Translations under genes and position numbers: made by a program | In this document: positions 1 through 45,067 of the stretch, piece by piece | Position numbering within the stretch: position 1 is the stretch's first letter | Layout: every line of letters begins with the position of its first letter | Notes under the pieces: generated by a model | The model's input: the letters and a program-made list of their open reading frames with translations, nothing else | The model's database searches: none | Told to the model about the DNA's origin: nothing | IMG/VR virus record: IMGVR_UViG_3300031507_000011 | Coordinates: 1 to 45,067 of that record | Reading direction: 5' to 3' (one strand) | Length of the DNA: 45,067 bases | Source of the DNA: a virus

Positions 1-152
1 ACAACACTATCGACCATCGCAACCTGCCGCTGTGGCAGGCGCTTGCGCTGACGGCAAACCCCGGCGGCTTCATTGATCTCGTCATGGTGGTTCACACCAC
101 CGCGGTCACCAATGCGGGCAAGGTCGGCCTGCGCCTCAGCTACACGATGTGA
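1..152 (+). CDS. Decoration-like structural protein, 3' end only
   Basis: This is the last 50 or so codons of the gene that is complete at 44465-45001, cut by the window edge. It ends in the same residues (LRLSYTM, then TGA). See the full copy for description. Confidence 0.85.
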   Translation, partial: NTIDHRNLPLWQALALTANPGGFIDLVMVVHTTAVTNAGKVGLRLSYTM

Positions 153-218
153 GTGACGCATGGCAGCGGTCAATTACTACCTCGGACTGAAACGCGGCGC
201 GCCGTTCAACGTGCACAA
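1..218. repeat. Terminal overlap, copy 1 (circular junction)
   Basis: Positions 1-218 match 44850-45067, giving a circular period of 44,849 bases. The first 127 bases are identical. Six differences follow at 128, 131, 143, 174, 192 and 201. Every one falls in a third codon position and leaves both overlapping proteins unchanged. This is what a circular assembly closed from two closely related haplotypes would give. Confidence 0.9.
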
Positions 219-402
219 CGTCGCGGCGGCGCTGACCTCGGCCGGCACCGCTGCCGATGTCGAGGTTCGTATCCAGATCAACGACGGGGCAACTGCCACC
301 GGAATCACCCGTCTTGATGTCATGAAGCTCCTCGAAATCCTCGAGGCGTTCGTCGAAGGCGGTGGCAAAAATCACGACGGGCAGTTCCTGCCCCCACTCT
401 GA
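160..402 (+). CDS. Small virion-module protein, unknown function
   Basis: An 80-residue protein that I do not recognise. It begins MAAVNYYLGLKRG, has an alternating hydrophobic/charged middle (ADVEVRIQIND) and a helical stretch LDVMKLLEILEAFVE. It starts 7 bases after the stop of the decoration-like gene and lies 21 bases before the next structural gene, so it is co-transcribed with capsid proteins. The same start is present at the right end of the window (45009), where three of its codons differ synonymously. That supports it being a real gene under purifying selection. Confidence 0.75.
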   Translation: MAAVNYYLGLKRGAPFNVHNVAAALTSAGTAADVEVRIQINDGATATGITRLDVMKLLEILEAFVEGGGKNHDGQFLPPL

Positions 403-423
403 TCCTCAACAGGAGAACTTGAA

Positions 424-1068
424 ATGACTGACATCGTCACTGCCTCGGTTAAGGGCATCGTTCGCAATCCGACGGCTGCGACGGTGTCAATTTCCACTGA
501 AGCCCAGCTTCCGCTCAATGAACATGGCGCGATTCAGACCTCGGACATCCACGGCAAGTGGTTCGAGTCCAACTATCGCGGCAAGCTGTTCTCGGCCAAC
601 GTCACCGCGCAGACCATCCCGGTGATCGCGTCCGGCCTCGTCTCGGTGTTCACGCTCTACAACCCGGCTGGTTCCGGCGTCATCGCCGAGATCATCTCGA
701 CGCAGGTCAGCCAGGTCGTCGCCGCGACCGTGGTCGATAGCATCGGCTGGTACTCCTCGACCGCCGCCGCAACTGCGGCCGGCACCTTCACCACGCTGGG
801 CGCACCGCGATCCGGTCAGGTGCAGGGCGCCACCGCCAACTCGGTGCGGTTCTACTCGGCCTACACCCACTCGCTGACCCCGACCCGCGAAGACATCATT
901 GCGGATTTCGGCGCCACCACCGATCCGGCAATCGCGGTCGCCGAGAAGATCTATGACGGCCGCCTCCTGCTGCCCGCCGGCATTGCGATGTCGATCGCGA
1001 TGTCGACCACCGCTGGTTCGACCTCCGGCATTGACCTTCAGGCGACCTGGGCGGAATGGCCTGCCTGA
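424..1068 (+). CDS. Putative capsid decoration or minor structural protein
   Basis: A 214-residue protein rich in Ala, Thr, Ser and Val and almost free of Cys. It has the beta-rich composition typical of phage head decoration or tail proteins. A clear ribosome site (aggag, 412-416) precedes ATG 424. It follows the capsid gene and two other small structural genes in one operon and is followed by the only clear intrinsic terminator seen in the late region. No family motif was recognised, so the role is inferred from position and composition. Confidence 0.6.
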   Translation: MTDIVTASVKGIVRNPTAATVSISTEAQLPLNEHGAIQTSDIHGKWFESNYRGKLFSANVTAQTIPVIASGLVSVFTLYNPAGSGVIAEIISTQVSQVVAATVVDSIGWYSSTAAATAAGTFTTLGAPRSGQVQGATANSVRFYSAYTHSLTPTREDIIADFGATTDPAIAVAEKIYDGRLLLPAGIAMSIAMSTTAGSTSGIDLQATWAEWPA

Positions 1069-1094
1069 TCTGGCGGATCACCGCGAATTGCGAT

Positions 1095-1121
1095 AAGGGG
1101 TGACCATGTGTCACCCCTTTT
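1095..1121 (+). terminator. Intrinsic terminator
   Basis: Stem AAGGGGTGAC (1095-1104), five-base loop, GTCACCCCTTT, then a short T run ending at 1121. It sits 26 bases after the stop of the 214-residue structural gene and just before the ribosome site of the glycosyltransferase-like gene. It may cut down expression of that gene relative to the abundant capsid proteins. Confidence 0.7.
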
Positions 1122-1134
1122 GCATGGAGGCCAG

Positions 1135-2205
1135 ATGATCGCTAATCACGGCAATGAGGCCGTTGTCGCCGCGCTGGAGCACCTGCTCGCGCACGCCCGC
1201 CAAGGCAAGGCCGGCTACCTGATCGCCACCATGGTGACGGACAGCGAGAAGCCGACCGGGGGCTGGTTCGGCTCCCCGACGCTGGAGCCCGCCGCCATGA
1301 TCGCGCTGGAAGAAATGGCCGGCATGATGGAGCATATGGTTGTCAACAAGACCTTGCCGCCGCGCGCTGCGGATATCCCGGCCGATCGGGTCTGTTACAA
1401 TGTCCCGGCCTCGCCGCTCTCGTTCGATTTCATCCACTGGCTGGTCGATGCCGAAATGACGCGGATGCAGGAAGGCGCGCCGGCCCCGCTCAAGGTCGGG
1501 TTCTGGTTCGGCCGCGACAGGGAGAGCGGGCTCACCATGCCATCCCGCCGGCAGATGCTCGACAACGTCATGCGGCCGGCGCTGGCGCTGATCGGCGCGG
1601 TGGAGGACCCGAGCGCGGTCGATGGCCGCTGCCGGATGGAGTTCGGGTTCAACAAGGTTGTCGAGCGTGCACGGCTAGGGCTGGAGGTACCGCGGTTCCG
1701 GGCGGTAGGGCCGAACCCTGTCAGATCGGCCGACTATGTGACCATTACGCTGCGCGAGGCTACGCAGTGGACGCACCGCAACAGCAATATGGAGGCATGG
1801 ATCAAGTTTGCCGGCTATCTCGAAAGTCGCGGTGAACGAGTGATCTTCGTGCGGGATACCGCGCAAGCTCGCAACAAGCTCGGCAGTCTTCAATTTTGTC
1901 CGGAGGCATCGCTTGATCTTCACGCCCGTGCCGCGCTCTACCGGTCAGCCAAGATGAACCTGTTCGTCTCCAATGGCCCGGCCACGCTGGCATTCTTCTC
2001 GGACTGGCCGTGGATGATGTTCATCAAGATGGAGCGCGACGGGCATCCCTATACCCCGAATACCCCGTCATTCTGGCGCAAGGAGTTCGGCACCGAGGAG
2101 GGAACACAATTCCCGTGGTGCCGGCCTGACCAGCGCATAGTCTGGGCCTCCGACGACTACGAGAACCTCGTCGCGGCATGGGAAGAGATGCAGGTTCCGG
2201 CCTGA
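1135..2205 (+). CDS. Glycosyltransferase-like (GT-B type) protein with N-terminal phage domain
   Basis: 356 residues from ATG 1135, chosen because ggagg (1126-1130) precedes it. The first 80 or so residues (HGNEAVVAALEHLLAHARQGKAGY, then a GGW.GSPTLEPAAM stretch) resemble a small stand-alone protein found in many phages. The remainder looks like the nucleotide-sugar half of GT-B enzymes: a strand YVTITLRE with an early Arg, a helix-strand unit (WIKFAGYLESRGERVIFVRD), and a late segment LDLHARAALYRSAKMNLFVSNGPATLAF in the position of the donor-site loop. The enzyme type is inference; no catalytic residue can be assigned. It sits between capsid and tail genes, so the substrate could be a virion protein or host surface glycan. 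Confidence 0.45.
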   Translation: MIANHGNEAVVAALEHLLAHARQGKAGYLIATMVTDSEKPTGGWFGSPTLEPAAMIALEEMAGMMEHMVVNKTLPPRAADIPADRVCYNVPASPLSFDFIHWLVDAEMTRMQEGAPAPLKVGFWFGRDRESGLTMPSRRQMLDNVMRPALALIGAVEDPSAVDGRCRMEFGFNKVVERARLGLEVPRFRAVGPNPVRSADYVTITLREATQWTHRNSNMEAWIKFAGYLESRGERVIFVRDTAQARNKLGSLQFCPEASLDLHARAALYRSAKMNLFVSNGPATLAFFSDWPWMMFIKMERDGHPYTPNTPSFWRKEFGTEEGTQFPWCRPDQRIVWASDDYENLVAAWEEMQVPA

Positions 2206-2215
2206 TCCGGCTGCG

Positions 2216-2230
2216 GCGGTGCGTTGCTGG
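2216..2230 (+). promoter_or_regulatory. Late-region repeat element, copy 1
   Basis: GCGGTGCGTTGCTGG, beginning 11 bases after the stop at 2205 and 44 bases before ATG 2260 of the tail tube gene. It is one of six copies in the genome, all on the rightward strand of the late region. The fixed distance to the start codon suggests a phage late promoter or leader element. Confidence 0.6.
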
Positions 2231-2259
2231 CTTGAGGGCCCGCCCGCATCGTCCGGAGC

Positions 2260-3456
2260 ATGCCGGAGTTCCTCAACGCTATCGATATTTGCAATCGGGC
2301 GATGCAGCACCTTGGTGCCAAGCGCATCGATCCGCAGCTCGGTTTCACGGAAATCTCGGTTCAGGCATCGGAATGCGCGTTCGCCTACGGCAAGATCCGG
2401 CAAGCCGAACTGCAGCGCAATGTCTGGACCTTCGCGGTCAAGCGCACCATCCTGCGCCCGGTCAACTCGCTGGCCGTTCAGGGCTCGACCTTCGTCACGA
2501 ACCCGGCCAATTCCTCGATCGCGACGTCGCCGACCATGCTGCTGGCGGTCGCGCTGTATTCCTCGACCACGACCTATCCCTCTAGCGCGCTGGTCACCGA
2601 CGCTGCCGGCACGGTCTGGCAGACGCTGGCGCCGGCCAATCTCAACGCCGCCCCGGGCAATTCCAGCACTTGGGAACTCTACACCGGGCCGCTGACCGTC
2701 GACGCTTGGGTCGCCAACACCAGTTATTACGCCGGTGATCTGGTCTACGTCGCGCCCGGCGATGGCACCTATACGATCTACCAGTCGATCGTCGAGGGCA
2801 ATTCCGACACTCCGGGTACGGCCTCGGCCTATTCCGCGACACAGGTCTATGCCAAGGATGAGGTCGTGACCTCGGCCAGCATCCTCTATCAGTCGCTGGT
2901 CGATCTCAACTATGGCAACACGCCGGTGTCCTCGCCGACACAGTGGACTACCACCATCACATCAGGCTCCGGCTCGGTGAAGTGGCGCACGCTGGCGGCC
3001 GCGCTGCAGCCGATCGTCACGCCCTACCCCCTCGGCACCGGGCCGTCCGGTCAGTCCTCCACCCGCAATGTCTACCGGCTGCCGTGCGGCTTCCTACGTG
3101 AGGCGCCGCAGGACCCGAAGGCTGGCGGGTCCTCCAACATGGGCGCTCCGACCGGCCTCTTCTATACGGACTGGACCTATAGCGGATCCTATCTCGTTTC
3201 GCGTGAAGTGGGCCCGATCGCCTATCGCTTCGTGGCCGACATCACCAACGTGACGGCCATGGACCCGATGTTCTGTGAGGCGCTAGCCGCCAAGATCGCG
3301 TGGGTCGTCTGCGAGCCGGTGACGCAATCGACAGCCAAGCGCGCGGACTGCCTCGCTGCGCACAAGCAAGCGCTGTTCGAAGCCGGCATGGTCAACGCCA
3401 TCGAGCAGGGATCGGTCGAGCCGCCTGTGGACGACCTTATCGCGTGCCGGTTCTAG
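2260..3456 (+). CDS. Tail tubular protein A-like (T7 gp11 family) with inserted carbohydrate-binding-like repeats
   Basis: 398 residues. The N-terminus (EFLNAIDICNRAMQHLGAKRI..LGFTEISVQASECAFAYGKIRQAELQRNVWTFAVKR) is the usual beginning of gatekeeper/tail tubular A proteins, which connect the portal to the tail nozzle. T7 gp11 is about half this length. The extra length is a middle section (residues about 85-240) holding at least two repeats of the type W-x5-Y-x2-GD-x-V...YQS, ending in GNTPVSSPTQW. These resemble the small chitin/cellulose-binding modules of CBM5/12 type. The C-terminal part (MDPMFCEALAAKIAWVVCEPVT) returns to the gp11 pattern. It heads the unit that follows late repeat copy 1. 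Confidence 0.8.
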   Translation: MPEFLNAIDICNRAMQHLGAKRIDPQLGFTEISVQASECAFAYGKIRQAELQRNVWTFAVKRTILRPVNSLAVQGSTFVTNPANSSIATSPTMLLAVALYSSTTTYPSSALVTDAAGTVWQTLAPANLNAAPGNSSTWELYTGPLTVDAWVANTSYYAGDLVYVAPGDGTYTIYQSIVEGNSDTPGTASAYSATQVYAKDEVVTSASILYQSLVDLNYGNTPVSSPTQWTTTITSGSGSVKWRTLAAALQPIVTPYPLGTGPSGQSSTRNVYRLPCGFLREAPQDPKAGGSSNMGAPTGLFYTDWTYSGSYLVSREVGPIAYRFVADITNVTAMDPMFCEALAAKIAWVVCEPVTQSTAKRADCLAAHKQALFEAGMVNAIEQGSVEPPVDDLIACRF

Positions 3457-3459
3457 CCG

Positions 3460-6123
3460 ATGGCTGATGCGTCCTTTTATCAGTCCAGCTTTTTAGGTGG
3501 CGAATTCAGCCAAGCGATGCAAGGTCGCATGGACGACCCGCGCTATCGCACGGCGATGAACCTCTGCCTCAACGGGCTGATGCTGGAGACCGGGGCATGG
3601 ATACGACGTCCCGGCCTGATGTTTGCCGGACGCACGCCCAATGGTGGCGCTCCGGCGCGCGTGATCTCGTTCAACTTCACGTCCGCGCAGCCCTATTCGA
3701 TGGAATTCAGCGACGGCCTGATCCGTTTTCGCAATGGCGCTGCCTTCGTGAAGCTGAACAATCCTCCTGCGGTGATTTCGATCTCGACCGCCAATCCGGC
3801 CGTAGTCCGTACCGCCAATCCGCATGGCGCGGTCACCGGGCAATATGTGGAGTTCCATGGCCTTGGCCTATCATCGCCGACGCTGCAGAACCGTCAATTC
3901 AAGGTGACGGTAGTTGATGCCTTCAACGTCTCGATCGCGGACGACATCGCTGGCGGGATAGATGGCTCGCTGCTCGATGCGGTACCGGCCGGCGTCACCA
4001 TGCCGATCCTGTACCAGATCAATACCACCTACACCAAGGGCTCGACCAACGACTGGGCCACCATCCGCATGGTGCAGGCCGAGACGCAGGCGCTGCTGCT
4101 CAACGGTCAGGCCCCGAACATCATCACCGCATTGACCCAGCCGAGCACGACGGCTTTCGCCACCTTCGACTATCGCGCCGTGACCTTCGTCGATGGTCCC
4201 TATCTCGACCCCTACAACGGCAACACCAACTTCATCTCTAGTTCGAGCATCGTGCTGGCCTTCACCGGTACAGGTCCCTACGCCATGACGGCGCAGCAGC
4301 AGGGTGGGGGCGCAGCGCCCGCGATCTTCGCAGCGACCGATGTCGGCCGTCAGTTGCGGGTGCTATCGGCACCTCCGACATGGCTCTCGACCGGCTCATA
4401 CACCAACAACTCTTTCGTTCTGTTCAATGGACAGACCTTCAAAAATACCTCTGGCATCACGCTGGCGCCGGGCGGGCAGCCTGATGTCACCCCCGCAAGC
4501 TGGACGCTGGCCGGTGGTCTGCGGTCCTATTGGATCTACGGCACCATCACGGCCTATACCTCACCGACCAAAGTCACGTTCTCGGTGCTCGGCCCCGGCG
4601 ATCTCAGCCTCGGCAACTATGCCACCCCGATCGAGTTCTGGCGTCTTGGGGTCTATTCGACTACCACCGGCTGGCCGACATGTGGTTGCTATCATGAAGG
4701 TCGCGTTTGGCTCGGTGGCGCCGTCACCAACCGATTCGACGCCAGCATGTCGAGCGGGTTGCAGTCCGGATCAAATCAGATCCTGATGTCGCCAACCGAT
4801 GTCTCCGGCACGGTCGCAGTCTCGAACGGCATAAGCTACACGCTGAACGCCAAGGACGTGAACCAGATCCTGTGGATGGAGCCGGATCAGCAGGGCATCA
4901 TCATCGGCACCAAGGGCGGCGAATGGCTGGTGCAGGCGACCACCGCTAATCTGCCGTTGTCGGCAAGCAACATCCAGGCCCATCGCTACACGAACGTCGG
5001 CTGCGCCAATATCGAGCCGCGCCGCACGCCGCTGACCCTGGTCTTCATGCAGAAGCAGGGCCGCAAGATCATGGAGTTCTTCCCTGACGTGTTCTCGGGC
5101 CGCTTCACCGCGCCGAACCTGACCACGACGGCCAAGCATCTGACGGTCGGGGGCCTGCTCGAGCTAGCCTACCAGCAGGAACTATCCCCGATCCTGTGGT
5201 CGCGCCGCGCCGATGGCAAGCTGCTCGGCTGCACCTACAAGCGCGAGAACATGGCCGCGCGCGAGCTGCCGGCGTTCGCCGCGTGGCACCACCACACACA
5301 TGGCGGCGGACGTATCTTCGAAAGCATCGCGACCTGCGGCAACGCAAATGGTACTCTCGACACCCTGACCGTGGTTTCGAATGACGCAGCAACCGGCATC
5401 CGCTGGGTGGAGGTGCTGAGTGATATCCCGGACGAAAATGCGGGCCTGACCGACGCATGGAATCTCGACGGCTCGGTGGCGCCGTCGTCCTATCAGATCG
5501 ACATCGTGACCGACGTTCAAGTATCGCTGACCATGAACGGGCTTTGGCACCTCAACGGCAAGACCGTGACGGTATGGGCCGGCGGGCTCGACATCGGCGA
5601 CTGGCCGGTAGCGAATGGATCAATCTCGGTACCGTTCGGAGATGGCATCAACGCCGGGCCGGGTGGGACCTCCAACACTACTGGCCCGTTTCGCGCGGGC
5701 GGTGGCGGCTACTTGCTCACCCCTGATTTCGTCACCGCGTTCGCAGGTGCGATGCCGATCGTGGTTGGTTTCACCTATGAGAGCGACGGCCAGATCCTTC
5801 GGCCGAACACGCAGGTCGAGAGCGGCGCCCGCAACGGCCCGGCGTTCGGCAAGAAGCGGCTGCAGAACATGATCGCGCTGCACACCGTGAACACGCAGGG
5901 CGTGGAATATGGCACGGACTTCGCCGCTGGGCGGATGCAGCCGGCCTACTTCCGCGACAAGGCCAACAACACCTATCCGGTCAACCAACTGTTTTCCGGC
6001 ATCTTCTGGGACACGATCGGCGACGACTGGAGCTATGACGGCATGATGGCGTGGCGTGTGACGCGACCCTATCCGGCGACGATCGCCGCACTTGGCGCTT
6101 TCCTCAAGACGAACGATTATTGA
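3460..6123 (+). CDS. Tail nozzle/tail tubular protein B-like
   Basis: 887 residues beginning FYQSSFLGGEFSQAMQGRMDDPRYRTAMNLCLNGLMLETGAWIRRPG, the standard opening of T7 gp12-like nozzle proteins of podoviruses. GRVWLGGAVTNRFDASMSSG and the late AYFRDKANNTYPVNQLFSG are also typical of the family. Residues about 305-350 (WLSTGSYTNNSFVLFNGQTF...TPASW) form another carbohydrate-binding-like unit like those in the preceding gene. It starts 3 bases after the tail tubular A stop, so the two are translated together and should form adjacent rings of the tail. Confidence 0.85.
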   Translation: MADASFYQSSFLGGEFSQAMQGRMDDPRYRTAMNLCLNGLMLETGAWIRRPGLMFAGRTPNGGAPARVISFNFTSAQPYSMEFSDGLIRFRNGAAFVKLNNPPAVISISTANPAVVRTANPHGAVTGQYVEFHGLGLSSPTLQNRQFKVTVVDAFNVSIADDIAGGIDGSLLDAVPAGVTMPILYQINTTYTKGSTNDWATIRMVQAETQALLLNGQAPNIITALTQPSTTAFATFDYRAVTFVDGPYLDPYNGNTNFISSSSIVLAFTGTGPYAMTAQQQGGGAAPAIFAATDVGRQLRVLSAPPTWLSTGSYTNNSFVLFNGQTFKNTSGITLAPGGQPDVTPASWTLAGGLRSYWIYGTITAYTSPTKVTFSVLGPGDLSLGNYATPIEFWRLGVYSTTTGWPTCGCYHEGRVWLGGAVTNRFDASMSSGLQSGSNQILMSPTDVSGTVAVSNGISYTLNAKDVNQILWMEPDQQGIIIGTKGGEWLVQATTANLPLSASNIQAHRYTNVGCANIEPRRTPLTLVFMQKQGRKIMEFFPDVFSGRFTAPNLTTTAKHLTVGGLLELAYQQELSPILWSRRADGKLLGCTYKRENMAARELPAFAAWHHHTHGGGRIFESIATCGNANGTLDTLTVVSNDAATGIRWVEVLSDIPDENAGLTDAWNLDGSVAPSSYQIDIVTDVQVSLTMNGLWHLNGKTVTVWAGGLDIGDWPVANGSISVPFGDGINAGPGGTSNTTGPFRAGGGGYLLTPDFVTAFAGAMPIVVGFTYESDGQILRPNTQVESGARNGPAFGKKRLQNMIALHTVNTQGVEYGTDFAAGRMQPAYFRDKANNTYPVNQLFSGIFWDTIGDDWSYDGMMAWRVTRPYPATIAALGAFLKTNDY

Positions 6124-6124
6124 G

Positions 6125-6697
6125 ATGGCATTTGGCTCCTCAACTCTGAGCGATGCATCCGGCGCGGTCTCCGACCTGTTCGCCGCCGAAGGCCATCGTG
6201 CCAAGGGTCAGGGCGACCTGATGGAGGCGCAGAACTACGACCTCGCGGCCGAGTACGCCCAGAAAAATGTCGAGTACACAGACCTGTCGACCAAGATCAA
6301 GAACATGCAGACCGAGCGCCAGATCTATCAGGGCGAGGGCCAGTTGCAGGCCGGCGTCGCGGCGTCCGGCTTCACGTCAGGCGGTTCGGCCGGTGACCTG
6401 ATGCGCGAGAGCGCCTCGCAGGGCGCGCTGACCCATGCGGTGCTCAGCCAGCAGGGTCTGATTCAGGAGCAGGGCTATCAGGAGCAGGCGGCGAGCTACC
6501 AGAATATGTCGAAGGCCGCGCGCATGGCCGCCGAGGCAGAGGATAAAGCTGCGACTGGTGCTGACATCACCGGCGTGATCAAGGGAATCGCGGGGATAGC
6601 ATCCATCGGGCTGGCACCGTTCACGGGCGGTGCCAGCCTCGCTATTGGCGGACTATTCATGGGCGGCGGCAGTCCTAGCGGATACGGGAAGGGTTAA
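6125..6697 (+). CDS. Internal virion protein, T7 gp14-like
   Basis: 190 residues from ATG 6125, one base after the nozzle gene stop. The protein is largely helical: a Gln/Glu-rich middle (EYAQKNVEYTDLSTKIKNMQTERQIYQGEGQLQAG, then ASGFTSGGSAGDLMRESASQG) and a C-terminal Gly-rich hydrophobic segment (IKGIAGIASIGLAPFTGGASLAIGGLFMGGG) that could insert into a membrane. This pattern and position fit the smallest ejected core protein, which forms a pore in the outer membrane in T7. Its stop overlaps the next start by one base. Confidence 0.75.
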   Translation: MAFGSSTLSDASGAVSDLFAAEGHRAKGQGDLMEAQNYDLAAEYAQKNVEYTDLSTKIKNMQTERQIYQGEGQLQAGVAASGFTSGGSAGDLMRESASQGALTHAVLSQQGLIQEQGYQEQAASYQNMSKAARMAAEAEDKAATGADITGVIKGIAGIASIGLAPFTGGASLAIGGLFMGGGSPSGYGKG

Positions 6698-8343
6698 TGG
6701 CACAAATCAGCGGCTACGAAGCCCCCCAGAACCTCGGCCTCAACCCGACCGAGATCGGTGTCGATGCGCAAGCCGCAGCCGCGCGCCGGATCGGCGCGTT
6801 CTCCAATCAGAAGGGCGACGCGCTGAACGATACCGGAGCGCGGATCGGCTCGACCGTCAGGGACGTCGGTCAGGTCGCGCTCGACTATATGGAGCATCGC
6901 GAAATCAGCGTAGGCGCGGCCAAGTATGCCGAGGTGCAAAATAATCTCACCCAGAAATGGAACGACATAGCGAAGAATGCCGACCCGAACGACCCGTCGG
7001 TGGCGGCCAAGTTCCGCGAGGAAGTTGCCACTCCAGCGCTTGAACAATTCAGGTCAGGGTTCAATACGGAGCGCGGCCAGCAATTTGCCGAGCAGAAGGT
7101 CGAAAGCCTTCGCCAGCACATGTACGAAAAGACGTCGGCGGACATGTCGACGCTGGCCGGCATCGCGGTGCGCAAGAACATCAACGATTCGACCACGCAC
7201 ATGTCGAATACGGCGATGCTCGATCCGTCGTCGGTGCCGAACCTGCTCAGCCAAGTCGACCACACCATCTCCGGCGTGGTCGGATCGAGCCCGACGCTGT
7301 CGGCCGTGGACGCCGCGCGCGCCACTGGCGAGCTCTCCGACTCGACCAAGAAGGCGATCGTACAGGCCGGCGCGATCGGCGCCATCCAGAAGGCCGGCAA
7401 TCCCGAGGCCACCGCCGACGCATGGATCAAGAAATACCCGGACTATATCAGCGGCGCCGAGGCCAAGACGCTGGCCAGCAATGCGCGACAGCAAATCAGG
7501 GCGCGCAACTACGACTTTGAATCTAACCGGCGCCGCGAGAAGGAAATCACGCAGGACAAGAGCGCCGAGGCGACGCAGCAATATCTGATCGACATCCGAT
7601 CGAAGGACCCGCGCATTGCCGGCGACCCGACTGCGGTCAAGGTGCTGAACGACCCGACGCTGACCAAGACCGACAAGAACAACCTGCTCAATCTGGTCGA
7701 TCGCCAGATGAAGCCGGAGACCGATGCGCGGCTGTCGCAGGAGACCTTTGTCGGCTTGCTGCGCCAGATGCGCGACCCGAACGCGGACCCGGATCAGGTC
7801 ATGCAAAAGGCATGGGATGCCCGCCTGATGGACCCCGGTAAGGCCGGCTCCATGACCGAGCACGATTTCAACCAGTTTCGGGCCGAGGTGGTCGCGCGCA
7901 AGACCCCGGAGGGCGCCGCGCTGGAGCGCGACCGCGCGGGCTTCTTCAAGAACTATGCGGACGCGATTACCGGCGGCAAGGGCATGTACAACCCTGCCCT
8001 GGGCGACCCCAAGGTCTACAATGCCGAGATGGACGCCCGCCGTGTCGAGAACGACCTGCGCAAGAAAGGGCTCGATCCGCATCTGGCCTATGATCCGGCC
8101 TCGCCGTATTTCCTCGGCGATCCAAAGCGCATCTCGAAATGGACGTCGAGCATGCAGCAGGATCTCTCGACCCTGGCCGCGCCGCCGTCGAAGAACCTGA
8201 CCTCCGATGGCAGCAGGATCACCGGCATCGAGAGCAAGCCGCTGCCGCAGATCGAGCGCGATGCCCCGCGCACCGCCGGCCAAACCTACATGACGCCGCA
8301 GGGCATGCTGAAGTGGACCGGCACCGGATGGGTGAAGCCGTGA
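6697..8343 (+). CDS. Internal virion protein, T7 gp15-like position
   Basis: 548 residues, highly charged, predicted helical throughout, with no signal peptide or membrane segment. It begins MAQISGYEAPQNLGLNPTEIGVDAQAAAARRIG. Recurrent Asp-Pro rich loops (RDPNADPDQVMQKAWDARLMDP) separate helices. It lies between a gp14-like and a very large internal protein, as in T7-like phages, so it is probably the middle ejection protein. I see no lysozyme or protease motif. The N-terminal 100 residues (SVRDVGQVALDYMEHREISVGAAKYAEVQNNLTQKW) are typical of podovirus core proteins. Confidence 0.65.
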   Translation: MAQISGYEAPQNLGLNPTEIGVDAQAAAARRIGAFSNQKGDALNDTGARIGSTVRDVGQVALDYMEHREISVGAAKYAEVQNNLTQKWNDIAKNADPNDPSVAAKFREEVATPALEQFRSGFNTERGQQFAEQKVESLRQHMYEKTSADMSTLAGIAVRKNINDSTTHMSNTAMLDPSSVPNLLSQVDHTISGVVGSSPTLSAVDAARATGELSDSTKKAIVQAGAIGAIQKAGNPEATADAWIKKYPDYISGAEAKTLASNARQQIRARNYDFESNRRREKEITQDKSAEATQQYLIDIRSKDPRIAGDPTAVKVLNDPTLTKTDKNNLLNLVDRQMKPETDARLSQETFVGLLRQMRDPNADPDQVMQKAWDARLMDPGKAGSMTEHDFNQFRAEVVARKTPEGAALERDRAGFFKNYADAITGGKGMYNPALGDPKVYNAEMDARRVENDLRKKGLDPHLAYDPASPYFLGDPKRISKWTSSMQQDLSTLAAPPSKNLTSDGSRITGIESKPLPQIERDAPRTAGQTYMTPQGMLKWTGTGWVKP

Positions 8344-11300
8344 CCGAATTGACGGACGATCAGGTCTTTGGCAAGCAGCAGGAGATGAGCGACGATCAGG
8401 TTTTCGGCGACCGAATGCCTGACGCGCTGCAGACCTCGGTGCCCGAGGCGTTCCTCGATCGCGTCCGCGCGGGACAGGCATTGGCCAAGATCACCATGGG
8501 CGCGCTCAAAGGTGCCAAGGAAGGCGCCAGCCAGGGCACGCCGACCGGGTTTGAAGACGAGACACTGAACCACCTGATCGATCTCGGCGTCTTCCACGAT
8601 CCCACGCGCGGCCGTGGCGGGCCTGTCCAGATGGCGAACGAGGCCATGCTGATGCCTGCAGCGCAGTTGTGGCAGACGATCACCCGCGCGACTGCTGGCG
8701 GAATCCATGGCGCCGGTGGCGCGATGGAAGAACTGATCAATGAGTTCGGCGGCTCGCAGGGTACCGCCAACCGCGCCAAGAACGAGGTGATCAACTTCGG
8801 CAACTGGGCTATGATCGAAGGCGGCATGGGTCGGTTCTCGCGGCCGGCCGTGACACCGCAGGGCGTGGCTGATCAGACCATCGGCGGCCTGCCGAAGCCG
8901 GAGGATTTCAGCAACGGCGCGAAGGTGCTGGATGAGCGACCACAAGGTGGCGTAGCTGCTTTAATAGACAAGAAATTATTGAAAGGCCGCCCCGGTGAAA
9001 CACACGCTGATCTTTTAGAACGGAATGGAGTAAAACTTGATGATTTCAATCTGACGCGCGACGACAACGTTGATCTTTTCCATCTGCCCAGTGGTGAGAT
9101 CGTCAATCGCAACGAGATGGCGCGCCGAGGACTGGCCGAAAGCGGCGAGGATTTGCGCGATTTCGGCCTTCAACCTACCGCCGAGCAGATAGCGACTCCC
9201 TTTGAGGAGAGGCTAACACGCCGAGAGGTCATCGAGCAAAATCTACGTCGCATGTGGCGGGAGGACGGTATCCACCCCGCCGAGGCCGTGCACGACGCGC
9301 AGACCGATGCGTTCCTCAAGAATGAGATCACGGCGAAACAGGTCGAGGTGAAGCCCGATCTGACGAACGACGAAAAGGAATTGCTCGGCACTCCGGCATC
9401 CCTATCGGCCGCCGCCACCAATGCGCCGCTGACCTCGCCGCAAGTGCAGCCATTGAACGCGCCCGGACGCCTGACCGCCGCAGCCCGTAAGACGATGGAT
9501 GACATCACCGGGCTTGGCAAAAATATCCAGTACCTGCTCGACCCGATGGCGACGGGATCGAATACCGCCATGGTCATCGCCAAGGACGCCATGAACAGCG
9601 TTCGCCGCATCCGCTGGGATCACGCCCGCTCTGACGCCGATCTGGTCAATCGGTTCGATGACGAATCCTTGTCCCGCATGTGGAATGCGGCAGATGAAGA
9701 AAGCGTCTCCATGCAGCTTGGCGAGCCGGCTGCGATGCGACAGCACCAGGGGCTGGCCACTTTGACTCCGGAGGAGAGCGCGACAGTCGACGCGCTGCAC
9801 ACCCGCGCGCAGGCAGCGTGGCTTCATGCCGTCGATACCGGGATGGTCGAAGGCGAGGGGCTGCCGTCATACACCCCGCGCATGGTCGCGAATGTAGCGC
9901 TGTCGTCTGATTCGATGGGACCGAAGGCGCTAAATGAACTCGGCCGCAACATCTTCACGCGCACATCGCAAATGCTGCACAGGAGCAATCTGGAGGCGCA
10001 GGAGACCGAGGCCGCCGCGCAATCGCTGGTTCGGTCGCAGATGGCAAAACAAGGAGCGACGCCGGAACAGATCACGGCTGCGCTCGAAAAGGTAAAGCTC
10101 GTCCGCAATATCAGAACCTTGCCGCTCGCGACCGCCCGCCTTGAGGAGGCTTCCGTCTGGAAGGACATGATCAACAAGATTGAGATGGTCGGCAAGTCCG
10201 CCGGCAGTGATACGGTCTCGGTCGGCTCGCGCCCAGACAGCTCATGGTTCACGATCGAAGGAAATCCGGCTTTCTCTCAATGGCGGCCGAAATTCGAATA
10301 CAAAAGCGGCACCGAAAATAACCCTGTCGTGAAGGATTCCAACGGAAACGTAGTGTTCGAACGGGTGCCGATCTATATGCACCCGGATTTCAAGGGGCCG
10401 ATGCGGGCGATCCTCGACGAGAGTGTCGACCGCGGCAAGGTCGTGAGCAGCGCGCAATCGCTCTACGGCGCGCTGATGGCGCTCAAAGGCAAGGCGATGA
10501 CGGTCATCCTCAACTCGCCTCTGATCCACAATCAGGTTGTGTGGGGCAAGGTCGCTGAGGCCGCAGGCGGCAAGGAATGGATGGGTTTTGGTCTCTACTA
10601 TCGCGGCAACAAGATCGTGAACGGGACTGCCGGTCGCGCGCAGGAGATGATTGAACGCGGGCTAAATCCGTTCGGCCCGCGAGCCTCGTTACAGGATATC
10701 ACCGGAGAAGCTGAAGGCGTGAATTTTGAGCCGGGCCGGTCACTGACCGCAAAGGCGGCGGCGTTCGTTCCCGGCCTGTTCGATGCCGGTGCCGAGATTG
10801 CGGTCAAGAAGGCGATCGATAAGGCCGGAGATTTCACCCACAACACGCTGCTGTGGGACCGGGTGCGCGATGTGCATTTCGGGCTGGCGGACCTCCTCAG
10901 CGACAAGATGGTGTCCGGTGGCGTCGATCGGCTGATGGCCGACCGGATCGCGACGCACTTCTCGAATATCATCGTCGGATCGATCCCGAAGGAAGCCATG
11001 TCGGCCGGCGCGCGGGCGACCGCCAATCTGTTGCTGTTCTCCCGATCATTCACCCTGGGCAATCTCTCGACCTTCAAGCAGGCCGCCATGGGTCTGCCCA
11101 AACCGATTCTGGCACAGATCGAGCGCGATTTCGGCATGACGATGCAGCAGGCGCTGGCCGGCACGCCAGAGGCCGCCGCGCAGATATCGGACATTTCGCA
11201 GACCGCAAAATCCATCGCGCGCCGCAAGGCCATCTCCACGATCGCGCTCAGTGCTGGGATGTTCTATGTCGGTAATGCCCTGATCCAGCATGCATTCGAT

Positions 11301-12146
11301 GCGATCGTTCGTGACCAAGGCGTCAACGACATCGTCAAGGGTTACGTGCGACGGTTTAATGATGCCGTTGGAGCGATAAAGGAGGACCCCTTCGAACTTC
11401 GGCATCTGCTCGCTCGGCTCAGTCCAACTTGGGATAATGAGCCGTGGAAGCAGGATCGCGCCTATGTCGGGAATACCTCCGATGGAACCGGCATCTATGC
11501 CCGCAACCCCTCCGGCAAGTTCGGCGAGGAAATGACGGGATACGCGACCAAGCCGATGACGATGCTGCGCGGCAAGCTGAGCCCAATGGCGGGCGGATTG
11601 CTTGACGTTTTGACCAACGACGACGGAATCGGCCGGAAGCTCTACAATGAACACGATAGTACCATCAGGGGCGATATCGATACTGCCATGCGGGTCGGAA
11701 AACATCTGATCATGAAGCATCTGCCGGAGGGCCAGATCACGGCGGCCGGCGATCTCCTGCGCGGCGACGGCAATAAGGTCGTCAATACGCTACGGCTGGT
11801 CGGCCCAGCCCTTGGCTTCACGGCCAGTGTTGGCGCTCCGGGCGGTCCACAGCACGGCGAGCAATTGGCTGCGAAGCAGGACTATGAGGCCCGGTTCAGT
11901 CTGGCGTGGCCGAACATCAAGAAGCAGATCCAGCGCGGGGATGAGGCCGGCGCGAGTGCAGCCATGAAGGACATTGGCGTTCCTGCAATGGCTCAAAGAG
12001 GGTTGATGCGCGCCGCCAAGGATCCGGCCGCGTCGCTGCGTGGTCGGACGTTGCTGGATTTCTATCAATACGCCACGCCCGAGCAGAAATTGCGATTTGA
12101 GGGCAAATCCACGCATCCAGGCATTCCGGACATGTCCCAACCCTAG
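8340..12146 (+). CDS. Large internal virion (ejection) protein
   Basis: 1268 residues if GTG 8340, which overlaps the previous stop, is the start; ATG 8328 is the alternative. The length and place match the T7 gp16-class ejection protein. I see no transglycosylase catalytic motif. Residues about 750-1010 contain hydrophobic stretches (AMTVILNSPLIHNQVVWGKV; ATANLLLFSRSFTLGNL; ISTIALSAGMFYVGNALIQ) that could cross the envelope during ejection. A patch at about 8950-9060 is markedly AT-rich, with three TTA codons and an ATA. It encodes RPGETHADLLERNG...HLPSGEIVNRNEMA and looks like a separately acquired module. The downstream half returns to host-like codons. The gene ends exactly where late repeat copy 2 begins. 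Confidence 0.7.
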   Translation: MTELTDDQVFGKQQEMSDDQVFGDRMPDALQTSVPEAFLDRVRAGQALAKITMGALKGAKEGASQGTPTGFEDETLNHLIDLGVFHDPTRGRGGPVQMANEAMLMPAAQLWQTITRATAGGIHGAGGAMEELINEFGGSQGTANRAKNEVINFGNWAMIEGGMGRFSRPAVTPQGVADQTIGGLPKPEDFSNGAKVLDERPQGGVAALIDKKLLKGRPGETHADLLERNGVKLDDFNLTRDDNVDLFHLPSGEIVNRNEMARRGLAESGEDLRDFGLQPTAEQIATPFEERLTRREVIEQNLRRMWREDGIHPAEAVHDAQTDAFLKNEITAKQVEVKPDLTNDEKELLGTPASLSAAATNAPLTSPQVQPLNAPGRLTAAARKTMDDITGLGKNIQYLLDPMATGSNTAMVIAKDAMNSVRRIRWDHARSDADLVNRFDDESLSRMWNAADEESVSMQLGEPAAMRQHQGLATLTPEESATVDALHTRAQAAWLHAVDTGMVEGEGLPSYTPRMVANVALSSDSMGPKALNELGRNIFTRTSQMLHRSNLEAQETEAAAQSLVRSQMAKQGATPEQITAALEKVKLVRNIRTLPLATARLEEASVWKDMINKIEMVGKSAGSDTVSVGSRPDSSWFTIEGNPAFSQWRPKFEYKSGTENNPVVKDSNGNVVFERVPIYMHPDFKGPMRAILDESVDRGKVVSSAQSLYGALMALKGKAMTVILNSPLIHNQVVWGKVAEAAGGKEWMGFGLYYRGNKIVNGTAGRAQEMIERGLNPFGPRASLQDITGEAEGVNFEPGRSLTAKAAAFVPGLFDAGAEIAVKKAIDKAGDFTHNTLLWDRVRDVHFGLADLLSDKMVSGGVDRLMADRIATHFSNIIVGSIPKEAMSAGARATANLLLFSRSFTLGNLSTFKQAAMGLPKPILAQIERDFGMTMQQALAGTPEAAAQISDISQTAKSIARRKAISTIALSAGMFYVGNALIQHAFDAIVRDQGVNDIVKGYVRRFNDAVGAIKEDPFELRHLLARLSPTWDNEPWKQDRAYVGNTSDGTGIYARNPSGKFGEEMTGYATKPMTMLRGKLSPMAGGLLDVLTNDDGIGRKLYNEHDSTIRGDIDTAMRVGKHLIMKHLPEGQITAAGDLLRGDGNKVVNTLRLVGPALGFTASVGAPGGPQHGEQLAAKQDYEARFSLAWPNIKKQIQRGDEAGASAAMKDIGVPAMAQRGLMRAAKDPAASLRGRTLLDFYQYATPEQKLRFEGKSTHPGIPDMSQP

Positions 12147-12160
12147 CGGTGCGTTGCTGG
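12146..12160 (+). promoter_or_regulatory. Late-region repeat element, copy 2
   Basis: GCGGTGCGTTGCTGG; its first G is the last base of the TAG stop of the large internal protein. It lies 42 bases before ATG 12188. The leader between them (ending TCCTCCCGGC) has no purine-rich ribosome site. Confidence 0.6.
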
Positions 12161-12187
12161 AACTGGCCCTTTCGCCATCCTCCCGGC

Positions 12188-13693
12188 ATGAAAACCAGCC
12201 ATCGCTTCCTCGCCGGTTTTGGCCTCGCTGCGGCCGCCGTAGCCATCATGGGGCAGGTCGGCCTCACCACCATGCCGCCGAATACCGTCTTTGGGCGGAT
12301 CGGAGTCGGTGCGTTCGGACCCGGCGGGGCGGTGCCGCTGGCAACCCTGGCGGCCAACCTCGGCATCGGGGTCACCGCTCACTCGGTCCCAATCGGCAAG
12401 GGCTCGACCACCGCCGGATTCAATGCTGCGGCCACGGGCACGTCAGGCGCGGTCCTGATCGATCAGGGCGCTGGCAGCGATCCGGCGTTCCAGCCGATGA
12501 CCGGCTCCTGCTCGCTGGCGGCGAATGGCGCGATCTCGTGTTCAGGCGTCGGCAGCGGCGTCACCTCGGTTACCGCGAACTACACCGTCCTGCCGGGGGA
12601 TTGCCTGAAGACCGTCGCGGCCGGCGGCAATACCCAGTTCACCATCACGGTCAATTCGGCGGCGACCTATGGCGCCTGCCAGCTCGACATCTCCAACGTC
12701 GATACGTTCCCGAGCGGACGCGGCAAGGTCCTTGCCGTCTCTGGCCTGACGACGAATCCGGGTGTGCTCTATCCGGGCATGACCATGACGCTGCTGAACG
12801 TCAATGGCGCGTGGTTCCAGAAGCCAGGAATCAGCATATCGACGGCTCCGGTCGGTACCAAGCTCTATGTCGACGGCGTCAATGGCGATGACAGTCTCAA
12901 TGATTGTCTCGCGACTGCGCAGGCCTGCAAGACGCTTAACCATGTCGTGATGGGCGTCATCTTCAACAATCTGGAGGTGGCAACGGCTGGCTCCGGAACG
13001 GGAACGAATGCCAGCTTCGATGTCCGTTTGATCAACGACGCGGGCTGTGCACCGCTGACCGGCGTCAATTGCATTCACGGACTGCATATGTCCGGTCCTC
13101 CCCGCCGCTCGGAAGGCCACAACTCGATCATGATCGAGTGCGATGGCGGCTCGGCCACGAACTGCACGATCGCCGACAACAGCGGCAATCAGGCGATCGG
13201 ATTGTACTGCGCCTGCTTCCTCGAATTACAGAATGTCACGGTCGCGGGCGGATCTTCCGGCAACAATGCTCTTCAAGCCGAGAAGGGCATGATGCGCTTG
13301 GAGGGTGGCGTCGTCATTGGCAATGCCGGATCGGTCGCGCAGCTCTCTGCGGTCAATGGCGGCACCATCATCCTTGAAGGTGCAAGCACGACGCACGTCT
13401 CGTCGGGCGGCAATTTCTTCGCGCAGGTGTCGAGCGGCGGCAACATCCAGTTAGATCAGGCCACCATCGTCTGGGATCAGGACACGGCCTATTCGCAAAC
13501 CCTGAACGCCAACAACGGCCTGATCAGCGCCACCACCACGACATGGACGACGGGCGGTCACAGCATCACAGCGACCAACAATATCGCATGTTCGCCCGGC
13601 GGCTTCATCGTCACCGGCGGCACCGTCGCCACCGTTCCCGGCACCAACACACCATCAGGATGCGCAAGCAGCGCAAATGGCCAATATGATTAG
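12188..13693 (+). CDS. Tail fibre/spike with beta-helix-like region and signal-peptide-like N-terminus
   Basis: 501 residues from ATG 12188, the start set by its 42-base distance from the repeat element. It opens MKTSHRFLAGFGLAAAAVAIMGQ, which reads as a Sec signal peptide. PPNTVFGRIGVGAFGPGGAVPLATL follows, a motif shared with the second fibre at 14210. A further shared block (YTVLPGDC...VNGAW...YVDGVNGDDSLNDCLATAQACKTL) precedes short Gly/Ser/Asn-rich repeats (ALQAEKGMMRLEGGVVIGNAG, AQVSSGGNIQLDQATIV) typical of right-handed parallel beta-helices. Receptor binding or glycan degradation is inferred. The end is touched by an inserted endonuclease gene. Confidence 0.7.
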   Translation: MKTSHRFLAGFGLAAAAVAIMGQVGLTTMPPNTVFGRIGVGAFGPGGAVPLATLAANLGIGVTAHSVPIGKGSTTAGFNAAATGTSGAVLIDQGAGSDPAFQPMTGSCSLAANGAISCSGVGSGVTSVTANYTVLPGDCLKTVAAGGNTQFTITVNSAATYGACQLDISNVDTFPSGRGKVLAVSGLTTNPGVLYPGMTMTLLNVNGAWFQKPGISISTAPVGTKLYVDGVNGDDSLNDCLATAQACKTLNHVVMGVIFNNLEVATAGSGTGTNASFDVRLINDAGCAPLTGVNCIHGLHMSGPPRRSEGHNSIMIECDGGSATNCTIADNSGNQAIGLYCACFLELQNVTVAGGSSGNNALQAEKGMMRLEGGVVIGNAGSVAQLSAVNGGTIILEGASTTHVSSGGNFFAQVSSGGNIQLDQATIVWDQDTAYSQTLNANNGLISATTTTWTTGGHSITATNNIACSPGGFIVTGGTVATVPGTNTPSGCASSANGQYD

Positions 13694-13700
13694 GTGCGAG

Positions 13701-14213
13701 ATGCTCACGCAAGAACGCTTCAAAGAAGTTCTTCACTATGACCCTTCAACCGGTCGATTTATTTGGCTCGTATCACGGGGATGCAGAAAAATTAGCACGA
13801 TAGCTGGCAGCCTTGGAGGTCCTCGCAACAAGCGAGTGATGTCAATTAAGATCGACGGGAAAAAATATCGGACGAGTCGACTTGCGTGGTTCTGGATGAC
13901 TGGCAAGTGGCCGCACAATGAAGTCGACCACAAGAATGTCGATCGTTTAGACGATCGATGGGATAATCTTCGCGAGGCAACAGGGGCGCAGAATTGCGCA
14001 AACCGGCGGCGGTTTGCAAGCAAAACAGTCGGATCGAAAGGTGTCTTTTATCGGAAAGACAAGCCGGGGAAACCGCTTCGCAGATGGCGCGCAATCATTA
14101 CGGCTGAGGGCCGGCGCGTCAATCTTGGATGTTTCGAAACGCATGATGAGGCGGCGCGAGCCTATGCAGTAGCCGCGTCTGAACTTCACCAAGAATTTGC
14201 GAGGCTCGCATGA
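13701..14213 (+). CDS. HNH homing endonuclease with AP2 domain
   Basis: 170 residues from ATG 13701 (MLTQERFKEVLHYDPSTGRFIW), preferred to ATG 13677 because it is the standard family start and avoids overlapping the fibre stop. The HNH core is VDHKNVDRLDDRWDNLREATGAQNCANRR. It is followed by an AP2-type DNA-binding domain (GVFYRKD...WRAIITAEGRRVNLGCFETHDEAARAYAVAASEL). Its base composition is visibly lower in GC than the flanking fibre genes. It is a free-standing mobile gene lying between two paralogous fibres, and its stop overlaps the next ATG by four bases, so it does not interrupt the operon. Confidence 0.9.
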   Translation: MLTQERFKEVLHYDPSTGRFIWLVSRGCRKISTIAGSLGGPRNKRVMSIKIDGKKYRTSRLAWFWMTGKWPHNEVDHKNVDRLDDRWDNLREATGAQNCANRRRFASKTVGSKGVFYRKDKPGKPLRRWRAIITAEGRRVNLGCFETHDEAARAYAVAASELHQEFARLA

Positions 14214-16042
14214 CCAAGCTCTTTCGGCTGGTTGCGTGCGTCTACGCGCTCAGCACGTCCCTAGCCTTCGGCCAAGCTGGAATACAGTTCTTCCCGCAGA
14301 CGCTCAGCCCGAACACCGTGGTCGGCAGGCTCTCATCCGGGCAAGGCCCGACCGAAGAGATTCCGTTGGCCTCGCTGTTGACGGCGTTGTTTCCGGTTGG
14401 CTCGGCGGCCTATCCATTCAACGCGGCTTCGGTGCTGTTTCAAGGCTCCGTCAGCGGTGCTGTGACGGTGCAGGCGCAGGCCGCCGCCGGAACATGGACG
14501 CTGAAGTGGCCGACCAGCCAGGGCACCACGAACCAATGCCTGAAGACCACGGCATCGGGTGCGATCGCCACCACGTCGTGGGCAAACTGCGCCTTTCTCG
14601 ATGCCAACAATACATGGTCCGGGACCCAGACTTTCAATGGCAACCTGACCATTCCGAGCGTCGTCAACGTCACCGGAACGTTCCAGAAGAACGGCGTCAC
14701 AGAGACGTTTCCGGCGTCCGGCGTCATCGTCGGCACCAGCGACACCCAAACCCTGACCAACAAGTCGATCGACGCCGGAGAGCTTACCGGCACGATCGCG
14801 CAGGCGCGGCTTTCTGCCGGCATCAACTCCAATCATCTATTGGCCAAGACGGCGAATTACACGATCTTGACGTCGGACTGCGGCAATACGATCTCCGGAA
14901 CTGGCGGCCCGTGGACCTTGACGCTCCCAGCCGTCTCCGGATTCGATGGCGCCTGTGTCGTCCAAGCCTGCAACAAAGACCCGAACGACAATACGCACAG
15001 CTCCATCCTTCTTTCTGGATGGCCGGCCCCGTCTTTCGATCACCTCTACATGCAGCAATGCCAAGAGGTGTCGATCGTCAATGGCGCATGGATCGTCACG
15101 AAGTGGCCCGGCAAGTTCGTGCCCGGATTTATCGTTACCTGCTATGTCGACACTGGAGGCAGCGACAACAACGATTGTCTCGTCGGCAATGGCAGCACGC
15201 ACGCTGTCGCTACGCCGCAGCATTGCTTCACCCACTTCCAGACGGAGTTCTTGCTCGCTACCGGGCAGCCGACTTGTCAGTTGACGGGAGGCCAGACGTT
15301 CACTGGCGGAATAAGCTGCTCCGCTGGGCAACAGACGACCGTCTACTTTGTGCTCGGAAGCGGCAGCAACGCGATCATCCGCAACACCGCTGGCAACATC
15401 GTGGTACAGGAAAACGATTTCTGCGGCTACATCATTTTCGACAGGATCACTTTCGATTGCACCTCGGCGCTGACCCATCCCTGTTATGGGCTCTACAACC
15501 ACCAGCAAAACGGCTTCGATCTCTCGACCGCAGGTCACACCAACGGCAACGCATTCATCGGAGCCGATGTTTCAGATATCGGCATCTGGTGCGACACGAT
15601 GTGCAAGGGCAACACGGCTGCCCTGCTGACGTTCACCGGAACGTTTTCATATCTGGTCTCGATGGAACAAGGCAGTATCTTCAACATCAGCAACGGGGTT
15701 ACGACGGCGGCAAATCTGACAACGACGGCTCTCTTTCTTGCTGACCGAGGAAGCCAGATAAATTTTGCAGGTACCTTGACGCTCGGGGCCACCTTGACCG
15801 CTGGCGACGTCTTCACGCTGCGGACCCTGTCGCTGAGTTGCATCTCGTCACTGACCAATGCCGGCACCGGCGTTCCCGGCCGCAAGTTCTCGGTACTGGA
15901 CAACTCGGTGCTGAAGAACTCTACCGCGACAACTATTCCAGGAACGTCGGCCGGCATTGTTACGGCTACCGGTTACGCCGCTGGATTTGCGCCGGATGGT
16001 GCAGCGGGAAATACCGGCGTCAACGGAGCAGGATGCACATGA
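14210..16042 (+). CDS. Second tail fibre/spike paralogue
   Basis: 610 residues. The N-terminus MTKLFRLVACVYALSTSLAFGQAG has Sec signal-peptide features with a possible cleavage after AFG. The next segment (SPNTVVGRLSSGQGPTEEIPLASL) matches the motif of the first fibre. NCAFLDANNTWSGTQTFNGNL and TDTQTLTNKSIDAGELTG-like wording (here SDTQTLTNKSID) are common tail-fibre shaft repeats. The Cys-containing block YTILTSDCGNTISG...VNGAW...CYVDTGGSDNNDCL is shared with the first fibre. The C-terminal part is a beta-rich, Asn/Thr/Gly-rich region. The protein has an unusual number of Cys for a fibre. Host-range role inferred. Confidence 0.7.
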   Translation: MTKLFRLVACVYALSTSLAFGQAGIQFFPQTLSPNTVVGRLSSGQGPTEEIPLASLLTALFPVGSAAYPFNAASVLFQGSVSGAVTVQAQAAAGTWTLKWPTSQGTTNQCLKTTASGAIATTSWANCAFLDANNTWSGTQTFNGNLTIPSVVNVTGTFQKNGVTETFPASGVIVGTSDTQTLTNKSIDAGELTGTIAQARLSAGINSNHLLAKTANYTILTSDCGNTISGTGGPWTLTLPAVSGFDGACVVQACNKDPNDNTHSSILLSGWPAPSFDHLYMQQCQEVSIVNGAWIVTKWPGKFVPGFIVTCYVDTGGSDNNDCLVGNGSTHAVATPQHCFTHFQTEFLLATGQPTCQLTGGQTFTGGISCSAGQQTTVYFVLGSGSNAIIRNTAGNIVVQENDFCGYIIFDRITFDCTSALTHPCYGLYNHQQNGFDLSTAGHTNGNAFIGADVSDIGIWCDTMCKGNTAALLTFTGTFSYLVSMEQGSIFNISNGVTTAANLTTTALFLADRGSQINFAGTLTLGATLTAGDVFTLRTLSLSCISSLTNAGTGVPGRKFSVLDNSVLKNSTATTIPGTSAGIVTATGYAAGFAPDGAAGNTGVNGAGCT

Positions 16043-16608
16043 CCGTCGACCTTACGAAATTGACCGCCGCGAACCTCGCCCGCTGGCAGAAATGCCAGAT
16101 CCATCCCGAATGGCTGCGCATCCTCGACACGGTCGCGCACCGGCTGGTGAACGCCAAGGCGCGGTATCAGATCGTGGAGACGGCCACCAAGATTCCGTGG
16201 GCCGTGATCGCTGTCATCCATCAGCGCGAGTCCTCGCAGAGCTGGGCGGCATCACTGGCGCAGGGCGACCCTTGGAACAAGGAATCCATCCATGTTCCGG
16301 CCCATCGCGGCCCGTTCGCCTCATGGGAGGCGGCCGCGATTGACGCGCTGGTAATTTGCCCGCCCCACGCGGCTCACTGGACCGATTGGTCGATCGGCGG
16401 GGCACTGACCCTGCTGGAACAATACAACGGGCTGGGCTACGCCCGCATGGGCCGCCCATCGCCATATATCTGGTCGGCGACCGATCAGTACTTGGTCGGC
16501 AAATACGTGTCCGATGGCCATTTTGATCCGGATGCCGTCGACCACCAGACTGGCTGCGCCGCGCTGCTCAAGCGAATGATCCTGCTCGATTCCTCGATCG
16601 CGGAGTAA
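16039..16608 (+). CDS. Endolysin (lysozyme-like)
   Basis: 189 residues from ATG 16039, overlapping the fibre stop by four bases. The core is TKIPWAVIAVIHQRESSQSWAASLAQGDPWNKESIHVPAHRGPFASWEAAAIDAL, in which the Glu of HQRES is the likely general acid and LAQGDPW the substrate loop. YNGLGYARMGRPSPYIWSATDQYLVGKYVSDGHFDP is the typical C-terminal half of this phage endolysin family. There is no signal peptide, so export would depend on a holin, in keeping with the membrane-protein genes just downstream. Confidence 0.85.
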   Translation: MTVDLTKLTAANLARWQKCQIHPEWLRILDTVAHRLVNAKARYQIVETATKIPWAVIAVIHQRESSQSWAASLAQGDPWNKESIHVPAHRGPFASWEAAAIDALVICPPHAAHWTDWSIGGALTLLEQYNGLGYARMGRPSPYIWSATDQYLVGKYVSDGHFDPDAVDHQTGCAALLKRMILLDSSIAE

Positions 16609-16612
16609 CACT

Positions 16613-16723
16613 ATGGTTCGCTTCTGGTTTGCTACTGTTCTCTGCATCGGGATCTTCGTCATCTGCGCGTATGGCCTTTATGCGGCCTCTCACCTCAATT
16701 CGCTTTCCTCGCTCTGGAGATAG
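16613..16723 (+). CDS. Small membrane protein of the lysis cassette
   Basis: 36 residues, MVRFWFATVLCIGIFVICAYGLYAASHLNSLSSLWR, with one clear membrane segment (residues 5-25). It starts 4 bases after the endolysin stop and ends 2 bases before the next gene. It may be a pinholin, an antiholin or a regulator. No family recognised. Confidence 0.6.
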   Translation: MVRFWFATVLCIGIFVICAYGLYAASHLNSLSSLWR

Positions 16724-16725
16724 AA

Positions 16726-17085
16726 ATGAACTCCTCTCTAAAGGATGTCACCCTCCTGCAATGGGTCGGCGTCATCATCCTGTTCAACACGACACTGCTC
16801 GGCGGCGCATCTCAGTTGGGCGACCTTTCCCTGAGTGCCGCCGCAGTGAAGGCAGTACTTGCAATTGCCACGCTGGGTAACGGTTTCTTGGGCGGTCTTG
16901 TCATGATGTTCGGCGGACCAGGAACGCAGATCCGCAACGTTGTGGCCATGGGAGCCAGGGTTCAGGCCAATGCCGACGCTACCCAGCCACTCGCGCAAGC
17001 TGCGGTCGATCCCGCACAGCCGAATGTCGGAGCCGTGACGCCAGATCTTCGCCCGGCACTGCAGACCATCGCGAAGGGAGTCTGA
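16726..17085 (+). CDS. Holin-like protein
   Basis: 119 residues with two membrane segments (LLQWVGVIILFNTTLLGGA, and AVKAVLAIATLGNGFLGGLVMMFGG) joined by a short loop and followed by a hydrophilic Gln/Ala/Pro-rich tail. The size, topology and position directly after the endolysin gene fit a two-segment holin. Assignment rests on topology and context, not on a family motif. Confidence 0.55.
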   Translation: MNSSLKDVTLLQWVGVIILFNTTLLGGASQLGDLSLSAAAVKAVLAIATLGNGFLGGLVMMFGGPGTQIRNVVAMGARVQANADATQPLAQAAVDPAQPNVGAVTPDLRPALQTIAKGV

Positions 17086-17086
17086 C

Positions 17087-17587
17087 ATGAGGTTCCTTGC
17101 TCTCCTGCTCAAAGCCGCTTTCGTGGTGTCCTTCTTTTGTGTCGCTGCTCAGGCGCAGACGAAGCTGAAATTGCCGATCGATCCGCTCGGCCTGAATAGC
17201 CGAGCCCCGACCGGCGGCGGCCCGCTGGAGGACATCATCGGCGCGCTCGATGCCAAGCTCCTACCCGACCTCCAATATGCCCTGAAGCTCGCCACGGCCT
17301 CCAACAGCAAGGTCACGGCGCCCTGCTACCAAGCATGGATCGACATCATCAATGTGCGCCAGAAGGCCGTGCAGGACTCCACCGGGCAGGATATGGCGAT
17401 GCCGGACCCGGCCGTGATCACCAAGTTCGAGAAGCTGGTCGAGCTGCGCAACTCGCTGCAACCTGATTCCGATTTCATGATCAAGTGCTCGCCGGTCGCC
17501 AGTATGGTCAGGAAGGACATTGTTGGCTTCATCGGCATCGTGATCTCGGGCGGAGCTGGCCTTGCCACGATGGTGCCGGGCCTGTGA
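17087..17587 (+). CDS. Exported or membrane-anchored lysis-cassette protein
   Basis: 166 residues. MRFLALLLKAAFVVSFFCVAAQAQ is a signal peptide with a likely cleavage at AQA-Q. The middle is hydrophilic and helical, with two Cys that could pair (APCYQAW and MIKCSP). The C-terminus ends in a hydrophobic segment (DIVGFIGIVISGGAGLATMVPGL). A periplasmic protein anchored at its C-terminus in a lysis cassette suggests a spanin-like role, but it does not look like Rz/Rz1, and this is inference. Confidence 0.6.
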   Translation: MRFLALLLKAAFVVSFFCVAAQAQTKLKLPIDPLGLNSRAPTGGGPLEDIIGALDAKLLPDLQYALKLATASNSKVTAPCYQAWIDIINVRQKAVQDSTGQDMAMPDPAVITKFEKLVELRNSLQPDSDFMIKCSPVASMVRKDIVGFIGIVISGGAGLATMVPGL

Positions 17588-17697
17588 CATGGCTCGGCTG
17601 GCTCGGGGTCTTCAGGGATATCGTCGTGATTGCCGGAACGATCGCTGGCGTCTACCGCGTCTGCCAGATCGAGAAGAACACAAGGAAGCATGACTGA
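17584..17697 (+). CDS. Small membrane protein
   Basis: 37 residues from GTG 17584, overlapping the previous stop (GTGA). VTWLGWLGVFRDIVVIAGTIAGVYRVCQIEKNTRKHD has one membrane segment and a basic cytoplasmic tail. The stop overlaps the next ATG by one base (TGATG), which supports translation coupling. Function unknown. Confidence 0.5.
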   Translation: MTWLGWLGVFRDIVVIAGTIAGVYRVCQIEKNTRKHD

Positions 17698-18221
17698 TGA
17701 TCTACATCCGCCTCGTCTGCCACGATGATCCACTCTCTTGGGCAATCCTGAAGAACATCGGTGGCGTGGTCGCACACGGCGAAGGTATCATGAAGGGCGG
17801 CACGGTCATCGGTGCGTTCGCCGAGGGTGGTGTTCAGGAACGTCAGCTCGACTACGACGGCGGCAAGTTCGCCAAGGAGATTCTGTTCGAGTTACCGGCC
17901 GACGACGAGATGAGCGCGAAGTTTGAGCACTATCTCCGCGCGCCGGAAGTCATGGGCGAGGCCTACGACTATTCCGGCATTGCCAACTTCATGCACTTCG
18001 GCATCGACATGCACGCCAAGCATCATGTATTTTGCTCGGCGCTGATCCATGACGCTCTGCGCTTTATCGGCTGGTTCCCGCGCCCGATGCCGATCCCCGG
18101 CCACTACGTCAACCCGCTGATCCTGCATCAGGAACTCCTGGCCGACCAGCGCACCAGGATCGTCACCCGCGACGATCCGGCTTTTCTCGCCCACATCGCG
18201 CAGGGACACGATGCTGCATGA
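17697..18221 (+). CDS. Possible papain-like (NlpC/P60-related) cysteine hydrolase
   Basis: 174 residues. AILKNIGGVVAHGEGIM near the N-terminus and HHVFCSALIHDALR near residue 110 have the spacing of permuted NlpC/P60 (YiiX-type) enzymes, in which an early His and a late Cys form the catalytic pair. YDYSGIANFMHFGIDMHAKHHVFCS is the segment most like known members. It would be a second cell-wall-acting enzyme in the lysis cassette if the reading is right. The assignment is tentative. Confidence 0.4.
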   Translation: MIYIRLVCHDDPLSWAILKNIGGVVAHGEGIMKGGTVIGAFAEGGVQERQLDYDGGKFAKEILFELPADDEMSAKFEHYLRAPEVMGEAYDYSGIANFMHFGIDMHAKHHVFCSALIHDALRFIGWFPRPMPIPGHYVNPLILHQELLADQRTRIVTRDDPAFLAHIAQGHDAA

Positions 18222-18558
18222 CGTCGCTATATTCAGCGTCATATACCTGATCTTCGGCCTCCTCGGTGGGGTCGTGCGCATTTTCTTTGACCGCAAGATC
18301 AAACCCCGGAACGCAGTTGGCTACATCGTAGTTGGTGCAATATCGGGCGGCGTTTTTGTCAAGCCGGTTCTTCTCTTTGTGAACTACTCGGCGCTGGCGC
18401 TGACCTACTTCGCGCCGCAATTACTTGATCTGGTGAGGATGTTCCCGCCAGAGGTCGTAGCGCTGATCATCGGAATGGGGGGGATTGATTATTGTCTGTT
18501 TATTAACAAATTTGTTCTTAGAAAGCTGAAGCAGATCGAAAGAACAAAGAATGAATGA
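18211..18558 (+). CDS. Membrane protein, unknown
   Basis: 115 residues with three or four hydrophobic segments (VAIFSVIYLIFGLLGGVVRI; GYIVVGAISGGVFVKPVLLFV; VVALIIGMGGIDYCLFI) and a basic C-terminal tail (RKLKQIERTKNE). It overlaps the preceding gene by 11 bases and the next by 8. It could be a second holin or antiholin, by topology and position only. Confidence 0.5.
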   Translation: MLHDVAIFSVIYLIFGLLGGVVRIFFDRKIKPRNAVGYIVVGAISGGVFVKPVLLFVNYSALALTYFAPQLLDLVRMFPPEVVALIIGMGGIDYCLFINKFVLRKLKQIERTKNE

Positions 18559-18925
18559 TCTTGTCCTCTATGCGTATGCCGTCTCGGCCATGATCGAAAT
18601 GGTCATTCTTGAGTGCGTCATACGACAGGTCGACTATGATTCGATCAACCGCAAAGACCCGGAGTGGGTGAGGTGGTCACGCCGCGGCACATTTCTCGCC
18701 GGACAGGTGTATCTCGTCGTCACAGTGATATGTGCGTGGTTCGAAGTCTGGCGACCTTCGTGGTTTGTCGTCGGCCTCATCTGGGCTGGGATTCTCATTC
18801 TCGGCGTGAACATCGTCTCGCTGTACCTGCGCCAGCCCCCATTCAACGGAGGCTATCGCCACGTCATCGTGCAGTCACTGATCCCACTGCGCCGGCTGAC
18901 CGCGATATTCCGGAGACGGCATTGA
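18551..18925 (+). CDS. Membrane protein, unknown, last gene of late operon
   Basis: 124 residues with three hydrophobic segments (residues about 3-25, 48-66 and 72-92) and a basic C-terminus (RRLTAIFRRRH). It is the last rightward gene; the first leftward gene ends 17 bases further on. No intrinsic terminator is visible in that convergent gap, so read-through antisense to the early operon is possible. Confidence 0.5.
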   Translation: MNDLVLYAYAVSAMIEMVILECVIRQVDYDSINRKDPEWVRWSRRGTFLAGQVYLVVTVICAWFEVWRPSWFVVGLIWAGILILGVNIVSLYLRQPPFNGGYRHVIVQSLIPLRRLTAIFRRRH

Positions 18926-18942
18926 TAGCTTATTAATGAAAG

Positions 18943-19179
18943 TCAGCAATGCAGCGGGTTGGGTGGTGGCCCCGGCAACTTTTCCCGATCGGCTTTAGCC
19001 TCCAAGGCATCGGCCGCATCCCCCAGCCCCTGAAGATAGGCCGAGGCCAGCACGATCCGCATTGATTTATCGCCCCAAGTCATGACGTGGAAAAGGAACT
19101 CGGTGCGCCGCTGTGCCAGATCAATGAATCTTGCAGGAACGTCAACGCTTTCGTATGTCGGGCGAGGTCTGGGGGCCAT
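18943..19179 (-). CDS. Hypothetical protein, last gene of leftward operon
   Basis: 78 residues from ATG 19179 (MAPRPRPTYESVDVPARF), chosen because it overlaps the upstream stop as ATGA. The protein is mostly helical (DLAQRRTEFLFHVMTWGD, RIVLASAYLQGLGDAADALEAKAD) with a Pro-rich tail. I do not recognise it. Confidence 0.55.
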   Translation of the reverse strand: MAPRPRPTYESVDVPARFIDLAQRRTEFLFHVMTWGDKSMRIVLASAYLQGLGDAADALEAKADREKLPGPPPNPLHC

Positions 19180-19439
19180 CACGAGTCCCTCCGCTTCTTG
19201 ACCCATCGTTGATCGTGTCTGCGCTGTAGATCAGCGATGGGCCATTCTACCGCCGTCCGTACACCTTCAGGCGTCAGCGACGCATAGCCATGTTCGTGCC
19301 AAGCAAGTCCGGCTCTGCACAACTCGGCACGGCCCTGTTTCGAGCACACGTTGCCGTCCCATGTGGGGCCGCCGACGTAGAGTTGGCCGAGCATTTCAAC
19401 GGCCGCGCTCGACAATCCTTCGGCCTTAAATATCGTCAT
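19179..19439 (-). CDS. Hypothetical small protein, possible winged helix
   Basis: 86 residues, MTIFKAEGLSSAAVEMLGQLYVGGPTWDGNVCSKQGRAELCRAGLAWHEHGYASLTPEGVRTAVEW. The helix-turn-helix-wing rhythm ending in Y.SLTPEG..T is seen in small winged-helix proteins of phages. DNA binding is only an inference. It overlaps both neighbours by one to four bases. Confidence 0.5.
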   Translation of the reverse strand: MTIFKAEGLSSAAVEMLGQLYVGGPTWDGNVCSKQGRAELCRAGLAWHEHGYASLTPEGVRTAVEWPIADLQRRHDQRWVKKRRDS

Positions 19440-19687
19440 GTCTCTTTCCTTTGCTCACCGTTAGCGCCAGGCGTTGTCTCGGTATGCCTAAACTCGACAT
19501 GGGATTTACGGTTCTTCGAGCCGAACCAGAATTGCCAATAGCTACCATCTGGCATGTCGAGGCCCATGAACCAGCCGTCGTCCGACATCTGCTCGACGTG
19601 CAGGTTTGCGCCATGGGCAACGATCTCATCGATCGATCCATCAGGATTTCGGCGGATCTCAACGGGTTCGCCTTTGGTCATCGTCAC
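19436..19687 (-). CDS. Hypothetical small protein
   Basis: 83 residues, beta-rich and acidic (GSIDEIVAHGANLHVEQMSDDGWFMGLDMPDGSYWQFWFGSKN) with many aromatics. It starts inside the stop of the upstream gene. Family not recognised; phages carry small proteins like this of unknown role in early operons. Confidence 0.5.
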   Translation of the reverse strand: MTMTKGEPVEIRRNPDGSIDEIVAHGANLHVEQMSDDGWFMGLDMPDGSYWQFWFGSKNRKSHVEFRHTETTPGANGEQRKET

Positions 19688-19878
19688 CGCAAGTCCTTCT
19701 CTTCCAGAGGAACAACCTTAAACCCTAGCAGCCAAAGCCGGGCCAGCATATCATCTGTCAGGACGTCGCCCATCGGCTCCATGCAATAGGATAGAGCGGC
19801 GGCCATTGCCTCGCGCGCACCGTTGCCGGGATTCGGCGGCGGCCGGCGGTCGTCGAGGTTGATGACGTTGTCGGTCAT
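19684..19878 (-). CDS. Hypothetical small protein
   Basis: 64 residues, MTDNVINLDDRRPPPNPGNGAREAMAAALSYCMEPMGDVLTDDMLARLWLLGFKVVPLEEKDLR. The N-terminal NVINLDDRRP motif is frequent at the start of small phage proteins; the rest is a helical hairpin. Tightly coupled to the next gene (ATGA overlap). Function unknown. Confidence 0.5.
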   Translation of the reverse strand: MTDNVINLDDRRPPPNPGNGAREAMAAALSYCMEPMGDVLTDDMLARLWLLGFKVVPLEEKDLR

Positions 19879-19884
19879 GTGATG

Positions 19885-20265
19885 TTAACGAAAGTCTTTG
19901 AGCGCCGGCAGCAATACGGCGGTAGCAATCTCGGCGGCCATCTTATCGCGGAGGGCTTGGACCATTGCGTGTTTGTCCGTTCGCCAACTCTGCTCGCGGT
20001 GACTGACGGTCATCTTTTTACCGCCGAGCGAGAACACGGCTACCATTTCGGTCGTGTCGTCCATTGGATGTTTCATGGTGTGAATCACGCATTCGAACGT
20101 AGCATCGCCGACGTGGACGGCCTCAATAACACGGTCGCGGGCTTTCTCTTCCATCTCGGTAAGTAGCTTCACGCTGGCGTCGGTCGGCGCGCGGTGCTCG
20201 TGAACTTCGCGAGTGACGTATTCGGTGCAGCTGCGGGCGGGGGCAAGAACGATGCGATCAAACAT
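19885..20265 (-). CDS. Hypothetical protein
   Basis: 126 residues from ATG 20265 (MFDRIVLAPARSCTEYV), preceded on its strand by an aaaaggaaaac ribosome site and overlapping the upstream gene by 8 bases. It alternates helix (ASVKLLTEMEEKARDRVIEAV) and beta strands with a mixed C-terminus (QALRDKMAAEIATAVLLPALKDFR). No recognised family. Confidence 0.55.
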   Translation of the reverse strand: MFDRIVLAPARSCTEYVTREVHEHRAPTDASVKLLTEMEEKARDRVIEAVHVGDATFECVIHTMKHPMDDTTEMVAVFSLGGKKMTVSHREQSWRTDKHAMVQALRDKMAAEIATAVLLPALKDFR

Positions 20266-20500
20266 CCGTTTTCCTTTTCTGCTGATTAAAGGACTTTTCC
20301 TGCATCTCGTAAGCTGAAGGACACGCATCGCATTTGATCATCACGATTTCACCATCGATCTTTTCCGGCCCGATCACTTCGCCATAGCCGCCGTTGCAGC
20401 AATTGTTGCCACATTTTCCACAGATCACCATCGGGCCGCACATCGGACATTTGTCCCAGAAGTGTCCGTTTGACTTCCAGCCGTCCATTGGGTGTGTCAT
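20258..20500 (-). CDS. Small zinc-ribbon-like protein
   Basis: 80 residues with Cys pairs CPMC (residues 18-21), CGKC followed by NNCC, and a late CDAC. This gives four or more possible metal ligands in two knuckles. Such proteins often bind nucleic acid or act as adaptors. A 137-base gap with no gene lies upstream of it on its strand. Confidence 0.55.
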   Translation of the reverse strand: MTHPMDGWKSNGHFWDKCPMCGPMVICGKCGNNCCNGGYGEVIGPEKIDGEIVMIKCDACPSAYEMQEKSFNQQKRKTDV

Positions 20501-20637
20501 GCTTTATCTACCTATTCTGGAAACTATCCTCGGCCGGGCTTCCCTACAGTGGCTTGCGCCAACGCTCTATTCGGGTTGCCATTATCGGGCACTCGCGACC
20601 CCGCCGGCTCCGGATTCCTGTGTTCAGTTGCGACGCG
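20501..20637. other. Non-coding gap in leftward operon
   Basis: 137 bases without a supported gene, in an operon where most neighbours overlap. The strand of the operon contains TGGC-GCAA-GCCA, a short hairpin capped by a GNRA-type loop. It may hold a promoter or a small RNA, but nothing is firm. Confidence 0.3.
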
Positions 20638-20841
20638 TTAAAGATCAGTCAGCTTGATGAGCCTCAGAAGCTCATCTGCCTCTTCGATGAAGCTTTTCTT
20701 GCTCAAGCCTACCGGATTTAGCGGCCTGTCGTGTTTCCAATCTTCCCAATCTTTGCCCCGCCACAGACGAGGGTCAGCATCACCATGAGCCTCGATGATC
20801 CATTTTATATAAAGTGCGAGCGCCAGCGTCTCTCGATCCAT
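20638..20841 (-). CDS. Hypothetical protein
   Basis: 67 residues from ATG 20841 (MDRETLALALYIKWIIEAHGDADPRLWRGKDWEDWKHDRP...SKKSFIEEADELLRLIKLTDL). A longer form from 20895 is possible, but it would overlap the small gene at 20858-20965 and has no ribosome site. The ends are helical and the middle is Trp/Asp-rich. No recognised family. Confidence 0.5.
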   Translation of the reverse strand: MDRETLALALYIKWIIEAHGDADPRLWRGKDWEDWKHDRPLNPVGLSKKSFIEEADELLRLIKLTDL

Positions 20842-20857
20842 TTGCGTTACCTGTCTA

Positions 20858-20965
20858 TTAAAGAGGTTCTTTGCGTTCTCGGCGCAAATCATCATGCTTC
20901 ATCATGGTTGAGCCCATCGGACATCCCGCAAGAAAGTTCAATTGGCGCGATTGTTCTTTGGTCAT
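20858..20965 (-). CDS. Very small hypothetical protein
   Basis: 35 residues, MTKEQSRQLNFLAGCPMGSTMMKHDDLRRERKEPL, fitted exactly between the genes ending at 20970 and starting at 20841. The spacings are 4 and 16 bases, the tight packing typical of this operon. Composition is not informative. Too short to classify. Confidence 0.4.
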   Translation of the reverse strand: MTKEQSRQLNFLAGCPMGSTMMKHDDLRRERKEPL

Positions 20966-20969
20966 GATT

Positions 20970-21212
20970 TCAGTCTCCGCTGTCCCAACTCATATCCTTG
21001 CCGCAGTGCTTGCACTCGCCGCGATGGTTCCCGTATCTGGTCTGCTCACGGGTCGCGGTCGAGACGCGCTCGTGGCCCGGGCATTTGGCCTCTCTGGCGA
21101 CCCTCGCCTTGCATTTGCGCGCAAACTCTTGCCCATCAGCATCTAGCGTCGCCACCTCCTCATCGGTCAGCAACGTGACCGGCGTCCGGCTGATTTCTTC
21201 TGGCGTCCTCAT
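20970..21212 (-). CDS. Small protein with C-terminal metal-binding motif
   Basis: 80 residues. The N-terminal half is acidic and helical (MRTPEEISRTPVTLLTDEEVATLDADGQEFARKCKARV). The C-terminal half has CPGHE and CKHCGKDM, which could hold one zinc. It is the first gene downstream of the integrase on this strand. Function unknown. Confidence 0.5.
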   Translation of the reverse strand: MRTPEEISRTPVTLLTDEEVATLDADGQEFARKCKARVAREAKCPGHERVSTATREQTRYGNHRGECKHCGKDMSWDSGD

Positions 21213-21346
21213 ACCGTCTCCTGCGTTCTGGCGCCGTCCTGATGACTGACGCGAGCCTTGAAATGTCTAAGTTAAGTCGAAACAGGGCGTTAAGATTAAC
21301 GAACTATTTCCATTTTAGAATCAATGTACCGGTAAGTCATGGTCAG
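21213..21346. other. Candidate attP region
   Basis: 134 bases directly after the integrase stop, AT-rich compared with its surroundings and without a gene. It holds the perfect inverted repeat CGTTAA-GA-TTAACG (21288-21301). It is also bracketed by ATGACTGA (21242-21249) and TCAGTCAT (21343-21350), an inverted pair that could be arm-type integrase sites. The core sequence shared with a host cannot be determined from the phage alone. Confidence 0.4.
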
Positions 21347-22579
21347 TCATCCGGTTTCCGGCTTGTTCCGATGCTTTACCCGGGCCAATTGGACGACTTC
21401 AATCTTGTCCTCGGCGCCGCGGCTATAGCGCTGGGTCATTGAGATGTTACTGTGCGTCGCGGCGTGCCGGACGTGCTCCAAGTCGGCGCCGGCGTCCGTG
21501 GCTTCGCTGATCGCGCCGGCTCGGCTATCCATGTTGCGGACCGTGGTGGGGATTCCCGCCGCGGTCGCCACAATCCGCCACCAGCGCCGGAACTCTGGGC
21601 CGGTCCAGGGCAGGCCGTCGAACTCGGATCGGATGATGGGGCCACTCATCGGCGTCTTGCCCAGATTGATCACATCCTGATAGGCGAGTTCTTCGAGCAC
21701 CATCGGTGCATTCTGAAGGCTGATCTGGATTTCCTTCTGCCTCTTGCTTGTAACGTGCCGGAGGACTTGGTTCTGGTCGATCTCCTCCCAGCGGATTCCG
21801 CGGAGCCATTTCAGGCTGTCAGACTGGACGTCCGAGATACCCGGCTCGCGGATCGGCACCCACTCCCCGATGACATCCTTTTGTCGAAGCATGCATTCGA
21901 ACTGAAAGGCCTGGGCGAGGGCGATCGAAGGTCGCTTCATCTCGTGAGCTTTGGCGCGGATGGCGACTGCCTGGTCGGCCGTTAGGCGCTCAGTGCGGGG
22001 CTTTGGCATGGCGAAACGCATCTTGCTCAGGATTCCGGAAAGCCTCGAGCAGTCCTCCTCCTCGAGGAGGGTGGCGCCGAAGCTGAATAGCGTTCTCAAC
22101 ATCCCGATCTTGGCGTGAGCAATGGCGATCTTGCCGCCAGCGGTCCAGTCCTCGTGCAGGCGACTGAAGGTGCGGCCCTTCAGATCGGCCAAAAGCTTGT
22201 CGCCGTGCTCGGTCTCGATTAGGGACATGAGCGCATCGTAATGGACGCGGCTGTTGTAGCGGATCTTGCGGTACGGGGAGTCCGGATCGGTCTTGTAGGC
22301 GCGCATGAGTGACCGTAGCGTCCCATCGAATGGGCCAACCTCTGGCAGGCCGCCGCGGGAGAACACTAGCATCTCTTGCTGTAGCTCATTGCAGCGGTCG
22401 GCGATCTGGTCCCATTCTTCCTTGCTTGGCTCGCCGGCGCCGGTCCAGAGCTTGAGGCTCTTGATGCGGAACCCCTTCGTAACCATGTCGGTGCGGGCCT
22501 GCCAACGGGCCTCCCATGTCTTGCCGCGCTGCCTCCAGACAAGACCTGGCGCATTCCGAACCCTCACCGGCTTACTCAT
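21347..22579 (-). CDS. int: Tyrosine-family site-specific integrase
   Basis: 410 residues, of normal length for phage integrases. The N-terminal part (GLVWRQRGKTWEARWQARTDM) resembles an arm-binding domain, and residues about 85-180 a core-binding SAM-like domain. The catalytic domain has an Arg in FECMLRQKDVIG, a Lys-bearing beta hairpin (VTSKRQKEIQI), a box II variant NMDSRAGAISEATDAGADLEHVRHAATHSNISMTQRYSR, and the Tyr nucleophile in TQRYSR. The usual HxLR is replaced by MDSR, which is seen in related rhizobial elements. The start overlaps the excisionase-like gene by 8 bases. It catalyses integration at attP/attB, marking the phage as temperate. Confidence 0.93.
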   Translation of the reverse strand: MSKPVRVRNAPGLVWRQRGKTWEARWQARTDMVTKGFRIKSLKLWTGAGEPSKEEWDQIADRCNELQQEMLVFSRGGLPEVGPFDGTLRSLMRAYKTDPDSPYRKIRYNSRVHYDALMSLIETEHGDKLLADLKGRTFSRLHEDWTAGGKIAIAHAKIGMLRTLFSFGATLLEEEDCSRLSGILSKMRFAMPKPRTERLTADQAVAIRAKAHEMKRPSIALAQAFQFECMLRQKDVIGEWVPIREPGISDVQSDSLKWLRGIRWEEIDQNQVLRHVTSKRQKEIQISLQNAPMVLEELAYQDVINLGKTPMSGPIIRSEFDGLPWTGPEFRRWWRIVATAAGIPTTVRNMDSRAGAISEATDAGADLEHVRHAATHSNISMTQRYSRGAEDKIEVVQLARVKHRNKPETG

Positions 22580-22826
22580 GGCTCATTCTCCTGGGCGAGG
22601 TATCCAGCTTAACCCTATTCGTGCGGTCGAAATAATCCTTCACAGCCGGCCAATACCGCCGGTTTCCCCACAAAGCTTTCTTCTGCGGGAAGCCCGAGGC
22701 GCGATCCCGGTCGAGAGCGTGCAGCGCTGCCCGCGCGATCTTCTCCGGCACGCCCATGCGTCGGATCAGCTCTGCGTCTGTGACGTAGAGCGTTTCGCGG
22801 GTGTCATGGTCGAGCGTGTCGGTCAT
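22572..22826 (-). CDS. Excisionase-like DNA-binding protein
   Basis: 84 residues from ATG 22826 (MTDTLDHDTRETLYVTDAELIRRMGVPEKIARAALHALDRDRASGFPQKKALWGNRRYWPAVKDYFDRTNRV). The pattern is a winged helix of the MerR/excisionase type: a recognition helix after the Gly of RRMGVP, and a wing at GNRRYWPAVKDYFD. Its place directly upstream of the integrase, overlapping it, fits a recombination directionality factor. Confidence 0.7.
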   Translation of the reverse strand: MTDTLDHDTRETLYVTDAELIRRMGVPEKIARAALHALDRDRASGFPQKKALWGNRRYWPAVKDYFDRTNRVKLDTSPRRMSHE

Positions 22827-22842
22827 TGGCTCTTTCAGTTCG

Positions 22843-23166
22843 TTAGCGCGAGGTGCCGAGAAAGCGAACGCCGACACCTCCGAAGCCGTCGAAGTCGCGG
22901 CATACTTCATGCCATCCAACGATCGGCATGGCCGCATATTCTTCCGGCGTCATGACCTTGTGGGCCTTGAACTTTTGCTTGGCCAGGCTGTATCCGATGG
23001 TCAACGTTGATTGCTCCGCTTCGTCGCGCAGCTTTTCGAGCATGGTCTGGACAATCCATTCGAGATTGTCGCGCCGCGCCTCATCGTGTTCCGGCTCGGA
23101 GCGGAAGTCATTGCGGTTTCGGCAATCCACGAGCGCCTGCAAAAGGCTTTCCCACGTCGATCCCAT
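22843..23166 (-). CDS. Hypothetical protein
   Basis: 107 residues, preceded by ggaaag as ribosome site. The N-terminal helices (TWESLLQALVDCRNRNDF, RRDNLEWIVQTMLEKLRDEAEQ) are followed by KFKAHKVMTPEEYAAMPIVGWHEVCRDFDGFGGVGVRFLG. The phrase VMTPEEYAAMP recurs in similar form (AMTPEEYIYG) in the 231-residue protein at 25569, so the two may share a short module. Function unknown. Confidence 0.55.
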   Translation of the reverse strand: MGSTWESLLQALVDCRNRNDFRSEPEHDEARRDNLEWIVQTMLEKLRDEAEQSTLTIGYSLAKQKFKAHKVMTPEEYAAMPIVGWHEVCRDFDGFGGVGVRFLGTSR

Positions 23167-23167
23167 G

Positions 23168-23395
23168 TCACTTTCCTTTTCTAGTGGTTACGGAATCTGC
23201 TTCGACGCGGTTAGGGTCTGAGAGGTATTTCAGCCACTCAAGAACCACGACCACCTCAGGTACCGGAAGAGGGCCCGGTATGCCTGCACCAAGGCCGCCT
23301 CTGATAACGCGCTGAGTAACTTCGTAACGGTCGAGATGCTCGATCACATCGAGAAACTTCTTGATGGTTCGGCGGGCCGGCTGTTTCATTTTCAT
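23168..23395 (-). CDS. Hypothetical small protein
   Basis: 75 residues from ATG 23395 (MKMKQPARRTIKKFLDVIEHLDRYEVTQRVIRGGLGAGIPGPLPVPEVVVVLEWLKYLSDPNR). A basic N-terminus is followed by helices and a Gly/Pro-rich loop. TTG 23401 is a possible alternative start. No recognised family. Confidence 0.5.
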   Translation of the reverse strand: MKMKQPARRTIKKFLDVIEHLDRYEVTQRVIRGGLGAGIPGPLPVPEVVVVLEWLKYLSDPNRVEADSVTTRKGK

Positions 23396-23405
23396 TATCA
23401 ACTCG

Positions 23406-23600
23406 TTAAGGTAATTTAGTCTCTCGCTTCATCAGAATGAGGAAGTGAGGAGATTTGTGAACGTTGTAGCCGGCGGCAACCGACGTATAGAGGTAGATGG
23501 GAGGAACCATTAATTCCCACCCTTTTGCCATAGCATCAGACATCACAGTCCCCATGTAGTTATCGAGAACGTGAACGACGTGGGCTTCTACTTCGATCAT
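23406..23600 (-). CDS. Hypothetical small protein
   Basis: 64 residues from ATG 23600 (MIEVEAHVVHVLDNYMGTVMSDAMAKGWELMVPPIYLYTSVAAGYNVHKSPHFLILMKRETKLP), overlapping the methyltransferase stop as ATGA. The arrangement of helix (SDAMAKGWELM) then strands ending FLILMKR resembles the small DUF4177-like fold (sheet with a GWELV element), but this is tentative. Confidence 0.5.
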   Translation of the reverse strand: MIEVEAHVVHVLDNYMGTVMSDAMAKGWELMVPPIYLYTSVAAGYNVHKSPHFLILMKRETKLP

Positions 23601-24244
23601 TCCGCTGCCTCGAATATTCGGCGGGCGTTGGCCGCCATGGCAAACTTGGCAATGTATTCCGAATAGGCTGGCGGGATAGCTTCCGACATTTCGTTGCCGG
23701 ACATCCAATCAATACCCATGGCCTCGGGGCCGCAATAGACGCCAACGTCTCCCGTGATCGTCATGAAGCCGCCGTTGGCCCAATGCTCGCGACGGTTCTC
23801 GCCGCGGCGATTGACGCGAATTTTATGATCGTGGTGCGCCGGCTGCTCGATCGGGAAACTGCATTCGAAATGACGGTGCCGGTATGCACGAAGTCCAAAC
23901 ATATTGGCACACAGCATCAGATCTGCGCGGATCGGCGCCTCGGGTACATTCTCAATGACGTAGAGCGCACCGCTGGTGATCAACTTCGCGCGCACGGGCT
24001 CAATCAGGTCAGGATAGCCTGACAGGTCCTCGCGCGTCTTGAGCCGGCAAAACTTCTGACATGGAGGTGATGCCCAGATCAGATCAAATTTCCGAAAGTC
24101 GATCTGCATGACGTCGGCTTGGATGAAGGGGAACGGGTAACGCGGTTGCGGATCGATATCGACGCCAACGACCTGATAGCCTGCACGGGTCAGCCCCATG
24201 GCGGCACCGCCAGCACAACAAAACAGGTCTAGGGCAATCGGCAT
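23597..24244 (-). CDS. DNA cytosine-5 methyltransferase
   Basis: 215 residues, well short of the usual 300 or more; the target-recognition domain is reduced. Motif I is LDLFCCAGGAAMGL (SAM binding), the VGVDIDP acidic residue is motif II, SPPCQKF carries the catalytic Cys (motif IV), ENVPEAP is motif VI, and YRHRHFE is motif VIII. IPPAYSEYIAKF corresponds to motif X. All motifs needed for catalysis are present in order, so it should be active. There is no neighbouring restriction enzyme, so it probably protects phage DNA or alters host/phage gene expression. A good ribosome site (aaggaga) precedes it. Confidence 0.9.
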   Translation of the reverse strand: MPIALDLFCCAGGAAMGLTRAGYQVVGVDIDPQPRYPFPFIQADVMQIDFRKFDLIWASPPCQKFCRLKTREDLSGYPDLIEPVRAKLITSGALYVIENVPEAPIRADLMLCANMFGLRAYRHRHFECSFPIEQPAHHDHKIRVNRRGENRREHWANGGFMTITGDVGVYCGPEAMGIDWMSGNEMSEAIPPAYSEYIAKFAMAANARRIFEAAE

Positions 24245-24265
24245 GCTGTTCTCCTTAAGTGGTGT

Positions 24266-24478
24266 CTAACTCTGTTTCTCGAACGCCGGATCGTTGATGA
24301 TCCGGTTGAGCGTCGGATAGCAGCGGGCGAGCTGGCGCAGGGCACCGAGCGGCACCTTGACCATCACGGAATCGTCTGCGGTTTCGAATAGGCGCGTAAC
24401 GCTGTCGATCTCCAGACCGTTCAAGGCCAATTCAACGTCATTGATCGCATCGCGCATCTGCTGGTGCTTGGATCTCAT
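24266..24478 (-). CDS. Hypothetical small protein
   Basis: 70 residues, MRSKHQQMRDAINDVELALNGLEIDSVTRLFETADDSVMVKVPLGALRQLARCYPTLNRIINDPAFEKQS. It is helical with a short hairpin in the middle. Its start overlaps the HNH stop by four bases. No family recognised. Confidence 0.5.
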   Translation of the reverse strand: MRSKHQQMRDAINDVELALNGLEIDSVTRLFETADDSVMVKVPLGALRQLARCYPTLNRIINDPAFEKQS

Positions 24479-24996
24479 GACTTGCCCTGTGCGGTCTTTA
24501 ACTCTGGATTTTCGGGCGGGATGTAAGCGTAGGTTTGGCCCTTCTGGACCATGATAATGTGAGGCCGGGAGACGCCGAAGCGATCAGCAAGAGATTGCTG
24601 CGTCACAACTCCGCGCGACCGTCTAATCTCCCGCACGTCGTCGGCAGTCAGCCTATATCTAGGCAGTCCTTTTCTTGGGAGGCGCTCTTTCTTGTAGCGG
24701 TCGCGCTGGTTTTCACTGCGCGTTTTCCACCCAAGATGGATCTGGTTGCAGCATCCAAGATGACCATTCCCGCAACTGTGGGCTGCCTCATGCTCGGGAG
24801 AAGGTGCCGGGCCATGCGCCAAAGTGCACATCAGAACGTGCGCGCACCACATCTCGCCCATGTAACCTAACTGTCCGTAACCGTCTGTCACCCGCGCGAA
24901 CGGATAAGGCAAACAGTCGTTTCCGGCATAGGAAACATTGGCGATGATCCACGCCGCACACTTGCCTTTACCTTTGTTGTAGCCGCCTGATGTCAT
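24475..24996 (-). CDS. HNH endonuclease with C-terminal helix-turn-helix
   Basis: 173 residues. The nuclease core is HVLMCTLAHGP...HEAAHSCGNGHLGCCNQIHLGWKTRSENQRD, the HNH_3 type pattern with AH, CCN and HL. The C-terminus LTADDVREIRRSRGVVTQQSLADRFGVSRPHIIMVQKG is a resolvase-like helix-turn-helix that would position the enzyme on DNA. It overlaps both neighbours by four bases, so if it is a mobile gene it has been cleanly fitted into the operon. Confidence 0.85.
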   Translation of the reverse strand: MTSGGYNKGKGKCAAWIIANVSYAGNDCLPYPFARVTDGYGQLGYMGEMWCAHVLMCTLAHGPAPSPEHEAAHSCGNGHLGCCNQIHLGWKTRSENQRDRYKKERLPRKGLPRYRLTADDVREIRRSRGVVTQQSLADRFGVSRPHIIMVQKGQTYAYIPPENPELKTAQGKS

Positions 24997-25358
24997 GTTC
25001 TGAAATCGTCAGTTAAAGAAAGCAGTTGCTGCCGCGCGGTGCCCCGGATGTGAGACAGCCGCGCGATTGCTCCAAGCGTGGAGCTATCTGCGCTGCAAAA
25101 CGTTTCGATCTCCTCCAGAGCCTTCCTGGCGCTCGCGAGTTGCGACGTTGCCTTTCTGGCCTCGTCCTCCCATCCGCGTTGGATTATGATCTGCGCTGCA
25201 AGCTGGGCGCGGAGGCGCTCGATCTCGTCGAGCAATGGAGATGCAGAAGTACCCAGAGGCGGCTTCCATTCCTGCGCGCCTTCCGAGTGTGTCCAGCCGG
25301 CGCGTAGGAGCGCTCGCTCGGCCCGGTGAAGTCGTTCTAGTGCGCGTTGATCGCTCAT
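24993..25358 (-). CDS. Hypothetical coiled-coil protein
   Basis: 121 residues, strong ribosome site (taaggagaa). Heptad-rich helices (LLDEIERLRAQLAAQIIIQRGWEDEARKATSQLASARKALEEIETF) point to a coiled coil of about 45 residues. Such proteins are common in early operons of phages; function unknown. Confidence 0.55.
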   Translation of the reverse strand: MSDQRALERLHRAERALLRAGWTHSEGAQEWKPPLGTSASPLLDEIERLRAQLAAQIIIQRGWEDEARKATSQLASARKALEEIETFCSADSSTLGAIARLSHIRGTARQQLLSLTDDFRT

Positions 25359-25371
25359 CGCGTCGTTCTCC

Positions 25372-25572
25372 TTAAGGCTTCAATAAAGCTGTTTCTGGAG
25401 CATCGATCACCTGATATTTCCAAGGCAGCAGATCATTCTTGCTGCAGCCGGCGCAGTACGTATCTGCCATGCTCCTGGAATCGAAAGCGGCCATGTTGTG
25501 CCAGTCATCATGACCGCGCTTTCGTTTATACTGAACGATTGCGACTAGCCCTTTGAACGGATTATCTCTCAT
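25372..25572 (-). CDS. Hypothetical small protein
   Basis: 66 residues, MRDNPFKGLVAIVQYKRKRGHDDWHNMAAFDSRSMADTYCAGCSKNDLLPWKYQVIDAPETALLKP. It has the shape of a small alpha/beta protein (a strand, then SRSMADTYCAGC helix, then WKYQVID strand) and a CxxC pair. Similar small proteins occur in many rhizobial phages. Role unknown. Confidence 0.5.
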   Translation of the reverse strand: MRDNPFKGLVAIVQYKRKRGHDDWHNMAAFDSRSMADTYCAGCSKNDLLPWKYQVIDAPETALLKP

Positions 25573-26264
25573 TTCCGCTCTCCCGCTGCATCCGCGATCG
25601 CATCCATCGTCTTGCGGTTCGCGGCCCGCGTCCTGATGGCCTCGGCGATGTCACGGCAGGCCTGATCATATCCATCACTGTATATTTCTGGATCATCCCA
25701 ATTGCCATTATCGACATGCCCCAGCGCGATCTCGGCGCATTCGGAGAAGATGGCTTCACCCGCGCCGTAATCTGCAGTCACCTGCAGATCACTCTCTCCG
25801 GAGTTGAGAGAGCGAGAAGCTGGCGCGGGTGAACGAATGCCGTAGATGTACTCTTCTGGTGTCATGGCCTCCTCGTAGACAAAATCTTCCTCGCTCACGT
25901 CGAGATATTCCAGAAACAATTGAACACCAGCTTCGCGATCGGATGGATGTGCCTTCAGCACGGCATGCTTGGCGTCAAATGCGACAAGAGGCGCGGGTGA
26001 ACTCGGGAGGGCGGCGTAGACGATACGCGATCGCATATCGGAACGCGACCTCATAGCTTCAAAAGCCTCTCTTGCGACATCCATCCATAGGTCTGTGCCA
26101 TGGCGCTCATCGTCATCTGTGCACATGGTCTGATAGATCGCGACCGGCTCACCCTGAGCGGGGAGGGCGGCCTTGAGCTGCGCGATGTAAGCCTCCAGCG
26201 AGGCAATCCGCTGGTCCTTCCAATCGGCCTCGTTCATCGGGCCGCACTTCATTTCGTCAGTCAT
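25569..26264 (-). CDS. Hypothetical early protein, Ea22-like arrangement
   Basis: 231 residues from ATG 26264 (MTDEMKCGPMNEADWKDQRIASLEAYIAQLKAALP), which overlaps the upstream stop as ATGA. An N-terminal coiled coil is followed by GEPVAIYQ...W.DVAREAF, a low-complexity linker (SPAPASRSLNSGES) and a helical C-terminus (ECAEIALGHVDNGNWDDPEIYSDGYDQACRDIAEAIRTRAA). The coiled coil plus a module linker plus a small C-terminal domain is the mosaic build of Ea22-type early proteins. No activity can be named. Confidence 0.5.
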   Translation of the reverse strand: MTDEMKCGPMNEADWKDQRIASLEAYIAQLKAALPAQGEPVAIYQTMCTDDDERHGTDLWMDVAREAFEAMRSRSDMRSRIVYAALPSSPAPLVAFDAKHAVLKAHPSDREAGVQLFLEYLDVSEEDFVYEEAMTPEEYIYGIRSPAPASRSLNSGESDLQVTADYGAGEAIFSECAEIALGHVDNGNWDDPEIYSDGYDQACRDIAEAIRTRAANRKTMDAIADAAGERK

Positions 26265-26392
26265 GGCATACCCCAAGGCAGGCCGAGCCAAGGCGTCGGC
26301 TTTGAACGCAAGTCACTGTGCAGCGTGAGGATCGCGGCACCTGCCCAGCGGGCCACCGTGCACGCGCCAATGAAAGCCAAGACGTAGATCAT
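26261..26392 (-). CDS. Very small membrane protein
   Basis: 43 residues, MIYVLAFIGACTVARWAGAAILTLHSDLRSKPTPWLGLPWGMP, with one weak hydrophobic N-terminal segment. It fits between RecT (3-base gap) and the next gene (ATGA overlap), so its boundaries are well supported by packing. Function unknown. Confidence 0.45.
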   Translation of the reverse strand: MIYVLAFIGACTVARWAGAAILTLHSDLRSKPTPWLGLPWGMP

Positions 26393-26395
26393 TGC

Positions 26396-27457
26396 TCAAC
26401 CTCGCTGTGTCAGAGCCTGCTCCAGCTCTGCGATCGACTTTTTGACCGCGCCCTGCAGCTCAATGAATGCGCCGGGCGGCCAATCCTTGATATCGGCACG
26501 CATGGCCTTCTCCGCATTCCAGAGTTTTTTGATCTCGGCACCGTCCGCTGCGTTGGTGGCATTCATCATCATCACGCGATAGCGGCTGATGTAGTCAACC
26601 GCCCCGGCCTGTGGGTTGACGGCAGGGGTTGTGGCCGGGGCGGCTTCTTCCGTCGCGCGGGTTCCAACCTGCGACGAAATCAATTCCTGGGCGCTGCGCT
26701 GATCATGGATGATACGTGGTCCGTCCTCATGAAACTCGCCCTCGATCTGAACTCCGCGCGCAGGATCAATCCACGACAGCTTGCCGCGCTCCTCGTGGGC
26801 CTCCTCCATCGCGGCGGCTATCTGCATCACGTTGAGCGGTGTCGATCTGGCAAGCCTGCGCTTAACCGTCTTCGCGCACATGGCGGGGAAGCCGATCGTC
26901 AACTCGTTCCATGGTGTGGCGGCGCCGCCATTCACTGCCGGCGACTTGGCCTTGACCGCCATCAGATCGTCGATACCCATCACCTCGACAATCGATGGGC
27001 GCGAGAGGGACGAAGCTGTGGCCCATGCCGCGATGATCGGCGCCTTGTTGCCGAGTTTTGGCTTGTGGCGCACAAATCCGCGGTCGCCCAACTCATAATC
27101 GAACTCGTCTCCGTCGCGAACGACTTGGCCTTGGATGGTCAGTCCAGAGCGGGCGCCAAGGGTATTGTAGCCCTTGTAACCGACGATCAGTTGCGCGCGG
27201 TTTGCGAAGGGTACGAAGAAGGCTTGGCCGGTGATTCCGTCGACCTCCAAACCGAGGCAGGCAGCAGACATCGCCGAATTGAGCAGGCTTTGCCGATCGG
27301 CGCGGAGCAATTTCGGAGTGCGCTCAATCGAAATCATGATCGTGCGCATCAGTCGCTCAACCGGCATGGCACCGCCAAGCGCCTGCTCAAAATGCGGCGT
27401 GAGCGGGCGCAGCGTGTCTTCAAAGATTACAAGGTCAGATGCCACCGAATGTCCCAT
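26396..27457 (-). CDS. recT: RecT-family single-strand annealing protein
   Basis: 353 residues. The core (RLMRTIMISIERTPKLLRADRQSLLNSAMSAACLGLEVDGITGQAFFVPFANRAQLIVGYKGYNTLGARSG) and the later PWNELTIGFPAMCAKTVKRRLARSTPLN match RecT proteins, which pair complementary single strands during phage recombination. The C-terminal 110 residues are an Ala/Pro linker (TRATEEAAPATTPAVNPQAG) plus a helical tail. It partners the exonuclease encoded just upstream, overlapping by 23 bases. GC content and codons match the operon. Confidence 0.9.
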   Translation of the reverse strand: MGHSVASDLVIFEDTLRPLTPHFEQALGGAMPVERLMRTIMISIERTPKLLRADRQSLLNSAMSAACLGLEVDGITGQAFFVPFANRAQLIVGYKGYNTLGARSGLTIQGQVVRDGDEFDYELGDRGFVRHKPKLGNKAPIIAAWATASSLSRPSIVEVMGIDDLMAVKAKSPAVNGGAATPWNELTIGFPAMCAKTVKRRLARSTPLNVMQIAAAMEEAHEERGKLSWIDPARGVQIEGEFHEDGPRIIHDQRSAQELISSQVGTRATEEAAPATTPAVNPQAGAVDYISRYRVMMMNATNAADGAEIKKLWNAEKAMRADIKDWPPGAFIELQGAVKKSIAELEQALTQRG

Positions 27458-28370
27458 CGATCTGTTGTGGAATGTGCGCCTTGACCGTCACCGACGTTGT
27501 GGGCTTGACGTAATAGCCATTTCGCGGCGATCGCGTGATCTTGACCCGGATGCCCTGCGGCAGTTCGATCTCGTCGGCATCCTTCGCCAGTGCCAAGAGC
27601 TTGGCCTTGGACTTCTCCTCGACCTTCTCGGCCGCGAGCCGCACGACGCGCTGATAGTCCGCGTCCATCACCATCTGCGCAATCTTGGTGGCCTCGACCT
27701 CGCCGAGCACCGCCGTCGCGTCGACGATCTCGCCTGTCGGCACTGCGAAGATGATCTTGAGCAGCGGCACCTCGATCGGTGACCCGAACGGCTCCGGCTC
27801 ATTACCGGCTTCGACATCGGCGAAGAACTGCCGCGCCTCGTTCTCGAACAGTTCCCACAGGTCCGGCATCGGCTTGCGGTGGAAATAGGTCATGTCACCG
27901 CCGCACCACAGCGCGATCGATCCCCACTCGTATGGCGTGACGCCGTCGCCGACGTACATCTGCTGCTGAAGCTGGATCTCATGCTGGCGCGGTGGCGTCT
28001 TGCCGCCGTCCCATTCCTGCATCAGTATTTTGTAATCGAAGCAACATTTGGTTTCGAGCGCGCCCGGCCCGCGCTGCGGATCGTAAATGTCGGCATCACG
28101 CGAGCAGCCGAGCAAGCCGCGCTGCAAATAGACCTGCGAGCCGTCGGGCTGGCGGTTGGTCTTGACCTCGAGCCGCAAGTCAGTCGCCGCCTGCTCCAGC
28201 AACAGCGGCTCCATCTTCGTGCCCCAATCAAGCCGGTTGTGCTCCGGGCCGGGTGCCTCGATGCCCTTGGCGAAGCGCTGGTACAGCATCCATTTTGTCA
28301 CGTAGGGCGAGATACCAAGCAGTCCTGACATCTCCGTCGCGCTGATGGTTTTTTTGGTCGGATCAGGCAT
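27435..28370 (-). CDS. YqaJ/lambda-exonuclease family nuclease
   Basis: 311 residues from ATG 28370, which overlaps the previous stop and has a gagggtg ribosome site; GTG 28373 is an alternative. ISATEMSGLLGISPYVTKWMLYQRFAKG, LDWGTKMEPLLLEQAATDL, the metal-binding Asp of LGCSRDADIYD, and the ETK of ALETKCCFDYK followed by HEIQLQQQMYV are the ordered motifs of the YqaJ recombinase-exonuclease family. It should resect 5' ends to feed RecT. Confidence 0.9.
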   Translation of the reverse strand: MPDPTKKTISATEMSGLLGISPYVTKWMLYQRFAKGIEAPGPEHNRLDWGTKMEPLLLEQAATDLRLEVKTNRQPDGSQVYLQRGLLGCSRDADIYDPQRGPGALETKCCFDYKILMQEWDGGKTPPRQHEIQLQQQMYVGDGVTPYEWGSIALWCGGDMTYFHRKPMPDLWELFENEARQFFADVEAGNEPEPFGSPIEVPLLKIIFAVPTGEIVDATAVLGEVEATKIAQMVMDADYQRVVRLAAEKVEEKSKAKLLALAKDADEIELPQGIRVKITRSPRNGYYVKPTTSVTVKAHIPQQIDGTFGGI

Positions 28371-28693
28371 CACACCCTCTCGTTCTTACTTTCATCCCGC
28401 TTGTGATCCAGGCTCGCGATCAGCGCGTCGAACTTCGACATGATCCGGTCGTGCTCGGTGGGCTCGGTGTAGAACCCGGCCTCATGCAGCAGTTCGTTCG
28501 TCACATCGTCCCAGCCGTCGGCGTGAATGTGGTGGATGAACGCGATCTGGCCGTACTGCTTCGTACGAATGCGATCGACGATGTTGGCGCGCGTCAGCTC
28601 GGGGTCGACAATGCTCTCGCGACCGCGCCGGCCATGGTCGATCATGCAGACAAAATAATCGACGCTCGGAATGATTGAACAATGCGCGCTCAT
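28370..28693 (-). CDS. Hypothetical protein
   Basis: 107 residues, MSAHCSIIPSVDYFVCMIDHGRRGRESIVDPELTRANIVDRIRTKQYGQIAFIHHIHADGWDDVTNELLHEAGF. The N-terminus up to the IVDRI helix, followed by IAFIHHI, is a small alpha/beta pattern seen in uncharacterised phage proteins. It is tightly packed between the exonuclease and a small Cys protein. Function unknown. Confidence 0.5.
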   Translation of the reverse strand: MSAHCSIIPSVDYFVCMIDHGRRGRESIVDPELTRANIVDRIRTKQYGQIAFIHHIHADGWDDVTNELLHEAGFYTEPTEHDRIMSKFDALIASLDHKRDESKNERV

Positions 28694-28884
28694 CAGATCC
28701 TCCTCAGAGCAACAGCCGGCCTCTTGCCGTTCTGCAGATCAAGCGCGGTCTGCCACTTGGCAAGCTCACGCTCCTCGCGCCCAGCACTCAGCCGATGCGT
28801 GTTCAGCAGGAACTGGTGCCAAGTGATGTTGCACCTGACGCACTGCTCCTCGTAGGTCAGGCCGTGCTCGCAATGCTTGGTCAT
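28693..28884 (-). CDS. Small Cys-containing protein
   Basis: 63 residues, MTKHCEHGLTYEEQCVRCNITWHQFLLNTHRLSAGREERELAKWQTALDLQNGKRPAVALRRI. HCEHG...EEQCVRC supplies four possible zinc ligands in the first 18 residues; a helix follows. Start and stop overlap neighbours by one to four bases. Confidence 0.5.
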   Translation of the reverse strand: MTKHCEHGLTYEEQCVRCNITWHQFLLNTHRLSAGREERELAKWQTALDLQNGKRPAVALRRI

Positions 28885-28991
28885 ACGCCAACGCCTCCGT
28901 ATATGAGGCCGGCGAGCACGGCGATGACCGGCGCCGCGAGCATGGTGAACAGGATGGCGATGATTTTATCGGTGAGGGTGAGTGGCGGCAT
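28881..28991 (-). CDS. Very small membrane protein, first gene of leftward operon
   Basis: 36 residues, MPPLTLTDKIIAILFTMLAAPVIAVLAGLIYGGVGV, one long hydrophobic segment from residue 9 onward. It is the first gene downstream of the leftward promoter (TTGACA at 29047-29042), with a ggagca ribosome site, and overlaps the next gene as ATGA. Expression should be high early in infection. Function unknown. Confidence 0.6.
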   Translation of the reverse strand: MPPLTLTDKIIAILFTMLAAPVIAVLAGLIYGGVGV

Positions 28992-29018
28992 GTCGTGCTC
29001 CCGTGTTGATGGGGAGCA

Positions 29019-29070
29019 CCTTAGTTCACATAATGTGAAGATGTCAAGCTAGAAAATCACAAATCGTGAA
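29019..29070 (-). promoter_or_regulatory. Leftward early promoter with operators
   Basis: On the leftward strand, TTGACA (29047-29042) is followed by a 17-base spacer and CTAAGG as weak -10. The spacer is almost filled by the perfect palindrome TTCAC-ATAAT-GTGAA (29025-29039). A second, one-mismatch site ATCAC-AAATC-GTGAA lies at 29056-29070, right against the repressor stop codon. It is the mirror copy of the rightward promoter at 29388-29416, sharing TTGACATCTTCAC and TGTGAACTAAG. Confidence 0.7.
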
Positions 29071-29334
29071 CTACGCCGCTTGGGGCGGGAGTTTCATCCG
29101 GACCTCGTGAGGGAGCCGAGAAGGGTCAGCCCGATAGATCCAATCTAGCGTGAGGCCATATTCTTCGCAGAATTTAATCGCAACTGGTAACGTGATGCGG
29201 CGCTCGCCGCTTTCATATTGCGACCATGCGTTGGCCCCTACCTTGAGCCTTTTGCACACCTCGGCCGGCTTCACGTCGAGCGCTTCCCGCGTGGTTTTGA
29301 GCCGACTTGCCAACGATTTATTCGATTCAGGCAT
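29071..29334 (-). CDS. CI-like repressor (HTH_XRE family)
   Basis: 87 residues from ATG 29334. LASRLKTTREALDVKPAEVCKRLKVGANAWSQYESGERRITLPVAIKFCEEYGLTLDWIYRADPSRLP is a full XRE/Cro-CI DNA-binding domain. The turn is at VKPAEVCKRLKVGANAWSQYE and the ending LDWIYRGD-like. There is no peptidase/cleavage domain, so induction is not by LexA-type self-cleavage. It lies between the leftward and rightward operator clusters, pointing left, the place of cI in lambda. The sites TTCAC-N5-GTGAA are the presumed operators. Confidence 0.8.
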   Translation of the reverse strand: MPESNKSLASRLKTTREALDVKPAEVCKRLKVGANAWSQYESGERRITLPVAIKFCEEYGLTLDWIYRADPSRLPHEVRMKLPPQAA

Positions 29335-29349
29335 GCCCCATTTTGGCAG

Positions 29350-29416
29350 TTCACAAGGAGTGAAATCTACTCCCGATATGTGAAGGCTTGACATCTTCAC
29401 GAAATGTGAACTAAGA
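29350..29416 (+). promoter_or_regulatory. Rightward early promoter with operators
   Basis: TTCAC-AAGGA-GTGAA (29350-29364), a half-site ending GTGAA (29380-29384), and TTCAC-GAAAT-GTGAA (29396-29410). TTGACA at 29388-29393 and CTAAGA at 29411-29416 are the likely -35 and -10, 17 bases apart, with the last operator filling the spacer. Binding of a repressor there would block RNA polymerase. Expected transcription start is at or near the ATG at 29423, so the cro-like message may be almost leaderless. Confidence 0.7.
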
Positions 29417-29422
29417 AGGGGC

Positions 29423-29638
29423 ATGCTGAAGACAGTCGAAGCCGTGGTCGAAGCTCTCGGTGGGACGACCGCCACCGCATCCACAATCGGAGTCGGAGCG
29501 TCTGCGGTGAGCAATTGGCTCGACCGCGGCAAGATTGCGCCGGATAAATTCTTGCTTGTGCGTGACGCTTTGGCGGCAGTCGGCAAGAAGGTCGACCCCT
29601 GCGTCTTCGCGTTCAAATCGGCAGAGGCCCGCGCATGA
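29423..29638 (+). CDS. Cro-like regulator
   Basis: 71 residues, MLKTVEAVVEALGGTTATASTIGVGASAVSNWLDRGKIAPDKFLLVRDALAAVGKKVDPCVFAFKSAEARA. It has a compact helix-turn-helix (TTATASTIGVGASAVSNWLDRGKI) and the length of Cro/YdaS proteins. It is the first gene rightward from the switch, divergent from the CI-like repressor. Confidence 0.75.
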   Translation: MLKTVEAVVEALGGTTATASTIGVGASAVSNWLDRGKIAPDKFLLVRDALAAVGKKVDPCVFAFKSAEARA

Positions 29639-29739
29639 CGCGGGAATCTCACAACGTTGCCCATGTCGGCCATTCCGGGGTGTGTCGAAACGACGACATT
29701 GGAATCGATTGCATCCGGTTGCAAGAACAATTTTCGCGA

Positions 29740-29886
29740 TCATTCCGCCCGGCAGTCGATCCCGATCAGCGGCTCGTACATGAGCTTCAGCTCCGTGCAC
29801 GATTTTACCGGCACAGCGACGTTCAACAGCGAGATCGCGAAGACAATCGCGCCGACCGTCAGTCCGGCGACCTTGAGCGCTTCCAT
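29740..29886 (-). CDS. Small membrane/exported protein, antisense within the immunity region
   Basis: 48 residues, MEALKVAGLTVGAIVFAISLLNVAVPVKSCTELKLMYEPLIGIDCRAE. The first 25 form a signal anchor or signal peptide. The short tail has two Cys (residues 30 and 45) that could form a disulfide in the periplasm. GGAGAA lies 6 bases before the ATG, and a good sigma-70-type promoter (see 29909-29938) lies just upstream. It points against the rightward early operon, as lysogenic-conversion genes often do. A superinfection-exclusion role is a guess. Confidence 0.55.
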   Translation of the reverse strand: MEALKVAGLTVGAIVFAISLLNVAVPVKSCTELKLMYEPLIGIDCRAE

Positions 29887-29908
29887 GAGGGTTCTCCAGC
29901 CGGGCACC

Positions 29909-29938
29909 ATCATACCGCATATCCAGTTGTGTTGTCAC
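29909..29938 (-). promoter_or_regulatory. Promoter of the antisense small-protein gene
   Basis: On the leftward strand GTGACA (29938-29933) and TATGAT (29914-29909) are separated by 18 bases. Each matches the sigma-70 consensus at 5 of 6 positions. It is the best-looking consensus promoter I found in the window. No TTCAC-type operator overlaps it, so it may be active in lysogens. Confidence 0.6.
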
Positions 29939-29975
29939 GGGCAGTCTTGCCTGAGTTGCGTAGGGAGTGTTCATC

Positions 29976-30263
29976 ATGGGGGCAGCATCAGCGGTATCTA
30001 ATGCCGATGCAATTAAAACCGTCCGACATGTCAGTCGGGAGACCGACAGATCCGTCGGAGACGCGCTCAAAGACATCGCAAAGCTCGTTCTTTGGCCTGA
30101 AAACACAGCGCCAAACCTTGCCGCGGCCTGCGGCTGCAGCGTGCGGCAGGCCGAGCGGATGCTCGGTGCTCACTGCGATTGGTCTGGCGACGCCACGGCC
30201 GCGATCATCGCCGAAGTTCTCCGCCGCCACTCCATGCGAAATTTCAAGGTGAAAGCGCGATGA
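29976..30263 (+). CDS. HTH DNA-binding protein in CII position
   Basis: 95 residues from ATG 29976, with gggag at 29963-29967 as ribosome site. The C-terminal half (WPENTAPNLAAACGCSVRQAERMLGAHCDWSGDATAAIIAEVLRRHSMRNFKVKAR) has a helix-turn-helix at NLAAACGCSVRQAERML. The N-terminal part is helical (NADAIKTVRHVSRETDRSVGDALKDIAKLVL). It is the second rightward gene after the Cro-like one, in the position of cII. The regulatory role is inferred. Confidence 0.6.
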   Translation: MGAASAVSNADAIKTVRHVSRETDRSVGDALKDIAKLVLWPENTAPNLAAACGCSVRQAERMLGAHCDWSGDATAAIIAEVLRRHSMRNFKVKAR

Positions 30264-30502
30264 TGCATCACACCCTGCCAAACCCTTTCGAATTCGTCGC
30301 GGCATCAGGCGCGGCGGATGGGCCGGCCGCCGAACCATACTCCCTGGCTCCGGTGGCCGGCTTCCAGCTCGACGAGGCGCGGTTCATGGCCGCGCTCAAG
30401 CCCGGATACGTCATGGTCGAGCGCGAGTTGCTCAGTCGTGTCGTGAAGCGGCTGAAGCAGGCAGCGGCGAGAGAGCGTCAGGCATTGCGGGGGGCGGCAT
30501 GA
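30260..30502 (+). CDS. Hypothetical small early protein
   Basis: 80 residues from ATG 30260, overlapping the previous stop by four bases. It contains a Pro/Ala-rich first half (NPFEFVAASGAADGPAAEPYSLAPVAGF) and a basic helix (MVERELLSRVVKRLKQAAARERQALRG). No family recognised. Confidence 0.5.
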   Translation: MMHHTLPNPFEFVAASGAADGPAAEPYSLAPVAGFQLDEARFMAALKPGYVMVERELLSRVVKRLKQAAARERQALRGAA

Positions 30503-30969
30503 GTGGATCACGCGAGGCGTCAGTGCAGTGGAAGCCGGAGTGGATCGATCGGCTCAAGGGCCATCTCGCGGCCTCTCTGTCAGCGAAGGCCGCGGCGATC
30601 GAACTCAATGGCGAGTTCGGCACAAGGTTCACCCGCTGCTCGGTGATCGGAAGGGCTAGACGATCCGGATTTGCGCTGATCTCGGGGAGCAAGGGCGGCA
30701 TCAAATCCACCAAGGTCAAACGGCCACGTCTCCCCAGGAAGGCCGCCAGTAGGCCGAAGCCGGTGACCGCACCATTCGTACCCCGCCCCGATCCGCGGCC
30801 TGGGCAGGTCCCGCTGCTCGAGCTGGTACCGGATGGATGCCGGTGGCCGAGCGGGGAGGGCGCGGCAATGCTGTTCTGCAATGAGCCGCAGGAACCCGGT
30901 CAGGTCTATTGCTCGGAGCACTGCTGCCTCGCCTATCGCCTGCCTGAGCCGCGGAGGCAGCGCAACTGA
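30499..30969 (+). CDS. GcrA-like cell-cycle transcription regulator
   Basis: 156 residues. W..EWIDRLKGHLAASLSAKAAAIELNGEFGTRFTRCSVIGRARRSGF is the N-terminal GcrA DNA-binding domain (W..E....LK.....G.S....A..L......R..VIG...R). A basic Pro-rich linker (KRPRLPRKAASRPKPV) leads to LLELVPDGCRWPSGEGAAMLFCNEPQEPGQVYCSEHCCLAYRLPEPRRQ, the C-terminal domain with CRWP, FC, YC..H and AY. In Caulobacter, GcrA binds sigma-70 and promoters methylated at GANTC by CcrM. A phage copy could redirect host RNA polymerase or adjust cell-cycle genes. It overlaps both neighbours in the operon. Confidence 0.85.
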   Translation: MSGSREASVQWKPEWIDRLKGHLAASLSAKAAAIELNGEFGTRFTRCSVIGRARRSGFALISGSKGGIKSTKVKRPRLPRKAASRPKPVTAPFVPRPDPRPGQVPLLELVPDGCRWPSGEGAAMLFCNEPQEPGQVYCSEHCCLAYRLPEPRRQRN

Positions 30970-31355
30970 TGGACGTCCTCACCAAACCCGCCGCTCACGA
31001 TATGATCGTCATCGACCTGCCGATGCCACCGACGGCCAACAATCTGTTCATCGGGGCCGGCCGACGTCGCATCAAGAGCGCGTCCTACAGGGCGTGGGAG
31101 GACCGCGCCGGCTGGGATCTGGTGCGCCAGCACCCGCCGCGAATCAAGGGCCCGGTGTCGGTGCTGATCGAGGTCAGCCTGCAGGAATCCACTGACACCT
31201 GGGACCTCTGTAATCGCGAGAAGGCGACCATGGATTTGCTAGTGACCCACGGCATCATCCAAGGCGATCACCGGCCCATCGTGCGTGATTTCTCCATGCG
31301 CTGGGCGCTGGTCAAGGGCGTGCGCGTGACGCTGCGAACGAATTGGCCGGCGTAA
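30969..31355 (+). CDS. RusA-like Holliday-junction resolvase
   Basis: 128 residues. DLPMPPTANNLFIGAGRRRIKSASYRAWEDRAGWDLVRQ is the RusA opening (P.P.N..Y......R....Y..W...). DTWDLCNREKATMDLLVTHGIIQGDHRPIVRDFSMRW contains the Asp cluster (D.WD..N..K...D.L...G.I..D) that binds metal. It resolves recombination intermediates during replication. Starts one base inside the GcrA-like stop. Confidence 0.8.
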   Translation: MDVLTKPAAHDMIVIDLPMPPTANNLFIGAGRRRIKSASYRAWEDRAGWDLVRQHPPRIKGPVSVLIEVSLQESTDTWDLCNREKATMDLLVTHGIIQGDHRPIVRDFSMRWALVKGVRVTLRTNWPA

Positions 31356-31370
31356 AGGAGCCCATCAGGA

Positions 31371-32066
31371 ATGACGCCAGTCTGCGATCTCATCGAGAAA
31401 ATGTTGCTGGAGAATTATCCTCTCGACGCGATCCTGATGGCTGCTCGCGCGCTTGAGACTGTTACGCGTAACAGTGACGTAACCGTTACGCAACCGTTAC
31501 GCAACGTTACGCGGGAGCAGTCTCGCGTCAGAATGATAAACTACAGAAATCGCTTGAAACTTCAACATGTTGCCAAAGCAAACGATGTGGCAACCGAGAC
31601 CGTAACCGTTACGCAACCGTTACGCAACGAGGCTTCTACGCGCGACTTACTTACTTCTTCTCTCTTACTTCCTGAAGACCCCTTGAGGAAAGAAAGCAAG
31701 AGAGAGGTGGTTGCGCGCGCGAGGGGCACGCGGCTCAAGCCCGGCGAGTGGCTGACGCAACCGTTCATCGATGAAGCGATCGCGCTCGGCGTGCCAGCCG
31801 GCCGTGTCGCGTCGCTCTGGGATGAATTCGTGGACTATTGGGCAGCACTGCCAGGGTCACGTGGGACCAAGCTGGATTGGCTCGCCACGTGGCGCAATCG
31901 CATCAGGCAAACCGTATCGAAAGGACAGGGAAATGGAAAAACTTCCCCCGATCACTCCCTTGGCGGGTTCTCGGGACTTGCAGCGAAGCTCCGGCGAAAG
32001 ATCGCTGAAGACGAGGCCGCTGCTGACCAAGATGCCGCCCGTGGCGAACCGTACGACCGACATTGA
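31371..32066 (+). CDS. Replication-type protein with internal direct repeats
   Basis: 231 residues. The N-terminal part (DLIEKMLLENYPLDAILMAARALETVT) precedes two copies of the peptide TVTQPLRN encoded by exact DNA repeats. The C-terminal part (FIDEAIALGVPAGRVASLWDEFVDYWAALPGSRGTKLDWLATWRNRIRQ) is the W..F..YW....G.K..W..TW.NW pattern common at the end of phage replication initiators. The RusA-like neighbour and the iterons inside the gene fit an initiator that carries its own origin, as lambda O does. The role is inferred. Confidence 0.6.
   Translation: MTPVCDLIEKMLLENYPLDAILMAARALETVTRNSDVTVTQPLRNVTREQSRVRMINYRNRLKLQHVAKANDVATETVTVTQPLRNEASTRDLLTSSLLLPEDPLRKESKREVVARARGTRLKPGEWLTQPFIDEAIALGVPAGRVASLWDEFVDYWAALPGSRGTKLDWLATWRNRIRQTVSKGQGNGKTSPDHSLGGFSGLAAKLRRKIAEDEAAADQDAARGEPYDRH
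31461..31629. repeat. Iteron-like repeats, candidate origin of replication
   Basis: The unit CCGTTACGCAA occurs at 31483-31493, 31494-31504, 31606-31616 and 31617-31627, with a partial CGTTACGC at 31505-31512 and a 12-base palindrome GTTACGCGTAAC at 31461-31472. A 29-base stretch at 31478-31506 recurs exactly at 31601-31629, 123 bases (41 codons) apart and in frame. AT-richer DNA lies between and after the blocks (31535-31600, 31645-31700). Confidence 0.55.
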
Positions 32067-32553
32067 GATCCCGCGCTCGGCGTGGAGTTCGTGGAAGGAA
32101 AGTGGCAAGGCGCGGCAGCTCCGCCGGCCGCTGACAGGATCCGAAGTTCTGGCGCTGGAGAACCGCCGCGACGAGCTCGCCCCAGCTGTCGCACCGTATG
32201 ACGCGCGCGAGGCTGATCGTGTTGCCCTGGCGCTCACTGATATGTACGGCGGCTATCCGTCGATGGGATCGCGCGGGGATCAATCCGTCGCAGGCCGCGT
32301 AGAGGCCGTGCGGAGGGCGGTGGCTGCATTCCCGTGCTGGGCGATCGAGAAGGCCTGCCAGTCAATCCACGCCAATGGCGTATGGCGGGACGGGGCCTAT
32401 GACCGCAAATGGCCGCCGACCGACGCCGAGATTGTCGATGCTGTCCGCGAAGCAGCCCGACTTTACACAGACAGCTATCGCTCCGCGGTGAATTTGCTTG
32501 CCGCCGAAGTCGAGGAAGATATCCGCTTCCGAGCCAGGGACGCCGCCGAATGA
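31933..32553 (+). CDS. Hypothetical protein following the replication gene
   Basis: 206 residues from ATG 31933, favoured by the upstream aaggacaggg ribosome site, although this gives a 134-base overlap with the replication gene; ATG 32032 (173 residues) is the alternative. It is helical and basic. The block VALALTDMYGGYPSMGSRGDQSVAGRVEAVRRAVAAFPCWAIEKACQSIHANGVWRDGAYDRKWPPTDAEIVDAVREAARLY resembles a domain seen next to replication initiators in rhizobial phages. A helper or loader role is possible. Confidence 0.5.
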   Translation: MEKLPPITPLAGSRDLQRSSGERSLKTRPLLTKMPPVANRTTDIEIPRSAWSSWKESGKARQLRRPLTGSEVLALENRRDELAPAVAPYDAREADRVALALTDMYGGYPSMGSRGDQSVAGRVEAVRRAVAAFPCWAIEKACQSIHANGVWRDGAYDRKWPPTDAEIVDAVREAARLYTDSYRSAVNLLAAEVEEDIRFRARDAAE

Positions 32554-32756
32554 GCGTTTTTGCGCCAGAGCTTTTTCCCCTCCGCCGGCCGCGCATGTAC
32601 ACGCCGGCCCGTGACGCCTTCCTGCGTGCCAATGTGGGCATCGATCCGGCCATCCTCGCCACCGAACTCAAGGTCAGTACCAGATTCATCTGCCGCTATC
32701 AGCGCAAGCTCGGCATCCGCCTGTGCACCTGGCACGATCATGGAGCGACGCAATGA
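32550..32756 (+). CDS. Small HTH-like protein
   Basis: 68 residues, MSVFAPELFPLRRPRMYTPARDAFLRANVGIDPAILATELKVSTRFICRYQRKLGIRLCTWHDHG. The part YTPARDAFLRANVGIDPAILATELKVSTRFICRYQRKLGIR is a plausible helix-turn-helix. Overlaps both neighbours by four bases. Confidence 0.6.
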   Translation: MSVFAPELFPLRRPRMYTPARDAFLRANVGIDPAILATELKVSTRFICRYQRKLGIRLCTWHDHGATQ

Positions 32757-32911
32757 GCAGGATCATCCGCAGAATCCGCGAGATCGCGGCATCGGAGCAC
32801 GGCGGCTGCTCGCCGTTCCCGGTCGAGCTCGCAACCGGATGCCTCGGTATCGTGGTGATGATTGGGGCTATGGTGCTGCTCGGCACGTTCTTTGTGTGGT
32901 GTTTGTCATGA
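32753..32911 (+). CDS. Small membrane protein
   Basis: 52 residues, MSRIIRRIREIAASEHGGCSPFPVELATGCLGIVVMIGAMVLLGTFFVWCLS. A basic N-terminus is followed by one membrane segment at residues 28-50. Packed with ATGA overlaps on both sides. Function unknown. Confidence 0.55.
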   Translation: MSRIIRRIREIAASEHGGCSPFPVELATGCLGIVVMIGAMVLLGTFFVWCLS

Positions 32912-33024
32912 CCCATTGGCGCCACGCGCGGCAGCACAGCAGCGAGACGGCCCACGCCGTGTTCGGATTCTATCTCGGCCTCACCTTGGGCATCGGCATC
33001 GGATACATCTCGTCATGGCTGTGA
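32908..33024 (+). CDS. Very small membrane protein
   Basis: 38 residues, MTHWRHARQHSSETAHAVFGFYLGLTLGIGIGYISSWL, with one membrane segment (residues 17-38). Its stop overlaps the next start. It may work with the 52-residue membrane protein just upstream. Function unknown. Confidence 0.5.
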   Translation: MTHWRHARQHSSETAHAVFGFYLGLTLGIGIGYISSWL

Positions 33025-33581
33025 ATGATCGCTGGGAGCCGTATCGCGTCATCCTTGACCTCGAGGGGCTGGAGGACGGTATCCTCGATCGCATCGATGA
33101 TCTCGAAACCACCTTCGAACAGATCGAGATGGCGGGCGGGATGGCGCATGGCCAGCTTCAGAAATGCCTGACCAAGAACCCCGGCAAGCGCATCGTCCAG
33201 GCCCGCAACAACCGCCATGCCAGCAACAAGCGCAACTTTGGCTGGGAAAGCCTCGGCAAGGCACTCAAGGGCACCGGCCTGGCGCTGGTGCTGGTGGTCG
33301 ACGACGAGCGGTTCAAGGATACCAAAGAGCAGTTGGTTAGGCGCAAACGGCCACGGCAAAATAGCCATGCTAAGCCCCTTAGCAAACAGGCATTGAACCA
33401 AATGATTGCAGGGGCTTTTGCCACTCATGGTAGGAAGGGCGGACTGCTTCGCTCGGCGCAACTGAGTCCGGCGATGCGACGTAAGATAGCCAAGGCAGCA
33501 GCGAGGATTAGATGGCAAAAAAGATCCCAGAAAAGCGCAGGTTCGCCTGCGGTATTATCGTCAACCAGTTGCCTCCCGTAG
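33015..33581 (+). CDS. Hypothetical basic protein with 3' end altered by the adjacent HNH gene
   Basis: 188 residues from ATG 33015. The N-terminal half is acidic and helical (LDLEGLEDGILDRIDDLETTFEQIEMAGG) followed by AHGQLQKCLTKNPGKRIVQARNNRH. The C-terminal part (KQALNQMIAGAFATHGRKGGLLRSAQLSPAMRRKIAKAAARIRWQK) is a common basic ending in phage proteins, normally finishing soon after the RW. Here it continues for about 20 residues that look random (SAGSPAVLSSTSCLP) and overlap the HNH gene by 70 bases, as if an insertion had replaced the original stop. Confidence 0.55.
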   Translation: MAVNDRWEPYRVILDLEGLEDGILDRIDDLETTFEQIEMAGGMAHGQLQKCLTKNPGKRIVQARNNRHASNKRNFGWESLGKALKGTGLALVLVVDDERFKDTKEQLVRRKRPRQNSHAKPLSKQALNQMIAGAFATHGRKGGLLRSAQLSPAMRRKIAKAAARIRWQKRSQKSAGSPAVLSSTSCLP

Positions 33582-34012
33582 GCGCCATTCTCAGCAAATT
33601 TGACGTCGACCTGGAGAAGGGTGAATTCTACTATAAGCCAGTCCCAGGCAATGATGATTGGAACAAAAATTGGGCAGGCGGCCTCGCTGGATATGGCTAC
33701 GGCACTGGGTATGTCTCAGTGAAGATTGATCAGATACCCTATCGTGCGCATCGTCTCATTTGGAAGGTAGCACATGGGCACGATCCGCGCGGTGTGATCG
33801 ATCACATCAACGGCGTACGGGATGACAACCGATTGGAAAACCTGCGGGATGTGATGCCGGTTGAGAACGCGCGCAACGCAGTCGATGGCAGGTGGTCACG
33901 AGAACTTGCAAGGCGTGCCGATGTAGCCAAGCGCGATCGGCAGGCGAGGATTGAGGCGCGAGAACGTGAGTTGCTGGCGCGGCTGAAGGCAAAATATGAG
34001 GCTGCGGCATGA
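33512..34012 (+). CDS. HNH endonuclease
   Basis: 166 residues. SVKIDQIPYRAHRLIWKVAHGHDPRGVIDHINGVRDDNRLENLRDVMPVENARN is the HNH_3 core: AHRLIW, then DHINGVRDDNRLENLR. An N-terminal region with a WNKNWAGGLAGYGYGTGYVSV sheet precedes it; the C-terminal 40 residues are a basic coiled helix (AKRDRQARIEARERELLARLKAKYE). Its 5' end overlaps the preceding gene out of frame. A mobile endonuclease with no visible host function. Confidence 0.85.
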   Translation: MAKKIPEKRRFACGIIVNQLPPVGAILSKFDVDLEKGEFYYKPVPGNDDWNKNWAGGLAGYGYGTGYVSVKIDQIPYRAHRLIWKVAHGHDPRGVIDHINGVRDDNRLENLRDVMPVENARNAVDGRWSRELARRADVAKRDRQARIEARERELLARLKAKYEAAA

Positions 34013-35361
34013 GCGAGACCGAGGCGCAGCTCAAGCAGCGCGGCCATGAGCATCTCCTGGCCGGGGATTTCGCCAGCGCCAGGCCCGTCTACGAGATGTT
34101 GATGGCCATGGGCAGCCGCGACATCGAGGCGCGGTTCTGTCATGCGCAATTGATCGATGATGGCACCCATGCCCGCCGCGCCGAGGCGCGGGATATGCTG
34201 CTGGAGATTCTGGACGAGAACCCCGGCATGCTGGAGCAGGGAAGCGGGCCGGATCTGCTGGTGGTCAGGGCCGCGGCCCAGCGCTGCGCCACCGTCGGGC
34301 CATTCGACCGGGCGATCGCGCTGTACCGCGTACTGGCGCGGCTATCGGGCGACGCCAGTGATTATTTCCAGCTCAGCGAGATCCTGACGCAGGGCAATTT
34401 CCTGGGAGAATCAATCCGGAGTCTGGAGAAGGCGATCGAGCTTGATCCCGCCTATCACACGCCAGCCAATCGCGAGACGCTGGAGATAGCAAGATCGCGC
34501 GTGACCAGGGCCAAAGAGAAGACCGTCGGCCGCTACCCGGACACACCGGCATTCCATGGCGATCTGCAAGCGCTGATTCGCGGCCATATCGCGGTCAATC
34601 TGACCAGCGAGCCAAAATTCCTGAACAAGAGCAGCAGGTTCTTCACGATGGGGTCGTGCTTTGCCCGCAACCTCTCCATGAGCCTGTTCAGGAGCGGCTA
34701 TGTCAGCCATCACATGGAAATATCGGAATACATCAACACGACGTTTGCGAACCGGATGTTTGTGGATTGGCTCAGCGGCGCCGATATCCCTGATGATATC
34801 CGCGATCGTCTGCTTGAGCTGCTGCCACTGAGCTGGCATCGAGACAAGACGCTTGGGGTGATCGGGAGCAGCGACGTGTTCATCCTGACGCTTGGCGTGG
34901 CCGCAGCATTCTTCGATCGGGTGACAGGGGAGTTCGTGCTGCCGCGACCGAGCGCGCTGAACTCGCGGGCATTGGCCGAGAAATACCGCTTTCGCACCGC
35001 AACCGTGCAGGAGAACGTCGACAATGTCCTGCATCTGATCGCCTTCGTCAGGTCCATCAATCCCCGCATCAGGATCGTGGTGACGGTCTCGCCGGTGCCG
35101 CTATTGGCTTCGTTCGAATTCGAATCAGCGGTGCAGGCCGACTGCCTGTCGAAATGCACCATGCGGCTCGTCGCGCATGAGGTGGTGAACAACTCAGGGA
35201 TTGCCGATATCCTCTATTGGCCATCGTTCGAGGTGTTCCGGTGGGCCGCCTCCAATGCCAGCGACTATTACGCGGCCGACGATGGCGCGGCCTGGCATGT
35301 CTCGGAGGACAAGGTCGCCGGCACGGTCAGGGCATTCGTCGAGATGTTTTCGGGCGACTAG
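34009..35361 (+). CDS. TPR-GSCFA domain protein
   Basis: 450 residues. Residues about 1-165 are helical TPR-like repeats (AQLKQRGHEHLLAGDFASARPVYEMLMAMG, DRAIALYRVLARLSGDASDYFQLSEIL, GESIRSLEKAIELDPAYHTPAN). Residues about 200-445 carry the GSCFA domain, with the defining FFTMGSCFARNLSMSLFRSGY and the later SSDVFILTLGVAAAFFDRVTGEFV, VTVSPVPL and WHVSEDKVAGTVRAFVEMF. GSCFA proteins are relatives of SGNH hydrolases of unknown substrate in bacteria. In a phage early/late border position it could deacylate host surface polysaccharide or act on the cell wall, but this is speculative. Confidence 0.8.
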   Translation: MSETEAQLKQRGHEHLLAGDFASARPVYEMLMAMGSRDIEARFCHAQLIDDGTHARRAEARDMLLEILDENPGMLEQGSGPDLLVVRAAAQRCATVGPFDRAIALYRVLARLSGDASDYFQLSEILTQGNFLGESIRSLEKAIELDPAYHTPANRETLEIARSRVTRAKEKTVGRYPDTPAFHGDLQALIRGHIAVNLTSEPKFLNKSSRFFTMGSCFARNLSMSLFRSGYVSHHMEISEYINTTFANRMFVDWLSGADIPDDIRDRLLELLPLSWHRDKTLGVIGSSDVFILTLGVAAAFFDRVTGEFVLPRPSALNSRALAEKYRFRTATVQENVDNVLHLIAFVRSINPRIRIVVTVSPVPLLASFEFESAVQADCLSKCTMRLVAHEVVNNSGIADILYWPSFEVFRWAASNASDYYAADDGAAWHVSEDKVAGTVRAFVEMFSGD

Positions 35362-35365
35362 CGGA

Positions 35366-35380
35366 GCGGTGCGTTGTTGG
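35366..35380 (+). promoter_or_regulatory. Late-region repeat element, copy 3
   Basis: GCGGTGCGTTGTTGG, 4 bases after the TAG of the GSCFA gene and 43 bases before ATG 35409. No ribosome site is visible before that ATG. It is the leftmost copy in genome order and opens the late region. Confidence 0.6.
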
Positions 35381-35408
35381 ATGGCACAACTGTGTCCAGC
35401 ATCGACGC

Positions 35409-36035
35409 ATGCAATCGCGCAAGCGCTTATCGCCAAATCTCAAGGTCTATTCGACAAAGCAAAAGCCTCGCGGTCGCGCCGGCAAGCGCTCGCCCATGCA
35501 ATTGGTGGCATTGCGCATGGCGGACTTGGCGATATTGTTTCGCAGCCGATATGGCTATGAACTCCCGAACGACGACGCGGGCCGCGATGATTTGGTCGTC
35601 GCGCTCAACCATCTTGCCTGCTTGGCCCATCCTCGAGGCCATATAGCCAATTGGATCGAAATATGGGCCCCGTGGCTCACTGCAGCCGAGCAACGGGACA
35701 TAGTCGCCCCGATCCTTGCCAACCCCACGCGATGGAAGGCCGATGCACTCGCATGGCGCCTCAGATTGACAATGGAGCAGCGAACCATGCTTGGAATCAC
35801 GACAATCGGTGCAATCGACATGAACAAGGGCGCACGCACCAAGCGTCGCAACCAGCGCGATCGCGAGCGTAAGGCCAAGCAGCGACGCGCCAAGGGGATC
35901 AAGCCGCGCAAGGCCTACGAAGCCCAGTCAATCAGTCGGCAGAAGCCATGGGAAGCCGAGGGCATCTCACGCCGCACATGGTATCGACGCCAGAGTGCAC
36001 TTGTGCCACATGGCACAGGTCCGGCTACAGCATAA
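35409..36035 (+). CDS. Putative DNA-binding regulator, candidate late regulator
   Basis: 208 residues from ATG 35409, placed by its 43-base distance from the repeat element. The N-terminus is basic (MQSRKRLSPNLKVYSTKQKPRGRAGKRSP). The middle is RDDLVVALNHLACL...IEIWAPWLTAAEQRDIVAPILANPTRWKADALAWRLRLTMEQRTMLGITTIGAID, and the C-terminus strongly basic with KPWEAEGISRRTWYRRQ, a helix-turn-helix-like ending. This family is frequent in rhizobial genomes and phages, with unknown role. As the first gene behind a late element it is my best candidate for the activator of that element. Confidence 0.6.
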   Translation: MQSRKRLSPNLKVYSTKQKPRGRAGKRSPMQLVALRMADLAILFRSRYGYELPNDDAGRDDLVVALNHLACLAHPRGHIANWIEIWAPWLTAAEQRDIVAPILANPTRWKADALAWRLRLTMEQRTMLGITTIGAIDMNKGARTKRRNQRDRERKAKQRRAKGIKPRKAYEAQSISRQKPWEAEGISRRTWYRRQSALVPHGTGPATA

Positions 36036-36486
36036 GCCTATCTATTGCTGTAGATGCACTTGTGCCATGTGGTGCGCAGCCAAAGCGCATGCCAACCCAT
36101 TGCCGAACAGCCTTGCTTGTCAATTCAACGGGGATACGAGAGGGAACTCGTTGTTCGACCCAACGCGATAACGATCAATCTGGCATCGTCTTAACCACCC
36201 GTTAACGTGATGACTGATCTAAACAGTTGATATTGTTGATACATTGCAATTGCGTCAGTCATAGATGCACTGAGACCAGCTCGAGGCAGCGACCTCGAGC
36301 GAAACGGCTCAACTTCGCAACGTGTTGATATCATTGGAAAAAAGACCCAGTAGGTACCGGGGTGGGAGGAAAACCTGGCGCCGGTGAGATATTCGACATC
36401 CCTCCTCTTTTGCGCGCGGCTTTCTGAGACTTTCCAATGACTTGATGTTCATTTTTACGGCGGCCGGTTTTGAAAACCTCTGGCTG
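36036..36486. other. Long intergenic region before terminase, possible packaging/regulatory site
   Basis: 451 bases without a supported gene. It holds two similar words, TGTGCCACATGGCACA (palindromic, about 36003-36018, overlapping the end of the previous gene) and TGTGCCATGTGGTGCG (about 36063-36078). ATGACTGA (36210-36217) and TCAGTCAT (36255-36262) flank an AT-rich stretch with TTGATA repeats. A perfect hairpin GCTCGAGG-CAGCGA-CCTCGAGC lies at 36279-36300. A pac or cos site here would fit its position just upstream of TerS. Confidence 0.4.
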
Positions 36487-36501
36487 GCGGTGCGTTGTTT
36501 A
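36487..36501 (+). promoter_or_regulatory. Late-region repeat element, copy 4
   Basis: GCGGTGCGTTGTTTA, 44 bases before ATG 36531 of the TerS-like gene. The last three bases differ from the other copies. It is the only copy far (451 bases) from the previous stop codon. No ribosome site precedes the ATG. Confidence 0.55.
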
Positions 36502-36530
36502 TGGTTTGCCTGACGGTTACTGCCGTTACT

Positions 36531-37037
36531 ATGACGAACGAATTTGAATTTGGCCCGAAAATGCGGGTGCTGACGGAGAAGCAGCGCGCGTTTGTGATGG
36601 CGATGGTCGAGTTCCCGAACCAGACGCATGCGGATGCGGCGCGGATGGCGGGATATTCAGACGCTGGCGATGGGTGCAAGGTCAGGGCCTGTAACCTGTT
36701 GCAGGACAAGCGGATTGTTGAAGCGCTGCAGGAGCAGGCAGGCAAGAAGCTGTGGGCGATTTCGCTGAAGGCGGCGAGCCGGCTCGAGCGGTTGCTGGAC
36801 AGCGAAGACGATGTTGTTGCTTTGCGGGCGACTGGGATGGTGCTGGACCGGGTTGGGCACGCGGCGGCGCAGAACATCAATATCCATCAGCATGTGACGG
36901 ACGAATCCGGCAAGGTGATCCTCGACCGGATCCAGGCATTGTCCGAGAAGCTTGGCGTTCCGGTGAGGCAGTTGCTGGCAAAGCCGGCTGTGCCGGTGGT
37001 TGATGTTGAGTTCTCGGAAGTGGAGATTGAAAAATGA
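36531..37037 (+). CDS. terS: Terminase small subunit
   Basis: 168 residues from ATG 36531, the start set by the distance to the repeat element; GTG/ATG codons further upstream would lengthen it by about 12 residues. RVLTEKQRAFVMAMVEFPNQTHADAARMAGYSDAGDGCKVRACNLLQDKRIVEALQEQAG is the DNA-binding helix-turn-helix of the Terminase_2-like family. The C-terminal part (DRIQALSEKLGVPVRQLLAKPA.PVVDVEFSEVEIE) should contact TerL or the portal. It recognises the packaging site, perhaps in the preceding intergenic region. Confidence 0.85.
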   Translation: MTNEFEFGPKMRVLTEKQRAFVMAMVEFPNQTHADAARMAGYSDAGDGCKVRACNLLQDKRIVEALQEQAGKKLWAISLKAASRLERLLDSEDDVVALRATGMVLDRVGHAAAQNINIHQHVTDESGKVILDRIQALSEKLGVPVRQLLAKPAVPVVDVEFSEVEIEK

Positions 37038-37222
37038 GTTTAGGTGGATTTGATCTTATCGCCGATCTGCGCCTTTTGCTGGATCAGGTACCGATGGTTG
37101 AGCGGCAACGGCAAGTAGTTCTTCAAGCGATAAAGGAGCTTGAACCGATATATGAGGAAAGGCGTCGACTGCGGTTCAGGTCGTCATCGCTCAAATACCT
37201 CAATGATCCCGCTGATGGCTGA
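37034..37222 (+). CDS. Small protein between terminase genes
   Basis: 62 residues, MSLGGFDLIADLRLLLDQVPMVERQRQVVLQAIKELEPIYEERRRLRFRSSSLKYLNDPADG. Helical and amphipathic; its start overlaps TerS (ATGA) and its end overlaps TerL by 8 bases. Similar small helical genes lie between terminase genes in other phages. Function unknown. Confidence 0.5.
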   Translation: MSLGGFDLIADLRLLLDQVPMVERQRQVVLQAIKELEPIYEERRRLRFRSSSLKYLNDPADG

Positions 37223-38669
37223 GCCGTCACTTTCCGAACTTCAGGACATCCTGGCGGGCTTGCAGGCGCTGGACTATCGGCGGACCTTCCAGCAGTTTTT
37301 CGATTTCCAGCCCTATGCGCGGCAGCGTGAGTTCCTGAAGGCGGGGGCTGCGTTCAGCGAGCGGCTGCTGATTGCCGGCAACCAGAACGGCAAGACGCAT
37401 GTCGGGGCCTATGAGGCGGCCTGTCACATGACGGGGCTGTATCCCGATGACTGGCAGGGGCGGCGGTTTGCGAAGCCGACGCGGGGCTGGATCGCCGGCG
37501 AGACCTCGCTTGTGGTGCGGGACGTGCAGCAGAAGAAGCTGTGCGGCGAGCCGGGCGTGGATGCGGCGTTCGGCTCGGGGATGATCCCGAAGGACCTGTT
37601 CACTGACAAACCGTCGATGGCGCGCGGCATTACCGATGCCTATGACACGATCCAGGTCCGGCATGTCTCGGGCGGGGTGTCGGTGGCGCGGTTCAAGTCG
37701 TATGAGCAGGGCCGGCAGAAGTTCCAGGGCGAGACGCTGGACTGGATCTGGTTCGACGAAGAGCCGCCGATGGATATCTATTCGGAGGGGCTGACCAGGA
37801 CCGCGGCGACGCACGGCATCGTGTTCATGACGTTCACGCCGCTGCAGGGCCCGACCGACGTCGTCAACCGCTTCCTTGACGAACCCTCGCCATACCGCAC
37901 AACGATCACGATGACGATCGAGGATGCCGAGCACATCACCCGCGAGGAGAAGGATCGGCTGATCGCGTCGTGGCCGGCGCATGAGCGCGAGGCGCGGGCG
38001 CGCGGCACGCCGATGCTGGGCTCGGGGCGGATCTTCACAGCGCCGGAGGATTCGGTCACCGAGGAGCTGATCAAGTCGGTGCCTGACCACTGGTTCAAGC
38101 TGGGTGGCCTTGATTTTGGCATCGATCACCCGTTCGGCTTCGTGCTCATTCTGTGGGACAAGGACGCCGACGTGATCCACGTCCACCACTGCTACCGCGT
38201 CCGTGACGCGCTGCCGATCCAGCACGCCGACGCGATCAAGAAGGTGGCGGCCGCGGTCCCGGTGGCGTGGCCGGTGGACGGCAATGTGCGCCGCGACGAC
38301 GGCAAGCCGATGGCGGACCACTACAAGCGGCATGGCGTCAAGATGCTGCCGGGACATGCGACCTGGCCCGACGGCTCCGTATCGACCGAGGCCGGCGTGA
38401 TGGAGATCGACGAGCGGGAAAAATCGGGCCGGATCAAATACGCCAGCCATCTGTCCGACCTGCTTGCCGAGCGGCGGATGTATCACCGCAAGGACGGCAA
38501 GATCGTGAAGGTTGGAGATGACCTGCTCTCGGCGCTGCGCACCGCCGTGATGGCAAAGCGGCAAGCCCGCCAAGTCCCGCTCGGACCAAACGGCGGTAGC
38601 GGAACGGGCGGTGGCCCCCGCGCACCCGTAGCCCCCGGCACGGAGTTTGACCTCTTCACGGGTCAGTAG
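37215..38669 (+). CDS. terL: Terminase large subunit
   Basis: 484 residues from ATG 37215 (MAEPSLSELQDIL); ATG 37203 is possible. Walker A is IAGNQNGKT (residues about 53-61), Walker B is LDWIWFDEEPPMD, and the coupling motif is IVFMTFTPLQG. The nuclease domain starts LGGLDFGIDHPFGF with the first catalytic Asp, and VDGNVRRDDGKPM continues it. This is the ATPase and endonuclease that cuts and packages DNA. Nearly identical motif order occurs in podovirus terminases of the Terminase_6 group. Confidence 0.93.
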   Translation: MAEPSLSELQDILAGLQALDYRRTFQQFFDFQPYARQREFLKAGAAFSERLLIAGNQNGKTHVGAYEAACHMTGLYPDDWQGRRFAKPTRGWIAGETSLVVRDVQQKKLCGEPGVDAAFGSGMIPKDLFTDKPSMARGITDAYDTIQVRHVSGGVSVARFKSYEQGRQKFQGETLDWIWFDEEPPMDIYSEGLTRTAATHGIVFMTFTPLQGPTDVVNRFLDEPSPYRTTITMTIEDAEHITREEKDRLIASWPAHEREARARGTPMLGSGRIFTAPEDSVTEELIKSVPDHWFKLGGLDFGIDHPFGFVLILWDKDADVIHVHHCYRVRDALPIQHADAIKKVAAAVPVAWPVDGNVRRDDGKPMADHYKRHGVKMLPGHATWPDGSVSTEAGVMEIDEREKSGRIKYASHLSDLLAERRMYHRKDGKIVKVGDDLLSALRTAVMAKRQARQVPLGPNGGSGTGGGPRAPVAPGTEFDLFTGQ

Positions 38670-38677
38670 TTCCCTCG

Positions 38678-38692
38678 GCGGTGCGTTGCTGG
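38678..38692 (+). promoter_or_regulatory. Late-region repeat element, copy 5
   Basis: GCGGTGCGTTGCTGG, 8 bases after the TerL stop (38669) and 44 bases before ATG 38722. The leader ends in ccttcccggcc, without a ribosome site, closely like the leader of copy 2. Confidence 0.6.
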
Positions 38693-38721
38693 CTGGCCGC
38701 ATCCCGCACACCTTCCCGGCC

Positions 38722-38958
38722 ATGGGCTTCCTTTCCTCATTCACGGGCTCCGCAGTCGCCGATCTCGGCCTTGGCGCCGGTGGCGGGCTGGGCGGCCAGT
38801 TCGCCAGCGATGTGCAGTCCGAGACGGACGAGCAGCGCAAGAAGCGGCTGTTGCAGATGCAGCAGGCCAAGCTGATGGGCCCGGCCGGCTCGCTCGCGGT
38901 GAACAGCCTGTTCGGCTCGCGTGGAGGCATGGGAGGGGCATCAGGTGCTGGCTACTAG
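38722..38958 (+). CDS. Small protein at head of portal operon
   Basis: 78 residues from ATG 38722, 44 bases from the repeat element. MGFLSSFTGSAVADLGLGAGGGLGGQFASDVQSETDEQRKKRLLQMQQAKLMGPAGSLAVNSLFGSRGG has Gly-rich ends and one amphipathic helix. Similar small Gly-rich proteins are coded before portal genes in related podoviruses. Function unknown. Confidence 0.65.
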   Translation: MGFLSSFTGSAVADLGLGAGGGLGGQFASDVQSETDEQRKKRLLQMQQAKLMGPAGSLAVNSLFGSRGGMGGASGAGY

Positions 38959-39415
38959 CCTCGAGAAGCGCCTTGGCTTCGACCTGCGCGCGACATGGCA
39001 GGTCCGGATGCTGATCGCAACCACCGGGATCGACCGCGCCGTCGTCATGTCGGTGCTGGCGCACAATTACGACGAGCAGATGCCCTATGTGCTGACGGTC
39101 GCGTTCTCCTGGTATGTCGGGCCGCGCACAGAGATACCGCTGCCGTCACTGACCTCGGCCGCGCGCATCGACAAGGCAGGCCGCATCGTCGCCGACATGG
39201 TCGATCGCCAGGGTCGCAAGCGCAAGGATCAGGTGATTTTCGCGAGCGAGATCAAGCTGCGGGATTCGTTTCGCCGGCTCGCCGATCACCTGAAACTCAG
39301 CGACGGTGACCGCATCGAGATGTTCCACGCCGTGCAGCGCTGGGTGGTCGCCGACCGCCGCCTCGATCCCACCATGAACCCGCTGGACCCAGACGCAAAA
39401 CGATTGGTGAACTGA
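38945..39415 (+). CDS. Hypothetical protein of head module
   Basis: 156 residues from GTG 38945, chosen for the strong ggagggg ribosome site 6 bases upstream. It begins VLATSLEKRLGFDLRATWQVRMLIATTGIDRAVVMSVLAHNYDEQMPYVLTVAFSWYVGPRTEIPLPSLT. The protein is alpha/beta with a helical C-terminus (LRDSFRRLADHLKLSDGDRIEMFHAVQRWVVADRRLD). No family recognised. Confidence 0.6.
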   Translation: MLATSLEKRLGFDLRATWQVRMLIATTGIDRAVVMSVLAHNYDEQMPYVLTVAFSWYVGPRTEIPLPSLTSAARIDKAGRIVADMVDRQGRKRKDQVIFASEIKLRDSFRRLADHLKLSDGDRIEMFHAVQRWVVADRRLDPTMNPLDPDAKRLVN

Positions 39416-39591
39416 TGGCTGAAGTACTCAAGCGCAATCATTACGGACAATTCGACTACCTCAATGATGAGGATTCGAAGGTCTATGCAGAGGTTTGCAA
39501 TAGCAATGATCCAAAGGATCAAAAAATCAAAACACTACTTGAGCGTTTAGCTTCGTCATCGCGCGACGCTCACCGCGCGTCGAGGTATTGA
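39415..39591 (+). CDS. Small AT-rich gene upstream of portal
   Basis: 58 residues, MAEVLKRNHYGQFDYLNDEDSKVYAEVCNSNDPKDQKIKTLLERLASSSRDAHRASRY. The gene is clearly lower in GC than its neighbours (aattcgactacc, aaaaaatcaaaac), which suggests recent gain. It overlaps the previous stop (TGATG) and ends directly against the TTG start of the portal gene. Function unknown. Confidence 0.55.
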   Translation: MAEVLKRNHYGQFDYLNDEDSKVYAEVCNSNDPKDQKIKTLLERLASSSRDAHRASRY

Positions 39592-41370
39592 TTGGCCTAC
39601 GAGCTGACCACCGCCGCCACCGATCCTGCCCCGCCATCACGGCTCGGTCGGCTCGTTTCCGAGCGGGAGTTCAATCTCGTCACGGCAATCCTGCGCGAGT
39701 TCTCACAGTACCAGACGCGCCGAAGCATGTTTGCGATGCAATGGGAAGAGGTAGCCCAGCTCATCCTGCCGACGGCGCGCAACACATTCTTCTATCAGAG
39801 CTACAACACGCCTGGCCTGAAGAAGACCCAGCAGCAGGTCGATGCCACGGGCGCACTGGCGCTGCATCGTTTTTGCGCCATCGCCGATTCGCTGGTGACG
39901 CCGCGCAACATGCAATGGCACGGCCTGTCCTGCGACGACTATATCAAAAAGGACATCGCGGTCAGGCTATGGCTGGAGAGCATGGCGCGGAAACTGTTCA
40001 AGATGCGCTACGCGGCGCGCGCCAACTTCGCGGCCTCGAACTACAAGAACTGGCAATCGACCGGCGCGTTCGGCAACGCCACCATGTATACCGATGCCTA
40101 TGACGACCGCTGGCATGGCGGCGGCCGCGGCCTGCGCTACAAGTCGGTGCCGCTCGGCGAGACATTCTTCGGCGAGAACCATCAGGGCCAGGTCGATCGC
40201 ATGATCCGCTGGTTCCGCCTGACGCCGTATCAGGCCGTGCAGAAGTGGGGCCGCGAGTGGCTGCCTGACGCGCTGGTCGCGCCGCTGCAGCAGGACAGCC
40301 AATGGCGCTACAACTTCCTGCATTGCGTCCGGCCGCGCGATCTCGGCGAGTACGATCCCAGTGCGTTCGACCATCGTTCGATGCCGTTCTCATCCTATTA
40401 CGTCTCGATCGAGGGCCGCTGCCTGATGGCCCCTGAGAGTGGCTATCGCACCTTCCCGTTCGCAGTCAGCCGCTACGAGCAGGCGCCGGACGAGGTCGAG
40501 GGCAGGGGACCGGCCCAGATCGTGCTGCCCGGCCTGAAGACCCTGAACGCCGAGAAATCGATCTTCCTGAAGACCGGCCACCGCGGCGCCGATCCGGTGC
40601 TCTTGATCGCCGACGACGGGCTGGTGGGCATGGATCTGCGGCCCGGCGCGCAGAACAAGGGCGGCGTCACCGCAGACGGCAAGCCGCTGGTGCATATCCT
40701 GCCGACCGGCGACATCAAGATCACGCTGGAGATGATGCAGGAGGAGCGCGGCATCATCGACGACACGTTCCTTGTCTCGCTGTTCAAGGTCCTCTCGGAA
40801 AATCCGAACATGACCGCGACGCAGGTGGTGGCGCTGGTCGCCGAAAAGGGCATGCTGGTGGCGCCGACCTTGGGGCGGCAGCACACCGAATATGTAGGCT
40901 CCGGCCTCGTTCCGCGCGAGATCGACGTGCTGTTCGAGCTCGGGCTGATCGATCCGCCGCCGCCACGACTGATCGAGGCCGCAGGCAATTCAAGGCGCAA
41001 CCTGCTGTCGCTGATCGAGGTCACCGATACCTCGCCGCTGTCGAAGGCGGCGCAGATGGGCGAGGCGGCCGGCTTCAACCAGTGGATCGAGAACCTGACC
41101 AAGGTCGCCTCGGAAATGCAGGATCCGAGCTGGCTCGATGGTGTCAACTCAGACGCGGCCTCGGCCGACCTCGCCGACATCTATAGCGTGCGGGAGAGCT
41201 GGAAGGCGACCCCGGACCAGATCGCGCAGAAGCGCAAGGCGCGCGCCGGCGCCCAGCAGCAACAGGCCCGGATCGCCGCGATGCCGGGTGAGGCAGCGAT
41301 GCTCAACGCCCAGTCCAAGGCGCAGGCCAACCCGGCCGCGCTGCCGCAACAGCAGGGGGCGCCCGCATGA
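39592..41370 (+). CDS. Portal (head-tail connector) protein
   Basis: 592 residues from TTG 39592, the first codon after the previous stop. FNLVTAILREFSQYQTRRSMFAMQWEEVAQLILPTARNTFF, LALHRFCAIADSLVTPRNMQWHGL and the GEGWGR-like GREWLPDALVAP, together with LPGLKTLNAEKSIFLKTG.. and GRQHTEYVGSGLVPREIDVLFELG, are the features of the T7 gp8-type Head-tail_con family. The 12-subunit ring forms the DNA gate of the capsid. The Ala/Gln-rich C-terminus (QQQARIAAMPGEAAMLNAQSKAQANPA) faces the capsid interior. It overlaps the next gene by four bases. Confidence 0.92.
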   Translation: MAYELTTAATDPAPPSRLGRLVSEREFNLVTAILREFSQYQTRRSMFAMQWEEVAQLILPTARNTFFYQSYNTPGLKKTQQQVDATGALALHRFCAIADSLVTPRNMQWHGLSCDDYIKKDIAVRLWLESMARKLFKMRYAARANFAASNYKNWQSTGAFGNATMYTDAYDDRWHGGGRGLRYKSVPLGETFFGENHQGQVDRMIRWFRLTPYQAVQKWGREWLPDALVAPLQQDSQWRYNFLHCVRPRDLGEYDPSAFDHRSMPFSSYYVSIEGRCLMAPESGYRTFPFAVSRYEQAPDEVEGRGPAQIVLPGLKTLNAEKSIFLKTGHRGADPVLLIADDGLVGMDLRPGAQNKGGVTADGKPLVHILPTGDIKITLEMMQEERGIIDDTFLVSLFKVLSENPNMTATQVVALVAEKGMLVAPTLGRQHTEYVGSGLVPREIDVLFELGLIDPPPPRLIEAAGNSRRNLLSLIEVTDTSPLSKAAQMGEAAGFNQWIENLTKVASEMQDPSWLDGVNSDAASADLADIYSVRESWKATPDQIAQKRKARAGAQQQQARIAAMPGEAAMLNAQSKAQANPAALPQQQGAPA

Positions 41371-41663
41371 CCCCCGAACAGGCGCTGGCTGTCTTCGATG
41401 ACTGCAAGCGCGCCTACATTCTCACCTTCGGCACGGATGCCGGTCGCACCGTGCTTGCCGACCTAGCCAAATTCTGCCGCGCCAATCAGAGCACGGCAGT
41501 AGCCGGAGATCACGACCGCACCTGGGCCCTGATCGGCCGGCGCGAGGTCTATCTGACGATCCGTGACTATCTCGACCTGACACCGGAGCAACTGGTGGCC
41601 AGATTTACCAGGCCCGCGCAAGGAGCGATAAGCCATGACGACCGAACTACCCCTCCCGACTGA
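41367..41663 (+). CDS. Bbp19-like protein
   Basis: 98 residues, MTPEQALAVFDDCKRAYILTFGTDAGRTVLADLAKFCRANQSTAV...HDRTWALIGRREVYLTIRDYLDLTPEQLVARF. The F.T..GR.VL.DLA.F pattern and the late GRREV...I match the Bbp19-like domain coded between portal and scaffold in BPP-1-like podoviruses. Its place here is the same. Molecular role unknown. Confidence 0.75.
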   Translation: MTPEQALAVFDDCKRAYILTFGTDAGRTVLADLAKFCRANQSTAVAGDHDRTWALIGRREVYLTIRDYLDLTPEQLVARFTRPAQGAISHDDRTTPPD

Positions 41664-42540
41664 CCACGTTCATTTCTTCAATCACCACACCGGCCGCCCG
41701 CGCTTTCATTTCGATGAGGCCCCGCCTCCCGCGCCACCTCCTGCGCCACCGCCGCCCGCAAAACCATGGCATGACGGCGTCGAGCCGGAGATCATCGGCC
41801 ACTGGAACAACAAGGGCTGGAAGCTCGACTCGGCGCGCGACGTCGCACTGGCCGCCACCAAGCAGGCGCGTGAAGCCGAACGGCATTTCGGCGTCCCGGT
41901 CGAGCGGCTCCTGAAGTTGCCCGACGCCACCGCCAAGCCGGAGGAGTGGGCCCCGGTCTACCAGCGCCTGGGTGCGCCGAAGGAGGCCAAGGAATACGAC
42001 TTCGCCGGCATCAAGTTCGCAGGCGCCGACCTCGAGGCTGAGTTCGCCGAGGCGATGCGTGCCAGCCTGTTCGCGGCCTCGGTGCCCAAGGACAAGGCCA
42101 ACTCCATTGTCGCCGGCGTGGTGAAATACATGGAGGACGCCGACGCCGCGGAGACCACGATCACGGCCGGCAAGGTGGCTACCGAAAAGGCCGATCTCGC
42201 CAAGAACTGGGGACCCGCCAAGTTCGACATGAACATGCTGCAGGCCAAGGAGGGTGCCAAGCGCGCCGGCATGACCGAGGAGGCTGTCGCGGCTCTGGAA
42301 GGCCAGGTCGGCTATGCCAAGGTCATGGAGCTGTTCCGCCGCATTGGCGCATCCAGTGCCGAATCGGTCTTCCACGAGGGCAGCAGTGACGCCTCGATCA
42401 ACACTCGCACTGGCGCGATCGCGCGGCTGCAGGAGCTGGAGGCTGACAAGGGCTGGGGCAAGAAGTTCAAGGCGGGCGACGCCACGGCCAAGGCCGAATG
42501 GTCCTCGTTGATGGCATTGATCAACGGCGAAGCCGCATAG
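41635..42540 (+). CDS. Capsid scaffolding protein
   Basis: 301 residues. After a His-containing start and a Pro-rich stretch (APPPAPPPAPPPPAK), the segment WHDGVEPEIIGHWNNKGWKLDSARDVALAATKQAREAERHFGVPVERLLKLPD is the usual scaffold motif (W..G..PE..G...NKGW). The rest is helical and acidic (EFAEAMRASLFAASVPKDKANSIVAGVV). It lies directly before the capsid genes, as scaffolds do, and should be ejected or lost on maturation. Overlap with the Bbp19-like gene is 29 bases. Confidence 0.85.
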   Translation: MTTELPLPTDHVHFFNHHTGRPRFHFDEAPPPAPPPAPPPPAKPWHDGVEPEIIGHWNNKGWKLDSARDVALAATKQAREAERHFGVPVERLLKLPDATAKPEEWAPVYQRLGAPKEAKEYDFAGIKFAGADLEAEFAEAMRASLFAASVPKDKANSIVAGVVKYMEDADAAETTITAGKVATEKADLAKNWGPAKFDMNMLQAKEGAKRAGMTEEAVAALEGQVGYAKVMELFRRIGASSAESVFHEGSSDASINTRTGAIARLQELEADKGWGKKFKAGDATAKAEWSSLMALINGEAA

Positions 42541-42544
42541 GAGC

Positions 42545-42886
42545 ATGGACATGACCGAGATCCAGATCATCGAAGACGAAGACGAGAAGCCCGCCCGGCC
42601 CGCCCGCAAGCCAATGAAGAAGAAGGCCAGGAGGAAGGTCAGGGCTGCCCCGGCAGCCCTGAAGCGCACCCCGGCGCCAGCCGGCTCGCCGCTTGCCGGC
42701 CTCACCGCGCTCGACTGCGCCTCGGGCTGCAAGGTCGGCTGCTGCGCCATCTCCGGCGTCGGCATCTGCGCGCATCCGGCCAAGGGCGGCTTGCAGGCCA
42801 GTCTGCAGAACGACAAGAGCATGCGGATGTACAATCAGGCCAAGCAGATCATCGCCGGCCTCAAGCTGAAGATAGGTGAGACATGA
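42545..42886 (+). CDS. Small Lys-rich, Cys-containing protein
   Basis: 113 residues. The N-terminal 45 are acidic, then very basic (ARPARKPMKKKARRKVRAA). Residues about 55-80 contain ALDCASGCKVGCCAISGVGICAHPAKGG, with five Cys that could bind metal or stabilise a fold. The C-terminal helix is MRMYNQAKQIIAGLKLKIGE. Function unknown. Confidence 0.55.
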   Translation: MDMTEIQIIEDEDEKPARPARKPMKKKARRKVRAAPAALKRTPAPAGSPLAGLTALDCASGCKVGCCAISGVGICAHPAKGGLQASLQNDKSMRMYNQAKQIIAGLKLKIGET

Positions 42887-43065
42887 GACTGGAGCTGCGC
42901 CGCGACATCGGCGGCACCCATTTCGTGATCTGCCTGATCGGCGAGCGCCGCAGCGGTGATGCCATCGCAGTGCCGCTGTCGCCAGACCTAAGCAACCGGA
43001 TTGAGACAATGCTGCTACTGGAGGGTATCCAGACCGAACTTCCGGTATTCGAAAGGAGTGGATAA
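42883..43065 (+). CDS. Small protein of head module
   Basis: 60 residues, MRLELRRDIGGTHFVICLIGERRSGDAIAVPLSPDLSNRIETMLLLEGIQTELPVFERSG. A small beta-rich protein overlapping both neighbours (ATGA before, TAATG after). No family recognised. Confidence 0.55.
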   Translation: MRLELRRDIGGTHFVICLIGERRSGDAIAVPLSPDLSNRIETMLLLEGIQTELPVFERSG

Positions 43066-43244
43066 TGCCTAGCGTTTCACAGGCCCAACACGGCATGGCC
43101 ATGATGTCCCGCACCGCCGCCGGTCGCGCCAAGCTCCGCGCGCACGGCAAAAAGCCGATGCCGATGAGTGCGGCGAACGACTTTATGGCTGCCGACAAGG
43201 GCCGAAAAATTGGCAAGCTGGCGCGGCACGTGAAGAAGAAATAG
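43065..43244 (+). CDS. Small basic protein (DUF3008-like)
   Basis: 59 residues, MPSVSQAQHGMAMMSRTAAGRAKLRAHGKKPMPMSAANDFMAADKGRKIGKLARHVKKK. The pattern MP.VS.AQ...M......G.......PM..A..F..ADKGR is that of small basic phage proteins related to DUF3008. It has an aaaggag ribosome site (43051-43057) and ends exactly at late repeat copy 6. Confidence 0.65.
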   Translation: MPSVSQAQHGMAMMSRTAAGRAKLRAHGKKPMPMSAANDFMAADKGRKIGKLARHVKKK

Positions 43245-43258
43245 CGGTGCGTTGATCC
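43244..43258 (+). promoter_or_regulatory. Late-region repeat element, copy 6
   Basis: GCGGTGCGTTGATCC. Its first G is the last base of the previous TAG, exactly as in copy 2; the final four bases diverge. The capsid start is 258 bases away, unlike the 42-44 of the other copies, so a long leader lies between. Confidence 0.55.
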
Positions 43259-43501
43259 GCAGATAGACACACCGCATGTTCGGCCCGTTGCGCAAGCGCG
43301 CCACAGGGATGCAGGAGGAGGGCGCCGCACGGACCCCGATCCCGCATCCCGCACGGCCCCGGAGTAGCCAACCCCCGCAAGGGACAAGTCAGGCTCGGGT
43401 GAGTAGACGGCCCCCGTCAAGGACAAGGCTGAAGACCATGACCCCTGCGCAACCGCGCGGACAAGGTCGCGATCATCACCTCATTCCGACACGGGATAGC
43501 C
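43259..43501 (+). promoter_or_regulatory. Long leader of the capsid gene with tandem repeat
   Basis: 243 bases with no supported gene. Two imperfect tandem copies begin at 43362 and 43401 (39-base period); each has GAGTAG, then a C-run ending CCCCCG, then GGGACAAG or AGGACAAG and GCT. The reading frame open from ATG 43276 runs out of frame into the capsid gene and has no protein-like sequence, so it is discounted. A structured leader controlling the most abundant protein is possible. Confidence 0.4.
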
Positions 43502-44455
43502 ATGTCCGAAAATCTGCCCAAACTATTCACGACCCAGTTTTCGAGCCTCCTGAAGATCAACCTGCAGCAGTCCGAATCGATGCTGCGCGGGCGGGTCATG
43601 GAGGGCTCGCATGTCGGCAAGCAGGCCTCCCCGGTCCAGTATGTGGGACCGGTGCAGGCCAAGACGCCGCTGGGCCGCTTCGCTCCGCTGGTACCCGCCG
43701 TCGAGGACTTCAGCCGCCGCTGGGTGGTTCCGGTCGACAAGGATGTCGGCCCCTCCATGATCGATACCTTCGACAAGCTGAAGACCGCGATCGACCCCAC
43801 TTCAGAATATGCCGCCGTGCACGCCGCCGCCGTCGCCCGTGAATGGGATGACCGCGTGATTGCATCGGCCTTTGGCGCCGCGCTGCTCGGCGACGGCAAT
43901 ATCGGTGGCACCTCGGGCGGCGTCTTCACGACCGAGAATTTCAACACCGGCTCGACCGTCACCGGCGCCGGCTTCCAAGTGCCCTCGACCTTTGGCTCGA
44001 CCGCGGCCTGCGGCCTCACCGTGCAGAAGATGATCGAGGCCAAGCGTGCCTTGCGCAAGTTGCAGGTGCCGCAGAGCGAGCCCAAGACCTGGGTCACCAA
44101 CAGCCAGGGCGAATCCGATCTGCTCAATCAGGTGCAGGTGGTCTCGACCGAGTTCAACGACCGTCCGGTGCTGACCGATGGCTCGGTCTCGCGCTTCCTC
44201 GGCTTCGACATCGTCTATTCCGAACGCCTGTCGAGCGACGGCGCGACCCGCCAGAACATGGCCTTCGTCAAGTCCGGGCTCTACCTCGGGCTCTGGATGG
44301 ACATGACGACCAACGTCAGCCAGCGCTTCGACATCACCGGCCTGCCCTATCAGATCTACACCATGATGTCGTCCGGCGCGACGCGACTGGAGCCGGGCCG
44401 GCTGCTGCAGGTCATGTGCGCCGATGGCTCGGCCGCGGCCGACGTGACCCCGTAG
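43502..44455 (+). CDS. Major capsid protein
   Basis: 317 residues. MSENLPKLFTTQFSSLLKINLQQSESMLRGRVMEGSHVGKQASPVQYVGPVQAKTP is the N-arm, followed by FAPLVPAVEDFSRRWVVPVDKDVGPSMIDTFDKLKTAIDPTSEYAAVHAAAVAREWDDRVIASAFGAA, a helix-rich segment typical of this podovirus capsid family (BPP-1 Bbp17-like). A-domain elements include EPKTWVTNSQGESDLLNQ and SRFLGFDIVYSERL. It follows the scaffold and a long leader, and should assemble the icosahedral shell. Confidence 0.88.
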   Translation: MSENLPKLFTTQFSSLLKINLQQSESMLRGRVMEGSHVGKQASPVQYVGPVQAKTPLGRFAPLVPAVEDFSRRWVVPVDKDVGPSMIDTFDKLKTAIDPTSEYAAVHAAAVAREWDDRVIASAFGAALLGDGNIGGTSGGVFTTENFNTGSTVTGAGFQVPSTFGSTAACGLTVQKMIEAKRALRKLQVPQSEPKTWVTNSQGESDLLNQVQVVSTEFNDRPVLTDGSVSRFLGFDIVYSERLSSDGATRQNMAFVKSGLYLGLWMDMTTNVSQRFDITGLPYQIYTMMSSGATRLEPGRLLQVMCADGSAAADVTP

Positions 44456-44464
44456 GAGAGCGCA

Positions 44465-45001
44465 ATGACTGTCGAAAACCTGAAATCCACCTCGATCACC
44501 AATCTCGACGCCAACCCCGTGGTCGCCAGCACGGCCGGTGAAGGCGCGGTTGCGGTCCAGTACGTGCAGACCGAATACGTCACGATCTCCGCATTGGCGT
44601 CGGTCACCTCGACCTATCGCATAATGCGCGTGCCGACCACGGTCAAACTCAAGGAACTGATCCTCGAGAGCGATGCGCTGGGTGGAGGCCGCATCAACAT
44701 CTCGGCCTATTACAGCGACAGCACGACGGACGGAACCGCCGTCGCCAATCAGGGTCTGATCGTTCCGACCACCGGCGACCAGTTCTTCGCCAGCGACATC
44801 GATCTGACCTCCGCGCAGAACAACGTGCAGGTCCTGAACGAGAGCGGCAACAACACTATCGACCATCGCAACCTGCCGCTGTGGCAGGCGCTTGCGCTGA
44901 CGGCAAACCCCGGCGGCTTCATTGATCTCGTCATGGTGGTTCACACCACCGCGGTCACCAATGCGGGCAAGGTCGGTCTTCGCCTCAGCTATACGATGTG
45001 A
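44465..45001 (+). CDS. Decoration-like structural protein
   Basis: 178 residues, 9 bases after the capsid stop, ribosome site aggag. Beta-rich and Thr/Val/Ala-rich (YVTISALASVTSTYRIMRVPTTVKLKELILESDALGGGRINISAYYSDSTTDG, then QNNVQVLNESGNNTIDHRNLPLWQALALTANPGGFIDLVMVVHTTAV). It looks like a shell decoration or stabilising protein; position right after the capsid gene supports this. Its 3' end is repeated at the start of the window. Confidence 0.65.
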   Translation: MTVENLKSTSITNLDANPVVASTAGEGAVAVQYVQTEYVTISALASVTSTYRIMRVPTTVKLKELILESDALGGGRINISAYYSDSTTDGTAVANQGLIVPTTGDQFFASDIDLTSAQNNVQVLNESGNNTIDHRNLPLWQALALTANPGGFIDLVMVVHTTAVTNAGKVGLRLSYTM

Positions 45002-45067
45002 GTGACGCATGGCAGCGGTCAACTACTACCTCGGACTGAAGCGCGGCGCACCGTTCAACGTGCACAA
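44850..45067. repeat. Terminal overlap, copy 2
   Basis: Second copy of the terminal 218 bases. It carries T, T, T, C, G and A where copy 1 has C, G, C, T, A and G. It contains the end of the 178-residue decoration-like gene and the start of the following 80-residue gene. Confidence 0.9.
45009..45067 (+). CDS. Small virion-module protein, 5' end only
   Basis: The first 19 codons of the gene that is complete at 160-402, cut by the window end. Three synonymous differences from the left copy. Confidence 0.8.
   Translation, partial: MAAVNYYLGLKRGAPFNVH

Follow-up and report, generated by a model that had tools for sequence, protein, structure and literature searches.

The repeated element in the late DNA of the window, which is an entire IMG/VR record of 45,067 bp, is very probably the upstream of the two boxes that make up a bipartite late promoter. 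We consider it the more probable reading, with moderate confidence, that these promoters are used by host RNA polymerase, are activated by an HTH protein of the phage and give rise to leaderless mRNAs. How the promoter is built and spaced, how it is conserved and varies in dialect, and how it co-occurs and covaries with the HTH gene are results of computation. The genome in the window is of a podophage-like, temperate type with integrase, RecE/RecT, terminase, portal and capsid genes, and it is laid out as a leftward early block flanked by rightward genes.

The first-pass annotation had reported six copies of a 15-base element, all rightward, as a probable phage-specific late promoter or leader. 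All six of its coordinates were correct, as the exact 11-mer GCGGTGCGTTG is found at 2216, 12146, 35366, 36487, 38678 and 43244, and the orientation held as well, since every copy is on the + (late) strand and the − strand has no copy. The length of the element had to be revised. The 15-mer GCGGTGCGTTGYTGG is complete at 2216, 12146, 35366 and 38678 but differs at 36487 (2 mismatches) and 43244 (3 mismatches), and the common part is therefore 11 bases. When up to three mismatches were allowed, the 15-mer showed no excess in the window (9 occurrences versus 5.2 ± 2.5 by chance). By an order-3 Markov model, the 6 copies of CGGTGCGTTG compare with 0.06 expected; it is the top over-represented word of the + strand. 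GGTGCGTTG is expected 0.15 times in the window. The distances from element to next ATG (44, 42, 43, 44 and 44) and the relations of the copies to stop codons were confirmed against the sequence and the ORF lists. An Rfam search with the element returned no match. A coding N-terminal extension (GTG CGT TGC TGG) was rejected because the frame to the ATG varies (distances 41, 39, 40, 41 and 41).

The alignment of sites picked only by the element, hereafter box 1 or (C)GGTGCGTTG(C/T)TGG, revealed a second conserved block approximately 28 bp downstream; the invariance of the box 1 core in this set arises in part by selection. Box 2 reads CAnnTT(CC). The first-pass view that a conserved −10 box is lacking downstream proved wrong, for the aligned relatives show a degenerate −10 at the canonical spacing of 17 bp, with A-11 in 38 of 43 sites and T-7 in 41 of 43 when a small shift is allowed. 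At least five of the six fixed box 2 bases were matched in 89 of 190 sites versus 2.2% of random positions. The spacer from TTGYTG to CAnnTT was 17 bp in 56 sites, 16 bp in 17, 18 bp in 15 and 19 bp in one. In the whole collection, the box pair occurred at the promoter spacing in 48 IMG/VR stretches and in 2 when the spacing was increased by 10 bp as a control. Features of the sigma-70 type are thus present in the 17 ± 1 bp between the boxes and in a −10 with A-11 and T-7. The match to the consensus TTGACA and TATAAT is poor, with only TTGYTG and CAnnTT in their places, and from this we infer that the promoters depend on an activator. A sigma-54 promoter, with GG/GC doublets about 10 bp apart at −24/−12, does not agree with the distance of about 28 bp between the conserved boxes. 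Box 1 itself is asymmetric and contains no palindrome. The designation as a phage-specific late promoter is well supported by the fixed spacing to the −10-like box, the strand bias, the orthologous late genes downstream and the concerted dialects described below.

All six promoters of the window lie on the + strand. Late promoter 1 (2216–2259) consists of box 1 GCGGTGCGTTGCTGG at 2216–2230, including TTGCTG at 2224–2229, and the −10-like CATCGT at 2247–2252; its predicted +1 is at or adjacent to ATG 2260 of a tail protein gene (phrog_394). Late promoter 2 (12146–12187; box 1 at 12146–12160, CATCCT at 12176–12181) has its predicted +1 at ATG 12188 of a 501-aa protein whose family was not recognised, and late promoter 3 (35366–35408; box 1 at 35366–35380, CAGCAT at 35397–35402) at ATG 35409 of the gene for a 208-aa protein (35409–36035, +). 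Late promoter 4 (36487–36530) combines an 11-mer box 1 (36487–36497) with a weak −10-like TACTGC (36518–36523) and presumably drives the terminase small subunit gene terS (36531–37037, +), which starts at ATG 36531 and is followed by the large subunit gene (37140–38669, +). Late promoter 5 (38678–38721; box 1 at 38678–38692, CACCTT at 38709–38714) has its predicted +1 at or adjacent to ATG 38722 of a 78-aa gene conserved ahead of the gene for the portal (head-tail adaptor, phrog_332; 39592–41370, +). Late promoter 6 (43244–43290), that of the capsid operon, has an 11-mer box 1 (43244–43254) and CATGTT at 43275–43280. It has no ATG at +1, as ATG 43276 falls within the −10-like box; the gene of the major capsid protein (phrog_3437; 43502–44455, +) begins more than 200 nt past the promoter and has a leader, and the same is seen in relatives.

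Several late proteins of the window (starts at 12188, 14210 and 17087) have hydrophobic N-termini that resemble signal peptides, and in relatives the corresponding proteins encoded behind the same promoter share this feature. The terS promoters carry added GTTAC elements: a GTAAC-n-GTTAC element is seen at 36510–36530 of the window and in G002, G008, G028, G039 and others, and it may couple packaging to replication or serve an additional regulator. The element in the terS promoter of G028, GTAACCGTTACG, is the same as the putative iterons of the window. The latter are AACCGTTACGC repeats at 31481–31629, arranged as two tandem pairs with 123 bp between the pairs, within a replication-initiation-like gene (31371–32066), and they look like origin iterons.

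The position of the start codons suggests that most of these promoters produce leaderless transcripts. Among 137 sites, the offset from T-7 to ATG peaked at 7 nt (30 sites) and 8 nt (25 sites), with about 2 sites at each other offset. Since transcription normally begins at this distance past a −10 box, the transcript should open at the start codon. The element would then lie upstream of the RNA, and the suggestion that it acts at the RNA level is disfavoured for this reason. An SD-like motif preceded 1 of 64 such ATGs, whereas among the remaining 466 gene starts 151 had one (Fisher p = 4e-9); leaderless mRNA would account for the missing Shine-Dalgarno sequences. Most ATGs in the leaderless position open long reading frames, and the N-termini of the tail protein orthologues (M-x-[AE]-[FY]-x-x-x-x-D-I) start precisely at such an ATG. 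Five of the six copies in the window have this geometry, the one with a leader being that of the capsid gene, and in the whole set many sites have no start codon at +1. We regard leaderless late starts as a highly likely prediction. The searched library contained no paper on this motif, and as far as it shows, a leaderless start consistent across a late regulon was previously undescribed.

To examine the recurrence of the motif, we used 67 IMG/VR loci found via the portal protein of the window. The data are almost wholly metagenomic contigs and the relatives are not phylogenetically independent. The late strands of the relatives carry the same word: GGTGCGTTG has 6 late-strand copies in the window and 6, 6, 3, 6, 8, 6 and 5 in G001, G002, G003, G004, G020, G011 and G017, respectively, versus 0–1 on the opposite strand of these eight genomes and an expectation below 0.5. 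Word counts made without prior knowledge of the motif recovered variants in relatives that lack the exact word. These include GAGTGCGTTG as well as GAGTGCGTTGCTGG in G009, GGTACGTTGCTGT in G007, GTGCGTTGTT in G005 and CGTGCGTTGC in L029; no promoter-like word was recovered in the motif-less relatives G013, G016 and G019. The sites precede orthologous genes, namely those for the terminase small subunit, the small pre-portal protein, the capsid and the first tail protein, and a further site recurs ahead of the gene that follows the large internal virion protein. The motif also occurs, along with the HTH gene, in the podophage G029, whose capsid is of another family (phrog_212). Its carriers are dozens of soil phages, whose hosts are probably Bradyrhizobium-like bacteria. 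A portal search of GTDB genomes found no host prophages.

One carrier is NZ_CP094518.1 (L307), a circular record of 46.6 kb from Bradyrhizobium sp. ISRA432 that was deposited as a plasmid. Its integrase, S24-type repressor, portal and capsid genes are those of a temperate phage genome, and it is possibly a phage-plasmid or an assembled phage. It contains six copies of GTGCGTTGCG, all on the + strand, and this is its most over-represented word. One of them, in the GTGCGTTGCGG element, is in the leaderless position 40 nt ahead of the annotated start at 1692. The capsid protein of the window has no match in this record.

Additional elements were seen in some relatives. A non-coding stretch, CATCGCGCGTCC...GCGAGGACCACGACGAAG, is conserved between the HTH gene and terS, mostly after an extra promoter copy (in oriented contigs at G026 45031, G037 22737, G039 14049, G040 about 8464 and L307 26177), and might represent a cos site or encode a small RNA. 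In a minority, one motif copy ahead of terS points leftward (G002 30128, G027 23122, G037 22673, G026 44977 and G039 13972). Some of these are 55–80 bp from a rightward copy, which makes a divergent late promoter possible. A word unlike this motif, TCCAGCAATAATCTTGCG, has 8–9 copies mostly on one strand in G018 (the IMG/VR contig of L042) and is possibly another phage-specific element.

The sequence of box 1 varies among phages in a concerted manner. Copies differ by 2.64 mismatches within a phage versus 3.65 between phages (permutation p = 0.0005). Dialects that are alike within a phage and unlike between phages suit a reader encoded by the phage, and the comparison points to a phage protein as the reader of box 1. 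Among 14 genomes, the dialect distance also tracked the distance between HTH proteins when portal distance was controlled for (partial Mantel r = 0.43, p = 0.0003), with the portal as the only control, so that other linked early genes could yield the same signal.

The candidate reader is a previously undescribed protein of 188 aa (33015–33581, +), of putative XRE/HipB-like HTH type, whose gene is among the last of the right early region and precedes the late region. When the ORFs of ten motif-bearing genomes were clustered, many structural clusters were obtained and one non-structural cluster, that of the HTH gene, which was present in 7 of the 10, always rightward and shortly before terS; it was missing from G004 and G007, where the contigs are truncated, and from G017. 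An HMM also found the gene in contigs that had been retrieved by the DNA motif alone (G026–G031, G034, G037, G039, G040 and G041). Of the contigs that span the early/late junction, 18 of 19 with the motif have the HTH gene versus 1 of 4 without it (Fisher p = 0.009), a count that includes some near-duplicate contigs. The homologue in NZ_CP094518.1 is WP_280970212.1. No convincing family match for the protein was found in Pfam, PHROG or NCBIfam, and no convincing homologue among GenBank phages. Its AlphaFold model is a helical bundle (pLDDT 79), and the best Foldseek matches were HipB and the controller protein C.Esp1396I at a probability of about 1. As their E-values were weak (0.1 at best), the fold assignment rests on this probability and the target TM-score. 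Exceptions occur in both directions. In G017 the motif is present but no HTH homologue was detected, although its ORF at 8025–8885 resembles, by eye, a different XRE-type protein, and L028 has a diverged HTH protein without the motif. Judged from gene content and covariation, the HTH protein is likely to be the reader of box 1, and should it be so, activation is strongly to be expected over repression.

Other potential readers had a narrower distribution. The GcrA-like protein (PF07750; 30499–30969, +) and the 208-aa protein had both been proposed by the first-pass annotation; the former is missing from most motif-bearing relatives (G001, G002, G008, G009, G011 and G020) and the latter is present in few relatives only. 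The small LuxR-type HTH protein of NZ_CP094518.1 was dismissed, as it occurs in only two contigs. A phage sigma factor was likewise rejected, since sigma region 2 (PF04542) had no match in 15 genomes while control genomes were positive.

We propose a mechanism in which the transcription start, the sigma factor, the binding of the HTH protein and its activating role are inferred. The promoter has the form (C)GGTGCGTTGYTGG, a gap of about 15 bp and then sCAnnTTCC, where TTGYTG serves as the −35 and CAnnTT as the −10 with a spacer of 17 ± 1 bp. The XRE/HipB-like activator would bind GGTGCG(TTG), over and just upstream of the −35, and recruit the RNA polymerase of the host, carrying the main sigma factor, to promoters that are otherwise weak. 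Transcription would begin at the A of the ATG, 7–8 nt past T-7, and the first gene of most late operons would be translated off a leaderless mRNA. In this manner the promoter set may switch on the structural genes.

The same leaderless promoters might instead be read by another phage protein or by an alternative host sigma factor or activator, with the HTH gene a mere linked neighbour. We consider this unlikely but far from negligible. The G017 and L028 exceptions fit such a reader, and because the HTH gene is tied to the early/late junction in all contigs, linkage alone could give the co-occurrence. Against it, the HTH gene alone among the non-structural clusters recurs in nearly every motif-bearing genome, the early regions being otherwise mosaic. 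The dialects covary with the HTH protein, agreeing within a phage and differing between phages, and neither a universal GcrA or LuxR-type HTH protein nor a sigma region 2 is at hand as a substitute. Another explanation keeps the HTH protein as a repressor, with box 1 as an operator overlapping the −35 and host polymerase acting unaided once the repressor is gone. Box 1 does span the −35 region, and repression is a common role of XRE/HipB-like proteins. However, the −10 and −35 are poor fits to the sigma-70 consensus, as in activator-dependent promoters, the HTH gene is within the rightward and presumably lytic early region, and box 1 is asymmetric and has no palindrome; repression is improbable.

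The fixed distance to the start codon and the absent Shine-Dalgarno sequences could also be explained by an element that works in RNA, as a leader or a translation enhancer like a start-associated sequence. This appears very improbable, as the element is coupled to a −10-like box at promoter spacing, the fold of the 48-nt region is not unusual (mean z −0.8), Rfam holds no match and the capsid copy retains both boxes with its start codon more than 200 nt away. Reading by a T7-type or other phage RNA polymerase is more doubtful still. T7-like promoters do show phage-specific dialects similar to those seen here, but they are compact, whereas the boxes here, together with the conserved gap between them, extend over about 36 bp; PF00940 had no match in 15 genomes, a search in which the control genomes were equally silent. 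We give least credence to the view that the copies serve at the borders of modules as linkers for recombination or as packaging sites. They do sit where genes meet, and many overlap stop codons, yet recombination leaves their single orientation, the second box at a fixed spacing and the fixed place of the start codon unexplained.

It appears slightly better than an even chance that activation of the bipartite promoters by the HTH protein represents a new regulatory pair across structural lineages of alphaproteobacterial temperate phages, one that joins an undescribed XRE-like activator family and a bipartite promoter in a mostly leaderless late regulon with coevolving dialects. For phages of Bradyrhizobium-like soil bacteria, late regulation is with few exceptions undescribed, and the promoter together with its candidate activator provides operon maps for dozens of uncultivated phages. 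The dialects form a natural set of protein-DNA specificity variants. Leaderless mRNAs are usually considered inefficient in model bacteria. Should the 5′ ends coincide with the ATGs, abundant virion proteins would be translated from leaderless mRNAs, and efficient leaderless translation would be directly testable in one phage.

In P2 (Ogr), Mu (C) and Gram-positive phages (RinA/ArpU), an early phage protein activates dispersed late promoters that are read by host polymerase. The promoters described here resemble these in having a predicted activator site upstream of or at the −35 and a poor core promoter. They differ in that the HTH protein of the window is not in those families by Pfam, that box 1 is not the P2 palindrome and that most starts are predicted to be leaderless. 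The predicted binding of a lambda-repressor-like HTH over the −35 is reminiscent of lambda CII and class II activators; unlike for CII, there is no TTGC-N6-TTGC repeat, the promoters are late rather than lysogeny promoters and no sequence similarity was shown. Cluster K mycobacteriophages have start-associated sequences (PMC3203893), which share with our element a conserved repeated motif just ahead of start codons, but the motif here is promoter-like, bipartite and upstream of the predicted RNA start. According to a review-like remark, phages often make leaderless transcripts (PMC5312081), and alphaproteobacteria make AUG-initial leaderless mRNAs, of which 171 are reported in Sinorhizobium meliloti (PMC3616915). 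In contrast to the present case, the leaderless genes of such hosts are not coordinated as one regulon under a phage-specific promoter. Single leaderless promoters are known from phages, as in PL1/PR2 of Cluster O mycobacteriophages (PMC4351075). While these and lambda PRM involve one or two promoters, the leaderless geometry here extends to a whole late regulon of about 5–8 promoters with one shared motif.
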